From Candidatus Methanophagales archaeon (GTDB lineage Archaea > Halobacteriota > Syntropharchaeia > Alkanophagales > Methanospirareceae), in assembly GCA_003336485.1 (NCBI GenBank), contig QENH01000192.1, positions 1 to 50,163 on the forward strand: a DNA stretch of 50,163 bases, read 5' to 3'. Both the position numbers and the translations under genes were made by a program. Of the stretch, positions 1-50,163 are shown piece by piece (within the stretch, counting starts at the first letter, position 1; every line of letters begins with the position of its first letter). The notes beneath the pieces were generated by a model, which worked only from the letters and a program-made list of their open reading frames with translations, made no database searches and was not told the DNA's origin.

Positions 1-2
1 AT

Positions 3-134
3 GTATTTGTACGGATAATTAGATCGAAGGTTGTAAAATCCGCTGAAGGCGCGTGGGGATACGATGTGGATAGTAAAGAGTTCGTCAAAGATTTGAGAAA
101 ATTCAGAACTCGTCAGAAGTGGGTTGGTGATTGA
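3..134 (+). other. Unidentified 3' ORF fragment at window edge
   Basis: An open frame enters from the left edge and ends at a TGA at 132-134, giving about 43 residues rich in charged amino acids (VKSAEGAWGYDV near the middle, ending RQKWVGD). It overlaps the PIN-domain remnant in another frame, as the antitoxin gene of a toxin-antitoxin pair often overlaps its toxin gene. I do not recognise the sequence and the start lies outside the window. It may equally be non-coding debris. Confidence 0.2.
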
Positions 135-267
135 ACTGAACGACTGCTTGATTGCAGCAACCGGTTTGTCTATAGGAATCGCCGAGATTGTGACTAGGAA
201 TGTTGACCATTTTGATAAGATAAGAGAGATACGTGCAGTCACACCAGAGGATCTTGGATTCGAATGA
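97..267 (+). pseudogene. VapC-like PIN-domain toxin remnant, C-terminal part only
   Basis: In the frame ending with TGA at 265-267 the translation contains ELNDCLIAATGL, then EIVTRNVDHFDKI and RAVTPEDLGFE. This matches the C-terminal third of PIN-domain ribonucleases (VapC family): the acidic ND/DCLIAA helix, the TRN-x-x-HF strand and the closing VTP segment. The frame is closed by TGA at 94-96 and there is no start codon or N-terminal strand with the first catalytic Asp, so about two thirds of a normal 130-residue PIN protein is missing. It is best read as a decayed toxin gene. The family call is fairly safe over the conserved segment; function is presumed lost. Confidence 0.6.
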
Positions 268-564
268 ATGGCAAAGGATATTGCATCGTAACAATTGCTT
301 AAAGCCGGATTTTGAAATTTTGCTTTGTCGGTAGAAGATCTCCTATAGCCGAACATCAAGGTTTTTTCGTGCCACCGTTAGCCACCACTTGTGGAACTCG
401 AGCACTTCCTGGAAGATTTATACAATAAGGTTAATTCATGAGCTTCAAGGCCTGGTAATCCACCAGAGCACATAACCCGGACCCAAAACAGATCATACAA
501 TAATATAACAGCAAAAAGTGGGCACTTTTTAACATGCTAAAAACGGTCGCATAACGGCCATAGG

Positions 565-675
565 ATGGCGGAGCGGAGAGCAAAGGAAAATGTTTGGGCT
601 TTTGATGCAGATAGAAGATGCGGCAGATGTAACAGACAATTAAGCGGCAATAAGAATAAACACTTGAACTTATAA
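565..675 (+). CDS. Possible 36-aa protein with a CxxC motif
   Basis: ATG at 565 opens a short frame that ends with TAA at 673-675. It encodes a basic peptide with RRCGRCNRQLSGN near the middle, so one CxxC pair. An AGG lies directly in front of the ATG, but no convincing Shine-Dalgarno sequence at normal distance is visible. It sits in a roughly 480-nt stretch (268-751) that otherwise shows no gene. It could be a tiny zinc-ribbon-like protein, the relic of a longer gene, or chance. Confidence 0.2.
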   Translation: MAERRAKENVWAFDADRRCGRCNRQLSGNKNKHLNL

Positions 676-701
676 CCGTTACCCCAAGAGCTAATAACTC
701 T

Positions 702-744
702 AAAAGTATTTAAGCTCGTATGTACAAACTGTTATTAGGGGGTG
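702..744 (+). promoter_or_regulatory. TATA box and Shine-Dalgarno for the 64-aa gene
   Basis: An A/T-rich TATA-like element (AAAAGTATTTAAG, 702-714) lies about 38 nt before the ATG at 752, and AGGGGGTG at 737-744 forms a strong ribosome binding site 7 nt before it. The spacing predicts a transcript start near 735-740 with a very short leader. Confidence 0.5.
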
Positions 745-751
745 CTGAAAC

Positions 752-946
752 ATGATGTGTAACTTGGGCAAACTCGAGAAGGGGGAGCAAGAAGCGGTTG
801 TGTCACTGGAGAAAGAGTTGGGGAAGACCGTTCTGGCCTTTCGATGTGATCTCAATGCCAAACCCACTGCGTTGACCGAAGCGGAACTCAACCAAATACA
901 GGCGGTTGAAGATAAGCACAAACTCAGTCTCGTTGCTGTCGAGTAG
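752..946 (+). CDS. Small conserved-looking protein, 64 aa, unknown function
   Basis: The frame runs from ATG 752 to TAG 944-946 and encodes a mostly helical, charged protein (KLEKGEQEAVVSLEKELGKT near the start, a central VLAFRCDLNAKP, then TEAELNQIQAVEDKH). A good ribosome binding site, an upstream TATA-like box and a T-run terminator after the stop make it a convincing single-gene unit. The ATG codon is doubled (MM); the second is 3 nt further. There is one cysteine in an F-R-C-D context and no membrane segment or signal peptide. I do not recognise the family. It is convergent with the minus-strand nitrogenase-like operon and is the only apparently intact plus-strand gene in the left 20 kb. 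Confidence 0.65.
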   Translation: MMCNLGKLEKGEQEAVVSLEKELGKTVLAFRCDLNAKPTALTEAELNQIQAVEDKHKLSLVAVE

Positions 947-985
947 TAGAGGCTGGTTCAAGAGGTCTAGAAGAAGCGGAAAACA

Positions 986-1004
986 TTTTTTTATTTTTTT
1001 TTTT
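986..1004 (+). terminator. Oligo-T transcription terminator
   Basis: Nineteen bases that are all T except one A, about 40 nt after the TAG of the 64-aa gene. Long T-runs without a required hairpin are the usual archaeal terminator. A purine-rich stretch precedes it. Confidence 0.6.
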
Positions 1005-1072
1005 GAAAAATCGAGCATAAACAAAACATGCAACAAAATGTGAAAGCTTAAGATCCTTGATAAAGTTGATAG

Positions 1073-2245
1073 TCACTTAACCCATACTTTGTTTATTATT
1101 CGCTCATAAATATCTGAGATCAGATTCAATGTACCAATACCAAGGTAAGGTACAAAGGACATCCTAGTAAAAGACGGAAATGCGAGTGCAATCGTATCGC
1201 TTCTTATCCTCCGCTCTTCATCGGTGCCAAACAGCACAATTATCTCCGGTTCACCCTTTAGTTCTTCATAAAACTCGTCATATGAGTTGACAAGTTTTGT
1301 GCATGAGACATCAAAATTCTCTTTTGCTGAGGAAGTTGCAAGCGCAAGCTCTACATCCATACCCAATTCGCGCTCCAAGAACCTACTTAAGCCACTTATC
1401 CGCGGAAGGTCTCCGACAATACAAGTAGGGACCTCATAGAATATTGGTAGATTATCGCGGTATTTCTTTAATTTATCTATAATGACATCCGAAACTCCGT
1501 GATTGATTTTAAGATCGATATGCCGAGATATTACTTCAACGAAGCATTTTAAACCTTCAACACCATATGGATAATCCACAACCACATATGGTATTCCCAA
1601 TTCTCGCTCCATCCTCTTTGCAAGCTTTACGCCATAGCCAAACACCACATTCAAAGACGCATAGTTCGCATATTTCAGGCTTTCCAGAGTGTCCGGAATA
1701 ACATTAGCGCGAATATTATAGAGTGCTAAAACCCGCTTTAGCTCTTCTAAGTCCTCTTCACCGCCTGCAACATCCAACTGAAACCCTACAAGGTTAACAA
1801 GATTTGTTTTGCTATGATCTACCTTTTTATCTGTCGCTCTTACGATAAAATCACCTAACTTCTCTAGAAACAGCTCCATACCCTGCCACATCGGTTGGAA
1901 ACCACCACAATCTACATAAAGGTCAACATCTATAAATTCCGGATCGTCGCCTATTATTGATGGGATATAAGAAGACAAAACTATTATCTTCTTGTCTTTA
2001 TAGTGTTTCCTTGTTATGGCTATTGCCTTTTCTAAATTTTCTATTCCGCCATAAATAACGCTTCTATCCCGCATGACGCTTACTGTACCATTACTTGAGT
2101 GGTTGTTAGTCAGTACCTCTAAGAAATTAGGGCCAAAATGGCAACCTGTTGGTCCGTGTATCATAACAACACAATCTTTGAGTGCCATAGCAATTCGGTA
2201 GGCGCCAAGCAATTCACATCCCTGAGTAGGTATATATCCCGTCAT
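1073..2245 (-). CDS. Nitrogenase component 1-like protein, short K/beta type (module IV)
   Basis: A 390-residue member of the nitrogenase component 1 family (PF00148). The N-terminus has the first cluster-ligand motif TQGCELLGAYR (Cys10), the second HGPTGCHFG (Cys35) and a GGIENLEKAI segment. The third ligand motif reads SSYIPSIIGDD, with Tyr93 where the family usually has Cys, so a standard three-Cys contribution to the bridging Fe-S cluster is not possible. At 390 residues it is much shorter than NifK (about 520). It follows its partner D-like gene by 70 nt and has AAGGA before the ATG. The partner most likely forms the alpha subunit of a heterotetramer. No NifH lies in this unit; the reductase at 6644-7546 is the nearest candidate. 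It is not a dinitrogenase, because nifB/E/N are absent. Substrate is unknown; a tetrapyrrole-type reduction, as in BchNB or CfbD, is inferred. Confidence 0.85.
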   Translation of the reverse strand: MTGYIPTQGCELLGAYRIAMALKDCVVMIHGPTGCHFGPNFLEVLTNNHSSNGTVSVMRDRSVIYGGIENLEKAIAITRKHYKDKKIIVLSSYIPSIIGDDPEFIDVDLYVDCGGFQPMWQGMELFLEKLGDFIVRATDKKVDHSKTNLVNLVGFQLDVAGGEEDLEELKRVLALYNIRANVIPDTLESLKYANYASLNVVFGYGVKLAKRMERELGIPYVVVDYPYGVEGLKCFVEVISRHIDLKINHGVSDVIIDKLKKYRDNLPIFYEVPTCIVGDLPRISGLSRFLERELGMDVELALATSSAKENFDVSCTKLVNSYDEFYEELKGEPEIIVLFGTDEERRIRSDTIALAFPSFTRMSFVPYLGIGTLNLISDIYERIINKVWVK

Positions 2246-2315
2246 TTTTCCTTATAATAGCCCTTTTAATATATTCTATTATGCGTATTCTGTTTCCCAT
2301 ACTCCCTCACACCTC

Positions 2316-3905
2316 TTAGCCCCTCCAAACGTCCAGCATTTCTTCCCAACAGATCTGGCAATGCAATTTGTCGTTAAGAGAAGGAAAGCGCCAACCGTCA
2401 AAGCCATACTGGAAATACAATAGCTCCCTTTTGGGCATTCTACTCTGCATCCGATTCACAATCGCTCCTCCAAGTCTTGCTATCATCCTATACGAAATAC
2501 GGTATGGTGAATAACCCCCCTGCCACATGGGCGAAAATGCTTTTAATCCTCGGGATTCATATAGCATTACCCGTTCCTCATCGTACTGAAGTGCATCTAT
2601 GACCGCTAAATCAACGTCTTTCGACTTTTCTATCTCTTCTGAGACGTCTAAGTTAATAAAAGTATCTTCAATCCCTAATCCGTTTGCGAGATCACTAAGC
2701 TTATTTGCAAGTGCGAGAGTGTGATCCTTCTTCGTTCCAAAGCGTTCCAGCCATTCCGTATTGATAAACAATTTCGTTATATTCACGCCGATAAATTCCA
2801 GCACCTTTAGATAATCTACAGAAACTGTCATGGGTATCAATACCACGGAAAACGTCTTCTCGCTCAGTACCTTTCTGATTTTTATTAATTCCTCTTCCAG
2901 CATTGATTTCTCTGCTCTTAATGTATACTCAGCTTCGCCTTCCAAGTTCAATTTCGACGCTATGTCCATGTAGAATCTTTCTATGCCGTCCAAACCGGCA
3001 TATCGCACACATAAAGGGTCGAACAGGTAGTCAATTCCATATTTCGTCTTCATAAATTTCGCGGCATTCTCGCTTCTTCGCATGAAGTTCAACTCTGCCG
3101 CCGGCATTTTCTTTATATCTTTTACCGAGCAGCCAGGAAATACTGTGTTCACTTGGATACCGATCTTATTTAATACTGCTGTTATTTCTTCTATTTCGCC
3201 TCTCAAATCTTCATAATAGTGCAGCCGTCCAAAAGTGTCTATGTTCACAGATTTATCTATCTTGTCCGTATGTTCCGTCAATTGCTCTACTATCGAATAC
3301 ATCGCGTCCAGTCTACCACACCGCTCAATACCAAATTTTATATCTTCTTTTTTTGTCTCATCTTTCCATGAATTTAACGTCTCTAATGCGAGGTCATCAA
3401 TGTTTTCCGCTCTTTCATCGTCATAGCCTGCTGAAGGTGTGGCTATAATTTCCGCATCCACCTTGTCTCTCACCGTAGTAATAACACTCTCCAAATCATC
3501 ACCTATGATTGCCGGTACACAAGAACCGATAACACCTATTAATTCCGGCTTTTCTTTCCTGTCCAGCTCAACAATCGCATCTTCAAGCCGCTTTTCTCCG
3601 CCGTATATTACATGCGGTTCGGTCATCGCGGTTGTGTATATAGGGGGAGGATACCGATCACCCAAAAGCTTCATTCTTAGCGCATCTGTCGGGAAGAATT
3701 TTGGATAGTATGCACAACCTTCCGGGCCGTGAATCAGAGGTATTGCATTTTTTATCTCTGAGATTGTACATATCGCCCCATATATCTTGCAGTCTATACT
3801 GTATCGCGTTGCTTGATGTAGCATTCGCGAGTAATATCTGTCTGCGGGTCCGACCAAGCTAAACCGCCCTTTTGATTCTCGTTCTAATTGCTTTATCGTT
3901 GTCAT
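2316..3905 (-). CDS. Nitrogenase component 1-like protein, D/alpha type (module IV)
   Basis: Start chosen at ATG 3905 (529 residues, beginning MTTIKQLERESKGRF): the frame is open further up, but the TATA box of the shared promoter element lies at 3991-4000 and the longer version would run through it. The ATG has GTGAG a few bases upstream. Cluster-ligand motifs are complete: Cys39 and Cys46 (IYGAICTISEI), Cys64 (HGPEGCAYYP) and Cys129 (IGSCVPAIIGDD). In contrast to the other three D-like proteins here, the PCT motif is replaced by TTAMTE. The length is typical of NifD/NifE-like proteins. It is first in a two-gene unit with the K-like gene. The family is certain; the reaction is not. Its ligand pattern makes it the most NifD/E-like of the four in this window. 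Confidence 0.85.
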   Translation of the reverse strand: MTTIKQLERESKGRFSLVGPADRYYSRMLHQATRYSIDCKIYGAICTISEIKNAIPLIHGPEGCAYYPKFFPTDALRMKLLGDRYPPPIYTTAMTEPHVIYGGEKRLEDAIVELDRKEKPELIGVIGSCVPAIIGDDLESVITTVRDKVDAEIIATPSAGYDDERAENIDDLALETLNSWKDETKKEDIKFGIERCGRLDAMYSIVEQLTEHTDKIDKSVNIDTFGRLHYYEDLRGEIEEITAVLNKIGIQVNTVFPGCSVKDIKKMPAAELNFMRRSENAAKFMKTKYGIDYLFDPLCVRYAGLDGIERFYMDIASKLNLEGEAEYTLRAEKSMLEEELIKIRKVLSEKTFSVVLIPMTVSVDYLKVLEFIGVNITKLFINTEWLERFGTKKDHTLALANKLSDLANGLGIEDTFINLDVSEEIEKSKDVDLAVIDALQYDEERVMLYESRGLKAFSPMWQGGYSPYRISYRMIARLGGAIVNRMQSRMPKRELLYFQYGFDGWRFPSLNDKLHCQICWEEMLDVWRG

Positions 3906-3990
3906 GTGCTCACTTCTACTATGGGTGCAGTTCATATACAAATACAGAGAGTTTGTATAAATTGCGCATAATGAGCTTTTCATATTGCTC

Positions 3991-4039
3991 TTATATATAA
4001 GCCTTATTTTGGGTAATACATATGTCATAAATGGGTAAG
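3991..4039 (-). promoter_or_regulatory. Shared promoter/operator element, copy E
   Basis: On the plus strand: TATA segment TTATATATAA (3991-4000), TTATTTT block, GGTAATACATATGTCA (4012-4027) and GGGTAAG (4033-4039). The two GGTAA half-sites start at 4012 and 4034, 22 bp apart, as in the four other copies. It lies upstream of the module IV nitrogenase-like genes. The half-sites are upstream of the TATA box in the direction of transcription, a position suited to an activator or to a repressor that covers the promoter. Confidence 0.7.
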
Positions 4040-4078
4040 GATCGCCTTGCTCACGGCTTATTTATTCATTGTTCTGAT

Positions 4079-5068
4079 TTAGGCGGACAAAACAAAAACC
4101 TTTATACACCATAGTATCATAATAACTGCCAGATCGCTTATCCCTATTGTCAAAAATAACGCCACTGATACTTTTAAACCCAGGTTCTTACCAAAAAAGG
4201 AGACATTGTACGGAATAAGCGTGTGAAATAGTTCAAAAAGATTATATAAAAACATTCCTGCGACTATAGCCATGAATGCATCTATTACCAGTAGACCATT
4301 CACAATCAATTGCTGTGCCATGCTGATTGCGATGATGAGATTAAACGCAGCCATCATTGCTATGGGTATTGCCTCGACATCCAAGGGTAATATCTCGGCT
4401 ATCGGCTGTAATGCTGCATTAACATATGCCATTATTGTTTCACTATTTATTACAATGTAGAGTATGAACGTTACAGGAGCAAGAATTTTCATTATCTTTA
4501 ATAATATTCCAAAACTGTCTTTAGATGCGTCCTTTAGCTCCTGTTTTAAGGGCTGATTCTCATTTTCAGTACCATTAAAAATGCAATCCTCGCCGTCATA
4601 TTCCGGCTGTGGTAGTTTTGGAATCATTATTCTGCCATAAATAATACCTAGTATTGATTGTATCAAACCTATAGCGACCCAAACGGCGAGAAAAAGAAGC
4701 CCATTTGTTAGGCCAAATACACCTATCGCAATTGGTCCCGTGAAAAAAAGCACATACCAGAACATAATAGGAAGACCAGCAGTGATTGTCGCTGTAATAA
4801 CTTGTTTATCATCGCTAACCAAGCCCTGTTTGTAAAATCCCAATAAAGTAGGCGTTGATGAGGTAAGGTTAATAGAGGTCATCAGGAAATAGAAGCTGCA
4901 GCACATTGGTAGTTTACTTATTCGCGCCAGGGGCTTGAATAGGAACCCAATTCTCAATAATTTCTCCCTTCTACATGCGATATAAGCCAGGAATAGACCG
5001 ATATAAATGAAAATAGTCAGTTCCAGAAGGAATATTGTCGCATCCCGCACTACAGTAACATAATCCAT
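4079..5068 (-). CDS. Multi-pass membrane protein, nucleoside-recognition (GATE) permease type
   Basis: A 329-residue hydrophobic protein with about eight predicted membrane segments in two halves, separated by a polar loop near residues 155-190 (KLPQPEYDGEDCIFNGTENE). Each half has the look of the GATE/nucleoside-recognition domain also found in FeoB and spore-maturation proteins: LTSSTPTLLGFYKQGLVSDD in the first half and the MAAFNLIIAISMAQQLIVNG segment in the second. It is the last gene of a unit of SBP, methyltransferase and nitrogenase-like genes, 26 nt after a methyltransferase. Such proteins move ions, metals or small solutes, so export or import of a cofactor intermediate or metal is a reasonable inference. 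The family call rests on general resemblance, without a search. Confidence 0.55.
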   Translation of the reverse strand: MDYVTVVRDATIFLLELTIFIYIGLFLAYIACRREKLLRIGFLFKPLARISKLPMCCSFYFLMTSINLTSSTPTLLGFYKQGLVSDDKQVITATITAGLPIMFWYVLFFTGPIAIGVFGLTNGLLFLAVWVAIGLIQSILGIIYGRIMIPKLPQPEYDGEDCIFNGTENENQPLKQELKDASKDSFGILLKIMKILAPVTFILYIVINSETIMAYVNAALQPIAEILPLDVEAIPIAMMAAFNLIIAISMAQQLIVNGLLVIDAFMAIVAGMFLYNLFELFHTLIPYNVSFFGKNLGLKVSVALFLTIGISDLAVIMILWCIKVFVLSA

Positions 5069-5094
5069 AAATTATTCACCACGCACGCCCTCAC

Positions 5095-5907
5095 TCACTC
5101 AGTTATCCCCTTCTTCGCGCATATCAGGAAGTAATTATGTCCCCCACACTGCCCACCACATAATTTACCCATAAAGCCATCTATTTCTTCTTTTATCGTT
5201 GTGTCAACTGAAATTATTTCACAGCCATTATCTTCCAAAAGAGCCCTTATGAACTCAAGATTTATTCTTGGATTGTTCTTTGTCGTGTCCCGTATTAATT
5301 TCCATGCCGCATCATCGTGCACTGTTTTGTTTTTCTGTTTGTGAATGCGAATAACCCGTTTTAATGCCTTGTATGACGAATAAACCACCTTAGTCCGCAA
5401 GTTTGATTTGTATTCCTCTGTTCTTCTGTCAACCTCAAGAATAACTATTCGACCATATTGTTTTGTCACCCGGACCATCTCCTCTATCGCCCATTCAGGA
5501 TTTGAAACCGGCCAAAGCGCGAATTTACAGAAACTGCCATCAAAGGCGCTATCTTTAAATGGTATCCTTTGGTTATCTGCTTGTATCAGTGTGGAACCAT
5601 CAATTTTCAATTCCTTTACCCTTAATTTTAATCGTTCTAACATAGCCCTTGAAAAATCCAGTGAATATACTCTGAACCAATCGGCTAGTAGTATTGAGAG
5701 CGTACCCGCACCACAACCAACATCTAATATAGTATTACAATTACCGCCGTCGCCTACAAAATGTTTCTTCACCAACTCTGCATAAATCTCGTCCTTTACC
5801 CACAGTCGCCTGCTTCTGCTCTTTATATCATAATTATCAATGACAAAATCCCAGGGATTGTAATATGCATCAGTATAAAAAGCCTGTTGGTAATGTTCGT
5901 TCTTCAT
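5095..5907 (-). CDS. Class I SAM-dependent methyltransferase (unit 5, third copy)
   Basis: A 270-residue Rossmann-fold methyltransferase. SAM-binding motif I is TILDVGCGAGTLSILLA (about residues 59-75), the acidic strand end is YSLDFS, motif II region is ADNQRIPFKDSAFD and the next segment is KFALWPVSNPEWAIEEMVRV. It begins inside the stop of the preceding methyltransferase (4-nt overlap) and the two are clearly paralogues, sharing the FALWP/FAIWP-SNPE motif. The C-terminus has a Cys pair in LCGGQCGGHNYFLICA, absent from its neighbour. The substrate is unknown. Co-transcription with a nitrogenase-like reductase suggests it methylates the same cofactor or an intermediate of it. Confidence 0.85.
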   Translation of the reverse strand: MKNEHYQQAFYTDAYYNPWDFVIDNYDIKSRSRRLWVKDEIYAELVKKHFVGDGGNCNTILDVGCGAGTLSILLADWFRVYSLDFSRAMLERLKLRVKELKIDGSTLIQADNQRIPFKDSAFDGSFCKFALWPVSNPEWAIEEMVRVTKQYGRIVILEVDRRTEEYKSNLRTKVVYSSYKALKRVIRIHKQKNKTVHDDAAWKLIRDTTKNNPRINLEFIRALLEDNGCEIISVDTTIKEEIDGFMGKLCGGQCGGHNYFLICAKKGITE

Positions 5908-6647
5908 GTTTTATCTCCGGACAGAATGAACATTGGTTCATTAAAGCCTGTAATAGCTTGTAAGAACTTTGATTTCTTCGTTGAAACTCGGTCTTTAAAG
6001 GAGTAATCCACTTCGGTTATTATAACACCCAAATTCTCAAGCCATTCTTTTATCTTTTCACATGATGTACTTATCTGGTGATATTTTTTCATCTCCTTGA
6101 AGTGCTTCTTGGGATCCCTTCCGGTAGCGAGCTTGTAATATGAATCATAAATCGCATAGAACGGCTTTCCAATGACCTTTTGCCGTAACGTCCTCTTTTC
6201 ATCCCTGCTCCAGTCCCCCTCTATGATAACAATCTTTTTCTTAGACGCCCTTACAATCTCTTCTATCGCATACTCGGGATTAGATAGTGGCCAGATAGCA
6301 AAACGGCATATTACAGCATCAAAGCTTTCATCTTTGAATGGGATCTTATGCGCATCTGCATTAATCATTTCTACATCTGCTCCTAATTCATCTTTTCTTG
6401 TCTTCAACTGCGTTAGCATATCCAAAGAGAAATCCAGACTGTACAAATCGAATTCCCTTGCCAGTGGGATAGACAGTGCACCCGCACCACAACCAACATC
6501 CAGTACCTTCTTGCAATCGGTAATTCTGCGTGCTATCTCATCTGCCCATGCATAAGGACTACTCCAGAACCATTTTCTGTGATTGTTCAAATCATACTCG
6601 GGCACGAGTTTATCCCAGTGTTCCCGCAACTGTTTTGTATTTGTCAT
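5904..6647 (-). CDS. Class I SAM-dependent methyltransferase (unit 5, second copy)
   Basis: 247 residues. Motif I is VLDVGCGAGALSIPLA (about 48-63), followed by LYSLDFSLDML, NADAHKIPFKDESFDAVIC and RFAIWPLSNPEYAIEEIV. It overlaps the NifH-like gene upstream by 4 nt and the next methyltransferase by 4 nt, so translation is probably coupled through all three. The duplicated pair may modify two positions of one molecule or may be a recent subfunctionalised duplication. The family is secure from the motifs; the substrate is not visible from sequence. Confidence 0.85.
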   Translation of the reverse strand: MTNTKQLREHWDKLVPEYDLNNHRKWFWSSPYAWADEIARRITDCKKVLDVGCGAGALSIPLAREFDLYSLDFSLDMLTQLKTRKDELGADVEMINADAHKIPFKDESFDAVICRFAIWPLSNPEYAIEEIVRASKKKIVIIEGDWSRDEKRTLRQKVIGKPFYAIYDSYYKLATGRDPKKHFKEMKKYHQISTSCEKIKEWLENLGVIITEVDYSFKDRVSTKKSKFLQAITGFNEPMFILSGDKT

Positions 6648-7546
6648 CTGCTTCCCTCTGCGGTCTCTTCATGGCTCAAACGAGTGCGTTCTCGGATCTT
6701 TTGTGCAAGTTCTGCCAGCTTTTCGTCTGTCAGCGGTCTAGGCGAAATGCAGTCGGTATTGTCAATGACTTTTTTGGCTAACGCCCGAAAAGCATCTGCC
6801 GTGCCAGATTCCGGTTCTCGCTCGATAACTGTCTGCGCATAAATCTCCGACTCCATAATCGAACGTGAATTCTTCACATCGCCTATAATCCGTGACCCTA
6901 TTTCATCTGCGAACTCCTCTACCAGGCTTATATCATCCAGTAAGCCGCGCACATTATATATAATACCGCCCAGCGGGGTTCCACTTCTATCTGCGTACCT
7001 ATAAATCCCTTTGCAGATATTATTGGCAGCAAATACCGCCAAATAATCGGATGATGTAACAATAATCGCCTGGTCTGCGAAGCCTTTTCTGAGGTTCATT
7101 CCAAAACCACCGCAGACAATATCGCCCAAGATGTCATAAAAGATAATGTCAGGTTCGAGCTTATCCAGAACAATTCGGTGTATCAGGTCTATTGCCAAAG
7201 AAACCCCTCGCCCTGCACAGCCCACACCTGGCTCCGGACCGCCTACTTCTATGCATGCAATTCCCTTAAACCCTTCATACACAATGTCTTCAGCTTTTAT
7301 CTCTTTTCCATAAACGAACTCACTCAGTTCAAGAGGAGCGGAAGTCTTCTCTAAGAGGATTTTTGTTACTGTTGGCATAACCACATCGCCACGCAGATTT
7401 CGCGTGCAATCAGATTTTGGGTCACATCCAACAACCAAAACTCTTTTCCCTTCCTCCGCAAGTGCCGCTGCGACATTGGAGACCATAGTGGACTTCCCTA
7501 TTCCGCCTTTACCATAAAATGCAATTTCTCTATTTTTTCTTACCAT
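6644..7546 (-). CDS. NifH-like ATP-dependent reductase (module III)
   Basis: 300 residues, family of NifH/BchL/CfbC iron proteins. The P-loop is YGKGGIGKST (residues 11-20), followed by VGCDPKSDCTRN. The two cysteines that hold the inter-subunit [4Fe-4S] cluster are present as GVGCAGRGV (Cys110) and DIVCGGFG (Cys145). The protein should form a homodimer that passes electrons to the D/K pair encoded just upstream, with ATP hydrolysis. It starts 26 nt after the K-like gene and overlaps the next methyltransferase by 4 nt. It is the nearest reductase that could also serve the reductase-less module IV. Assignment to CfbC, BchL or a new branch needs a tree. Confidence 0.93.
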   Translation of the reverse strand: MVRKNREIAFYGKGGIGKSTMVSNVAAALAEEGKRVLVVGCDPKSDCTRNLRGDVVMPTVTKILLEKTSAPLELSEFVYGKEIKAEDIVYEGFKGIACIEVGGPEPGVGCAGRGVSLAIDLIHRIVLDKLEPDIIFYDILGDIVCGGFGMNLRKGFADQAIIVTSSDYLAVFAANNICKGIYRYADRSGTPLGGIIYNVRGLLDDISLVEEFADEIGSRIIGDVKNSRSIMESEIYAQTVIEREPESGTADAFRALAKKVIDNTDCISPRPLTDEKLAELAQKIRERTRLSHEETAEGSR

Positions 7547-7572
7547 TTTTTTTAGTCTCCTTACCCTTACTT

Positions 7573-8835
7573 CTACCTGTTTAGGTCTATCACCGTATTC
7601 AACACCAATTCGGTTAGATTGCCTACACCCCTAAAACCGGCGAGTGGATAATCCGAGATGAACACCTGGTCAATGGTAGGATAGAACAGCTTTGTCAGGG
7701 GTACGTTATTTTCTTTGCAGAATACGACTTCTAAAGATGAGCCAAACATCAGTTCAATATTCATAGGTTCAGCAACTTCATTCAGGTGTAATCGGTCCTC
7801 CACCTTTAAAAAATGCTCAAAATAATCGTCATCCTGTCTCCTGGCTGTTTCGGCATTCGCAGAGGTGACGGCAAGCAGCTTAACATCAAGGCATAATTCA
7901 TCATTCAAGAATCTGGCAAGGTCAAATGCTCTACCGCTTTCTCCTACAATTGCCGTTTTTAGATTATAAATCCCCTCTAAGAATCCATAAACGCGCTCCA
8001 GCTTTTCTTTTAGCCGCTCTCGCTCGATTTCAATGCTACGATGGTCAAGTTCTATTCCCAGCGCGCTGGCAATTGACTCAAGGAATTCCACCGAGCCTCT
8101 TAAACCAAAAGGATAAGAAACGACTTTATAAGGAACGTCAAACGTGTCTTCCATCTTTTTTGCCAATCCAATTCCCTCACCGCCGAGAACAACGTTCAAC
8201 TCAGCATCAGGTGCTTTTTTCAGTGATTCAAATGTGTCACAAGTAAAAACGGCATTAACCACTATCCCCTGGTCCTTTAACATCCGTTTCAGCTCCATCA
8301 GGTCGCTTAAAGCGAAAGGATTATCTGATTTTAGTCCAATTAAATTAATGTCACGTTGATTTTGATGCCCATCTCCCTCCCCCATATAATTACATAAACT
8401 CGACATTGCCATATCGTACCCCAGAGACGCGTTTTTACTATGACCGGGGCAAGGTAAGTGGATAATGGGAACGGGTATCCTCTTCTTTAATTTTAAAATC
8501 ACCCCCTCTACGTCATCCCCCATCATCAGAGGTACAGAAGTACTTAAAATAGCAATGAGAGATGGTTTAAATTGCTCATAAGATGCCAAAAGAGAAAGGC
8601 TGAGCTTGTGGTGACCACCGGTAGATATATCGCGTAGTCTCAAGCCACCACCGGTTAGCCTGATTTTGTTGTGACCCGCGGTCATCACACGATATAAAAA
8701 ATTGTCCGCATGGCAGCAGCTTCTACCGTGCACTATTATCACACCGTCTTCAATACCGCCAAAAGCTCTTATAGCGCCGTTAAGCCTGGTATCTATTGGC
8801 GGTTCGATGGCATAGCTGGAACTATTTTCAGCCAT
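7573..8835 (-). CDS. Nitrogenase component 1-like protein, short K/beta type (module III), ligand-poor
   Basis: ATG 8835 (MAENSSSYAIEP) is preferred because GGAGG lies 8 nt before it; an ATG five codons earlier (8850) has its SD too close. The protein then has 420 residues. The family fold is seen in RAFGGIEDGVIIVHG, RLTGGGLRLRD and STSVPLMMGDDVEG, but the first ligand position is PIDTRLNG (no Cys) and the third is STSVP (Ser for Cys). Only Cys40/Cys41 (GRSCCHAD) remain. In BchNB-type enzymes the beta subunit supplies a reduced set of ligands, so this may be functional. It overlaps the D-like gene by 8 nt. Of the four K-like proteins it is the most divergent at the cluster site. Confidence 0.85.
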   Translation of the reverse strand: MAENSSSYAIEPPIDTRLNGAIRAFGGIEDGVIIVHGRSCCHADNFLYRVMTAGHNKIRLTGGGLRLRDISTGGHHKLSLSLLASYEQFKPSLIAILSTSVPLMMGDDVEGVILKLKKRIPVPIIHLPCPGHSKNASLGYDMAMSSLCNYMGEGDGHQNQRDINLIGLKSDNPFALSDLMELKRMLKDQGIVVNAVFTCDTFESLKKAPDAELNVVLGGEGIGLAKKMEDTFDVPYKVVSYPFGLRGSVEFLESIASALGIELDHRSIEIERERLKEKLERVYGFLEGIYNLKTAIVGESGRAFDLARFLNDELCLDVKLLAVTSANAETARRQDDDYFEHFLKVEDRLHLNEVAEPMNIELMFGSSLEVVFCKENNVPLTKLFYPTIDQVFISDYPLAGFRGVGNLTELVLNTVIDLNR

Positions 8836-10285
8836 AGAGACAACCTCCATCTCCTCCTTCCGCGATTGTACGCCATATAACGCCTAACTTTTTCCAATGT
8901 GGTATCAAATTAGGCTCTTGAACGTCCTTTCCAATCATGTTAACGAGCGGATATTTCTTTATTGGTGTATTCAACGCCTCGATAACCGACTCAGCCAGAA
9001 TCCTGGTGGAATCAAACCCGATGCTCATGGACTGCATGAAAAATTTCACGCCGTTAAATCCGCGGATACCTGCTTCGTTGTAACGTGCGATGCCTCCGTT
9101 ACAAACAACAAGCTGAACCCCGCGGTCTTTGAACACTTCGAGCTCCTGCCCAGGGGTCGGGTCCCTTAAAACTTCAGGCTCGCAGCCATATCTACGGGTT
9201 GCCTCAATGTCCATCTCAATGAGTTGATTATAAGCGTTATCGCTCATTCCATGACTTTTCATAAAAAAAGAACGGTAACTGATCGCTTCAAGCTTCATCT
9301 GGAACTCGCTTACCAGGGTAATGGCAGGACCAAAAGAAAATCCGTCGAGAACGGCAATTCTTATACCTCTGAGCTTTTCTTTCAAGTCCACACAATTTTC
9401 CATTGCTTCCTCTTTCTTCTTTTCTATTACGCTCTCAGCCGACTCTTTTATCCCAAGACGTTCGGCTATTTCAAGAAGTATTCTTGCGGCGCCTTCTATT
9501 CCGAACGGATTGCCAGAATCGGGGTCTGACCCAAATGAAGAAGCTGCTAAATAATCAACCCCAAGATGATCCCTCATCCTTTCTATCCAGGGCGAGGGGA
9601 AGTCAACGATATTCAGCTCAGCTCTCGGCAATTCATACAAATCAGTTAGGTGCGTATTGTAAAAGCAGATTTTGTTTACCTTGACGCCCATCTCGTTTAA
9701 AATCGGAATCATGTCCATAAATTGGTTCTTGTTTACGTCCATCGGGAAATTAAGGAGATTAACAGACTTTTCCGTTTTCGGAAATGGAGCTTTTGGCAGC
9801 AGCAATTGCTCCACGACAGAACACATCACATCGTGATAGCCGATTGGTCGCCCGGGGATGGATTCGCCCGTCGAGTAAATCACTTCACAGCCAACTTCCT
9901 TCTTTGCCTTTTCCACTATGCCACCGAAATCATCGCCCATCATGTCACTGGGGCAGGTCGGGATAACCACGATAAGCGCAGGATGTAGCCGATGATACAA
10001 ATCAATGATGCCCCTGTACAGTTTGGTTTCACCGCCAAGAACAACGTCAATTTCAGATAGATTGGTGCATGGCGCCAGGCGAACAGGATTGGAAACGTTA
10101 AAGGAATTCATCTGACGAAGGTTGGCACAGCCTGGAGGTCCGTGGATTAAAGGAACTGCATCTTTGATGCCGCTGACCGCCATTAAAGCACCTGCATTCT
10201 TCGCAGGCATTGACGCGATACCATGAACGAGCATCGCTACCGGTTGGTATATCCTTGCACGAACCTGTGCATTTGTATTAATCAT
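8828..10285 (-). CDS. Nitrogenase component 1-like protein, D/alpha type (module III)
   Basis: 485 residues. Cysteine motifs are HGPPGCANL (Cys53), LAPCTNLSE (Cys73) and IPTCPSDMMGDD (Cys111); the classical first Cys is lost (SMPAKNAGALMAV). A DVVLGGETKLYRGI segment and the C-terminal NLIPHWKKLGVIW helix are shared with the D-like protein at 28331. It begins directly after the methyltransferase stop (2-nt gap) and overlaps the K-like gene. It should pair with the K-like protein to form the catalytic component fed by the NifH-like reductase two genes on. It is a nitrogenase homologue but not a dinitrogenase. The substrate is unknown. Confidence 0.87.
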   Translation of the reverse strand: MINTNAQVRARIYQPVAMLVHGIASMPAKNAGALMAVSGIKDAVPLIHGPPGCANLRQMNSFNVSNPVRLAPCTNLSEIDVVLGGETKLYRGIIDLYHRLHPALIVVIPTCPSDMMGDDFGGIVEKAKKEVGCEVIYSTGESIPGRPIGYHDVMCSVVEQLLLPKAPFPKTEKSVNLLNFPMDVNKNQFMDMIPILNEMGVKVNKICFYNTHLTDLYELPRAELNIVDFPSPWIERMRDHLGVDYLAASSFGSDPDSGNPFGIEGAARILLEIAERLGIKESAESVIEKKKEEAMENCVDLKEKLRGIRIAVLDGFSFGPAITLVSEFQMKLEAISYRSFFMKSHGMSDNAYNQLIEMDIEATRRYGCEPEVLRDPTPGQELEVFKDRGVQLVVCNGGIARYNEAGIRGFNGVKFFMQSMSIGFDSTRILAESVIEALNTPIKKYPLVNMIGKDVQEPNLIPHWKKLGVIWRTIAEGGDGGCLYG

Positions 10286-10287
10286 CT

Positions 10288-11130
10288 TTATTCCTCTTTC
10301 ACTCCCGTTTTAGCTCCCCTCCGCATGAAATTCCTGCGATCGTCACGACGACCATATTTCAAGTATCCAAGAACGGTTTTTGTTCTTGCGGCCTTGGGGA
10401 TTTTTACATCCATCAGATCAACGCGGAACCCAAGATCTTCTAAAATTTCAATGTCTGCTTCCGGGCGTTTTTTCTGTCCCAGGGGTAAGAGATTTTCGAT
10501 ATTCCTGCCATAGACCCAGCGTAATGGATTCCGTCGTTCAGTGATTAAAATCAGAGGCATTGAGATCAGATAACGCCAGATCCGACCATGCGAGCCAAAG
10601 CAATTACCCCAATTGCCATCGATTATCATCACTTTGCCTTCGGGTTTCAGCACCCTACCCCACTCAAAGATTGCACGCTCCGGATCAGGTAGTGTCCAGA
10701 GAAGATGCCGATTGATAACCACATCAAAGGACTCGTCCTCAAATGGTAGATTCTCCGCGTCACCTATCTTAAAGTTAACAATAAGGTTGAGGCCATTTGC
10801 CCTCTCTTTTGCTTTTCCTAGCATACCCTCTGAGAAGTCTATCCCTGTTACTGTATACCCCATCTCAGCTAAAAGCAAGGTGATTACGCCTGTGCCACAA
10901 CCGACATCCAGCACATTTAGTTTTTCAGTCCCAATTACTTCGAGTAAGAGATTTTTCCATGCTTCTTTCTCCTCTTCTGAAATGAATCCATGCCCCGGTA
11001 AGATAGCGTATCTTTGAACAGTCCTATCCCAGCGGTCTCTTATGGCTTCTTTCATCAAACCCGAATCCATATTCTTTCCTTTTGGCATCATGATTGCGGT
11101 TCGTATTCCTCTGCTCTCCTGTGTGGCCAT
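10288..11130 (-). CDS. Class I SAM-dependent methyltransferase heading module III
   Basis: 280 residues. Motif I is NVLDVGCGTGVITLLLAEM (about 72-90), then VTGIDFSEGML, GDAENLPFEDESFDVVINRH and LLWTLPDPERAIFEWGRVL. The LWTLPDPERA motif is related to the WP-SNPE motif of the two methyltransferases in the same unit, so the three share a subfamily. It starts 4 nt after the stop of a dockerin-SBP, so import and modification genes lie on one transcript. The N-terminal 20 residues are poorly conserved in look; Met15, Met21 or Met26 are alternative starts. Confidence 0.85.
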   Translation of the reverse strand: MATQESRGIRTAIMMPKGKNMDSGLMKEAIRDRWDRTVQRYAILPGHGFISEEEKEAWKNLLLEVIGTEKLNVLDVGCGTGVITLLLAEMGYTVTGIDFSEGMLGKAKERANGLNLIVNFKIGDAENLPFEDESFDVVINRHLLWTLPDPERAIFEWGRVLKPEGKVMIIDGNWGNCFGSHGRIWRYLISMPLILITERRNPLRWVYGRNIENLLPLGQKKRPEADIEILEDLGFRVDLMDVKIPKAARTKTVLGYLKYGRRDDRRNFMRRGAKTGVKEE

Positions 11131-11134
11131 GTTC

Positions 11135-12436
11135 TCATTCTTCTATTGGTGGATAGATAAACACCCCCTCACCCACATATGTAATTGGTACGCCCTGAAA
11201 TCTATCCAGATATTCCTCATGAATCGCATGTGGATCTAAGTCATCGAAAAGATCCGGATGAAACAATTTTGCTCGGTACAAGGTGCCGATAAAAGATCTT
11301 ACATAATTGACATCCGTCCGGATAGCATAAACACGCCCATTCTTCACGGCATCGACCTCCGCAAGTTCAGTACGATTCATGAATACATCACATTTTCCTT
11401 TTATTTCATCAAGAGTGCCATAGCCGGTGAGTATAACAAACTCAGGATTTTGTTCTACCAGCCATTCTGGATCAACATACGAAGAAGGTAAGTCCGCAGC
11501 TATGTTTATCCCACCTGCCATGACGCACATCGCATCGCCTGTACTACCTGCGCCTGATGCATAATACTTACCACGAGAGTAACTGCCAACATATACTTTC
11601 GGTCTCTCATCTTCTGTTAGCCCTTCTGTTCGAGCTTTCAGGATCTCCAGGTATTCGTTGATGTAACTACTAAGCTCCTCAGCCACCTCCACATTATCCA
11701 AGATATATCCCAGTTTTAATACGTCTTGTAGCACAGTATCGCCGTAGAACGAGAACCGAACCACTCTGATGCCAACATCCTCAATCTTATCCTCATAAGC
11801 TATGTCGGGCGAGTTACCATATGTGAAATAAAGGTCAGTCTTGAGATTGAGCATTTCCTCGATGTCTGGTGTTGAATATCGTCCAATAGATGGGAGTTTA
11901 CTAATCTCAGGATAGAAATCTTCACGTTTCACAGAGGATGAGCCAACACCCACCAGTTTGTCTGTTGCATCGATCCCACGAACTGCTTCAGGGATATAGG
12001 TGGAACCTGTTATAAACCGCTCTACTGGCATTTTTATCGTCTTCACTTTCCCGAACGGGGGGTCATCTATGATCGTAAGTTCATTCTCCTTACCCACGAT
12101 GATCAACTTAATCTGCACAAAATCCAGCGGGTTTATCTCACCATCGTATTTCGCATCTACCAACTCCGTCTCCGGCCTTTCGCCGAAGAAAATAAGCTTT
12201 ACGTATGTCATGTCTCGCATATCGATCGTATCGTCTTCATTCGCATTACCATAGATGCCCAAGACGAAATCGTCTTCGGACGCTGTCAGGACACTTACAC
12301 GCTCTTTTTGTATGTTTTGATCAGCGGCGATTGCAGGAAAAGCCACTAATAGCATCGAACACAGCACAATTGCTATCACTACAAACCTTTCCGTTAATGG
12401 AAAAGGTTTGCCAAAAGAACATTCTTTAGTTTTCAT
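11135..12436 (-). CDS. Dockerin-bearing substrate-binding protein, BtuF/FepB type (SBP 1)
   Basis: 433 residues: signal peptide about 1-38 (FVVIAIVLC core, ending FPAIAADQ), dockerin about 55-117 with two calcium-loop repeats (GNANEDDTIDMRD and DAKYDGEINPLD), then a Peripla_BP_2 ligand-binding domain to the C-terminus. The junction after the dockerin (IIDDPPFGKVKTIKMPVERF) differs from both main linker types of the set. One Met replaces Leu in the first dockerin helix (RDMTYVK), and VDAK replaces ADAK. The C-terminal helix HPDLFDDLDPHAIHEEYLDRF and the closing FIYPP are family-typical. It is the second SBP of its unit, 64 nt after SBP 2, and is followed at 4 nt by a methyltransferase. The ligand is not evident; corrinoid, haem-like or iron complexes fit the family. 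Confidence 0.88.
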   Translation of the reverse strand: MKTKECSFGKPFPLTERFVVIAIVLCSMLLVAFPAIAADQNIQKERVSVLTASEDDFVLGIYGNANEDDTIDMRDMTYVKLIFFGERPETELVDAKYDGEINPLDFVQIKLIIVGKENELTIIDDPPFGKVKTIKMPVERFITGSTYIPEAVRGIDATDKLVGVGSSSVKREDFYPEISKLPSIGRYSTPDIEEMLNLKTDLYFTYGNSPDIAYEDKIEDVGIRVVRFSFYGDTVLQDVLKLGYILDNVEVAEELSSYINEYLEILKARTEGLTEDERPKVYVGSYSRGKYYASGAGSTGDAMCVMAGGINIAADLPSSYVDPEWLVEQNPEFVILTGYGTLDEIKGKCDVFMNRTELAEVDAVKNGRVYAIRTDVNYVRSFIGTLYRAKLFHPDLFDDLDPHAIHEEYLDRFQGVPITYVGEGVFIYPPIEE

Positions 12437-12500
12437 TTTTTGTTATCACCTTTTTTATTTCTTTCTCTGCACAGTTTTCTCCTTTTACCTCTACTGGCCT

Positions 12501-13865
12501 CTATGTACCTTGCCTCCACTGAGTGGGATAAGCATAAACGCCTTTATACGACATACCAAGGAACTCATCAAGCCACTCTTCGTGTATCTCGATCGGGTCT
12601 AGGTCTTCGAACCTATCCGGATGGAGCCATTTTGCAATATAACTGTCAAAAATACTTGGGTGTATCGAAGCAGCATGAGTGCAAATGATGTACACGTCCT
12701 TATTCTTAACAGCAGAAATGTATTCCCAACCGGTGCGGCCCGAAACCAAATCCATTGCTTCTTTTAGCGAGTTCGAACTCTCAGCATTGTAGCCACACAC
12801 AACAAAGCCACCCCAGCCAGTATAAACATCTTTAATTATTATATCCGGATTCTTTCCAATTACAGCTTCTGAATCCACCCGTGCTGAACCGTAACCCTCT
12901 AAATCTGCAAATATATTGATGCCGCCATTTTCCACAATTCGCCTATCTCCATCAGTTCCAGCAGCTGCGATGTAGATCTCAAGCTCTTGATATGCATAAT
13001 GTGGCGAATAACATACACGTGGTTTTTCACTTTCCGGAATTCCCGATACGACATCTCTTATCTGCTCATGTATCCGATCTTCAAAGCTAATAAGCTCTTC
13101 AGCCCTCTTTTCATTGTGCAGCAACCAGCCAAAGACTCGAAACTCATCGTCGTACTTATCTGGCACATAAAAGTCTATTAGAATAAGTGGTATTCCGGCG
13201 TTGCTTAGTTGCTCCTTTAACATCCTATATACTTCCGGAACGTACCAGTAAAGGAGCGTATAGCCGATAACAACGTCAGGCTCTAGACTTATGATTTTTT
13301 CGATGTCGGGATCAAGGCCAGATCCAACTTCCGCCTTATCCTTGATAAGTGCCGCAATCTCTCCCATCTCCTTTGAATAACTATCAATACCCACTATCTT
13401 ATCCTCTAAACCGAAAACACAGAGAGCTTCACAGGCATAGCCGCTCAGTGCGACTGTTCTTTCGATGGGCATTTTTATTGTCACTGGCTCTTCTGTGAGC
13501 TCCGGCGGTGTTCCGAGATACTGAACTATGGTAAGTTCATTCTCCTTACTCACGATGATCAACTTAATCTGCACAAAATCCAGCGGGTTTATTTCGCCAT
13601 CGTATTTCGCATCTGCTAACTCCGTCTCCTGCCTTTCGCCGAAGAAAATCAGCTTTACGTATGTCAAATCGCGCATATCAATCGTATTGTCTTCATTTGC
13701 GTTGCCGTAGATACCTAAGACGAAATCGTCTTCGTTAGCTGTTGTGACCGTACAAGCACTCACTTTTTGCGCGTTTTGCGCAGCGGCAATTGCGGGCATA
13801 GCAACTAAAAATAGCGAGCAAAGTACGATTGCTATTGCAAAAAATGCTAATATTTTCGCTTTCAT
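12501..13865 (-). CDS. Dockerin-bearing substrate-binding protein (SBP 2)
   Basis: 454 residues and first gene after promoter copy D. Signal peptide 1-30, dockerin about 46-108, then the linker VQYLGTPPELTEEPVTIKMP that marks one of the two SBP types (also in 15609, 16640, 19514 and 41014). The binding domain shows VALSGYACEALCVFGLEDKIVGID and NGGINIFADLEGY. One change in the second calcium-loop helix (IVSKE for IVGKE). The C-terminus FLGMSYKGVYAYPTQWRQGT is nearly identical to that of the SBP at 19514, and the following spacer is also duplicated, so the two came from a tandem-pair duplication. The stop is TAG, showing that TAG is used as a terminator here. Confidence 0.88.
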   Translation of the reverse strand: MKAKILAFFAIAIVLCSLFLVAMPAIAAAQNAQKVSACTVTTANEDDFVLGIYGNANEDNTIDMRDLTYVKLIFFGERQETELADAKYDGEINPLDFVQIKLIIVSKENELTIVQYLGTPPELTEEPVTIKMPIERTVALSGYACEALCVFGLEDKIVGIDSYSKEMGEIAALIKDKAEVGSGLDPDIEKIISLEPDVVIGYTLLYWYVPEVYRMLKEQLSNAGIPLILIDFYVPDKYDDEFRVFGWLLHNEKRAEELISFEDRIHEQIRDVVSGIPESEKPRVCYSPHYAYQELEIYIAAAGTDGDRRIVENGGINIFADLEGYGSARVDSEAVIGKNPDIIIKDVYTGWGGFVVCGYNAESSNSLKEAMDLVSGRTGWEYISAVKNKDVYIICTHAASIHPSIFDSYIAKWLHPDRFEDLDPIEIHEEWLDEFLGMSYKGVYAYPTQWRQGT

Positions 13866-13911
13866 TTCTTCTTTTTTCCTTTCACATTAATACGACATTG
13901 TATAGAGCACG

Positions 13912-13960
13912 GTATTTATACCTTACATTTTTGCTAACAGACATTATCTAATGGGGTAAG
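13912..13960 (-). promoter_or_regulatory. Shared promoter/operator element, copy D
   Basis: Plus-strand order: GTATTTATA (TATA box), CTTACATTTTT, GCTAACAGACATTATC (13933-13948) and GGGGTAAG (13953-13960). The half-sites GCTAA at 13933 and GGTAA at 13955 are 22 bp apart. The TATA box lies about 47 nt before the ATG of the SBP at 12501-13865. It drives the unit that contains module III. Confidence 0.75.
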
Positions 13961-14025
13961 TATGTGGGCTGACTGCGGAGAATTCATCATTGCTTGTTTC
14001 TTTGCTCTCTGCTGCTGCCCTGCCA

Positions 14026-15257
14026 TTATCCTCCATCTGGATGCTGCTCTGGATGATACACAAATACGCCATGCTCATATACGTCATAATCCAAGCCCAC
14101 GAAGTCAGTCACAAATTCTTGCTGGATTGCCTGTGGATCAAAACATTCGAAATTCGGATAGAACCACTTTGCATAGTATGCCATACCTATGACATAGGCG
14201 GATCCGCATAGTACATGACTATAGTCTATACATAAACCATTCTATTCTTCACGGCGCTGCATTCCGCCAATTCTGAGCGGTTCATCATCTCACCCCATGC
14301 AGCCTTTAGCGGGGATATATCGTCAGAGTTATATCCCGCGCCTTTCGAACTATAAATATATTTGATAATAATATCAGGGTTCCTTTCCACTACCGCTTCG
14401 GGATCTACATCAACCATACCTTCAGCGATATCAGCAAATATGTTCCTTCCACCGGCTATTTCGATCAACTGGTGACCGCCAGCTTTGGCACCAAAAGTAC
14501 CGTAAGTCCCACGACCACTCTCTGCATATACTTTTGGTTTCTCTTCTTCTGAAAGCCCTTTTGTCTGCGCAGTGATAAGGTCAGTATATTTGTCATGGAA
14601 ATCATTGAGGTAATGCTTTGCCTCATCTTTTTTATCAAAAACATAACCAAGCTGTATGATCCCTTCTGATAAATACTTTGGGTTATACAGGGTATAACCG
14701 ACTACTGGAATGCCGGGTAGCTTTTCAGATTTTTGCTCTGCTGAAAGTACCTGTGCAACCACTAAGTCCGGATTGAGATTGAGCATTGCCTCGTAGTCTT
14801 TATATCCCACATTAGGTAACTTGCTGAGTTCCGGGTAGTAGACATCATCCTTTACAATACTACCGGCTACACCTACAATTTTATCTTCCGCTCTGAGTAT
14901 TTGTGTTACATCAGGAGCATAAGGATTGACCAAAACAGCACGTTCCACCGGCTTCTTCAGTGTCACTATTCTATCCGCGGAATCGACAAGTGTAAGCTCC
15001 TTCTCCTTGCCCACGATAACTAACTTAATCTGCACAAAATCCAGTGGGTTTATCTCGCCATCGTATTTCGCATCTGCTAACTCCGTCTCCGGCCTTTCGC
15101 CAAAGAAAATCAGCTTTACGTATGTCAGATCGCGCATGTCAATGGTATCGTCTTCGTTTGCATTGCCGTAGATTCCGAGCGTGTAGTCTGATGCCACGGC
15201 TGGTAACGTTAACAGCAGCAAGCTTAAAGTTATTCCAATCACTACACTTGATTTCAT
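14026..15257 (-). pseudogene. Dockerin-bearing substrate-binding protein, frameshifted (SBP 3)
   Basis: The first frame (14226-15257, 343 codons) has a signal peptide of about 23 residues, a dockerin at about 24-87, the DSADRIVTLKKPVERAVL junction and most of the binding domain, but stops at TAG after SAVKNRMVYV. The missing end is present in another frame down to TAA at 14026-14028: AYVIGMAYYAKWFYPNFE, then DPQAIQQEFVTDF and the typical end HGVFVYHPEQHPDGG. One base missing near 14222-14228 explains the break. The rest is undamaged, so this is a recent mutation or a sequencing error. It has the shortest N-terminus of the set, with no spacer between signal peptide and dockerin, and is last in its unit. 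Confidence 0.8.
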
Positions 15258-15281
15258 ATTTATCGCCTCCTTTTAATCAAA

Positions 15282-16643
15282 TCAACTCCCCTCGATCCAC
15301 GGCGTGGGATATGCATACACACCTTCATACTCTATGCCAAGGAACGTCTCCAGCCACTCTTTGTGAATAGCTACGGGGTCTACATCTTCGAACAGCTCAG
15401 GGTAGAAATACTTAGCCATACATGAGAGCCAGACAGAATGATGCGTTGACGAGGTGCCGGTACTGACAAAGTACACTCTCCCGTCCTTGACCGCATCGAT
15501 ATGATCAAAACCAGGATAATTCATGATGGATTCATTTCTTATTTCTTCCACAGAACTGGTATCCGATATACCGTATCCGAGAACACCGGAAGCACTGGCA
15601 AAGATCACCTAGGGGTTCCTTACGATGATTTCTTCAGGGTCCACTGCTACGTAGCTTTCTACGTCGGCGAAGGTGTTGATACCACCACAGAGCACAATAT
15701 CATTCTGTTTGGAGGTCCCGCTGCCTGCAGTATGTGTGGGGTCACCGTAATAACCAACACCCAGACAGTAATACGCGCGAGTTCTCTCTTCAGGCTCCAT
15801 ATCCTTCACTCGCTCTTTTATTAAGCTGATGTGCTGCTGCTCGAAGTCGATGAGCTCTTCCGCCCGATCCTTATTGTTCAACAACCATCCCAAGTTACTA
15901 ATCTCTCTGGAATGTTTTTCCGGTTGATGGAAATCCATATGAACTAACGGAATGCCAGCATCGTCAAATGATTCGTCAGTATCTGGATAATACCTGTACG
16001 AGTAGGTAAGTACAATGTCAGGCCTGAGTTCCAGGACTTTTTCCAGATCAAAACCACCGTGGCCAAGATCATGTCCTTTTCCAACCGAAGGCTTATCCCT
16101 TACCAAGGTTTTGATTTCTCTTTCTTTTTTCTTTGCCCCGTCGGTGACTCCAACGATCCTATCCTGTGCCCCGAAGGTACAAACCGCTTCAGCGGCGTAA
16201 TTACTCAGGGTTACTACTCGTTCTATCGGCATGGGAACCGTTACAGGTTTTTCAATGAGATCCGGAGGATATCCAAGATACTGAAGCAGCGTAAGCTCCT
16301 TCTCCTTACCCACAATGATCAGCTTAATCTGCACAAAATCCAGTGGGTTTATTTCAGCATCGTATTTCGCATCTGCTAACACCGTCTCCTGCCTTTCGCC
16401 AAAGAAAATCAGCTTTACGTACGTCAAGTCCCGCATGTCAATCGTATCGTCTTCATTTGCATTGCCGTAGATGCCTAAGACGAAATCGTCTTCGGGAGCT
16501 GTCAGGACACTTACACGCCCCGTTTGTATGTTTTGCGCATCAGCAATCACAGGTAATGCCACTAACAGCGTCAAACAGAGCACAATTGCTATTTCTATCA
16601 ATGTTAATGTTTCCGTTTTCATTTTTTTATTTCCTATATTCAT
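15282..16643 (-). pseudogene. Dockerin-bearing substrate-binding protein with in-frame TAG (SBP 4)
   Basis: The 344-codon first part (15609-16643) and the 108-codon rest (15282-15608) are in the same frame and separated only by TAG at 15609-15611. At the break the text reads RNP-stop-VIFA, where the neighbouring paralogue has RNPQVIFA, so CAG has become TAG by one transition. Signal peptide to about residue 37, dockerin about 52-114, with Ala in the second calcium loop (KYDAEINP), which could weaken it. The linker is LLQYLGYPPDLIEKP. Everything after the TAG is intact through FLGIEYEGVYAYPTP. Possible readings are a fresh nonsense mutation, a sequencing error, or readthrough as pyrrolysine. 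It is coupled to SBP 5 by a 4-nt overlap. Confidence 0.8.
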
Positions 16644-18010
16644 GACACCGGATAAGTTGGGTATGCATACACACCCCTATACTTTATGCCAAGAAACGTC
16701 TCCAGCCACTCTCTGTGAATCTCTACAGGGTCTACATCTTCGAACAGCACAGGGTAGAAATACTTAGCCATATATGAAAGCCAAATACAGTGATGCGTTG
16801 ATGAGGCGTCAGAGCTAACAAAGTATACTCTTCCGTTTTTGACTGCGTCGATGTGATCAAAACCCGGATAATTCATGATAGTTTTCGTTCGTACTTTTTC
16901 CACTGAACTAGTATCGGTTATATCATATCCGAGGGCACCCGTAGCAGCACCACACCACGTATCTGCAAAGATTACTTGAGGGTTTCTTATGATCACTGCC
17001 TCAGAATCTACTACCTCATAGTGGCCTTCCAGATCATCAAAGATATTGATGCCGCCGCAGAGCTCGATATCAGTCTGCTTGGCTGTACTTTTACCCGATG
17101 TGTGAGTAGGGAGGCCGTAATAACCAGCATGTGAACAGTAATACACTCGTGTTTTCTCTTCGGGTTTCAAGTCATCTACTCGCTCTTTTATAAGGTCGAT
17201 GTGTCGCTGCTCAAAGTGGATAAGCTCTTCAGCCCGATCTTTATTGTCCATTAACCACCCCAGGTTTCTAATCTCTCTGGAATACTTTTTCGTTTGATAG
17301 ATATCCACCTGAACCAACGGAATGTCAGCAGCATTCAACGGTTCTTCGAGGTTAGGAAAAGACTTGAACGAAAAAGCAAGCACGATGTCAGGTTTCAACT
17401 CTATGATTTTTTCAATATCCCAATCTCGACAACAGCCTTTTCCGACCGAAGGCTTATCTTTTAAGAAAACATTAAGTTCTCCTATATTCTTTGTATAGTC
17501 AGCGACTCCAACGATCCTATCCTGCGTACCAAAGGCACAAACCGCCTCCGCAGCGTAACTACTGACGACAACTATTCGCTCTATTGGCATGGGGACTGTC
17601 ACTGCTTTTTCAGTAAAATCAGGCGGATATCCCATATACTGAAGCAGCGTAAGCTCCTTCTCCTTGCCTACGATGATCAACTTAATCTGCACAAAATCCA
17701 GCGGGTTTATTTCGTCATCGTATTTCGCATCTGCTAACTCCGTCTCCGACCTTTCGCCGAAGAAAATCAGCTTTACATACGTCAGGTCTCGCATATCGAT
17801 CGTATCGTCTTCATTTGCGTTGCCGTAGATGCCTAAGACGAAATCGTCTTCTGAAGCAGTTGTAACTTTGGATGCACTTGCTTTTTGCAGGGTTTGCTCA
17901 GCAGCAATTGCAGGTAAAGCCACTAAAAACAGCGAGCAAATCACAATTGCCATTTCTACTAATGCTAATATTTTGTTTTCATTTTTCATTTTTTTCATTT
18001 TTTTACCCAC
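16640..18010 (-). CDS. Dockerin-bearing substrate-binding protein (SBP 5)
   Basis: 456 residues: signal peptide to about 38 (VALPAIAAEQ), dockerin about 55-117 with Asp for Gly in the second loop (KYDDEINP), linker LLQYMGYPPDFTEKAVTV, then the binding domain (IVVVSSYAAEAVCAFGTQDR; CCRDWDIEKIIELKPDIVLA). It is the closest paralogue of the TAG-interrupted SBP 4 next to it. The double Cys (GKGCCRDWD) and the AGYYGLPTHTSGKST loop are features that may contact ligand. The ATG is at 18010; Met5 and Met8 are alternatives. The 123 nt upstream (18011-18133) contain no visible gene or promoter copy, so it is probably read through from SBP 6. Confidence 0.87.
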   Translation of the reverse strand: MGKKMKKMKNENKILALVEMAIVICSLFLVALPAIAAEQTLQKASASKVTTASEDDFVLGIYGNANEDDTIDMRDLTYVKLIFFGERSETELADAKYDDEINPLDFVQIKLIIVGKEKELTLLQYMGYPPDFTEKAVTVPMPIERIVVVSSYAAEAVCAFGTQDRIVGVADYTKNIGELNVFLKDKPSVGKGCCRDWDIEKIIELKPDIVLAFSFKSFPNLEEPLNAADIPLVQVDIYQTKKYSREIRNLGWLMDNKDRAEELIHFEQRHIDLIKERVDDLKPEEKTRVYYCSHAGYYGLPTHTSGKSTAKQTDIELCGGINIFDDLEGHYEVVDSEAVIIRNPQVIFADTWCGAATGALGYDITDTSSVEKVRTKTIMNYPGFDHIDAVKNGRVYFVSSDASSTHHCIWLSYMAKYFYPVLFEDVDPVEIHREWLETFLGIKYRGVYAYPTYPVS

Positions 18011-18133
18011 TATATTTTTAAAGAATGAAACGAGGGGGAAAATAAAAAGACAGCCATAAAACTTTTCTTTTTTCGTATTGCTCCCTTATCTCTGTTTTGT
18101 TCTTGTTACTTTCTTTCTATTATCGCCATGTTT

Positions 18134-19450
18134 TTAATGCCCATCTGGATGCTGCTCTGGGTGATACACGAATACGCCATGCTCATATACGTTGAAGTCT
18201 ATGCCAAAGAACGCATATATATATTCCTGATGGATCGCCTGTGGATCCAGATCTTCAAAGAGATCCGGATGGAACCATTTTGCCCAGTATGTGAGAGCTA
18301 TGGGATACTCGGCACCGTATTGAAAACCACTGTTTATTATGTAAACCCTTCTGTTCTTCACAGCAGTAACATTAGCTAATTCTGGACGATTCATAATATC
18401 TTCCCACACCGCCTTTAGTTTTGATATGTCATCAGAAAGATATCCTCTGCCTCCTGTATCTTTTCCAGGTGATATATAGCTGATAATAATATCTGGGTTC
18501 CTCTCCACTACGGCTTCAGGATCTACTTCAACACTAATTTTAGGTATATCAGCAAATATGTTTTTTCCACCAGTTATGTCGAGGAACTGCTGAGTACTCG
18601 CTTTAGCACCATAGGTCTTGTATGCTCCGTAACCTATCTCCAAATACATCTTTGGTTTTTCTTCTTCTGAGAGCTTTTCTGTCTCCTCTTTGATAAGGTC
18701 AATGTATTTATCATGGAAATCACCGATATAATGCTTTGCCTCGTCTTTTTTTCCAAAGATATAACCAAGCTTCGTCATCTCTTCTGTAAAAACATCTGGA
18801 TTCCAGAAGTTTAAAGCAACTACAGTAATACCCGGGAGCAACTTTTCAGCCTTTTCCGCAACATGATATGGTACAGTTACTAAATCTGGATTTAGACTGA
18901 GTATCGCTTCATAATCTGCTGGGTACCCTCCAACAGACGGCAATTTGCTGAGTTCTGGCTGATAAATATCGTCCATTTTAATAAAATCTGAAACGCCAAC
19001 TATTTTATTCTCTGCTCCGAATATTTGTATTGCTTCGGCAAAATAAGCACTGTTACCACTAGCCAAAACAGCACGCTCCACCGGCTTCTTCACCGTCACA
19101 ATTCTATCAGCGGAATCGACTAGCGTAAGCACATTCTCCTTACCCACGATAACTAACTTAATCTGCACAAAATCCAGCGGGTTTATCTCGCCATCGTATT
19201 TCGCATCTGCCAACTCCGTCTCCGGCCGTTCGCCGAAGAAAATCAGCTTCACGTACGTCAAGTCTCGCATATCAATCGTATCGTCTTCATTTGCGTTACC
19301 GTAGACGCCTAAGACAAAATCGTCTTCGGCTGCGGCAATCGTCGTTGCCGACAAAGCCACAAAAAGCATCAAACACAGCACAATTGCTATTACCACAAAC
19401 CGTCTCTTTGAAAGAATAGCTTTACCTAAAGAACTTCTTTTCGTTTCCAT
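18134..19450 (-). CDS. Dockerin-bearing substrate-binding protein (SBP 6)
   Basis: 438 residues: N-terminal METKRSSLGK then hydrophobic FVVIAIVLCLMLFVALSA, cleavage near 41, and the dockerin immediately after (42-105). The second SBP type follows, with linker TLVDSADRIVTVKKPVERAVL. The binding domain has KLPSVGGYPADYEAILSLNPDL and GAYKTYGAKASTQQFLDITGG, and is the closest intact relative of the frameshifted SBP 3. The C-terminus ends HGVFVYHPEQHPDGH, a His-rich tail shared with SBP 3 and SBP 12 that could bind metal. It follows SBP 7 after 63 nt of a spacer also seen after SBP 2. Confidence 0.88.
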   Translation of the reverse strand: METKRSSLGKAILSKRRFVVIAIVLCLMLFVALSATTIAAAEDDFVLGVYGNANEDDTIDMRDLTYVKLIFFGERPETELADAKYDGEINPLDFVQIKLVIVGKENVLTLVDSADRIVTVKKPVERAVLASGNSAYFAEAIQIFGAENKIVGVSDFIKMDDIYQPELSKLPSVGGYPADYEAILSLNPDLVTVPYHVAEKAEKLLPGITVVALNFWNPDVFTEEMTKLGYIFGKKDEAKHYIGDFHDKYIDLIKEETEKLSEEEKPKMYLEIGYGAYKTYGAKASTQQFLDITGGKNIFADIPKISVEVDPEAVVERNPDIIISYISPGKDTGGRGYLSDDISKLKAVWEDIMNRPELANVTAVKNRRVYIINSGFQYGAEYPIALTYWAKWFHPDLFEDLDPQAIHQEYIYAFFGIDFNVYEHGVFVYHPEQHPDGH

Positions 19451-19513
19451 TTTCTCTTATCACCTTTTTTTTCCTTACTCTGCACAGTTTTCTTCTTTTA
19501 CCTCTACTGTCCT

Positions 19514-20923
19514 CTATGTACCTTGCCTCCACTGAGTAGGATAAGCATAAACGCCCTTGTAGGGTATACCAAGGAACTCATCAAGCCAGTCTTCGTGCAT
19601 CTCGATCGGGTCCAGGTCTTCGAACCTGTCAGGATGGAGCCATTTTGCCATGTAGAGGGCGTAGATACTTGAATGTAGCCCACCTGCACTATTGCAAATC
19701 ATATATGCATCACCATTTTGGACTGCCGAGGTGCAATCCCAGCCAGTGCTATTCATGAACATTCCCCTTATTTTATGCATCGAGCTAGAATCTGCGACAT
19801 CGTAGCCACATTCTACGAAACCTGCATACCCTGGATAAACATCCATGATAAGTATTTCTGGATTTCTACCGATGATTGCTTCTGTATCCACCTGCTGGTA
19901 ACTTTCTATATCGGCAAAGGCATTGATACCGCCTGCTCGGACAATGCGGTTATCACCGCTGGTATCAGAACCTGCGATATAACATGGTGGCGCCTCATTA
20001 AAAGAGAATGCATGAAGTTTCTCGTCATCATCATCCGGGATAAAAGTACCCGGAGGGCATGGACAATAAACCCCATAAACCGTGCTGGGCTTCTCATTCT
20101 CAGGGATTTCCGATACACGCTCACCTATAAGTCCATATAGCTCTTTCTCGAACTTAATAAGCGCCTCCGACTTTTCCTGATTACTCATCAGCCATCCCAG
20201 AACCCCAAACTCTTCAGCATACTTCTCTGGCTCATCTAAGTCTGTCAAGAGCATGGGTATGCCGGCATAACTTAACTGCTCCTCATATATTGGATAATAT
20301 GTGCGGAAATATGTAGATGCGACAACAACATCTGGCTCCAGGCTTATGACCTTTTCGACATCCATGGAACTACTATATACTCCGATTTCCTCTTTAGCCT
20401 TGATGAGTTCTGCAATCTCACCGACTTTCTTTGTGAATCCGTCAACACCAACGATCGTGTCTTCCAATCCGAAAGTGCAGATTGCTTCGCATGCATAACT
20501 ACTCGCTGTAACAATCCTATCAGTAGGTATGCTTATAGTCACTGGCTCTTCTGTAATATCCGGTGGTGTTCCGAGATACTGAACAACAGTAAGCTCATTC
20601 TCCTTGCCCACAATGATCAACTTAATCTGCACAAAATCCAGTGGGTTTATCTCGCCATCGTATTTCGCATCTGCTAACTTCGTCTCCGGCCGTTCACCGA
20701 AGAAAATCAGCTTTACGTACGTCAAATCGCGCATATCAATCGTTTCATCTTCATTTGCATTGCCGTAGACGCCTAAGACAATATCGTCTTCGGAAGCTGT
20801 TGTGGCCGTGCATGCACTCACTTTTTGCACGTTTTGCGCAGCGGCAATCGCAGGTATAGCCACTAAAAATAGCGATAAAAGTACGATTGCTAATTCTAAG
20901 AAAGCTATGCTTTTTCTTTTCAT
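19514..20923 (-). CDS. Dockerin-bearing substrate-binding protein (SBP 7)
   Basis: Start placed at ATG 20923 (MKRKSIAFLELAIV, 469 residues): the frame is open further upstream, but that would cross the promoter element at 20971-21020 and add a segment unlike a signal peptide. Signal peptide 1-30, dockerin about 46-108, linker VQYLGTPPDITEEPVTI. Unique to this copy is an insertion with clustered Cys, Pro and Asp (YCPCPPGTFIPDDDDEKLHA) before the ligand loop AGSDTSGDNRIV. It is first gene of its unit and the sister of SBP 2, including the identical C-terminal WRQGT and TAG stop. Confidence 0.88.
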   Translation of the reverse strand: MKRKSIAFLELAIVLLSLFLVAIPAIAAAQNVQKVSACTATTASEDDIVLGVYGNANEDETIDMRDLTYVKLIFFGERPETKLADAKYDGEINPLDFVQIKLIIVGKENELTVVQYLGTPPDITEEPVTISIPTDRIVTASSYACEAICTFGLEDTIVGVDGFTKKVGEIAELIKAKEEIGVYSSSMDVEKVISLEPDVVVASTYFRTYYPIYEEQLSYAGIPMLLTDLDEPEKYAEEFGVLGWLMSNQEKSEALIKFEKELYGLIGERVSEIPENEKPSTVYGVYCPCPPGTFIPDDDDEKLHAFSFNEAPPCYIAGSDTSGDNRIVRAGGINAFADIESYQQVDTEAIIGRNPEILIMDVYPGYAGFVECGYDVADSSSMHKIRGMFMNSTGWDCTSAVQNGDAYMICNSAGGLHSSIYALYMAKWLHPDRFEDLDPIEMHEDWLDEFLGIPYKGVYAYPTQWRQGT

Positions 20924-20970
20924 TTTCTTTATTGTCTTGTCCTCTTTGGTGAAGTATAGTAATAACGTAC

Positions 20971-21020
20971 AGTATTTATAACTTACATTTTTGGTAATAC
21001 ATATTGCCCAAATGGCTAAA
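20971..21020 (-). promoter_or_regulatory. Shared promoter/operator element, copy C
   Basis: Plus-strand order: AGTATTTATA (TATA box), CTTACATTTTT, GGTAATACATATTGCC (20993-21008) and GGCTAAA (21014-21020). Half-sites GGTAA (20993) and GCTAA (21015) are 22 bp apart. The TATA box lies about 50 nt before the chosen ATG of SBP 7. The core differs from copy B only in the right arm (TTGCC for TTACC). Confidence 0.75.
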
Positions 21021-21168
21021 TAGTTATTGGCATGCATACTTCATCGCGTATACAATATACCCGTGTCCAACACACATGCATAATGTAATGATTGATTCTG
21101 AAAGCGTGGTGTTTTTATATTCCTGGATGGGTTTACAGAACGGAAAAGAGAAAAATGAAGAAGAATAG

Positions 21169-21210
21169 TTTTTTATACTCAGAGCTACAATGAATTCGTA
21201 GAGGAGGGGT
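21169..21210 (+). promoter_or_regulatory. TATA box and Shine-Dalgarno of the DUF104-like gene
   Basis: TTTTTTATACTC (21169-21180) is a TATA-like box and GAGGAGGGGT (21201-21210) a strong ribosome binding site 6 nt before the ATG at 21217. This makes a short independent plus-strand unit, divergent from SBP 7. Confidence 0.5.
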
Positions 21211-21216
21211 TGTAAG

Positions 21217-21366
21217 ATGCAAAAGACAATAGAGGTTGTTTATGAAAAGGGTATGTTTAAGCCTTTGGAGAAAGTTGATTTGCAAGAAGGGGAGAGAATA
21301 AAGATAGAAATAAGAGATTTCAAGAGGAAATTGGATGCAGTATTTGGAATTTTAAAGGCATCATAA
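21217..21366 (+). CDS. DUF104/AF2212-like antitoxin, orphan and short
   Basis: 49 residues from ATG 21217 to TAA 21364-21366. The N-terminus [20 protein letters not shown] followed by [12 protein letters not shown] is the signature of the DUF104 (AF2212-like) family, antitoxins usually encoded just before a VapC PIN toxin. The C-terminal part ([16 protein letters not shown]) is shorter than usual. No PIN gene follows in the 91 nt before the convergent nitrogenase-like gene, so the antitoxin is an orphan or a remnant. The decayed PIN gene at 97-267 is a separate locus. The expression signals look intact. Confidence 0.75.
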
Positions 21367-21457
21367 ATTTGAATGTGTTGCTTCCGAAATACCGAGCAAG
21401 ATTACCCTAAGTCGTGCCAAATTCATTCTTTATGCTTCGCATTCTTTTCCTCACGCT

Positions 21458-22945
21458 CTAAGTTGTTTCATACCATATATGCCGGAATACTCTGGCTCTA
21501 TCAGCCCAATATTTGGTTAAGCCGCCATATTCTTCATCCTGGTCGGCCATTGCTAACAGCGGTTTGGAACTGCAAGGGCGTTCAAGCGCTCTACGAGCTT
21601 CAATAGCTGCATCAACAACCGCCCAATAACCAATCCTGAAGAAATAGCCCGACAGTCTGCTAGGTACAAGCGTTTTGAATCCATTTTTCTCATACCACCA
21701 TGCACTCGCACTAGCAAGAGCGGGAGGCACTACCAGGTCTGGCCTACACCTCTTTAACGCTTTGAGTTCTTCTTCAAGCGTTGGCTCTATCATTATCTCG
21801 GGGTCGGAATAATACTTCAAGCAGAATTCATGCCACATCTCTGCTGTTCTCTCCTTTGCTTCATCATTTAGCAGCATATCAAAATTAGTTCCTGTTCTGA
21901 ACCTAAGGATGAGGAGTTCGCACTTCATACCACAATATCTGACCAAGTCAGCAGCATACCCACCGGTATATGAGCCAACCACAGATAAGATTTTCCCTTT
22001 TAGTGCTGGCAAGTGCGTAGCAAGAGCTTCTTCTGCCTTGCCTCTGCTTCGCTTAGCAACCTCTTCTGCGGCCCCTTCTATATTGTATACCTTACCAATA
22101 TCCATCAATAACTTATCCACGCCGTCAAATCCGTAGGGTCCGTACTCAATGGAACTGTATCGCGGCTCCGGGTATAGTTCTATGTATTTCATACCATAGT
22201 TCTTCTTTAGAAATTCTGTCCATGTCTCGGACGCATAATGAACGATCGAAGCCAAAGCTCGGGGCATCCTCTTTATATCGTCAACCGAATTATTATAGAA
22301 GTAGGAGCCATTCACGTGCAGGCCCATGTTTTGGATTAATGACGTAAGTTCTCGATTCCTCTGCCCTTCATCTGGGAATTGGACGAGTGTAGCGATGTTT
22401 ATAGCTTTTTCATCTTGCACTTCACAATCGCCATTTTCTAATAATTGTGTTATCAGCGCGTTTCTTATTATGCCAAAACCCCTCTTTGTCATGACACTAT
22501 CCTGCTCGCATGACACTAATGATGATACAACCACCTCGCATTGTACTTTTGTCTCTTCTCTAACCGCATCCATATAGTCGCCAATCTGATCAGCGACATC
22601 GGAAGAAATAACCAAAATAAGTTCCGGCTTGTACTTATCATAAACTTCCTCTAGCGCACCCAAAAGCCGATCATAAGCGCCATAAACCGTTTCTGCTTCT
22701 GTTAATGCGGTACAAGGCATATCATATATCGGATTCCAACCGCGGCATGGGTTTATCCTACGCTGAAATGCACAGCCTATTGGGCCATGCAGGAGGACAA
22801 CGGTGTTCTTTAACGAGGTTGCAATTGTAGTAGCACAAGAAATCTTACCGCCCAAAGCAGCCCTACCATGAATTGGCAAGCTCCAGACGCAACTAACCAT
22901 GAAGTCCTCCGGCAACAGCGAGTAATTGAAGCTATTATCGCTCAT
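21458..22945 (-). CDS. Nitrogenase component 1-like protein, D/alpha type (module II)
   Basis: 495 residues. It has Cys at the classical first position (GKISCATTIA, Cys37), HGPIGCAFQRR (Cys58) and DMPCTALTE (Cys78), but the third motif is SSDVADQIGDY: Asp116 for Cys, and IGDY for IGDD. An Asp cluster ligand is known in the beta subunit of BchNB, so this may be a real substitution. It overlaps the NifH-like gene by 4 nt and is last in the unit, giving the unusual order K-H-D. A TPCT/MPCT Cys motif is shared with modules I and III. It faces the DUF104 gene across a 91-nt convergent gap. Confidence 0.86.
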   Translation of the reverse strand: MSDNSFNYSLLPEDFMVSCVWSLPIHGRAALGGKISCATTIATSLKNTVVLLHGPIGCAFQRRINPCRGWNPIYDMPCTALTEAETVYGAYDRLLGALEEVYDKYKPELILVISSDVADQIGDYMDAVREETKVQCEVVVSSLVSCEQDSVMTKRGFGIIRNALITQLLENGDCEVQDEKAINIATLVQFPDEGQRNRELTSLIQNMGLHVNGSYFYNNSVDDIKRMPRALASIVHYASETWTEFLKKNYGMKYIELYPEPRYSSIEYGPYGFDGVDKLLMDIGKVYNIEGAAEEVAKRSRGKAEEALATHLPALKGKILSVVGSYTGGYAADLVRYCGMKCELLILRFRTGTNFDMLLNDEAKERTAEMWHEFCLKYYSDPEIMIEPTLEEELKALKRCRPDLVVPPALASASAWWYEKNGFKTLVPSRLSGYFFRIGYWAVVDAAIEARRALERPCSSKPLLAMADQDEEYGGLTKYWADRARVFRHIWYETT

Positions 22946-23832
22946 TTCTCGACCTTCTTATACTTCTCCTTTGTCCTCTTCCTGATCTCTTTACCTATCT
23001 TCACCATCTCGTCCGGAGATAATGGCTTTGGGACTGAAGTTTGTGTGTTATTGTAAATTTTCATTGCCAACTCCCTGAACAAAGAGGCTATTTCTGTATT
23101 ACCGTCATATTCGATCACTGTATTGCCATCAATCTCCGCCTCTGCTATTTCATGTGCGTTTGGAACATGCCCAATAACATGTGAGCCGATCTTTTCTGCG
23201 AAGTCATAAACAACATCCGCTTCGTCCAGCATACCGCGAACATTATAGATTATCCCGCCTAATGGTGACCCACCTTTGTTTGCAAACTCGCTTATTCCCT
23301 TGCTAATATTATTTGCAGCGTAAAGAGCGAGATAATCCGCCGATGTTACTATATAGACCTCATCTGCCAAACCCCTCCTCAATGGCATTGCAAAACCACC
23401 ACATACAACATCGCCAAGCACATCGTATAATACTATGTCCGGTTTTAGCTCTTCAAAGACATTCAGTTTATTGAGCAAGTCTATCGCAACGATGACGCCT
23501 CTACCTGCACATCCAAAACCAGGTCTTGGCCCGCCACACTCGGCACAATGGACATCCCCATAACCCTTGTGGACGACCTCATCGAGCTTGATCTCCTTCC
23601 CCTCCACAAGCTCTTCAAGACCAAGCCGCTCAATCCCCTTATCTCGCGATACATCAAGTATAGTCGGTATCTGAACCTCTCCTGTCAAGTTCCTGGTGCA
23701 GTCTGCCTTGGGGTCACAGCCAATCATCATTACTGATAGCCCGTTATCAGACAGTGCAGCCACAATGTTCGATCCTATCGTCGATTTCCCTATTCCGCCT
23801 TTGCCGTAAAATGCTATTTGTCTCATTTTCAC
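22942..23832 (-). CDS. NifH-like ATP-dependent reductase (module II)
   Basis: 296 residues. P-loop FYGKGGIGKST (about 8-18), MIGCDPKADCTRNLTGE, cluster cysteines GFGCAGRGV (Cys108) and DVVCGGFAMPLRRG (Cys144). The glycine-rich segment here reads ECGGPRPGFG, with an extra Cys (AECGG) and Arg for Glu compared with the other two reductases. Four-base overlaps on both sides show tight coupling with the K-like gene before and the D-like gene after. It should transfer electrons to that pair. The three reductases in the window are clear paralogues. Confidence 0.93.
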   Translation of the reverse strand: MKMRQIAFYGKGGIGKSTIGSNIVAALSDNGLSVMMIGCDPKADCTRNLTGEVQIPTILDVSRDKGIERLGLEELVEGKEIKLDEVVHKGYGDVHCAECGGPRPGFGCAGRGVIVAIDLLNKLNVFEELKPDIVLYDVLGDVVCGGFAMPLRRGLADEVYIVTSADYLALYAANNISKGISEFANKGGSPLGGIIYNVRGMLDEADVVYDFAEKIGSHVIGHVPNAHEIAEAEIDGNTVIEYDGNTEIASLFRELAMKIYNNTQTSVPKPLSPDEMVKIGKEIRKRTKEKYKKVEK

Positions 23833-25121
23833 ACCTCATAATATCTTGATACTAGAGAATTAACTATGGATTCCAGCCATGTCAAAACGCCCCGGAAGCC
23901 GGCATAGGGGGCATCAATTAATGCGACTGTGTCTATGGTGGGATAAGCGAACCTGATTAAAGGTGTTCTCGCTACATTTGCCAATCGTTTATCAAATGTT
24001 GACCCGAAAAGCATCTGGATGCCGGCATTTGTTATGCACCGTTCCATTTCAAACCTGTCCGGTTCGACCATAATCTCTTGAGCAATTCCTGATACCTCTT
24101 TGACATTCTCTTCCAGCACGAAGTTCTTGTTTGTTAGCGTGAGAACCTTCACATCGAACCCCAACTCAGCGCTAAGGAACTTTGTAAGTGCAATTCCCTT
24201 GCATGGGTCGCCTATGATAGCACAGGACAACCCGTAAAATCCATGCAGATAGAATTGGACTTTTTCTACTGCCGCCTTAATTCTTGCTCGTTCCCGAGCT
24301 AAGAAAATCCCGTCTACTTCTTTACCCAGCCCTTCGCAAACACGTTCTAAAAACATTTCCGTCGCAGAAACACCGTATGGATAATCAACTACCTTGTGTG
24401 GTATTCCAAACTCCTTGTCCATCACCCGTGCTAATTTAACGCCTTCACCACCAAGAACGATGTTTAGAGCTGCCTTTGGCGCTTCTACAATATGTTTGAA
24501 CTCGTCTGAAGTTAATACCGCATTTACCGTCACGCCTACACCCGCAAGTAACCGTTTAATCTCTGTAAGGTCTGCCACACTCCTAAACTCATCGTCCTTG
24601 AACCCAATTAGATTTACAGAATCGCTCTTTTTTCTATCTTCGTGATTATCCATGAACTTAGCAAGTGATGCTAAAGCACTTTCATAGCCGAGCCACATAT
24701 TCTTGTGGAATCCCGCGGCACGGAAATAGTGTATTAATGATTTTATTCCTTTATCCTCCGCCACTTTAAATTCGATCGCATCGAGATCGTCGCCCACAAT
24801 TGCGGGCGCACAAGCATCAAGAAGAGCGATAAAAGCGGGATTGAATATTTCGTCCACTTTTTTTAACGCTATCAATGCTTTATGCTCTGCACCGTAAATA
24901 AAATCTCGGGGGTGTATCCCAGAAAATGCAATCCTTGCATCTGTATTATCGCATAACGTTCTCAATAACAACATTCCACTGTGACAGTCCGGCGGCGAAT
25001 GAAGTACGACATAGCCATCTTTAATGCCGTGAAAAGCTCTAAACGCACCTATTAGCTGGCAGCCTTGCATTGGATCAAGCGATAAATGTTCCTGCTCTTT
25101 ATACTCCTTCTCTTCTGCCAT
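23829..25121 (-). CDS. Nitrogenase component 1-like protein, short K/beta type (module II)
   Basis: Start chosen at ATG 25121 (MAEEKEYKEQEHL, 430 residues) because it overlaps the methyltransferase stop as TAATG; the frame extends 14 codons further up inside that gene. All three ligand motifs are complete: MQGCQLIGAF (Cys21), SPPDCHSGM (Cys46) and DACAPAIVGDD (Cys104). FIYGAEHKALIALKK and the TWLESIVN end are family-typical. It overlaps the NifH-like gene by 4 nt. With a complete K and an Asp-substituted D, module II reverses the pattern of module III. Confidence 0.87.
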   Translation of the reverse strand: MAEEKEYKEQEHLSLDPMQGCQLIGAFRAFHGIKDGYVVLHSPPDCHSGMLLLRTLCDNTDARIAFSGIHPRDFIYGAEHKALIALKKVDEIFNPAFIALLDACAPAIVGDDLDAIEFKVAEDKGIKSLIHYFRAAGFHKNMWLGYESALASLAKFMDNHEDRKKSDSVNLIGFKDDEFRSVADLTEIKRLLAGVGVTVNAVLTSDEFKHIVEAPKAALNIVLGGEGVKLARVMDKEFGIPHKVVDYPYGVSATEMFLERVCEGLGKEVDGIFLARERARIKAAVEKVQFYLHGFYGLSCAIIGDPCKGIALTKFLSAELGFDVKVLTLTNKNFVLEENVKEVSGIAQEIMVEPDRFEMERCITNAGIQMLFGSTFDKRLANVARTPLIRFAYPTIDTVALIDAPYAGFRGVLTWLESIVNSLVSRYYEV

Positions 25122-25993
25122 TATTCTGCCCGCCAAGATATCAATGCATCTTTTGAACGCCATTCCCAGTACAAACTCTCGCCCTCTTTTTTTATCTTAT
25201 CCGATAGATAATCACGAATCGCATCGCGCTGGGCCTCGGTCAGCTCACCGTCAATGTCCTCTTTCCATAAATCTATAGCTTCATCCATATTCTGCACATA
25301 TCTTTTCGCATATGCCTCTAACATCTCGATATTCGGGTCGATGTCGAGTTCTCGTAATGTCATATAGAGGAATGAGTAATCAGGAAAGGTGGGCTCCGGC
25401 CGTTCGTATATTCGTTCGTAATATTTAGAATACGAAGAATCATCGGTATCATGTCCCGCACCAATCAGCAAATAGATGAAACCCTTAGAAACTTCGTTCA
25501 TTTTCCTGAATGAGTCATGCAGGTCGGTTATATAATACAATGCATGCGAGCAGATGATGAGATCGTACTTACCTTTATTCAGCGCTATTACTTCATTTAT
25601 TGTCGTGTCTTCCCACTTTTTGTTTATGCATTCGATGTTTGTCAGATTATTTGCTTCCGCTTTGTTCTTCAAAATGTCGAGCATCCCCGGAGAAGGTTCA
25701 ACCGCCACGACTCTTTTCACACTCTTTGCTAATGGAAGAGCAAAAATGCCCGTTCCCGCTCCTACATCGAGCACCGTTTCCGGGCTATGTTCTTCAATCT
25801 TTTCAATGAGTTGTGTGCGGTTTGAATGTTCCATGCTTTTCGTGTATTCTGCTGCCTTATGATCCCAAGCTGCGGTTATAGAACCGTATTTCTTGATATA
25901 CTGATGTGACCAAGCATCCATTATCCCATCCTGCCACAATTTCGACCATTCAATATCCAAATCGCCTATTTTTTTCTTAACGTTCATTTCCAT
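25121..25993 (-). CDS. SAM-dependent methyltransferase heading module II
   Basis: 290 residues, a different methyltransferase subfamily from those at 5095-6647 and 10288. Motif I is TVLDVGAGTGIFALPLA (about 73-89), followed by VVAVEPSPGMLDILK and KKWEDTTI, and later FIYLLIGAGHDTDDSSY. The N-terminus DIEWSKLWQDGIMDAWSHQY and the GAGHDT-type motif are shared with the methyltransferase at 29823, so the two are paralogues. It starts directly after the stop of the module I NifH-like gene, fusing modules I and II into one run. ATG 25993 is used; Met3 is an alternative. The substrate is unknown. Confidence 0.84.
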   Translation of the reverse strand: MEMNVKKKIGDLDIEWSKLWQDGIMDAWSHQYIKKYGSITAAWDHKAAEYTKSMEHSNRTQLIEKIEEHSPETVLDVGAGTGIFALPLAKSVKRVVAVEPSPGMLDILKNKAEANNLTNIECINKKWEDTTINEVIALNKGKYDLIICSHALYYITDLHDSFRKMNEVSKGFIYLLIGAGHDTDDSSYSKYYERIYERPEPTFPDYSFLYMTLRELDIDPNIEMLEAYAKRYVQNMDEAIDLWKEDIDGELTEAQRDAIRDYLSDKIKKEGESLYWEWRSKDALISWRAE

Positions 25994-26887
25994 TTAACCT
26001 CCAATCTCATATTTTTCTCTCGTCTTCTGCCTGATACGTTGGGCCAAGTCCGCCAGTTCTTTCTTTGATAGCGGTGTCGGTGCCACAGTTTCTTTATTCT
26101 CGTATATAGTTATGGCTAAATTCCGGAATCGCTCTGCAATTTCTGATTCCGGTTTATTCTCTATCGTTGTCATACCATATATTTCAGTTTCTATTATCGT
26201 TGGGTCATTGGGGATTGAGCCTATTACCTTTGAGCCCACGCATTCTGCAAACTCGTTGACGAGAGCGAAATCATCTATTGCTCCTCTCACGTTGTATACA
26301 ATGCCCGCTAACGGCGAGCCGTCTCGCCTCGCATGGCGTGCGATACCTTTGCAGATGTTATTCGCAGCGTATATAGCCAAATAATCGGCTGAAGTAACAA
26401 TAAACACATCGTCCGCTAAACCTCTTCTCAGTGGCATTCCAAACCCGCCACATACAATATCGCCTAAAACATCATATATCACCACGTCCAGATTAAAGCC
26501 ATTGTAGACATCCAATTTCTTTAACAGGTCAATAGCAATGATAACACCTCTTCCCGCACAGCCCACTGCGGGCTCTGGTCCACCTGCTTCCACGCAAAGA
26601 ACTCCGTTATAGCCCTTATGCACTATCTCATCCACCTCTATTCGTTTACCATCTACAAGTTCTGTAAGACCGAGTTTCGCCACGCCCTTCTCCCTCAAGA
26701 CATCCAACACGGTAGGGATGTCAACGTCTCCACACAGGTTCCTTGTGCAGTCTGACTTGGGATCACATCCAATAAGCATTGTATTAAGCCCTTGCTCGGC
26801 ATAGGCAGCAGCGAGATTCGATGCTATCGTTGATTTACCTATACCGCCTTTTCCATAGAACGCTATTTGTCGTATTTCATTGCCCAT
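25994..26887 (-). CDS. NifH-like ATP-dependent reductase (module I)
   Basis: 297 residues. P-loop FYGKGGIGKST (10-20), LIGCDPKSDCTRNLCGD, cluster cysteines AVGCAGRGV (Cys110) and DIVCGGFGMPLRRG (Cys146). The D-Y-L-A-I-Y-A-A-N-N-I-C segment of the switch region is intact. Three bases separate it from the K-like gene and none from the following methyltransferase. It should be the electron donor of the module I D/K pair. Overall it is closer in wording to the module II reductase than to module III. Confidence 0.93.
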   Translation of the reverse strand: MGNEIRQIAFYGKGGIGKSTIASNLAAAYAEQGLNTMLIGCDPKSDCTRNLCGDVDIPTVLDVLREKGVAKLGLTELVDGKRIEVDEIVHKGYNGVLCVEAGGPEPAVGCAGRGVIIAIDLLKKLDVYNGFNLDVVIYDVLGDIVCGGFGMPLRRGLADDVFIVTSADYLAIYAANNICKGIARHARRDGSPLAGIVYNVRGAIDDFALVNEFAECVGSKVIGSIPNDPTIIETEIYGMTTIENKPESEIAERFRNLAITIYENKETVAPTPLSKKELADLAQRIRQKTREKYEIGG

Positions 26888-26890
26888 TCT

Positions 26891-28168
26891 TCATACCTCC
26901 ACATAATTGTTTATTACAGAATTTACAATCTTTTCTATAATGTGTGGAACACCTCGGAATCCGGCATACGGAGTATCCGAGATAGTAACTTCATCTATTA
27001 CCGGATAAAACATTCTTACCAGCGGTGCGCCAAGTTCCCACGCCAATTTCTTCTCCAGCGTGGACCCGAAAACCAGACCCACTCCTTTTGTCTTTATTTC
27101 CTCGTTCATCTCAAATCTGTCCGGCTCTATAAGCACCGTTTCAAAATAATCATCAATCTTCGCCTCTGCCAATGAGATATGGTTCTTTGAGGTGATCGCT
27201 AAAACCTTTACATTGAAACAGAGTTCATAACTAAGGAACCTGGCGAGGCTAAATGCATGAGCACTATCTCCAATCACCGCAACTGACGTATCATAGACGC
27301 CCTGCAGGAAAAGGAATATGTTCTCGATACGCTCTTTAATCCGCTCTCTCTCGGTCTCAATAAATTCTTGATTTAGCGCCTTATTCAAACCCCTTGTTAT
27401 GAGGTCCAGGAACTCAATGCTGTTATTCAAGCCAATGGGATAGGGGGTTATAACATAAGGCAGATCAAATTTCTGCTGCATGATCTTTGCACTTTCCAAG
27501 CCATCTCCGCCCAGTACGACATTAAGAGATGCTTTTGGTGCTTTTCTTATCTCATCGAAACTGGAACTGGTTAATATAGCATTGATTGTTATCCCCTGGC
27601 TGTTTAACATGCGTTTGATCTCCAAGAGATCGGCATACGCATTAACATCATCGTCTTTAACGCCGATCAGATTGACAATGTCACTTTCCTTTTCACAAGG
27701 GCCCATAAATCGGATAAGTTCCGCTAATGTCTCTTCATAGCCCATCCATGCAGGCCCCTCATAGCCACCTGTGCTTAGAGCGGTGAGTTCCGCAGGTATC
27801 TCCTCTTTCATTGCATGCACCACTCCTTCTACATCATCGCCCATGATGGCAGGGGCACTACAATTGCAAACAGCAATTAATGCAGGCTTGAAATCAATAT
27901 ACGATTCCATTATAGCTTCCGTCAGCCGTCCCTCGGCACCATAGACCATATCCTGCGCGCGTAAGCCACTACTGACTATTCTAATGTCATTTTGATTAGA
28001 GCCCAGTGCCCGGAGAAGTAATACACCGCAATGACAGCCTGGTCGTGCATGGACAATAGTTATCGCATCTTTAACACCGGCTATTGCTCTCGCAGCACCT
28101 ACTAATTTACAGTCCTGCGTAGGGTCATAAACCAGACCCTCCCTCGTTTTTATTCCTGCGTTGTTCAT
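26891..28168 (-). CDS. Nitrogenase component 1-like protein, short K/beta type (module I)
   Basis: 425 residues. The three cluster-ligand motifs are complete with extra cysteines nearby: TQDCKLVGAARA (Cys20), ARPGCHCGVLL (Cys45, Cys47) and AVCNCSAPAIMGDD (Cys101, Cys103). MVYGAEGRLTEAI and the C-terminal YAGFRGVPHIIEKIVNS are shared with the module II K protein (YAGFRGVLTWLESIVNS), its closest relative here. It pairs with the D-like protein encoded 162 nt upstream, a gap filled by a truncated S23/IVS-type gene. The start at ATG 28168 gives an N-terminus matching the paralogues. Confidence 0.87.
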   Translation of the reverse strand: MNNAGIKTREGLVYDPTQDCKLVGAARAIAGVKDAITIVHARPGCHCGVLLLRALGSNQNDIRIVSSGLRAQDMVYGAEGRLTEAIMESYIDFKPALIAVCNCSAPAIMGDDVEGVVHAMKEEIPAELTALSTGGYEGPAWMGYEETLAELIRFMGPCEKESDIVNLIGVKDDDVNAYADLLEIKRMLNSQGITINAILTSSSFDEIRKAPKASLNVVLGGDGLESAKIMQQKFDLPYVITPYPIGLNNSIEFLDLITRGLNKALNQEFIETERERIKERIENIFLFLQGVYDTSVAVIGDSAHAFSLARFLSYELCFNVKVLAITSKNHISLAEAKIDDYFETVLIEPDRFEMNEEIKTKGVGLVFGSTLEKKLAWELGAPLVRMFYPVIDEVTISDTPYAGFRGVPHIIEKIVNSVINNYVEV

Positions 28169-28196
28169 TTTATACCTGGTTTTTATGTTTTAGGTG

Positions 28197-28313
28197 CTAT
28201 GTTTTAGGTTTTTTTAGGGAATTGAAATCTTGTGTAACTTGATACACCCCTATCACGAACTCATAGCTCTTCTGCCACACCTTCAAATCCTCAAAACCTG
28301 TTATTTGCTCCAT
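28197..28313 (-). pseudogene. Truncated four-helix-bundle (S23/IVS-type) protein remnant
   Basis: A 38-codon frame, ATG 28311-28313 to TAG 28197-28199, begins MEQITGFEDLKVWQKSYEFV and continues VYQVTQDFN. The FEDLKVWQK-(6)-VY-x-T-x-DF pattern is the first helix and turn of the four-helix-bundle proteins encoded by 23S rRNA intervening sequences and elsewhere (about 115-125 residues). Only the first third remains; it ends in Lys-rich text from an A-run and a TAG. It sits between the D- and K-like genes of module I, so it is probably the scar of an insertion and deletion there. Confidence 0.65.
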
Positions 28314-28317
28314 CTCT

Positions 28318-28345
28318 CACACCTCACACTTCACACCTCACACTT
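28318..28345. repeat. Two exact tandem copies of a 14-bp unit
   Basis: The unit CACACCTCACACTT is repeated twice without a mismatch (28318-28331, 28332-28345). The second copy covers the last codons of the module I D-like gene (KCEV and the stop) and the first lies in the spacer, so a copy-number change would alter the gene end. Confidence 0.7.
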
Positions 28346-29833
28346 ATCCCCTATCGCACCCTCCCTAAGACGCACAAACATGTCGGCCAATTTTGCCCAA
28401 TGAGGAATCAGATTGGTTCTACGAGTGTCATATTCCAACATAGACAATAGCGGTTTCCGCCGTTGAGGTTTTTTAAGTGCCTCTTTTAATTGTATGGCTA
28501 GTTCGATAGGGCACTCGAAACCCACTCTTTGATGATGTAGCATGAACTCAAGCGGGTTAAATGTTCTTATGCCTGCTTTATCTAATTCATAGACGGCGTT
28601 ACTTAAACTGGATAAAACAGCTAAGTCCGTACCGGTTTTTTTCATCGCTTTTCGTTCCTCTTCTGTCGTTGGATTCACCAGTACTTCTGGATCGGAACCA
28701 TATTTCTTCGCCCATTCCAGCGACATATCCAATATTTCCTGTATCGCATCTTCGGAAAGCAGCCGTTCTAAACCAAGCGTGTTATAGATTATCACACTTG
28801 CCTCCATACCCATATCTTGTAATAACATCACTTCGAGGCTATGAAGCCCGCCCATAGCGGTATAAGCGACTTTTTTGCCCGCCAGCCCCTTTCTAACCGC
28901 CAAAAGCCGCCCCTTTGCTTCGCTTTTACGCCGTTCTAATACCTCTTCTGCTTCGCCTTCCTTATCCATACGTTTAGCGATTTCTGTAAACACTCTTGTG
29001 CTCCCTTCAATCCCATAAGGACTTAATAACTCGGCATTCCTGCTTTCTTTATAACTATCCCATGCCACGGTTTCGTAATGGTCAACATCTAGTCTCTCCT
29101 TCATCAGTTTTGTCCATGCCATGGGATAATCGGTAATGGTAAGCTCAGCCATTGGCAAATCTAACAGATCTTTCACGCGGGTATGGTCAAAGCAGACTTT
29201 GTTTATTTTTATGCCCATCTCACGCAGCACCGAAGCCATCTCATCGGTCTTTAAACCCGCACCATGAATAGGAAAGGTGATGATATTCACAGAGCCTTCG
29301 TTTTTAGCTATCTCTTCCTTTTCTATACCATTGCAGATCATCTGGTCTGTAATGGCATATAGCGAGTCCTGATACCCAACGGGTTTTGATTTTTCAGTAA
29401 AATCGCCAGTTGTGTAAACAACCTCGCAACCAACATCCCCTTTTGTCTCTTCTATCACAGCTTTAAAGTCATCACCGATTAAATCGCTTGCGCAAGTTGT
29501 TATCACCACAATCAGATTCGGATGATACCGTTTTTCCGTCTCCTGTATGCCCAGACGTAATTTATCTTCACCGCCATAAACAACATCTAAATCGTTCATG
29601 TCTGTGCATGGCGTATCGTAGAATGGTAAATACGGTCTGAATGGGTTTATCTTCCTCTGATATGAGCATCCGATAGGACCATGTATCAGTGGAATTGCAT
29701 CCTCAATTGCATCTGCAACCATCAAGGCACCAGAAATCTTGCCCGGTATGGCTGTTATCCCATGTAGTGGCAGAGAACAGTAGGCATTAATAAGCGGTCT
29801 TAAAAAACCTGCTGACACGCCTTCATGCATCAT
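28331..29833 (-). CDS. Nitrogenase component 1-like protein, D/alpha type (module I)
   Basis: 500 residues. Ligand-type cysteines are HGPIGCSYQRKINP (Cys56), DTPCTDMND (Cys76) and ITTCASDLIGDD (Cys114); the classical first position is Ser/Gly (GKISGALMVA). The QRKINPFRPY segment is shared with the module II D protein (QRRINPCRGW) and the LIPHWAKLADMF C-terminus with module III. It overlaps the upstream methyltransferase by 11 nt; Met2 three bases later is an alternative start. Together with the K-like protein and the NifH-like reductase downstream it forms the most complete module by ligand count. Confidence 0.87.
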   Translation of the reverse strand: MMHEGVSAGFLRPLINAYCSLPLHGITAIPGKISGALMVADAIEDAIPLIHGPIGCSYQRKINPFRPYLPFYDTPCTDMNDLDVVYGGEDKLRLGIQETEKRYHPNLIVVITTCASDLIGDDFKAVIEETKGDVGCEVVYTTGDFTEKSKPVGYQDSLYAITDQMICNGIEKEEIAKNEGSVNIITFPIHGAGLKTDEMASVLREMGIKINKVCFDHTRVKDLLDLPMAELTITDYPMAWTKLMKERLDVDHYETVAWDSYKESRNAELLSPYGIEGSTRVFTEIAKRMDKEGEAEEVLERRKSEAKGRLLAVRKGLAGKKVAYTAMGGLHSLEVMLLQDMGMEASVIIYNTLGLERLLSEDAIQEILDMSLEWAKKYGSDPEVLVNPTTEEERKAMKKTGTDLAVLSSLSNAVYELDKAGIRTFNPLEFMLHHQRVGFECPIELAIQLKEALKKPQRRKPLLSMLEYDTRRTNLIPHWAKLADMFVRLREGAIGDKCEV

Positions 29834-30686
29834 TTCTCCTCTCCCCTAAAGAATTTAGCTCACTATTCTCACTTTCTTTCGCCCACCAAATCATCGCGGT
29901 CTTCATATTCTGTTTTAATGATAGCATACCATCATCTTCTACCAGATTCTCAGATAGGTATGCTCTCAGCTTCTCTTCGCTATCTTCGGCTAGGTCTATC
30001 CAGCCCTTAAAATGCTGAATATAATGCTGAACCGCAACATCGAGATCAGGAAATCGCATCTCAAACTCGGAATCCATTATAGCCACATTTGCATATATGC
30101 CGAGCTGATAGAGTATGTTGTAAAGATATATGTAGTCCGGGCTGGGCTTTCCACTATGAATCGTTGACCAAAACGAATTTTTTGCCGTTTTATGGCCTGC
30201 ACCGGTGAAGATATAAACATAACGTTTCGCAGCATCGTTCATCTTCAAAAGTGTTGACCTTATCTCTTTCATCACAATTGAATAGGACGCAAGAACAACA
30301 TCATGCTCTCCCGCGTCTATATCTTTTCCTAGTTCTACGTCTTCCCATTTCTTGCCTATGCATCTTATATTCGATACTTCTTCCTTCGATGCATTCTCCG
30401 TTAAGCGAGTAAGCATACCCGCAGAAGGTTCTATCGCAGTAAGAGCAGCTGCAGCCTTTGCAAGCGGTATAGTAACGGTGCCTGGACCTGCACCGATGTC
30501 AAGAATCGTATAATCCGGTTCTATTACTATTCGTGAGAGGATCATCTCCACCCGATTGCTCTGCTTTATCACTCCCTCGAACTGATCGACTCGCCCATCC
30601 CAATATTCCGGTTTTACAGCTCGCTGTCCCCAACTTGACTCTTCTAATGCTTTCCGCCACATTCCTGGCCAGTCTATTTCTTCCAT
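29823..30686 (-). CDS. SAM-dependent methyltransferase heading module I
   Basis: 287 residues. Motif I is ILDIGAGPGTVTIPLA (about 61-76), then LTAIEPSAGMLTRL, GKKWEDVELG and VYIFTGAGHKTAKNSFW. It is the paralogue of the methyltransferase at 25121 (shared N-terminal DW-x-x-MWRKALEESSWGQ-type start, KKWED and GAGH motifs). The long helical C-terminus (VQHYIQHFKGWIDLAEDSEE) is also shared and may be a substrate lid. It is 33 nt after the transporter ATPase, so uptake and modification genes are co-transcribed. Whether it acts on a small molecule or protein is unknown; context favours a cofactor. Confidence 0.84.
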   Translation of the reverse strand: MEEIDWPGMWRKALEESSWGQRAVKPEYWDGRVDQFEGVIKQSNRVEMILSRIVIEPDYTILDIGAGPGTVTIPLAKAAAALTAIEPSAGMLTRLTENASKEEVSNIRCIGKKWEDVELGKDIDAGEHDVVLASYSIVMKEIRSTLLKMNDAAKRYVYIFTGAGHKTAKNSFWSTIHSGKPSPDYIYLYNILYQLGIYANVAIMDSEFEMRFPDLDVAVQHYIQHFKGWIDLAEDSEEKLRAYLSENLVEDDGMLSLKQNMKTAMIWWAKESENSELNSLGERRNDA

Positions 30687-30719
30687 TTTTTTGGTTTTTA
30701 AATTAAGCGAAACTCACAC

Positions 30720-31508
30720 CTAATTCCCACTCCCATTTTGTTCTACCGGTTTTAGAGGTACGATATAAGGTTTTCCATCGTGATTCGCCACTTTCACTTC
30801 GACACCGTAAACGTGTTCGATATTATCGGGCGTGAGTGCGGAAACAGGGTTCCCAGCAGAAAAAATCTTACCGCTGTTCATCATTACAATCCGATCTGCG
30901 TATCTAGAAGCTAAGTTGAGGTCGTGAATAGCCATAATCGCCGAGATTCGCTTCTCTACTACTATATTCTTTATGATGTCCATCACCTCAAGCTGGCATT
31001 TGATGTCGAGATTAGAAGTAGGCTCATCGAGTAAAAGGACCTCGGGCTCTTGCGTGAGTGCTCTCGCTATAAACACTTTCTGCTGTTGACCGCCGCTAAG
31101 CTCGTTAATGTCACGCATGGCGAATTCCTGGATGTTCAGCATTTTCAGCATCGCTAAAACAATTTCAGTGTCTTTTTCGCTGCTTCGCCAGCCGATATGT
31201 GGACGTCTACCCATGAGAACCGTATCAAAGACAGTAGCAGGAAAGACCTGAGAAGTAGTTTGAGGGATATAGCCCACTCTTTTGGCGAGTTCCATCTGAT
31301 GCATCGCCTTTATATCCTGCCCATCAAGCAGTATGGTGCCCTTCTGAGGTGCTAAAATACGGTCTATACAGCGGATAAGAGTAGATTTACCCGCTCCGTT
31401 TGGTCCCACTATGCCTAACATCTCCGATGCCGCAAGCTCTATACAGACATCCTTGAGCACTGGCACGCTCCCATAACCGAACTCCACTTCTTTTACTTTT
31501 AGTTTCAT
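30720..31508 (-). CDS. ABC transporter ATP-binding protein, BtuD/FepC type
   Basis: 262 residues with all ATPase motifs: Walker A GPNGAGKST, Q-loop GYIPQTT, signature LSGGQQQKVFIARAL, Walker B EVLLLDEPTSNLD and H-loop AIHDLNLA. Length and motif wording fit the cobalamin/iron-siderophore class. It would act as a cytoplasmic dimer under the FecCD-type permease encoded 34 nt upstream. This is the only importer ATPase in the window although 14 SBP genes are present, so it probably serves several of them. The leader before its ATG is a purine-rich GA repeat on the mRNA. Confidence 0.93.
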   Translation of the reverse strand: MKLKVKEVEFGYGSVPVLKDVCIELAASEMLGIVGPNGAGKSTLIRCIDRILAPQKGTILLDGQDIKAMHQMELAKRVGYIPQTTSQVFPATVFDTVLMGRRPHIGWRSSEKDTEIVLAMLKMLNIQEFAMRDINELSGGQQQKVFIARALTQEPEVLLLDEPTSNLDIKCQLEVMDIIKNIVVEKRISAIMAIHDLNLASRYADRIVMMNSGKIFSAGNPVSALTPDNIEHVYGVEVKVANHDGKPYIVPLKPVEQNGSGN

Positions 31509-31536
31509 TTCTCTTCTCTTCTCTTCTCCTCTCCTC
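31509..31536. repeat. Short pyrimidine-rich simple repeat (GA-rich in mRNA)
   Basis: Repeated CTCTT/TCTCC units fill the gap between permease and ATPase genes. In the transcript they read as GAGAA/GGAGA, which supplies several overlapping SD-like sites. A longer tract of the same kind lies at 43682-43751. Confidence 0.45.
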
Positions 31537-31542
31537 GCCTTT

Positions 31543-32628
31543 TCACCAAAACTCCTTCTTCTTTCTTAAAATCAAGTAGAGGAACAAAGGACCGCCCATG
31601 AACGCTGTGATTACTCCTACCGGAAGAATCACAGGTGCTATGATTGTTCTGGCGATGGTATCGGCACCAAGCAAAAGAGCACCGCCAAACAGACCTGACG
31701 CAGGGATTAAAAATCGGTTGTCTCCTCCGATAACCATACGGCACATGTGCGGAGCAACTAATCCTATAAAACCAATGGTTCCGGTGAAGCAGACAATGGC
31801 TGCAGTCATCAATGAAGCAAGCATCAGTATAAGGACTCTGGTTCGCCCTACATTAACGCCGAGGCTCTTTGCTGTTTCATCGCCGGCGCCCATCACATTC
31901 AAGTCCCACGACTTCCACATAAGCGGGACTAAGCAGCATGCAAGCACAACTGAGACAGGTAATAGATCATCCCAAGAGGCTTTGCCTAGACTGCCAACCA
32001 TCCAGAAGTAAGCTTCTTTCACCGCTTCCGGTTCTGAGAAGTACATTAATAAAGTTGTCGCGGCACTAAAGATGTATAATATCGCGATACCGGCAAGGAT
32101 CATAGTCTCGGGTGTCGCTCTTTTGTACCGTGTCAAACCGAGAATAATAAATGTGGGGATTAGCGAGAATAGGAATGCATTCCCTATGATGAGATACTCG
32201 CCTGCGAGAACACCAGCACCTAAAAGGATGGCAACGGCAGCGCCAAATCCCGCGCCGGCCGATATACCAAGTGTAAAGGGGCTTGCAAGTGGATTCCTTA
32301 GTATCGCTTGCATCACTGTGCCCGCAATTGCGAGTCCTACCCCTGCTAGGATGGCCATTAAGATGCGGGGCAGTCTCAAGTTCCAGACACATACGTCTGC
32401 AAGCCAGGAGGTAGAGAAATACGTGGGGATGAATTTATGCAGAATTGTAGAATACGTTTCGAGGAAGCTGATGTCCGCGGAGCCAAGCGTTGCCGCTATA
32501 CCGGCGAGAATGAAAATTGCGATGATGCAGATGAGAATAAAGATGATTTTCCGCCCAACGAATTTTTTATATTCCGCCTTTATTTCCGCGTCTTTTGTTT
32601 CCGTTATCGTTTCGTTACTATTGGTCAT
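31543..32628 (-). CDS. ABC transporter permease, FecCD/BtuC family
   Basis: 361 residues with about ten membrane segments. Family motifs are NLRLPRILMAILAGVGLAI, the AGTVMQAILRNPLASPFTLG stretch, GISAGAGFGAA, and near the end TIGFIGLVAPHMCRM and LLLGADTIART. The N-terminal 25 residues are polar and cytoplasmic. As a homodimer with the ATPase it would import a cobalamin-like or iron-chelate ligand delivered by an SBP. It follows the SBP at 32641-33915 by 12 nt, giving a standard F-C-D operon with the SBP first. No second permease is encoded here. Confidence 0.93.
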   Translation of the reverse strand: MTNSNETITETKDAEIKAEYKKFVGRKIIFILICIIAIFILAGIAATLGSADISFLETYSTILHKFIPTYFSTSWLADVCVWNLRLPRILMAILAGVGLAIAGTVMQAILRNPLASPFTLGISAGAGFGAAVAILLGAGVLAGEYLIIGNAFLFSLIPTFIILGLTRYKRATPETMILAGIAILYIFSAATTLLMYFSEPEAVKEAYFWMVGSLGKASWDDLLPVSVVLACCLVPLMWKSWDLNVMGAGDETAKSLGVNVGRTRVLILMLASLMTAAIVCFTGTIGFIGLVAPHMCRMVIGGDNRFLIPASGLFGGALLLGADTIARTIIAPVILPVGVITAFMGGPLFLYLILRKKKEFW

Positions 32629-32640
32629 TTTCCATTTTGT

Positions 32641-33915
32641 TCAGCTTGCTAGGGCAGGATACACAAAAAAGCCATCCTCATGTACGTTAAAGTGCAGACC
32701 TTTGTGGAATCTGTCCAGATATTCCTGATGGATTGCTTCGGGGTCTAAATCATTGAAGAGATTTGGGTGGAACCATTTTGCCATGTATGCAATGCCTACA
32801 AATCGTTTTGGCTTGCAAAGGAAACAACTGCCTATTACATAAACGTTTCCGTTTTTCACTGCTGTAACATTAGCCAATTCTGGACGGTTCATAATTTCAT
32901 CCCTTAGAGTCTTCAATTCCGTTATATCCGTTGTACTATACCCTCCCAATGGCCATTTTTCTTTTATTATGATCTCAGGATTACGTTTAATCACCTCTTC
33001 CGGATCCACAGTATTGTAATAATAGCCCTCCAAATCATCGAAGATATTGTTTCCACCTGCCATCTCCATCTCCAGACAGCGACAACTTTCTTTCACAATG
33101 GTATAGTAAGGCTTATATCCCTCAAAGTAAACTTTTGGTCTATTCTCCTCGGGAATTCCGTCTACTAGTCCTATAATGTCGTTTATTTCTCTTTCGTAGA
33201 ACTCGGTGAACTCATCTGACTCATCTTCTTTATCAAGGATATACCCGAGCTTTCGTATCTCTTCTACATAGTTATTTATCTTGTAGCAATCGATGCGAAG
33301 CACTGTGATACCGGCGGATTCAAGTGTATTTGCAAGATCATTAACTCCATGACCTGTACCTGTCAAAGTATATATCATGACCATATCTGGCTGTAAGCTC
33401 ATCATCTTTTCAATATCGTAGGGATTGCCACCTATGCTTTGTTCCTCGCTAAACTCAGGGAAGAATACTTTTCCCGATAGCGTCCATTGGGACAACCCGA
33501 CAATTCTATTCATCTCCAGCTTGAGTGCTCGCAACGTTTCAACGTGGTGGCCATGAGTAGTAACTATCCACTCCACCGGCTTTTTGATCGTCACGATTCT
33601 CCCAGCGGTATCGACGATCGTAAGCTCCTCCTCCTTACCCACGATAACTAACTTTATCTGTACAAAATCCAGCGGGTTTATTTCGCCATCGTATTTTGCG
33701 TCCGCGAATTCCGTTTCAGACTTCTCACCGAAGAAAATCAGCTTTACGTACGTTAAATCACGCATGTCAATCGTATCGTCTTCATTTGCATTGCCGTAGA
33801 TGTCAAGGACAAAATCGACTTCTTCCGCCGCAATTGTCGTTGCAGGTAAAGCCGCTAAAAACAACGAACACAGTAGTACTACTATACCCATGAATGCTAA
33901 CCGCTTCATTTTCAT
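32641..33915 (-). CDS. Dockerin-bearing substrate-binding protein of the importer operon (SBP 8)
   Basis: 424 residues: signal peptide to about 31 (LFLAALPATTIAAEE), dockerin about 32-95 (VDFVLDIYGNANEDD, with Asp for Gly before the first loop), linker TIVDTAGRIVTIKKPVEWIV, then the binding domain (LSLQPDMVMIYTLTGTGHGV; EMEMAGGNNIFDDLEGYY). A Cys-rich ESCRCLEME precedes the ligand loop. The C-terminus is HPNLFNDLDPEAIHQEYLDRF and FFVYPALAS. It is first gene after promoter copy B and lies directly before the permease, so it is the SBP most certainly tied to this transporter. Confidence 0.9.
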   Translation of the reverse strand: MKMKRLAFMGIVVLLCSLFLAALPATTIAAEEVDFVLDIYGNANEDDTIDMRDLTYVKLIFFGEKSETEFADAKYDGEINPLDFVQIKLVIVGKEEELTIVDTAGRIVTIKKPVEWIVTTHGHHVETLRALKLEMNRIVGLSQWTLSGKVFFPEFSEEQSIGGNPYDIEKMMSLQPDMVMIYTLTGTGHGVNDLANTLESAGITVLRIDCYKINNYVEEIRKLGYILDKEDESDEFTEFYEREINDIIGLVDGIPEENRPKVYFEGYKPYYTIVKESCRCLEMEMAGGNNIFDDLEGYYYNTVDPEEVIKRNPEIIIKEKWPLGGYSTTDITELKTLRDEIMNRPELANVTAVKNGNVYVIGSCFLCKPKRFVGIAYMAKWFHPNLFNDLDPEAIHQEYLDRFHKGLHFNVHEDGFFVYPALAS

Positions 33916-33958
33916 TTTCTTTGTTTTCCTTCCTTAATACGGTATGTTATAGAGCACA

Positions 33959-34007
33959 GTATTTATAGCTCCCATTTTCGGTAATACATATTACCTTGCA
34001 GGGTAAG
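33959..34007 (-). promoter_or_regulatory. Shared promoter/operator element, copy B
   Basis: Plus-strand order: GTATTTATA (TATA box), CCCATTTTC, GGTAATACATATTACC (33980-33995) and GGGTAAG (34001-34007). The core is an inverted repeat with 7-bp arms GGTAATA/TATTACC around CA, the best palindrome of the five copies, and a further GGTAA starts 22 bp after the first. The TATA box is about 45 nt before the ATG of SBP 8. It drives the importer and modules I and II. The remaining sequence to 34155 shows no gene. Confidence 0.78.
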
Positions 34008-34155
34008 TGTGATGGACAAACCACAGTAAAACACATTTGGGCTAATAAATGTTATTCTTACTGCTGCCATGCAACTCTTTTCGTATTTGAAGGTATGAAT
34101 TGTCAGGTGTCTGTATCCTAACCCCTAAAACACAAACAAATACCGCCATTCTCTT

Positions 34156-35760
34156 CTAATGCGTAATTGATCTGCCCACAAACTTTGCCGCTTCTTCTGC
34201 TTTTGTTACTGCGAAAGAAGCATCCAGTATTTTTACCGCTACTCCATATTTATAGACATCCAACGCATCGGTAAATGATGCATAGGCCATATTCACAAGA
34301 TTGCTATATTCATCCGTTATAGTTCCATTAAGCACCTCACGTAGCGCTAAAGTTCTGTTTAGTGACTTATAATGATCGCCTAAAAATGTTATTGTCTCTT
34401 TTACAACTTCTAGTGCCTCTGACGTAGCCAGACAATTAATCTTATTTATAGCCTTAGTTTTCACAGTATCGTCAATCGATCGGCTTGCAAATACAAGAGT
34501 ATAGAAATTTATGACTTTTTCCAGTCGCTGTGCCGAATCATTCAGGTAGAGAATCATAAATTCCGCAATTGCACCATATACCTCGATATCAATGTCCTCA
34601 GAACCGTGCATCATTTCTACTGCATTATATATTGCACGCAAGAGTTTTTCCAAGCTCTCGATAATACTTTCTGTTAGTAGATTTCTCGTGCTGGTATCAG
34701 ACGCTCCCGATTCATTAGGATTATGGGATTTGCATACGGAAGAGACATAGAATACTTCGTTTGCTAGTAGTCGGTATGTGTGTTCACTGCCCGGGCTTTC
34801 GGGATGTGGAGAGGATAACACGACTTTACCATGTCCATATTCTGCAGCTATTATAGCGGGTTTACCCGTAGAATTGGCGATAGCTTTTTTTGATGGTTTC
34901 AGACCCCTCACCCTGGTTAATTCTGGGTTCGTCAGTTGAATCTTTGGGCTTGTAGCAGAAATAGTAGCTAACACTGTTACATCGTCCCCCACTTCACTGC
35001 TGAATATTGGTCCACACCAATAGATCAACGCGATATTACCCGCGTATCCAAACATTACGGGATGCTCGGGCGTCGTTATAGCGTATATTACGGGTCCGCG
35101 AGCGTAAGCAGACAGGATATTACCGCTCTCTTTTTGTTCTAACCTCGCATCTACCAGTTCTAACCATGAACTAGGACCTGATTTGTGATAACCACTAACA
35201 GCCGCTACAGATCCGCCACAATGGCCTATATAGCCACCACCATTGTACACAAATTCAGTTACTTCTTTACAGCCCTCTTTACCTAAGTGAGTACAATACT
35301 CACCGCCACTACCCAGTAATAAGATATTGTAATCTCTTAATGCACCTTCAAGAATGTCTTCCGCGGTTACTATTCCTATATCAAAGCCCATATCATCTAA
35401 TACCTGAATAAACCATATAGCACCGCCAGTTGTGCCATTGCCATAATATACTGCTATCGTGGGTTTGACCATTTTACGTGCCACCACTACTAAACGGGAC
35501 TTATCCAACCCAGAATCTTGATTAACTGTAACACCCAACTCGTCTGCCATGTTCAACAAATAACGGACAGCGCTAAACGAATTAAAAGCAATTACAAAGT
35601 CGCCTCTTGTGTAGACTCGTTTCGCACCTCGTACCCGTTTTTGTAGCCACCATGCATCTACGCCCAGAGCAAGCATGCGGTTAACAACTTTTATGGCGTT
35701 TTGTGTGTATTCGGTACCCGAACAATTATTCAATGCTATTGCATAATAGGATTGTGTCAT
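34156..35760 (-). CDS. BPL_N / class I glutamine-amidotransferase-like protein with helical C-terminus
   Basis: 534 residues from ATG 35760 (GAGGG lies 5 nt before it; a GTG two codons earlier is the alternative). Residues about 100-340 resemble the BPL_N domain, a glutaminase-like fold seen in biotin-ligase N-termini: TIAVYYGNGTTGGAIWFIQ, YNILLLGSGGEYCTHLGKEG, the nucleophile-elbow-like GGGYIGHCGGSVAAVSGYH and the closing YGHGKVVLSSPHPESPG. The Cys of GHCGGS would be the nucleophile. The N-terminal 95 residues (LGVDAWWLQKRVRGAKRVYT) and the helical C-terminal 180 residues are of unknown type. No signal peptide is seen. It is the last gene of the cohesin/SBP unit but has its own AT-rich promoter-like sequence at about 35782-35798 and a terminator upstream. 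The role is unknown. Confidence 0.7.
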   Translation of the reverse strand: MTQSYYAIALNNCSGTEYTQNAIKVVNRMLALGVDAWWLQKRVRGAKRVYTRGDFVIAFNSFSAVRYLLNMADELGVTVNQDSGLDKSRLVVVARKMVKPTIAVYYGNGTTGGAIWFIQVLDDMGFDIGIVTAEDILEGALRDYNILLLGSGGEYCTHLGKEGCKEVTEFVYNGGGYIGHCGGSVAAVSGYHKSGPSSWLELVDARLEQKESGNILSAYARGPVIYAITTPEHPVMFGYAGNIALIYWCGPIFSSEVGDDVTVLATISATSPKIQLTNPELTRVRGLKPSKKAIANSTGKPAIIAAEYGHGKVVLSSPHPESPGSEHTYRLLANEVFYVSSVCKSHNPNESGASDTSTRNLLTESIIESLEKLLRAIYNAVEMMHGSEDIDIEVYGAIAEFMILYLNDSAQRLEKVINFYTLVFASRSIDDTVKTKAINKINCLATSEALEVVKETITFLGDHYKSLNRTLALREVLNGTITDEYSNLVNMAYASFTDALDVYKYGVAVKILDASFAVTKAEEAAKFVGRSITH

Positions 35761-35800
35761 GATCACCCTCTGCCGTTGAATATATCATAATAATACAAAT

Positions 35801-35848
35801 AAAAAAGGGAAAAAAAGAGACGTCTTTTGCTACTCGCTGTATGTCTCT
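35801..35848 (-). terminator. Hairpin plus T-run after the last SBP of the cohesin unit
   Basis: Directly after the TGA at 35849-35851, the minus strand has arms AGAGAC (35843-35848) and GTCTCT (35816-35821) around a 21-nt loop, then T7-CCC-T6. The T-run alone would be a good archaeal terminator. It separates the SBP run from the BPL_N-type gene. Confidence 0.5.
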
Positions 35849-37096
35849 TCAACTCGGTTCCGGATACACAAATACTCCGTGCTCATCTAGATCAAAGTCC
35901 AATCCCTGGAATCTAGTCAGATATTCTTGGTGGATTGCTTTCGGGTCTAAATCAGCGAAAATGTCAGGATGGAACCATTTTGCCAGGTATCCAATAGCGA
36001 TGAAATGTTTTCCAGCGGTGAGTTCTTTTATAATCACGTAAACTTCGTTATTCTTCACTGCGTCTACGTTCTCTAACTCAGGACGTCCCATCATTTCAGC
36101 CCTTACTTCTTCTAGCCCCTTGGTGTCGTCTACATCATAGCCATAGTCGCTGCGGTTATATGTCTGCTTAACGATTATTTCCGGGTCTCGCATTACTACC
36201 TCTTCCGGGTCTACGACGACATAACCAGAAAGGTCACTAAAGATGTAGTTCCCGCCCGCCATTTCGACAAATGTATCATACCCCGTGCCTTCTCCACCTA
36301 CCTTGTATGATCCATACAATCGTTCGAAATAGACTTTAGGTCTTTCATCTTCAGGTATTTTCGTGCCTTTATCTGCAACGGTAGCCATACAATCCTCGTA
36401 GAATCCAATAAACGTTTCTGCATCTTCCTCTTTATCAAAGATGTAGCCCAGCGTCTCTGCCTCCTCAATGTAATTTTCTGGCTTGAAACAGTCAAAACGA
36501 ACCACCGTGACACCCGCATCTTCTAGTTGTTCTTGAACCCAAGAATCCGTCATCACTGTTGCATATATAAATACCGCATCGGGATCAAGCTCTAATATCT
36601 TTTCGACGTCTGGAGACCGTGCAGAACCTATACTCGGGTAATCTTGGAACTCAGGGAAGTACATTTCCCTCTTGGGTACATCAGATGATACAGCGACAAT
36701 CTTTTCCTTTTCCACATTGAGAGATCGCATTACCTCTATAATATTACGATTGAGAATAGCTATTCTCTCCAGTGGCTTATCTATTGTGACCGTTCTGTCA
36801 AGAGTATCAACGACCGTAAGCTCCTCCTCCTTTCCCACGATGATCAACTTTATCTGTACAAAATCCAGCGGGTCTATTTTACCATCGCATTTCGCGTCCG
36901 CGAATTCCGTCTTGGGCTTCTCGCCGAAAAATATTAGCTTTACGTACGTTAAATCGCGCATATCTATCGTATCGTCTTCGTTTGCGTTACCGTAAACGCC
37001 TAAGACGAAATCGTCTTCTGCCACAACCACAGGTAAAGCCACTAAAAACAGCGAACACAGCACTACTCCTATTACCAACATTGTTTTTGTTTTCAT
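35849..37096 (-). CDS. Dockerin-bearing substrate-binding protein (SBP 9)
   Basis: ATG 37096 (MKTKTMLVIGVVLC, 415 residues) is chosen because GGAGGTG lies about 11 nt before it; the frame is open 11 codons further to a TTG. Signal peptide 1-26, dockerin 27-90 directly after it. Its second loop is changed to DAKCDGKIDPLD, with Cys for Tyr and Asp for Asn, unlike all other copies. The linker is TVVDTLDRTVTIDKPLERIA. The binding domain has RSPDVEKILELDPDAVFIYA and FVEMAGGNYIFSDLSGY. The C-terminus LDEHGVFVYPEPS is shared with SBP 10. Confidence 0.88.
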   Translation of the reverse strand: MKTKTMLVIGVVLCSLFLVALPVVVAEDDFVLGVYGNANEDDTIDMRDLTYVKLIFFGEKPKTEFADAKCDGKIDPLDFVQIKLIIVGKEEELTVVDTLDRTVTIDKPLERIAILNRNIIEVMRSLNVEKEKIVAVSSDVPKREMYFPEFQDYPSIGSARSPDVEKILELDPDAVFIYATVMTDSWVQEQLEDAGVTVVRFDCFKPENYIEEAETLGYIFDKEEDAETFIGFYEDCMATVADKGTKIPEDERPKVYFERLYGSYKVGGEGTGYDTFVEMAGGNYIFSDLSGYVVVDPEEVVMRDPEIIVKQTYNRSDYGYDVDDTKGLEEVRAEMMGRPELENVDAVKNNEVYVIIKELTAGKHFIAIGYLAKWFHPDIFADLDPKAIHQEYLTRFQGLDFDLDEHGVFVYPEPS

Positions 37097-37125
37097 TTTT
37101 TCTTTTTCACCTCCTATATTTTTTA

Positions 37126-38370
37126 TCAACTCTGTTCAGGATACACAAATACTCCGTGCTCATCTAGATCAAAGTCCAATCCCTGGAATCTAGCCAGATA
37201 TTCTTGATGGATTGCTTTTGGGTCTAAATCATCGAAAAGACCAGGATGGAACCATTTTGCTAAGTATGCTATACCTATGAAACAACTTGGCCCATTCAGC
37301 ACCGTTTGAGCGATTACATAAACATCGTTATTCTGCACTGCTGATACTAATTCTAACTCAGGGCGATCCATTAGTTCGCTCCTAGCATCTTTTAGCCCTG
37401 CCAAATCGTCTACAGCATATCCACTTTCATAGATGTTAAATTTGATTATGATCTCAGGATCACGTTTAATTACCTCTTCCGGGTCCACCGTGAAATAGCG
37501 CCCTAGGTCGCTAAGGGTATTGTTTCCACCTGCCATTTCTAGCTTATTGTGCCAGGAAGTGCCTTTACCGCAGGTCCTGTAAAGTTTCGTAGTTTCAAAG
37601 TAGATTTTTGGCCTCTCACCATCGGGAATCTCCTTTGTCCTCTCTTCAATTGAATCCACCACCCCCTTATAGAACTTCAAGAACTCATCTGCTTCTCCTT
37701 TTTTACCTATGATGTATCCAAGCGTCTCTACTTCTTCCACATAACTTTTTGGATCGTAAAAATCGAAACAAATTACCCTGAGGCCAACATCTTCGAGCTT
37801 TTGAACCGCGTCGTAATAGGTGGACGAGGCATATGCAAAGACAACGTCAGGATTTAGGCTTAATATCTTTTCGATGTCCGGAGTCTTTGCACTTCCTACA
37901 TCGGGATGATCCTGGAATTCAGGATAGAATACTTCATCTTTACTGAGCACCCAGTGATGTACACCGACTATTTTATCCGTTTCTAGCTTTAGAGAGCGTG
38001 CTGTTTCAATGTATGTTAGACTAAGAGAGACCATCCTCTCGAGCGGTTTTTTCACCGTTACTATTCTATCCGCGGAATCGACCAGCGTAAGCTCCTTCTC
38101 CTTGCCCACGATAACTAACTTTATCTGTACAAAATCCAACGGGTTTATCTCGCCATCGTATTTCGCGTCTGCTAACTCGGTCTCCTGCTTCTCGCCGAAG
38201 AAGATCAGCTTTACGTACGTTAAATCGCGCATATCGATCGTATCGTCTTCATTTGCGTTGCCGTAAACGCCTAAGATGTAATCGTCTTCTGCCGCAGCAA
38301 TCGCAGGTAAAGCCACTAAAAACAGCGAACACAGCACTACACCTAGTGCCAACATTGTTTTTGTTTTCAT
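37126..38370 (-). CDS. Dockerin-bearing substrate-binding protein (SBP 10)
   Basis: Start at ATG 38370 (MKTKTMLALGVVLC, 414 residues): the longer open frame runs back inside SBP 11 and does not give a signal peptide. Signal peptide 1-27, dockerin 28-91 (EDDYILGVYGN), linker TLVDSADRIVTVKKPLERMV. The binding domain includes KTPDIEKILSLNPDVVFAYA and LEMAGGNNTLSDLGRYF. It shares its N-terminus and the HGVFVYPE end with SBP 9, and the two are adjacent, so they are a recent duplicate pair. Confidence 0.88.
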   Translation of the reverse strand: MKTKTMLALGVVLCSLFLVALPAIAAAEDDYILGVYGNANEDDTIDMRDLTYVKLIFFGEKQETELADAKYDGEINPLDFVQIKLVIVGKEKELTLVDSADRIVTVKKPLERMVSLSLTYIETARSLKLETDKIVGVHHWVLSKDEVFYPEFQDHPDVGSAKTPDIEKILSLNPDVVFAYASSTYYDAVQKLEDVGLRVICFDFYDPKSYVEEVETLGYIIGKKGEADEFLKFYKGVVDSIEERTKEIPDGERPKIYFETTKLYRTCGKGTSWHNKLEMAGGNNTLSDLGRYFTVDPEEVIKRDPEIIIKFNIYESGYAVDDLAGLKDARSELMDRPELELVSAVQNNDVYVIAQTVLNGPSCFIGIAYLAKWFHPGLFDDLDPKAIHQEYLARFQGLDFDLDEHGVFVYPEQS

Positions 38371-38396
38371 TTTTTCTTTTTCACTACCCCTATTTT

Positions 38397-39665
38397 TTAT
38401 CCACTCGGTTCCGGATACACAAATGTGCCATGTTCCTCCAACTTGTAGTCCAAGCCCTGGAATTCTGTTAGATATTCTTGATGGATTGCCTTTGGATCTA
38501 AGTCCTCGAAGAGATCGGGATGGAACCATTTTGCTAAGTACCCAATACCCATAAAGTGCTGTGCTCCACCGTAGAGGTCATTACTTATCACATAAACCCG
38601 TCCTTGCTTCACTGCGGTGACCTCTGCCAGTTCTGGACGACTCATGATTTCGTCCCTTAAACGGGTCAGTTCGGTTATATCATCGGATTCATATCCGCTA
38701 TTTCCTCGAGCCACAATGACTATAATATCGGGATTGCGTTTTATCACCTCTTCGGGATCCACCGTTGGATAGCCCGAAAGATCGCTGAAGATATTGGTTC
38801 CTCCGGCTAGCGCGATTTTTTCATGATAGCCTGCCCCTTCGCCACAGGTCTTGTACGGATTCCACTCAAAGTATACCGTTGGTTTATCTTCTTCCGAAAG
38901 TTCTTCTACTCGCTCTTTTACTGTATTCATTACGCCAGTATAGAAATCAAGGAACTCATCTGCTTCGTTCCGTTTTCCAAGTATATAGCCCATCTTTTGT
39001 ATTTCATCTACGTGATTCGAGGGTCTATAACCATCAATCCGCAGAACGGTGATCGTAGGATCCGCTTCGTTTAGCGTATTCTGGATCTTTTCGTAGCTAG
39101 AGGAACTGCCTACCCTTGCATATATCCAGACAGTATCCGGATGCAACTCCAATATCGCCTCATAATCCGGGGATGAGACTGATCCAAGACCCTGGCACTC
39201 GCTGAACTCCGGGAAGTATATGTTATCCTCTTTGATATATGTGCCAACCCCTACTATTTTATCTGACTCTAACTTAAGTGAACGCATCGGTTCGAGAATA
39301 GGACTCAAAAGTACAATCAGTCTATCAAGCGGTTTTTTCACCGTTACCATTCTATCCGCGGAATCGACCAGCGTAAGCTCATTCTCCTTACCCACGATAA
39401 CTAACTTTATCTGTACAAAATCCAACGGGTTTATCTCGCCATCGTATTTCGCGTCTGCTAACTCGGTCTCCTGCATCTCGCCGAAGAAGATCAGCTTTAC
39501 GTACGTTAGGTCTCGCATATCGATCGTATCGTCTTCGTTTGCGTTGCCGTAAACGCCTAAGACGTAATCGTCTTCTGCCGCAACCACAGGTAAAGCTACT
39601 AAAAACAGCAAACACAGCACTACCGCTATTTCCAACAGTGCTACCACTTTTGGTTTTGTTTTCAT
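38397..39665 (-). CDS. Dockerin-bearing substrate-binding protein (SBP 11)
   Basis: 422 residues: signal peptide to about 30 (VALPVVAAEDD), dockerin 31-94 with Met for Arg/Lys after the first repeat (GEMQETEL), linker TLVDSADRMVTVKKPLDRLI. The binding domain has SSPDYEAILELHPDTVWIYA, KIALAGGTNIFSDLSGY and the ligand-side NPYKTCGEGAGYH with one Cys. The end is LEEHGTFVYPEPSG. It follows SBP 12 by 25 nt and is part of the six-SBP run behind the cohesin genes. Confidence 0.88.
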   Translation of the reverse strand: MKTKPKVVALLEIAVVLCLLFLVALPVVAAEDDYVLGVYGNANEDDTIDMRDLTYVKLIFFGEMQETELADAKYDGEINPLDFVQIKLVIVGKENELTLVDSADRMVTVKKPLDRLIVLLSPILEPMRSLKLESDKIVGVGTYIKEDNIYFPEFSECQGLGSVSSPDYEAILELHPDTVWIYARVGSSSSYEKIQNTLNEADPTITVLRIDGYRPSNHVDEIQKMGYILGKRNEADEFLDFYTGVMNTVKERVEELSEEDKPTVYFEWNPYKTCGEGAGYHEKIALAGGTNIFSDLSGYPTVDPEEVIKRNPDIIVIVARGNSGYESDDITELTRLRDEIMSRPELAEVTAVKQGRVYVISNDLYGGAQHFMGIGYLAKWFHPDLFEDLDPKAIHQEYLTEFQGLDYKLEEHGTFVYPEPSG

Positions 39666-39690
39666 CTTTTCTTTTCACTACCTAAATTTT

Positions 39691-40998
39691 TTATTTGCCA
39701 TCCGGATGCTTCTCAGGATGATACACGAATACACCGTGCTCGTCCAAGTCGTAGTCTATGCGCTGGAATCTTGTCAGCCATTCCTGATGAATTGCATTTG
39801 GATTTAGGTCCTCAAATAGCTCGGGATGGAACCACTTTGCAAGATATGGTAATCCGAGGAACCATCCCCTCCACACCATTGAATCACCATGCAATAAATA
39901 GACTTCTCCATCTTCCACTGCGTCTACGTTCTCAAATACGGGGAGAGTCATGAACTCTGCTCTGAACGCTTTTGCTTCTGATAGGTCATCTACGTCATAG
40001 CCAAAAGTATGGGCTGGCCACCCGGATTGCACGAATATGATAGAAGGATTCTCCGCGATCACCCACTCAGGATCCACTGTGATCCAACCTCCGGGAAGAT
40101 TTCCGGCGATATTGATGCCGCCTGCCATTTTGATCATCTGATTTGCACCTTGATTAGCATTACCGTAAGTTTTCCATTCTTCGGATCGTCTATAGGTACC
40201 AAATACTCGTGGCTTATCGCCCTCGGAAAGCCCTTCTGTTCGATCTTTGATTATATCTACGTAGCCTTCATACCAATCAATGTACTTTTCAGCCTCCGCC
40301 CCCTTATTAAGGATATATGCAAGCTTTTCCACTGTTTCTGTGTATGTAAGTGGACTGGTGCAGTATGCGCCAATAACAGGTATGCCTGTTCCCTCAAGCA
40401 GGTCTGCAAGCTTTTCCGTTGCACTACCTGATGTAATCATAAGGACGAGATCTGGCTCAAGCGCGCATATACTCTCAGCGTCTGGTGCCCATGTGGAGCC
40501 AATGGATGGGAGCTGACTTAACTCCGGGAACAATAACTCTGCCGACTCTATGGTGGAGCTCACACCGACCACTTTGTCCTCTGCTCCAATTGCTTTGATA
40601 ACTCCCGCTGTCGCGTGATATGTGACGACCATCCTCTCCACTGGCATGCTTACCGTCACGATTCTATCGACTTCGTCCACAATCGTAAGCTCCGTCTCCT
40701 TACCCACGATAACTAACTTTATCTGTACAAAATCCAACGGGTTTATCTCGCCATCGTATTTCGCATCTGCCAACTCCGTCTCCGGCTTTTCGCCAAAGAA
40801 AATCAGTTTTACGTACGTCAGGTCTCGCATATCAATCGTATCGTCTTCGTTTGCGTTGCCGTAAATGCCTAGGACGAAATCGTCTTCTGTCGCAATCGCA
40901 GGTAAAGCCACTAAAAGCACCGAACACAGCGCAATTGCTATTACCACAAACCTTTTCGATAGAAAATGTTTACCAAAAGAACCTTTTTTTGTTTCCAT
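39691..40998 (-). CDS. Dockerin-bearing substrate-binding protein (SBP 12)
   Basis: 435 residues: signal peptide to about 37 (METKKGSFGKHFLSKRFVVI then LCSVLLVALPAIAT), dockerin 38-101, linker TIVDEVDRIVTVSMPVERMV. The binding domain has STWAPDAESICALEPDLVLM, KTYGNANQGANQMIKMAGG and INIAGNLPGGWITVDPEWVI. The DPEWVI strand is shared with SBP 1 and SBP 14 and marks a subgroup. The His/Lys-rich tail HGVFVYHPEKHPDGK resembles that of SBP 6. Only 15 nt separate it from SBP 13. Confidence 0.88.
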   Translation of the reverse strand: METKKGSFGKHFLSKRFVVIAIALCSVLLVALPAIATEDDFVLGIYGNANEDDTIDMRDLTYVKLIFFGEKPETELADAKYDGEINPLDFVQIKLVIVGKETELTIVDEVDRIVTVSMPVERMVVTYHATAGVIKAIGAEDKVVGVSSTIESAELLFPELSQLPSIGSTWAPDAESICALEPDLVLMITSGSATEKLADLLEGTGIPVIGAYCTSPLTYTETVEKLAYILNKGAEAEKYIDWYEGYVDIIKDRTEGLSEGDKPRVFGTYRRSEEWKTYGNANQGANQMIKMAGGINIAGNLPGGWITVDPEWVIAENPSIIFVQSGWPAHTFGYDVDDLSEAKAFRAEFMTLPVFENVDAVEDGEVYLLHGDSMVWRGWFLGLPYLAKWFHPELFEDLNPNAIHQEWLTRFQRIDYDLDEHGVFVYHPEKHPDGK

Positions 40999-41013
40999 TT
41001 TTTACTCATCTAT

Positions 41014-42306
41014 TCATGACACAGGATAAGTCGGGTAAGCATAGACACCATTAAACTCCATATCAAGAAACCTCTGGAACCATTCCTCGTGAATAGCTAC
41101 AGGGTCTAGATCCTCAAACAACTCGGGATGTATCCACTTCGCAACGTAGGAATGGAAAATACTTGGATGCACCGTTTTTGAGTCAAGACTGATTAGATAT
41201 ACACCACCATTCTTAACCGCATCGATGTGATCCCAGCCAGGATGGCCCATAATACTGTTTCTCAACTCGTCCATCGGTCCTGTATCGGTCACACCGTATC
41301 CACAAGGAAGCATATTTACACTCATCTCACGAAGAATTACCTGCGGGTTCCTCACAATTATTGCCTCGGGATCCACCTCTGCATAGTAATCAATCTCCTC
41401 AAAGATATTGGTACCACCGCAAAAGACAATGGTATTATGACCTACACCGCCAGTACCATAAGTGGTATAATCTCCGCCATGAGTCTCATAATATACTCGG
41501 GGCTTCTGATCTTCCTTCAAGTCCTCTACCCGCTCTTCTATAAGGCCAAGGTATTGCTGCTCGAAGTTGATAAGCTCTTCCGCCTTTTCTTGCTTCCCCA
41601 ACATCCAGCCACAGTTTCTTATTTCTCTGGAATACTTTTCCGGGCGGTAGAAATCCATCTGGACTACCGGAATGCCAGCAGCGTTTAACTTCTCCACGAA
41701 GTCCGGCCAAGTACGGAACGAATAAAGAAGTACGATGTCCGGATTCAGCTCCATAATCGCTTCTGTATCCCACTTGGAGTATCTTCCAACTGAAGGTATC
41801 TCCGCTACGAAGCTCTCAAATTCCGCTTTCTTCTTTGTTGAATCGTCAACACCAACGATCCCATCCTGCTCGCCAAAGGCCCAAAGCGTTTTTGCTGCGT
41901 AACTACTCAGAATAACGGTCTTATTTATCGGTGTATTGATCGTCACAGGTTTTTCTGTGATATCAGGCGATTTACCAAGATACTGAAGCAGCGTAAGTTC
42001 CTTCTCCTTACCCACAATAACTAACTTTATCTGTACAAAATCCAGCGGGTTTATCTCGCCATCGTATTTCGCGTCTGCCAACTCGGTCTCGGGCTTTTCG
42101 CCGAAGAAGATCAGCTTTACGTACGTTAAATCACGCATATCGATCGTATCGTCTTCGTTTGCGTTGCCGTAAATGCCTAGGACGAAATCGTCTTCTGCTG
42201 CAATCGCAGGTAAAGCCACTAAAAGCACCGAACACAGCGCAATTGCTATTACCACAAACCTTTTCAATAGATAAGGTTTACCAAAAGAACTTTTTTTTGT
42301 TTCCAT
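41014..42306 (-). CDS. Dockerin-bearing substrate-binding protein (SBP 13)
   Basis: 430 residues: signal peptide to about 37, dockerin 38-101, then the LLQYLGKSPDITEKPVTI linker. This is the only copy of that linker type in this unit. The binding domain has TVILSSYAAKTLWAFGEQDG, KLNAAGIPVVQMDFYRPEKY and VFCGGTNIFEEIDYY. Its N-terminus is nearly identical to SBP 12, while its binding domain is closer to SBP 4 and 5, so signal-dockerin and binding parts have different relatives. This looks like recombination or gene conversion. Confidence 0.88.
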   Translation of the reverse strand: METKKSSFGKPYLLKRFVVIAIALCSVLLVALPAIAAEDDFVLGIYGNANEDDTIDMRDLTYVKLIFFGEKPETELADAKYDGEINPLDFVQIKLVIVGKEKELTLLQYLGKSPDITEKPVTINTPINKTVILSSYAAKTLWAFGEQDGIVGVDDSTKKKAEFESFVAEIPSVGRYSKWDTEAIMELNPDIVLLYSFRTWPDFVEKLNAAGIPVVQMDFYRPEKYSREIRNCGWMLGKQEKAEELINFEQQYLGLIEERVEDLKEDQKPRVYYETHGGDYTTYGTGGVGHNTIVFCGGTNIFEEIDYYAEVDPEAIIVRNPQVILREMSVNMLPCGYGVTDTGPMDELRNSIMGHPGWDHIDAVKNGGVYLISLDSKTVHPSIFHSYVAKWIHPELFEDLDPVAIHEEWFQRFLDMEFNGVYAYPTYPVS

Positions 42307-42332
42307 CTTTTCTTTTCAATTACCTCCTATCC

Positions 42333-43655
42333 CTAATTGTCAGGAATCCCAGCTAAGTCACCGCCACATTCTATGGGCGGATACGCAAATACTCCGTGCT
42401 CGTCCAGATCATAGTCCAACCCCTGAAAATCAGTTAAGTATTCCTGATGGATCGCCTCGGGATCCAAGTCCTCGAAGAGTTCCGGATGGAACCATTTCGC
42501 AAGGTATGCGAGATGCACAAAATGTGTGAGGTGCCCATGAGTCAGTTCTGTTGAGACCACATAAACCTGCTCGTTCTCCACAGCACGGATGTGGTCAAAT
42601 CCTGAACGATTCATGACACTTTCTCTTACCGCTTTCATTTCTGTTGGATCGTCCACTTCGTACCCTTGTGCGGCTTTGGAATCTACCTTAGCTATAATAT
42701 CCGGATTCTCCACTATCACCCATTCCGGATCTAGGATAGGATAATTCGAATAGGTCCCAGATCCAAGTTTCTCCGCTGCGATATTTATACCTCCTGCTGT
42801 TACAATAAGCAAGTGGTCTGCCGTATTTTCGTTAACCGTTAGGAAGTCTGAATATTCGTAGTATACGCGAGGTTTATCCACCTCTGATAGCTTCTCTGTT
42901 TTATCCGCAATTGAATCCACACAACCTTCATAGAACTCAATGAACTCTTCTGCTTCTTCCACCGTATCAAATATGTAACCCGCCTTTAGCATCTCTTCTG
43001 TCATTGTTTCTTGATTATAGCAGTCCAAAGCGACAACAGGAATTCCTGCGGGCGTAAGTTTTTCTACATTCTCTGTGCACCTAAAAGAACCCACAATCAC
43101 TATATCCGGATTGAGTTCAATCATCTCTTCGTAGTCCGGTGCGTTCCACTTTCCAACTGATGGTAACGTACTCAAGTAAGGGAAGAATATTTCCGCTTCT
43201 TTTACATGTTCTGGTACTCCAACCACCCGATCTTGCACATTAAGCACTCTAATTGCTTCTGCACTCCCGGTAGCTGCAAATAGCACTACCCTCTTGATGG
43301 GTTCCTCCACCGTTACGATTCTGTCAGCAGAATCCACGAGTGTGAGCTCCGTCTCCTTACCCACGATAATCAGCTTTATCTGCACAAAATCCAGCGGGTT
43401 TATTTCGCCATCGTATTTCGCATCTGCTAACTTCGTCTCCGGCTTTTCGTCGAAGAAAATCAGCTTTACGTACGTCAAGTCCCGCATGTCAATCGTATTG
43501 TCTTCATTTGCGTTGCCGTATATGCCTAAGACGAAATCGTCTTCTGCCGCAATCGCAGGTAAAACTACTAAAAACAGCAAAGACAGCACAATTGCTATTC
43601 CCACAAACCTTTTCGATAGAAAAGGTTTACCCAAAGAACTTTTTTCTGTATTCAT
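42333..43655 (-). CDS. Dockerin-bearing substrate-binding protein (SBP 14)
   Basis: 440 residues: signal peptide to about 37 (MNTEKSSLGKPFLSKRFVGI), dockerin 38-101 with Asp for Gly at the end of the first repeat (IFFDEKPET) and Asn for Asp in the first loop (NEDNTIDM), linker TLVDSADRIVTVEEPIKRVV. The binding domain has KWNAPDYEEMIELNPDIVIV and TVNENTADHLLIVTAGGINI. The C-terminus goes beyond the usual end (FAYPPIECGGDLAGIPDN) and has one Cys. It is the first SBP after the surface-anchor gene, 94 nt downstream, across a long GA-rich leader. Confidence 0.88.
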   Translation of the reverse strand: MNTEKSSLGKPFLSKRFVGIAIVLSLLFLVVLPAIAAEDDFVLGIYGNANEDNTIDMRDLTYVKLIFFDEKPETKLADAKYDGEINPLDFVQIKLIIVGKETELTLVDSADRIVTVEEPIKRVVLFAATGSAEAIRVLNVQDRVVGVPEHVKEAEIFFPYLSTLPSVGKWNAPDYEEMIELNPDIVIVGSFRCTENVEKLTPAGIPVVALDCYNQETMTEEMLKAGYIFDTVEEAEEFIEFYEGCVDSIADKTEKLSEVDKPRVYYEYSDFLTVNENTADHLLIVTAGGINIAAEKLGSGTYSNYPILDPEWVIVENPDIIAKVDSKAAQGYEVDDPTEMKAVRESVMNRSGFDHIRAVENEQVYVVSTELTHGHLTHFVHLAYLAKWFHPELFEDLDPEAIHQEYLTDFQGLDYDLDEHGVFAYPPIECGGDLAGIPDN

Positions 43656-43681
43656 TTTTTTTCTTCAACTCCTATTTTTTC

Positions 43682-43751
43682 CTTCTCTCTTCTCTTCTCT
43701 TCTCTTCTCTCATCTCACCTCTCCCTTCTCCCTTCTCCCTTCTCCCTTCTC
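43682..43751. repeat. 70-bp pyrimidine-rich simple repeat
   Basis: TCTCT units followed by several CCCTTCT units. In the mRNA this is a GAGAA/AGAAGGG tract that fills the leader between the anchor gene and SBP 14 and offers many SD-like sites. Such tracts change length easily, which could tune translation of SBP 14. Confidence 0.6.
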
Positions 43752-44802
43752 AGCGCCTCCTCCGTAGAGCATACGCAATCGCAGAAATCGCCGCTATTGC
43801 GAATATCGCATCGAATCCGGGCGTTTTTGACGTTGGTGTTGGTGCGGTCTCCTTAGATTTAGGTGTAGACGTTGGCTTTGCAGTTGGCGTTGACTTTACT
43901 GTCTGACTAGAACTTGGCGTTGCTTTTGGTGTTGGTGTCTGTGTTACGCCTGATGTCAGCGTAGGCGTTGGTGTCTGTGACCCTTCAGACGCTTCTGCTG
44001 ATTCCGCCGCCACGGACCATATCCAGATGTGCATACCTGATAAGTCCGTTTCTGTGTTCGTTACAATTGCCGATACGTTCCATGTGCCAGCAACTGCACT
44101 CTTCGTGTACTCTGCTTTCGTTACGCCTTCATCCTGTTGCACCTCCGTGTCATTTATTTGCCAGCTTATGTCTACTTCTTGGTCTACGGAGATCTCAAAG
44201 GTTATTGATTCGCCTTCTGTACTGTTTATCGCCTCTTCAGTAGGTACCCATGCGGTTATGGTCGGAAGTTGTTCTTCTTCGCTCTCCTCCTCTTCTACGA
44301 CATCAACTACATTTATCTCAGTGCCACGCAACTTTCCTACCGCTATAAACTCCGCTGCATTATCCACCAACTCCACATTGGAAATCTCTAACTCGCTTCT
44401 GTCTCTTTTCCCTCCTACTACTTCAAAACTAACCTTCGCTAAATCCCCTGAGCCACTTACGCCCGTAATCCCCGACATGGCAGCAATTACCGTTATGTGC
44501 CCATCATCGTCATCATCAGGAAACATCTCTGCGGGTATTGCCGTTCCATCCACATTACCTTCTGTAACACTAATGACGTCCACTACACTCGAATCAAAGG
44601 ACAAATCGAATTTCGCTCCGTTCAAATCATCTATCCCTTCTAGAGCTATGCTCACCTCAAAAGTACAGCCCTCCGCTACTTCCTCCGGTGCATTCACTCT
44701 TAGTTCCACCCCCCGCGCTGCTATTACAGGAGTAAATATAAGCGCCAGCAATAGAGTTGCTATTACTAATCCATAAACCCTACCATTACCTCTTTTGTTC
44801 AT
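43750..44802 (-). CDS. Surface-anchored single-cohesin protein with archaeal sorting tail
   Basis: 350 residues: signal peptide 1-29, one cohesin module about 31-166 (ELRVNAPEEVAEGCTFEVSI; KFDLSFDSSVVDVISVTEGN; SGITGVSGSGDLAKVSFEVV), an acidic linker (EEEESEEEQ), an Ig/PKD-like domain about 180-265, a Thr/Pro/Ser-rich stalk 275-326 and a tail of PGF (328-330), a hydrophobic helix and RRRR. The tail matches the PGF-CTERM signal handled by archaeosortase A, so the protein should be fixed to the envelope with the cohesin held outside. In cellulosome terms it is the anchoring protein for dockerin partners. It follows the four-cohesin gene and precedes six dockerin-SBP genes. The dockerin it binds is not provable from sequence, but those encoded here are the obvious candidates. 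Confidence 0.85.
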   Translation of the reverse strand: MNKRGNGRVYGLVIATLLLALIFTPVIAARGVELRVNAPEEVAEGCTFEVSIALEGIDDLNGAKFDLSFDSSVVDVISVTEGNVDGTAIPAEMFPDDDDDGHITVIAAMSGITGVSGSGDLAKVSFEVVGGKRDRSELEISNVELVDNAAEFIAVGKLRGTEINVVDVVEEEESEEEQLPTITAWVPTEEAINSTEGESITFEISVDQEVDISWQINDTEVQQDEGVTKAEYTKSAVAGTWNVSAIVTNTETDLSGMHIWIWSVAAESAEASEGSQTPTPTLTSGVTQTPTPKATPSSSQTVKSTPTAKPTSTPKSKETAPTPTSKTPGFDAIFAIAAISAIAYALRRRR

Positions 44803-44826
44803 ATCTCTTCCTCACCCCATTATATC

Positions 44827-44869
44827 TAAAAAAAAATAAATGGCAGAGCTTACTTTCCGAAAGCTCTGC
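44827..44869 (-). terminator. Hairpin plus T-run after the four-cohesin gene
   Basis: A perfect 9-bp stem (GCAGAGCTT at 44843-44851, AAGCTCTGC at 44861-44869) with a 9-nt loop, followed on the minus strand by a T-run interrupted by one A (44829-44838). It lies 50 nt after the four-cohesin stop and just before the anchor gene. It could reduce read-through or stabilise the 3' end, giving more scaffold than anchor mRNA. Confidence 0.65.
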
Positions 44870-44918
44870 ATTCTTGCATTTTCACCCCATTCTTTGTCTT
44901 GATTATGTATGGTGAAGA

Positions 44919-46667
44919 CTAGCTCAAGGTAACCTCGTCAGCAACCCACTCAGCAGGTATCTCATCCGCTTCGTTATTCGCAAGCATTCCATTGGATAGC
45001 TCTAATACACTTTTGTCCCCGCTTTTCCCTACTACATCGAAGCTAATAGTCGCTAAGTTACCGGAACCGTTTACGCCTGTAACACCAGAAAGCTCGCACA
45101 TTACCTTGATTGTATCCGAATCAATGAACTCCCACGTGGTTATAGGTACTGCTGTCCCGTCCAAACTACCCGCTGTAACATCTGTCACGTTCACCACACT
45201 CGAATCGAACGACAAATCGAAGAGTGCCATGTTGAAATTGGCTACATCTTCCAACACGTCTATCGCTGCTGTGAAAGACCCACCAACATCTACTAATTCC
45301 GGTGCGTTTACCGCAACCTTTACCGGACCCACGATAACCTCGTCATTAACCAACGTCGTAGGTATCTCTTCCGCTTTGTTATTCGCGAGCATAGCATCGG
45401 ATATTTCTAACACGCTTCTATCGCCATCTATCCCTAATACTGCAAAGTTAATAGTCGCTAAGTTACCGGAACCGTTTACACCTGTAACACCAGAAAGCTC
45501 GCACATTATCTTTATTGTGCCCGAATCAACGAGCTCCCATGAGGTTATAGGTACTGCTGTCCCGTCCAAACTACCCGCTGTAACATCGGTCACGTTCACC
45601 ACACTCGAATCGAACGACAAATCGAAGAGTGCCATGTTGAAATTGGCTACATCTTCCACTACATCTATTGTTGCTGTGAAAGACCCACCAGCATCTACTA
45701 ACTCCGAAGCGTTTACCGCAACCTTTACCGGACCCACGATAACCGCGACATTAACCAACGTCGTAGGTATCTCTCTCGCTTTGTTATTAGCAAGCATAGC
45801 ATCGGATATTTCTAACACGCTTCTATCGCCGCCTATCCCTAATACTGCGAAGTTAATAGTCGCTAAGTTACCGGAACCGTTCACACCTGTAACACCCGAA
45901 AGCTCGCTCATCACCTTGATTGTGTTCGAATCAATTAAATCCCATGAGGCTATAGGTACTGCTGTCCCGTCCAAGCTACCCTCGGTAACATTGGTCACTT
46001 TCACTACACTTGAATCAAACGACAAATTGAAGACGGCCATGTTGAAATTGGCTACATCGTCCAACACGTCTATCGTTGCTGTGAAAGACCCACCAGCATC
46101 TACTAACTCCGGTGCGTTTACTTCCACCCCTACTGGACCAACAATAACCTCGTCGTCAACCCACACTGCAAGGATCTCTTTCGATTCTATGTCCTTCAGA
46201 AGTCCATCGGATACGCTTAATACGCTTCGATCGCCACCTAGCCCTAATACGGCAAAGCTAATCGTCACTAAGTTACCGGAACCGTTTACACCTGCAACCC
46301 CCGAAACGTCAAGAAACACCCTTATTGTGTTACTATCTACGAATTCCCAGTTGTCCACCTGTATCGTTTCGCTGTCCAAGCTGCCATTTGCAACTCCTGT
46401 CACGTTCACCACGCTCGAATCGAATGACAGGTCGAACTGCCCTGAGTTGAAACCAGTAATGCTATCTATAGCTATGCTAGCATTAAAAGTACCCAGTACG
46501 TATTCGGGCGCATTTGCAGTGACATTTACAGTAGCTCCGGTATCCTGTGCAGCCAAACCAAGAATCACCGAAGAGCAGACAATCACTGCCAGAATGCAAA
46601 TGACTGCGCTTCTCGCAAAGATTTTTTTCCCACCAAACTTTTTTTTATACTTCCCGTTTTCTCTCAT
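44919..46667 (-). CDS. Secreted scaffold protein with four cohesin modules
   Basis: 582 residues: basic N-terminus and signal peptide to about 40 (SAVICILAVIVCSSVILGLA), then four cohesin repeats of about 134 residues (roughly 47-178, 179-313, 314-448, 449-582). Each has the F-x-LSFDSSVV-x-VT strand pair, a SGV-GVNGSGNL-TI-F strand and GDRSVL-x-x-SD/SN. Repeats 2 to 4 are nearly the same, and repeat 1 is more divergent. There is no catalytic domain, carbohydrate-binding module, dockerin or C-terminal membrane helix, so it is a pure scaffoldin, either free or held by an uncleaved N-terminal helix. First gene after promoter copy A. Four modules could hold up to four dockerin-SBPs. Cohesins outside cellulosomes are known in archaea such as Archaeoglobus. 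Confidence 0.87.
   Translation of the reverse strand: MRENGKYKKKFGGKKIFARSAVICILAVIVCSSVILGLAAQDTGATVNVTANAPEYVLGTFNASIAIDSITGFNSGQFDLSFDSSVVNVTGVANGSLDSETIQVDNWEFVDSNTIRVFLDVSGVAGVNGSGNLVTISFAVLGLGGDRSVLSVSDGLLKDIESKEILAVWVDDEVIVGPVGVEVNAPELVDAGGSFTATIDVLDDVANFNMAVFNLSFDSSVVKVTNVTEGSLDGTAVPIASWDLIDSNTIKVMSELSGVTGVNGSGNLATINFAVLGIGGDRSVLEISDAMLANNKAREIPTTLVNVAVIVGPVKVAVNASELVDAGGSFTATIDVVEDVANFNMALFDLSFDSSVVNVTDVTAGSLDGTAVPITSWELVDSGTIKIMCELSGVTGVNGSGNLATINFAVLGIDGDRSVLEISDAMLANNKAEEIPTTLVNDEVIVGPVKVAVNAPELVDVGGSFTAAIDVLEDVANFNMALFDLSFDSSVVNVTDVTAGSLDGTAVPITTWEFIDSDTIKVMCELSGVTGVNGSGNLATISFDVVGKSGDKSVLELSNGMLANNEADEIPAEWVADEVTLS
44922..46529 (-). repeat. Tandem cohesin-coding repeat, about 402 bp x 4
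   Basis: Approximate units 46134-46529, 45729-46133, 45324-45728 and 44922-45323. The last three share long identical DNA stretches, for example around the GTTAACGGTTCCGG-type segment that encodes GVNGSGN. Recent duplication or gene conversion is likely, and copy number may vary between strains or be collapsed in assemblies. Confidence 0.75.
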
Positions 46668-46707
46668 TTATATCACCATTCATTTATATTTCGTTCACAC
46701 CGCCACC

Positions 46708-46755
46708 TTAAATACCTTTCATTTTTGCTAACACATATGACCAAAAAGGGTAAGA
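46708..46755 (-). promoter_or_regulatory. Shared promoter/operator element, copy A
   Basis: Plus-strand order: TTAAATACC (TATA-like), TTTCATTTTT, GCTAACACATATGACC (46727-46742) and GGGTAAG (46748-46754). Half-sites GCTAA (46727) and GGTAA (46749) are 22 bp apart. The TATA-like box is about 41 nt before the ATG of the four-cohesin gene, which places the scaffold and anchor under the same control as the SBPs and reductases. Confidence 0.72.
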
Positions 46756-46763
46756 ACGGTGGC

Positions 46764-46928
46764 TTATGACCCCACATAAAGTTGATAATCCGCGATAAAC
46801 CACGATCCTAACTCGGCTTTTATTGCCTCCAATCTTTCATCTAGTTCGCTTGTGCAATCTTCTTCAGTCATATCCATATTCTGAAGTATCAAAAACAACG
46901 CCTTTATCCTTCTTGTTATCTCATCCAT
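46764..46928 (-). CDS. 54-aa acidic helical protein downstream of the CobN-like gene
   Basis: ATG 46926-46928 to TAA 46764-46766. The sequence begins MDEITRRIKALFLILQNMDM, continues EEDCTSELDERLEAIKAEL and ends FIADYQLYVGS, predicting two amphipathic helices with one Cys. The start is 11 nt after the TAG of the chelatase gene, with GGGTGAG upstream, so it is probably co-translated. It ends just before promoter copy A. The family is not recognised. A small partner or regulator of the chelatase is possible but unsupported. Confidence 0.5.
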   Translation of the reverse strand: MDEITRRIKALFLILQNMDMTEEDCTSELDERLEAIKAELGSWFIADYQLYVGS

Positions 46929-46939
46929 TCACACTCACC

Positions 46940-49900
46940 CTATTTTCTCCGCCGTTTATATCCTAATCCACTACCAATCAGTACCAAAACCACAATCACT
47001 GCTATAATCCCCATCAGCGGGGCACCAGATACAGAGAATGCCGATGATTCCACAAGATTCTCCTCTTTCATTACTTTACCTCTCTTCTCCGATGTTACCT
47101 CAGGCGGTTTCTTTAGCTCTTCGCCTAGTTCACTCACACCTGTTGTTTCTGTCGCATTAATGACCCCTTCACCAGGTTCTGTTTCTGTTTCTGTACTCTT
47201 ATGAGACCAGCTCCCGCCACCACCACCTGAATAATATGTACTCTGTTCCGTAGATTGTTCCGTAGCCGACGCAGAAACTATGCCCTGCTGGTAATCCTGA
47301 AACAGCGGATTGCCACAGGTATGATGACAGCATGTAACACCATGTTCTTCGACCGATTTCTGATATAGCTCTGCCAGAGTGGTCTTTACGTCTTCTGATG
47401 GATCCCAATAGCCTTTCCTTATCGCTTCGAGCATCCTCGCGGTGATTGATTGCTGAGCCCAGGGATTGTTCTCATCGAACCAATCCTGTAGCCCCAGGTC
47501 ATATTTGTCCTGTACATAGATCGAATACATCTCGTTCCACATCTCTTCCGTTATGACATCCGGGCATGAGACATCCCAGCCCCAAAGGTTCGCCATGATC
47601 TCTGTTATCGCTCCGGCACCGGCATAATCATGTCCCATCATGCCCTCGATCCAATAGGGATTAAAGTACATCGAACGCAAATCCCTCAAAATGACATGAT
47701 TCAACGACTCTAACTTTGCGCCATTTTGATCCTTGAGGTTGCTTATGTACATATCAGGCGCGTTACCAGTAATCTCGCGAACCGCCATGCTCAAGCCACC
47801 AAAGAACTCAAAGGTATGATCTATACCAAGCACGCTGTGGGAATGCGATGCCCACCCGAACAGTGCTACCTCTGTTCCGTCGAGATTCTGCTTGAATAGG
47901 TCTACGTGTTGCTCACCCCAGATCGTATCGCCATACACATTGCCCATATTCCTGATATAGAGGTCTGCAAGCGTGCTTTCGTCCTCCCACGTACCACTGC
48001 CTTCAATGGCTGCAATAAACCCGCCAACGCCCCATACTCCGTCCGGCGGCCCGAAGATACGTGCCAATGAGAGCTCTCGCGCCTGCGATTCGGTATAGTT
48101 GTGCTTAATCAGCCAGTTATATGTTGATTGTGTACTCTCATACACATAGTTCCTGTGGTAGGGCGAATCATCCGATTCCGATGCTATGCGTACCGCTTTA
48201 TTGATTAACTCGATCTGATGCGGCCAATTCTCGCGATATATTCCGCTCATGGTGACAACGACATCTATTCTTGGTCTACCCAAGTCCTCTATCGGTATGA
48301 GACGAACATCAATGACGTTCTTGTTTCTATCCCATACCGGCTCCACACCCAGCAGATAGAAGAGTTCCGATTCAAGCACGCCCAAATCCTTCATTGTATT
48401 AAATGAGAACATAACGAAGCCGATCTTCTTTTGATAGCTTGCATCGGTACCGTCATGATATTTAGAGAGCAATTGATCCATCAGATCCTTACCAACTTCC
48501 CATGCAGGTTCTGTTGGCACGATATTCGGATCAAAGCCATAGAAATTCCGCCCGGTCGGCAACACATCCGGATTTCTGATCGGGTCGTTACTCGGTCCAG
48601 GAGGGATGTATTGCCCTTCGAGTGCGTCTAACGTTCTTGGTATTTCGATCATGCATTCACGAAGATTCTCGGCGTACACTACCGCGAGCTTCAAGAAGTT
48701 TGTAAGTGGCGTCGCTTCTGGTATCGCATCATCTGAGGTATCATGTCTGCTTATAATAACCGTTGCGTTAGTCATTGGCGTTACACCATAACGGCCCTGC
48801 GCGAGTACTACACCCGAGATCGAGGAAGTCCCGGCTATGCTATCCTGATCATCAGTCATATTCAATATATCGTTTGCAGTTGTCTCATCGCCGAAAGTCA
48901 GCCAGACCTCGATTTCCTTTAGGTACTCTCTATCGCCCACACTGGTATTTATAGCGCCTATGAACCAGCAGCTCATTCCCGATATATACGTTAGCACGGA
49001 TATAGTGTAATTCCCGGCAGCTAGGTTGGAGAACGTGTAATTGCCAGCCTCATCTGTGGTTGTTTTTGCCAATGAGGTCATAAACTCTGATGCGGACTCG
49101 GTAACATTTTCTGATCTATCCAACACCTTCTCTTGTGCCTCTTTCGGTGATGTCCCATTGATTATTACTGCCTCAAGAAGCATTCTCGTCTGGTTCACGG
49201 AGATGTTCATACTTTCGATATAATCCCGGAATTCATATCCGAGCAGTGATTTGGTCATATCAACAATGCTATCGTTAGAGAGCGGTTTTCCCATAATATG
49301 CAAGCCGTAGGGCATGTACTCTCTCTTTATCTCCAAGAGATAATCATGCATCTCATCAAGGAACTCATCAAAGGCAGTCTCATTGCCCGCAGCAATATCG
49401 TCCAAATCAACGCCCAGATCCTGATCGAGATTCAGATCACGGCACATCTCTAATATCTGCTCTTTATATTTGTTCCTGAGCGTGCCATTCTCCTCCCGTT
49501 CGTACAGCGGTATCGTCTGTTCGAGATTTGATAGATTACCGTATAGTCCTGCTGCAACGATCACCGGGGTTAGATGATCGATCATGACTGCATTGCCCCG
49601 TCTCTTCGCTATAACGCCTTCACCGATCCCTTCCACTTCGTAGTGGTACACTACCGGCATGTCCCGGATCAAAATCGCGGGCCAGCAATCATCTACCGAT
49701 AACCCAACACCCTTTCCCGGCAGCCATTCCTGAGTTCCATGCCTGCCGACAGACACGATTGCATCTACACCATAGTCATTATTCAGCCAGTAATAGAATG
49801 CGATATATTGATGCGTGGGAGGCACTGATTTATCGTGATACAGAGCAGTCATATTCTGCGTTCCTGCACGCGATGGCTGTGGCGCGATCAGAATGTTACC

Positions 49901-50131
49901 GAGCGAAATCGTTGGTATCATGAGGTACTTACCCGATTCATTTTCATAGACCATGATCTCACCGGGTGGCGGACCCCAGCGCTCGATTACCCCAATCCGC
50001 TTCTGCTCCGGAAGTTCATTGAACAAAGCTAAATATTCATCTTCCGGTACAAGCGCTACGTCACAGTTCTCTGCTACGTGTTTTATCTGATCTGGCACCC
50101 AGATCCCGATATTTCTACCCTGTTTCAGCAC
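46940..50131 (-). CDS. cobN: CobN-like (class I) chelatase large subunit, extracytoplasmic and membrane-anchored; 5' part missing
   Basis: 1063 residues are in frame from a GTG at 50131; the true N-terminus (roughly 450 residues in CobN) lies beyond the window. Conserved CobN/BchH text includes VGRHGTQEWLPGKG (about 128-141), DPIRNPDVLPTGRNFYGFDP (about 516-535), FGPPDGVWGVGGF, EFFGGLSMAV and HDYAGAGAITEIMANLWGWD. About residues 355-465 form an insertion with a carboxypeptidase-regulatory-like beta-sandwich (TTDEAGNYTFSNLAAGNYTI; TPMTNATVII). After the family end (CCHHTCGNPLFQDY) come a Ser/Thr/Gly-rich stalk, one membrane helix (about 1040-1058) and YKRRRK. The tail implies that the chelatase domain faces outward. 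No CobS/CobT or ChlI/D ATPase is nearby. The frame is closed upstream by TGA at 50150-50152 although similarity seems to go on in another frame. Insertion of cobalt, nickel or another metal is uncertain; ligand binding or metal removal is possible. Confidence 0.85.
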   Translation of the reverse strand: MLKQGRNIGIWVPDQIKHVAENCDVALVPEDEYLALFNELPEQKRIGVIERWGPPPGEIMVYENESGKYLMIPTISLGNILIAPQPSRAGTQNMTALYHDKSVPPTHQYIAFYYWLNNDYGVDAIVSVGRHGTQEWLPGKGVGLSVDDCWPAILIRDMPVVYHYEVEGIGEGVIAKRRGNAVMIDHLTPVIVAAGLYGNLSNLEQTIPLYEREENGTLRNKYKEQILEMCRDLNLDQDLGVDLDDIAAGNETAFDEFLDEMHDYLLEIKREYMPYGLHIMGKPLSNDSIVDMTKSLLGYEFRDYIESMNISVNQTRMLLEAVIINGTSPKEAQEKVLDRSENVTESASEFMTSLAKTTTDEAGNYTFSNLAAGNYTISVLTYISGMSCWFIGAINTSVGDREYLKEIEVWLTFGDETTANDILNMTDDQDSIAGTSSISGVVLAQGRYGVTPMTNATVIISRHDTSDDAIPEATPLTNFLKLAVVYAENLRECMIEIPRTLDALEGQYIPPGPSNDPIRNPDVLPTGRNFYGFDPNIVPTEPAWEVGKDLMDQLLSKYHDGTDASYQKKIGFVMFSFNTMKDLGVLESELFYLLGVEPVWDRNKNVIDVRLIPIEDLGRPRIDVVVTMSGIYRENWPHQIELINKAVRIASESDDSPYHRNYVYESTQSTYNWLIKHNYTESQARELSLARIFGPPDGVWGVGGFIAAIEGSGTWEDESTLADLYIRNMGNVYGDTIWGEQHVDLFKQNLDGTEVALFGWASHSHSVLGIDHTFEFFGGLSMAVREITGNAPDMYISNLKDQNGAKLESLNHVILRDLRSMYFNPYWIEGMMGHDYAGAGAITEIMANLWGWDVSCPDVITEEMWNEMYSIYVQDKYDLGLQDWFDENNPWAQQSITARMLEAIRKGYWDPSEDVKTTLAELYQKSVEEHGVTCCHHTCGNPLFQDYQQGIVSASATEQSTEQSTYYSGGGGGSWSHKSTETETEPGEGVINATETTGVSELGEELKKPPEVTSEKRGKVMKEENLVESSAFSVSGAPLMGIIAVIVVLVLIGSGLGYKRRRK

Positions 50132-50163
50132 TAAATCGTCAAGTAGGGCTCATAGTCAACCTT

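What the first reader, a model, noticed from the sequence alone, without database searches (positions are those of the whole stretch)
11135..46667. A cohesin-dockerin surface array for substrate-binding proteins
Fourteen SBP genes of the BtuF/FepB (Peripla_BP_2) type each carry one dockerin with two calcium-loop repeats between signal peptide and binding domain. The same locus encodes a four-cohesin secreted protein and a single-cohesin protein with a PGF/TM/Arg4 surface-sorting tail. Known cohesin-dockerin systems mostly assemble polysaccharide-degrading enzymes. Here every dockerin partner is a ligand-binding protein of metal-chelate/corrinoid import and no hydrolase is present. The parts support a 'uptakeosome': scaffold, anchor and many receptors in front of one importer. 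I am not aware of a described system of this kind.
Basis: partly seen in the sequence, partly recalled or inferred. Interest (0 to 1): 0.93.

Follow-up and report, generated by a model that had tools for sequence, protein, structure and literature searches.

The report
Plug-in receptor array on ANME-1 cells
A methane-oxidising archaeon (ANME-1) carries fourteen nutrient-catching proteins (two of them broken) that share one nearly identical 'plug', next to two proteins carrying the matching kind of 'sockets', which suggests many interchangeable receptors are clipped to the cell surface in front of one importer; the general idea was already noted for ANME, but this gene cluster and the evidence for shared plugs look new.

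Summary
The window encodes 14 Peripla_BP_2 substrate-binding proteins (SBPs), each with an N-terminal two-loop dockerin; 12 are intact, one is frameshifted and one has an in-frame TAG. It also encodes a four-cohesin protein, a single-cohesin protein with a PGF-CTERM/TM/Arg tail, and one FecCD/ABC importer. The host is ANME-1.

For it: in ANME-1 the cassette [cohesin proteins]-[dockerin SBPs] recurs in several genomes and twice more in this one; all 15 ANME-1-order genomes with this dockerin also have cohesins; within an array dockerins are ~91% identical, SBPs ~42%; cohesins sort by the dockerin type beside them; the SBPs have cleavable signal peptides and no other anchor. Against it: 86 of 147 Methanomassiliicoccales genomes have such dockerin-SBPs but only 4 a recognisable cohesin (there the SBPs carry their own membrane helix); the scaffoldin has no dockerin to reach the anchor; binding is untested.

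Not conceptually new: Chadwick et al. 2022 reported multi-cohesin scaffoldins and dockerin-bearing ABC SBPs in ANME. The array, its homogenised dockerins, the anchor-or-cohesin contrast and the link to nitrogenase-like and CobN/HmuS-like genes were not found in the papers searched.

The parts
44919..46667 (-). Four-cohesin secreted scaffoldin-like protein, 582 aa, no dockerin, no C-terminal anchor
   Evidence: PF00963 x4, E 3e-25; archaeal cohesin profile matches solved scaffoldin cohesins
43750..44802 (-). Single-cohesin anchor protein with Thr/Pro-rich linker and PGF-CTERM/TM/RRRR tail
   Evidence: PF00963 E 8e-10 and PF18204 E 8.5e-6
42333..43655 (-). Dockerin-SBP
   Evidence: PF01497; dockerin
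41014..42306 (-). Dockerin-SBP; dockerin and full-length models predicted
   Evidence: PF01497; AlphaFold pLDDT 91.7 (dockerin) and 87.4 (whole)
39691..40998 (-). Dockerin-SBP
   Evidence: PF01497
38397..39665 (-). Dockerin-SBP
   Evidence: PF01497
37126..38529 (-). Dockerin-SBP (true start probably the inner ATG, MKTKTMLALG)
   Evidence: PF01497
35849..37129 (-). Dockerin-SBP
   Evidence: PF01497
32641..33915 (-). Dockerin-SBP next to the importer genes
   Evidence: PF01497 E 6.5e-23, PF00404 E 3.8e-4
31543..32628 (-). FecCD/BtuC-type permease
   Evidence: PF01032 E 6e-93
30720..31508 (-). BtuD-type ATPase
   Evidence: PF00005 E 1e-35
19514..21037 (-). Dockerin-SBP
   Evidence: PF01497
18134..19450 (-). 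Dockerin-SBP
   Evidence: PF01497 E 2e-31
16640..18010 (-). Dockerin-SBP
   Evidence: PF01497
15282..16643 (-). Dockerin-SBP interrupted by an in-frame TAG at 15609-15611
   Evidence: Sequence shown; PF01497
14226..15257 (-). Dockerin-SBP ending in a one-base frameshift (remaining coding continues to about 14028)
   Evidence: Sequence shown; PF01497
12501..13865 (-). Dockerin-SBP
   Evidence: PF01497
11135..12436 (-). Dockerin-SBP
   Evidence: PF01497
46940..50131 (-). CobN/BchH/HmuS-like protein with C-terminal TM and KRRRK tail; N-terminus lost at the contig end
   Evidence: PF02514 E 8e-255; closest solved chain 9d26 HmuS heme dechelatase E 9e-125; contig ends at 50163
21458..30686 (-). Nitrogenase-like (PF00148, NifH-like) and methyltransferase genes between the SBP arrays
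   Evidence: same families recur beside dockerin-SBPs in other genomes

Best explanation
This ANME-1 archaeon makes a family of at least 12 intact soluble receptors (SBPs) of different ligand-binding sequence but with the same dockerin plug. After cleavage of the signal peptide they have no membrane anchor of their own; they are retained at the cell surface by cohesins encoded in the same locus: one on a PGF-CTERM/TM-anchored protein and four in tandem on a scaffoldin-like protein. The receptors compete for a few equivalent sockets and hand their ligand, probably an organic metal chelate or tetrapyrrole, to the single FecCD/ABC importer of the locus. Shown by computation: domain identities, gene order, recurrence in other ANME-1 genomes, near-identity of dockerins within arrays, sorting of cohesins with dockerin types, absence of other anchors. 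Inferred: actual cohesin-dockerin binding, surface retention, ligand class, sharing of one importer. Unresolved: how the four-cohesin protein itself is held (it has no dockerin; its N-terminal helix might stay uncleaved).
For: Cohesin and dockerin folds supported by profile and model. The cassette cohesin protein(s) - PGF-anchored cohesin - dockerin SBP recurs in ANME-1 loci L107, L106, L110, L113, shorter in L104, and in this genome on C130 and (without the anchor gene) C153; OppA/NikA-type dockerin SBPs also follow a cohesin gene (L083, L096, L098). In the ANME-1 order 15/15 genomes with this dockerin also have cohesins. Within arrays dockerins average 0.91 identity and SBP parts 0.42 (127 pairs, dockerin higher in all); Methanomassiliicoccales arrays give 0.49 and 0.39 (11 pairs); locus means differ, Mann-Whitney p 1e-4. 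Fourfold-site divergence is 0.29 in dockerin and 0.67 in SBP, lower in 66/66 pairs, as after gene conversion. Cohesins beside type-B dockerins from five genomes form one group (91/98), apart from those beside type-A or Opp-type ones; this genome has members on both sides. Signal-peptidase-type end in 45/50 ANME-type dockerin SBPs and 0/42 Methanomassiliicoccales ones, with no C-terminal TM.
Against: No binding data. The same dockerin-SBP architecture is common in Methanomassiliicoccales with almost no cohesin, so the dockerin has or had another use. Calcium loop 2 lacks a canonical ligand. The scaffoldin has no encoded link to the anchor. Five sockets serve 12 receptors. Two receptor genes are broken. 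Cohesins are common in ANME-1 anyway (29 of 38 genomes without this dockerin), so genome-level co-occurrence alone is weak. Homogenised dockerins could partly reflect recombination without function.
Confidence: 0.62

Rival explanations
1. The dockerin is an old calcium-stabilised spacer or partner-binding domain of this SBP family, unrelated to the cohesins in function; the neighbouring cohesins serve other dockerin proteins of the cell.
For: 86/147 Methanomassiliicoccales genomes have the dockerin-SBPs and only 4/147 a recognisable cohesin; the genome has other dockerin proteins.
Against: In ANME-1 the two gene kinds are immediate neighbours in several genomes, dockerins are kept nearly identical only there, cohesin groups follow the adjacent dockerin type, and only there do the SBPs lack a membrane helix.
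Confidence: 0.2
2. The SBPs are released as diffusible scavengers, hemophore-like, or bind cohesins of the extracellular matrix or of the bacterial partner, so the system is mainly for capture or adhesion between cells rather than for feeding the cell's own importer.
For: Soluble secreted form without anchor; cohesin and dockerin proteins are expressed on both partners in some ANME consortia (PMC10553843); scaffoldin without a visible anchor.
Against: An importer of the matching type lies within the array and recurs beside dockerin-SBPs in other genomes; one cohesin protein has a PGF/TM anchor.
Confidence: 0.12
3. The array is mostly a product of recombination: duplicated genes share a homogenised 5' part (signal peptide and dockerin) because unequal exchange and gene conversion keep copying it, without selection for a shared partner.
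For: Signal peptide and dockerin DNA both show low silent divergence (fourfold 0.35 and 0.28 versus 0.65-0.68 in the SBP); two disrupted copies.
Against: Amino-acid identity of the dockerin (0.90) is well above that of the signal peptide (0.63) despite similar silent divergence, which points to constraint on the dockerin; the pattern recurs in nine ANME-type arrays.
Confidence: 0.06

Closest known systems
Dockerin-bearing ABC substrate-binding proteins and multi-cohesin scaffoldin-like proteins of ANME archaea (Chadwick et al. 2022, PMC9012536)
   Same: Same organisms, same module types, same suggestion that cohesins could localise dockerin proteins such as SBPs (NikA/OppA and TroA types) outside the cell.
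   Different: That report is a short genome survey without loci. Here the SBPs are Peripla_BP_2, in a 14-copy array with neighbouring cohesins, importer, nitrogenase-like and CobN-like genes, with evidence for dockerin homogenisation. The scaffoldins described there carry a dockerin; this one does not.
Clostridial cellulosome (type I cohesin-dockerin)
   Same: Tandem cohesins, single-cohesin anchor protein (comparable to OlpA), many cargo proteins with near-identical dockerins.
   Different: Cargo is ligand receptors instead of glycoside hydrolases; no carbohydrate-binding module; no scaffoldin dockerin for an anchoring cohesin; archaeal PGF-CTERM anchor instead of SLH or sortase.
BtuCDF/FecBCD-type (class III) ABC importers with anchored SBPs, e.g. 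PGF-CTERM-anchored SBP TIGR04281
   Same: SBP, FecCD permease and ATPase families match.
   Different: SBP anchoring by its own lipid or TM is replaced by a dockerin; a dozen SBPs per importer.
Hmu heme-uptake system with HmuS dechelatase (PMC12583661)
   Same: The CobN-like protein of the locus is closest, among solved structures, to HmuS; the locus couples it to a metal-chelate type importer.
   Different: Archaeal, dockerin-SBPs, nitrogenase-like reductases; no other hmu genes found; the EMBO J paper itself calls archaeal homologues functionally unclear.

Membership tests
Cohesin-dockerin scaffolded surface complex (cellulosome-like) | Cohesin modules, several in tandem on a non-catalytic secreted protein | tested here: met
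   PF00963 x4 at 44919-46667; profile hits to solved scaffoldin cohesins
Cohesin-dockerin scaffolded surface complex (cellulosome-like) | Type I dockerin with two calcium loops on the cargo | tested here: met
   caveat: Lys at ligand position 3 of loop 2
Cohesin-dockerin scaffolded surface complex (cellulosome-like) | Cell-surface anchor bearing a cohesin | tested here: met
   43750-44802, PF00963 + PF18204 PGF-CTERM
Cohesin-dockerin scaffolded surface complex (cellulosome-like) | Scaffoldin docks to the anchor through its own dockerin | tested here: not met
   No dockerin in the four-cohesin protein
Cohesin-dockerin scaffolded surface complex (cellulosome-like) | Calcium-dependent high-affinity binding of the cognate modules | not testable with these tools
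   Only indirect: co-sorting of cohesin and dockerin types
Cellulosome proper | Polysaccharide-degrading cargo and carbohydrate-binding module | tested here: not met
   Dockerin proteins of the window are SBPs; no hydrolase or CBM family among the proteins scanned
Class III (BtuCDF/FecBCD) ABC importer | PF01497 SBP, PF01032 permease, ABC ATPase in one locus | tested here: met
Class III (BtuCDF/FecBCD) ABC importer | Corrinoid, heme or siderophore as ligand | not testable with these tools
   Fold matches spread over YiuA, FepB, heme and B12 binders
ANME dockerin-SBP systems of Chadwick et al. 2022 | ANME host with dockerin SBPs and multi-cohesin proteins | tested here: met
   McrA 95.6% to a named ANME-1 genome; paper text
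HmuS heme dechelatase | CobN-family protein that removes iron from heme, in an hmu operon | tested here: inconclusive
   Closest solved chain is HmuS but NCBIfam CobN/BchH equivalog scores are below cut-off and no other hmu gene was found; the protein is truncated

The most novel reading that the evidence does not exclude
In ANME-1 a dockerin has replaced the membrane anchor of a whole receptor family, so that a dozen or more receptors of different specificity share one standard plug, kept uniform by gene conversion and selection, and are swapped in and out of a few cohesin sockets in front of one importer that feeds a tetrapyrrole or metal-chelate remodelling pathway (CobN/HmuS-like chelatase, nitrogenase-like reductases, methyltransferases).
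Probability: 0.4. Interest if true: 0.78.

Novelty: new variant of a known kind. Interest (0 to 1): 0.55.

Why it matters
If right, cohesin-dockerin assembly is used here for uptake rather than digestion, with a modular socket-and-plug logic for receptors. It gives a concrete test of what the many dockerins and cohesins of ANME-1 do, a question left open in the ANME genome surveys, and it gives a genomic context for archaeal CobN/HmuS homologues whose role was described as unclear in 2025 (PMC12583661). It also points to natural archaeal cohesin-dockerin pairs of at least two apparent specificities in one genome.

Tried and rejected
TAG read as pyrrolysine in SBP 15609: rejected as unproven; TAG is the normal stop of about ten other genes here and the paralogue has CAG. 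phmmer of the single four-cohesin protein against the PDB found nothing; a profile was needed. A regex for A-x-A alone did not separate cleaved from uncleaved N-termini because it also fires inside helices; replaced by a Pro...small-residue end rule, which is still no SignalP. Diverged cohesins as hidden partners in Methanomassiliicoccales: searched with an archaeal cohesin profile, 4/147. Absence of cohesin in CSMAG_2293 was partly an artefact: the profile finds one partial cohesin; Methanolliviera still has none. Peer et al. 2009 was not readable. Literature searches for dockerin with CobN and nitrogenase gave nothing, and for Methanomassiliicoccales with dockerin gave four papers whose titles and abstracts do not concern these SBPs (texts not read).
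Full report
WHAT IS THERE. The window is a whole 50,163-base contig (C10) of a 3.18 Mb, 201-contig genome. The McrA of that genome is 95.6% identical to ANME-1 AG-394-G06 and 76-92% to other ANME-1-type genomes, so the host is ANME-1. All genes discussed lie on the minus strand. From the right: a CobN-like gene cut by the contig end, a four-cohesin protein, a one-cohesin protein with PGF-CTERM/TM/RRRR tail, six dockerin-SBPs, a biotin-protein-ligase-N-like protein, one dockerin-SBP, FecCD permease and ATPase, a block of nitrogenase-component-1-like, NifH-like and methyltransferase genes, seven more dockerin-SBPs, and a second nitrogenase-like block.

THE DOCKERIN. Pfam Dockerin_1 is marginal for this type. 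A profile of 17 relatives matches solved clostridial dockerins with E down to 3e-8. The AlphaFold model of residues 36-106 of SBP 41014 has pLDDT 91.7 and pTM 0.79, and the first 32 PDB matches are all dockerins or dockerin complexes (Foldseek E-values are weak, 0.02 to 1.4, for so short a domain). Loop 1 is canonical (NANEDDTIDMRD). Loop 2 (DAKYDGEINPLD) has Lys at ligand position 3 in all 14 copies, where several other types have Asn (DANYDG), so calcium at site 2 is uncertain. The SBP part of SBP 41014 is predicted with high confidence; its closest solved folds are YiuA and FepB-like siderophore/iron SBPs, followed by heme and B12 binders. The ligand is therefore open within the chelate/tetrapyrrole class.

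COHESINS. The archaeal cohesin profile matches solved scaffoldin cohesins (E to 1e-8) and the chain labelled COHESIN, 2xdh (E 8e-7). In ANME-1 genomes the order multi-cohesin protein, cohesin-PGF anchor, dockerin-SBP recurs: L107, L106, L110, L113; a shorter form in L104; and in this genome on C130 and, without the anchor gene, C153. OppA/NikA-type dockerin-SBPs also follow cohesin genes (L083, L096, L098). In this genome 3 of the 4 contigs with the Peripla_BP_2-type dockerin (C10, C130, C153, C167) also carry cohesins, while only 8 of 201 contigs do; by my arithmetic the hypergeometric chance is about 2e-4, ignoring contig length.

CO-OCCURRENCE AND ITS LIMIT. In the ANME-1 order 15 of 53 genomes have the dockerin at E<=1e-4 and all 15 have cohesins, but so do 29 of the other 38, so this alone says little. 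Outside, the picture reverses: among 147 Methanomassiliicoccales genomes 86 have the dockerin type (up to 28 copies) and only 4 a cohesin. The dockerin is therefore not by itself proof of a cohesin partner.

WHAT SEPARATES THE TWO CASES. Two features differ between the cohesin-rich ANME-type genomes and Methanomassiliicoccales. First, anchoring: 45 of 50 ANME-type dockerin-SBPs end their N-terminal hydrophobic stretch like a cleavable signal peptide, against 0 of 42 in Methanomassiliicoccales, where the stretch looks like a permanent membrane helix (Fisher p 5e-21, inflated by relatedness; rule-based, not SignalP). No C-terminal membrane helix was seen in full-length members of either, and lipobox-like matches were rare. 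Second, uniformity: within arrays, dockerins are 0.91 identical and SBP parts 0.42 in ANME-type loci (127 pairs), but 0.49 and 0.39 in Methanomassiliicoccales (11 pairs; p 1e-4 on locus means, with one ANME entry, L156, being a duplicate of the window). Silent sites show that the 5' part of the genes (signal peptide and dockerin) has been homogenised, as by gene conversion: fourfold divergence 0.35 and 0.28 versus 0.65-0.68 in the SBP part, lower in dockerin than SBP in 66/66 pairs. Since signal peptide and dockerin have similar silent divergence but 0.63 and 0.90 amino-acid identity, selection on the dockerin is also indicated.

SPECIFICITY. This genome has at least two dockerin types for Peripla_BP_2 SBPs: A (window) and B (C130, C153). 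Cohesins beside type-B dockerins, from five genomes, form one group (support 91/98) separate from cohesins beside type-A and Opp-type dockerins, and this genome contributes to both sides. That is what cognate pairs would show, though linked inheritance of whole cassettes would give the same pattern. The anchor cohesin of the window sits on a long branch and its exact place is unsure.

HOW IT MOST LIKELY WORKS. Secreted, anchor-less receptors with a common plug are held by cohesin sockets of the same locus and serve the one importer. Computed: parts, recurrence, uniformity, co-sorting, lack of other anchors. Inferred: binding, retention, ligand, sharing of the importer. Not explained: what tethers the four-cohesin protein, which has no dockerin and no C-terminal anchor.

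THE SURROUNDING ENZYMES. The CobN-like protein is closest among solved chains to HmuS heme dechelatase (E 9e-125) and has a C-terminal TM and basic tail; dockerin-SBP loci of relatives carry a different, cytosolic-looking CobN of about 1,260 aa. With nitrogenase-like reductases and methyltransferases beside it, a tetrapyrrole or metal-chelate pathway is a reasonable guess, not a result. The 2025 HmuS paper calls archaeal homologues functionally unclear (PMC12583661).

NOVELTY. Chadwick et al. 2022 (PMC9012536) already state that ANME-1, -2a and -2c have proteins with a dockerin and up to five cohesins, and that common dockerin proteins in ANME are ABC substrate-binding components (NikA/OppA, TroA); from my own knowledge TroA-like annotation often covers Peripla_BP_2. 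Timmers et al. 2017 (PMC5244752) found dockerin and cohesin domains highly abundant in ANME-1 and ANME-2a. I found no paper describing this locus, the array homogenisation or the Methanomassiliicoccales dockerin-SBPs, in an open-access library that lacks subscription papers. Hence: new variant of a known kind.

Noticed in passing
window 1073-11130 and 21458-30686: Eight nitrogenase-component-1-like (PF00148), three NifH-like and five methyltransferase genes interleaved with the SBP arrays; same families recur beside dockerin-SBPs in other genomes. Function unknown; layout resembles chelatase-reductase-methyltransferase sets of tetrapyrrole synthesis.
   Followed up: partly
window 46940-50131: Surface-type CobN/HmuS-like protein with C-terminal TM and basic tail, containing an inserted SdrD_B/carboxypeptidase-regulatory-like segment; N-terminus missing at contig end.
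   Followed up: partly
window 14028-15257 and 15282-16643: Two SBP copies disrupted (frameshift; in-frame TAG where a paralogue has CAG); decay or assembly error cannot be told apart.
   Followed up: partly
L037, L047-L063, L167-L196: 86 of 147 Methanomassiliicoccales genomes carry dockerin-SBPs with a membrane-helix-like N-terminus, up to 28 copies, almost without cohesins: partner of these dockerins unknown.
   Followed up: partly
own genome C160, C131, C61 (L086, L087, L090): Large secreted proteins with a C-terminal dockerin ending in a Cys-rich tail, a different dockerin type in the same genome.
   Followed up: no
L042 (B64_G16, G001/G073): Another very large array: at least seven dockerin-SBPs in a row with 96% identical dockerins of a third type; genome has 25 dockerin matches of this family.
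   Followed up: partly
window 34156-35766: Protein with BPL_N (glutaminase-like) domain and no predicted membrane helix between importer and SBP array; role unclear.
   Followed up: no

Follow-up and report, generated by a model that had tools for sequence, protein, structure and literature searches.

A putative surface metallo-tetrapyrrole dechelatase of the BtuS/HmuS branch in ANME-1 archaea and its candidate ExbB-like/DUF2149 partners

What might a CobN-like chelatase do if, as a first-pass annotation of this locus proposed, its large domain sits outside the cell, away from the ATP used by cytoplasmic CobN? The question is raised by a gene at the very end of a 50,163-nucleotide stretch of DNA (hereafter the window), which constitutes the whole of contig C10 of genome G000 and is placed in the Methanophagales (ANME-1) by its named relatives. 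The open reading frame at 46940–50131 on the minus strand exists, with 1063 codons, and the presence of a chelatase core in it is confirmed by a Pfam match to PF02514 (CobN-Mg_chel; E=8e-255, profile positions 325–1088). Roughly 300 N-terminal positions are thus absent from the window gene, which runs off the contig end.

The missing part can be traced to another contig of the same genome, in which PF02514 is matched three times: by a complete CobN of the cytoplasmic type on contig C26, by the window gene (profile positions 311–1088 in this genome-wide search), and over profile positions 2–267 on the 3.2-kb contig C170. The relative G028 carries the gene without interruption (P0001, 1896 aa, 93% identical), and along this frame C170 aligns over nucleotides 1–2375 (92–93% identity) and C10 from nucleotide 2482 onward (94% identity), with both alignments reaching the respective contig ends except for the 26-base tip of C10, i.e., up to window position 50137. 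Therefore, the two pieces belong to one gene of around 2000 codons, with a 378-bp extra stretch in C170 relative to the G028 gene and an unsequenced gap of about 80 bp between the contigs; the GTG at 50131, which had been listed as the beginning of the gene, is thus internal and not a true start. The 165-bp spacer between the DUF2149 and chelatase genes of G028 is split in G000 between the end of contig C46 and the start of C170 (a match read by eye, with unrelated sequence between the two halves), and C46 terminates with genes for DUF2162, ExbB-like, and DUF2149 proteins. We infer the contig order C46–C170–C10, which is drawn from G028 and not assembled, and under which these three genes apparently lie directly upstream of the chelatase in its own genome.

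Table 1. Features of the chelatase gene and its product (window coordinates unless a contig is named)
Feature	Position	Strand	Basis
Exported CobN/HmuS-like protein, C-terminal part, ~1065 of ~2000 aa	46940..50137	-	ORF, Pfam, homology to G028
First part of chelatase gene	contig C170, L004:3-2753	minus	Match to PF02514 and G028 alignment
Last 26 bases of contig, unalignable to the homologous gene (assembly tip)	50138..50163	-	G028 alignment
His131, aligned with HmuS His-538 (HGTQEWLPGK motif)	49739..49741	-	Alignment
Inserted beta-sandwich (CarboxypepD_reg/SdrD_B-like), domain IV, aa ~345-475	48707..49099	-	Pfam below cut-offs and predicted model
DHTFE: Asp771, His772, Glu775, aligned with HmuS Asp-1208, His-1209, Glu-1212	47807..47821	-	Alignment
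CCHHTCGN membrane-proximal Cys/His motif	47309..47332	-	Alignment; HmuS has CSGFVCDN
Ser/Thr/Gly/Glu-rich disordered stalk, aa ~946-1034	47030..47296	-	Sequence and predicted model
RGKVMKEE juxtamembrane motif	47060..47083	-	Alignment; HmuS has KGVVMKKE
C-terminal membrane helix (aa 1037-1062) and cytoplasmic tail YKRRRK	46943..47029	-	Sequence and predicted model

The N-terminus on C170 begins MMEKNSRRLVVLFILVLFVVQIFAPFVVAQA, which was read by eye as a signal peptide, and the N-terminal sequence MMEKNSRRLVVLFILVLFVVQIFAPFVVAQAQS is followed by several CarboxypepD_reg-like repeats predicted to be beta-sandwiches. At the other end, the stalk, the single C-terminal helix (called from hydrophobicity), and the basic tail described earlier are all found in the ORF, and the joined protein yielded no further helices that would place the core in the cytoplasm. 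By crude hydrophobicity scores, a signal peptide and a C-terminal anchor are both present in nearly every complete relative among the ~100 examined, whereas the cytoplasmic CobN of ANME-1 has neither. The frequency of Asn-x-Ser/Thr sites remarked upon at the outset is also borne out: the window protein has 17 (6.8±2.2 in shuffles) and the N-terminal half on C170 has 26 (8.4±2.6), amounting to 2.5–3 times the shuffled expectation in the exported archaeal protein, as against 1–3 sites in cytoplasmic CobN, which is below the expected 2.9–4.6, and three in an exported anammox (bacterial) relative for which 5.7 are expected. Thus, the enrichment tracks archaeal export, and it is what is expected of N-glycosylated archaeal surface proteins. 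The chelatase is almost certainly exported and membrane-anchored with its large domain outside the cell; the extracellular placement proposed from the C-terminal part holds, with the upstream sequence now adding the signal peptide.

The topology is less unprecedented than it seemed, since the first-pass annotation compared the protein with cytoplasmic CobN alone and overlooked the known exported BtuS/HmuS branch. In sequence matches to the PDB, the relative P0001 reaches 489 bits with HmuS versus 436 with CobN and 435 with ChlH, and its C-terminal body 324 bits versus 233 and 211, respectively. A Foldseek search with the partial predicted structure (AlphaFold, mean pLDDT 66.5, with low confidence at the active-site loop, aa 126–189) likewise places HmuS (9d26, E=2.4e-47) ahead of CobN (7c6o, 8.8e-39). 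The exported proteins, HmuS included, form a single clade (SH-aLRT 97–99, with 97 in the tree built without motif columns) separate from ChlH and from the cytoplasmic set of M. tuberculosis, haloarchaeal, and own CobN proteins. By sequence, the window protein is a member of this exported CobN branch but not HmuS in the strict sense. Further relatives come from Methanosarcina, Methanolobus, Methanococcoides, Methanoculleus, Methanofollis, Methanothrix, ANME-2, ethane oxidisers, and anammox Planctomycetes, and 35 of the 51 genomes of the window's family have a match at E≤1e-20, a count that includes cytoplasmic copies.

HmuS of Bacteroides thetaiotaomicron (9d26/9p4s, from hmuYRSTUV), which has been characterised in PMC12583661 and PMC13227078, is similarly an exported, membrane-anchored, six-domain class I chelatase. 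It is defined as a dechelatase by NADH-dependent heme demetallation (Nath et al. 2025) and works via His538 and His1209 with carboxylate partners, with a His538Ala change abolishing turnover (PMC12583661). The equivalents of His538, Asp1208, His1209, and Glu1212 are kept by the window protein and its clade, and that of Glu577 by the clade; correspondingly, the window motifs GRHGTQEW and LGIDHTFEFFGG match the HG motif and the LSLDHxxEFMGG of HmuS in their catalytic letters, with the second differing at three non-catalytic positions (S, L, M). In contrast, neither Met nor His occupies the places aligned with Met79 and His254, the head/neck heme ligands of HmuS. The demetallation residues are partly missing from cytoplasmic CobN and from most archaeal relatives, the second site in the latter being DDxFQ as in M. 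tuberculosis CobN (7c6o; DDYFQ). Cytoplasmic CobN shares the fold and the His538-type HG motif with the window protein but has AAA+ subunits, no CCHHTC, and, in the own C26 copy, CCYYF at the second site. ChlH/BchH (4zhj) has the same fold but is cytoplasmic or plastid, belongs to the chlorophyll pathway, and is devoid of DHxxEFxGG and a membrane anchor. In a third archaeal group both sites have been lost (...PMVAAYFGG, no HG), and its members often form a tandem with an intact copy.

The clade with the HmuS-type site (DHxxE), which comprises proteins from ANME-1, ANME-2c, Methanolobus, and Methanococcoides, is recovered with 99–100 support and nests inside the archaeal DDxFQ proteins in both half-protein trees, so its HmuS-like site is probably convergent with that of HmuS; under AU tests, a joint origin of the two remains compatible with the data (p=0.46 and 0.18). 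A further departure from HmuS is seen in the insert of the chelatase core, whose earlier description as carboxypeptidase-regulatory-like proves sound though its Pfam matches lie below cut-offs: a beta-sandwich is predicted at aa 354–463 (pLDDT ~73–87). It occupies the part of domain IV that in HmuS contains the methionine-rich insertion (PMC12583661), and it holds about four Met in 131 residues. The distance from the His motif to LPTGRN is 395–608 aa in the archaeal DHxxE clade (except L082) and ~420 aa in HmuS, as opposed to ~220–305 aa in nearly all other relatives (one exception, L152). Another likeness to HmuS lies in two motifs that precede the C-terminal helix, Cx4CxN and KGxVMK, and Cys934, Cys935, His937, Thr938, Cys939, and Asn941 of the archaeal version are invariant in an alignment of 22 proteins (A2). 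The archaeal protein differs in having N-terminal beta-sandwich repeats, in being without hmuY/hmuR and an outer membrane, and in belonging to a separate clade.

The likeness extends to the partner genes, HmuU (ExbB-like) and HmuV (DUF2149). ExbB-like and DUF2149 genes are constant neighbours of exported CobN in the related loci, mostly along with DUF2162, with all three lying beside the chelatase at many loci in archaea, and the first two at anammox loci. The archaeal ExbB-like profile matches Bacteroidota HmuU at 4e-34 to 1e-44 and canonical ExbB at only 2e-4, and the archaeal DUF2149 profile matches Bacteroidota HmuV at 3e-36 to 6e-39. The synteny of the chelatase with this pair spans methanogens, ANME, and anammox bacteria and recurs in Bacteroides, Prevotella, Aureibacter, Runella, Trichlorobacter, and Azospirillum, the last three having the pair or trio beside an exported CobN. 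A complete hmuYRSTUV was not encountered: homologues of U and V are present, DUF2162 stands in the place of T, and Y and R were not seen beside the gene. HmuT is DUF2162 in Trichlorobacter; the same equation for Bacteroidota was dropped, as profile comparison detected no similarity. Against the PDB, the DUF2149 profile found no ExbD, and the sole match of the ExbB-like profile was a weak one to MotA; DUF2149 may be ExbD-like, judging from the motif resemblance of its membrane Asp in NLFDxAMxFAV. To our knowledge, archaea have no TonB-dependent outer membrane, so the ExbB-like/DUF2149 pair most likely serves the chelatase in them.

The reading that we favor, with a probability of about 0.6, is that the window protein is a surface metallo-tetrapyrrole dechelatase of the BtuS/HmuS branch that works with an ExbB/DUF2149 complex, and we hold dechelation by the protein itself to be just as probable. 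By analogy with the mechanism proposed for HmuS, a metallo-tetrapyrrole (heme, or one containing cobalt or nickel) would enter the central cleft, where it would be held between the two histidines, protonated, and relieved of its metal; the freed metal would be passed on, perhaps via CCHHTC, to a transporter. The N-terminal repeats might lift the head or dock it at the S-layer. The C-terminal helix would assemble with the ExbB-like and DUF2149 proteins into a membrane complex, through which, we tentatively suggest, the membrane potential might supply the drive that the ChlI/D ATPase provides for cytoplasmic CobN. In an equally tentative generalization, the pair might act as a motor that runs on the membrane potential and is dedicated, in both archaea and bacteria, to exported CobN-type dechelatases and not to TonB, one that replaces the ATP-driven ChlI/D motor and powers extracellular metal removal from tetrapyrroles.

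The gene neighbourhoods allow a reading with a different metal, wherein a surface chelatase scavenges Co or Ni rather than heme iron, taking it from metallo-tetrapyrroles (or using the tetrapyrrole as a metallophore) for CbiMQO-type transport and cobamide/F430 synthesis. In the majority of the ANME-1 loci sampled, the surface CobN forms part of a cluster of cobalamin/cobalt-transport (cbi) genes, often including CbiM/CbiQ, with no heme genes, but no cbi gene is found beside the window chelatase within the 50-kb window. Genes of both FeoB and CbiM types are present in G000. We also know of no enzyme that takes cobalt out of a corrin ring, and the HmuS dyad is experimentally linked to heme, leaving this reading unlikely though by no means negligible. 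In its favor, it was comparative genomics of B12 that first led to the proposal of a BtuS family (Rodionov 2003, cited in PMC6460266).

Downstream in the window there are two cohesin proteins, 14 Peripla_BP_2 proteins, a BtuC-like FecCD permease, an ABC ATPase, methyltransferases, and several nitrogenase-like D/K/H sets, the last of which NCBIfam does not assign to a tetrapyrrole reductase. It had been suggested that the chelatase binds, presents, or demetallates tetrapyrroles next to this substrate-binding protein (SBP) array; the tetrapyrrole part is consistent with HmuS being the closest structure and with the kept residues, whereas the adjacency is specific to this genome. The arrangement was not seen at the other loci examined, only one of the annotated related loci has an SBP match, and in another locus set the sole such match adjoins a cytoplasmic CobN; thus, the array as an obligate partner is rejected as a general rule. 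The binding proteins, permease, and ATPase would suit a non-catalytic receptor handing heme or corrinoid to an SBP/BtuCD-type transporter, and tandem paralogues persist without the catalytic His, so a non-catalytic role does exist in the family; however, with the complete catalytic set kept in the window protein and the SBP adjacency not conserved, such a role is improbable here. Membership in PF02514 and the NCBIfam label 'cobaltochelatase subunit CobN' for the whole branch might point to an ordinary cytoplasmic CobN with a misread signal peptide and anchor, a reading that we reject as very improbable in view of the signal peptide, anchor, and sequon enrichment, the tree, the lack of an AAA+ partner beside the window gene, and the separate full cytoplasmic CobN on C26, which the suggested search for ChlI/D found to be adjoined by the ChlI/D-like gene of this genome.

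Literature searches found no paper describing an exported CobN in ANME-1, and the searches made turned up neither activity nor ligand nor localisation data for an archaeal member of the branch. In the available parts of the BtuS accounts (PMC6460266, PMC10846266), BtuS1/BtuS2 of Bacteroides fragilis and homologues in Methanosarcina barkeri appear as exported CobN-like proteins, BtuS being a third CobN type for which Rodionov 2003 (as cited in PMC6460266) proposed a role in metalloporphyrin salvage; two BtuS homologues of M. barkeri change with the iron source in a proteome study, which suggests iron reallocation from heme (PMC10846266). Those parts hold no description of archaeal topology, active-site classes, or the partner module. 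The 2025 HmuS paper mentions numerous archaeal homologues of unclear use in species without complete hmu operons. What is new is an ANME-1 surface protein with an HmuS-type site and a beta-sandwich replacing the Met-rich insert, along with the retention of the HmuU/HmuV core in archaea. The analogy with HmuS suggests that archaea might demetallate tetrapyrroles on the outside of the cell, and as the HmuS-type-site clade includes culturable methanogens, this can be tested there. The HmuS–HmuU–HmuV core occurs in one neighbourhood in methanogens and ANME, archaea without an outer membrane, as well as in anammox bacteria; therefore, HmuU and HmuV probably serve HmuS itself and not the TonB-dependent receptor, which would correct the present hmu model in a way open to experiment. 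In Trichlorobacter, an additional, separate TonB/ExbB/ExbD set lies next door.

Immediately N-terminal to its stalk, the exported, membrane-anchored CobN/HmuS-like protein of the window carries the motif CCHHTCGN; every one of the 22 exported archaeal and anammox proteins aligned has its Cys, Cys, His, Thr, Cys and Asn residues unchanged. The motif is retained in part in HmuS, the exported heme dechelatase of Bacteroides, and none was seen in the CobN or ChlH alignments; it is a possible site for metal hand-off. Export, anchor and the Cys motif are retained in five tandem paralogues that have lost both metal-site motifs, and these adjoin copies with intact motifs. As judged from sequence, such an intact and motif-less tandem is a putative active/pseudo-enzyme pair, one recurrent across loci.

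Features of the window and of related loci
Feature	Location
Nitrogenase-like D/K/H sets, several, with methyltransferases	window 1073-10285 and 21458-29833
Peripla_BP_2 substrate-binding proteins (n=14) flanking one FecCD/ATPase pair	window 11135-21037 and 32641-43655
Substrate-binding protein with weak dockerin match	window 32641-33915
Cohesin-domain surface proteins (n=2)	window 43750-46667
CCHHTCGN motif	window 47309-47332
Tandem paralogues, both metal-site motifs lost	L036:6852-11477
	L037:12056-16612
	L101:6764-11350
	L104:5241-9818
	L148:5390-9688
Extra sequence, C46 start	L049:1-110
Extra sequence, C170 end	L004:2780-3171

The co-occurrence in one locus of the dockerin-like match and both cohesin-domain proteins suggests cohesin-dockerin assembly on the archaeal surface. 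As for the nitrogenase-like sets, none of the D/K proteins tested in the window reached an equivalog cut-off, and the sole model passed by its NifH-like proteins was the generic 'nitrogenase reductase-like' one.

Among relatives, a CobN with a DHYFEFFGG site (L030:390-3314, genome G044) was placed outside the exported clade, and a search for a membrane anchor in it found none. ANME-1 genomes, G034, G033 and G032 among them, hold additional, more divergent copies of DUF2149, the HmuV-like partner; a single genome has as many as five, and for many of these copies no surface CobN was found on the same contig. The DUF2149-to-chelatase gap of the window's own genome holds extra sequence relative to G028, a relative with an unbroken gene, and this is located at the contig breaks.
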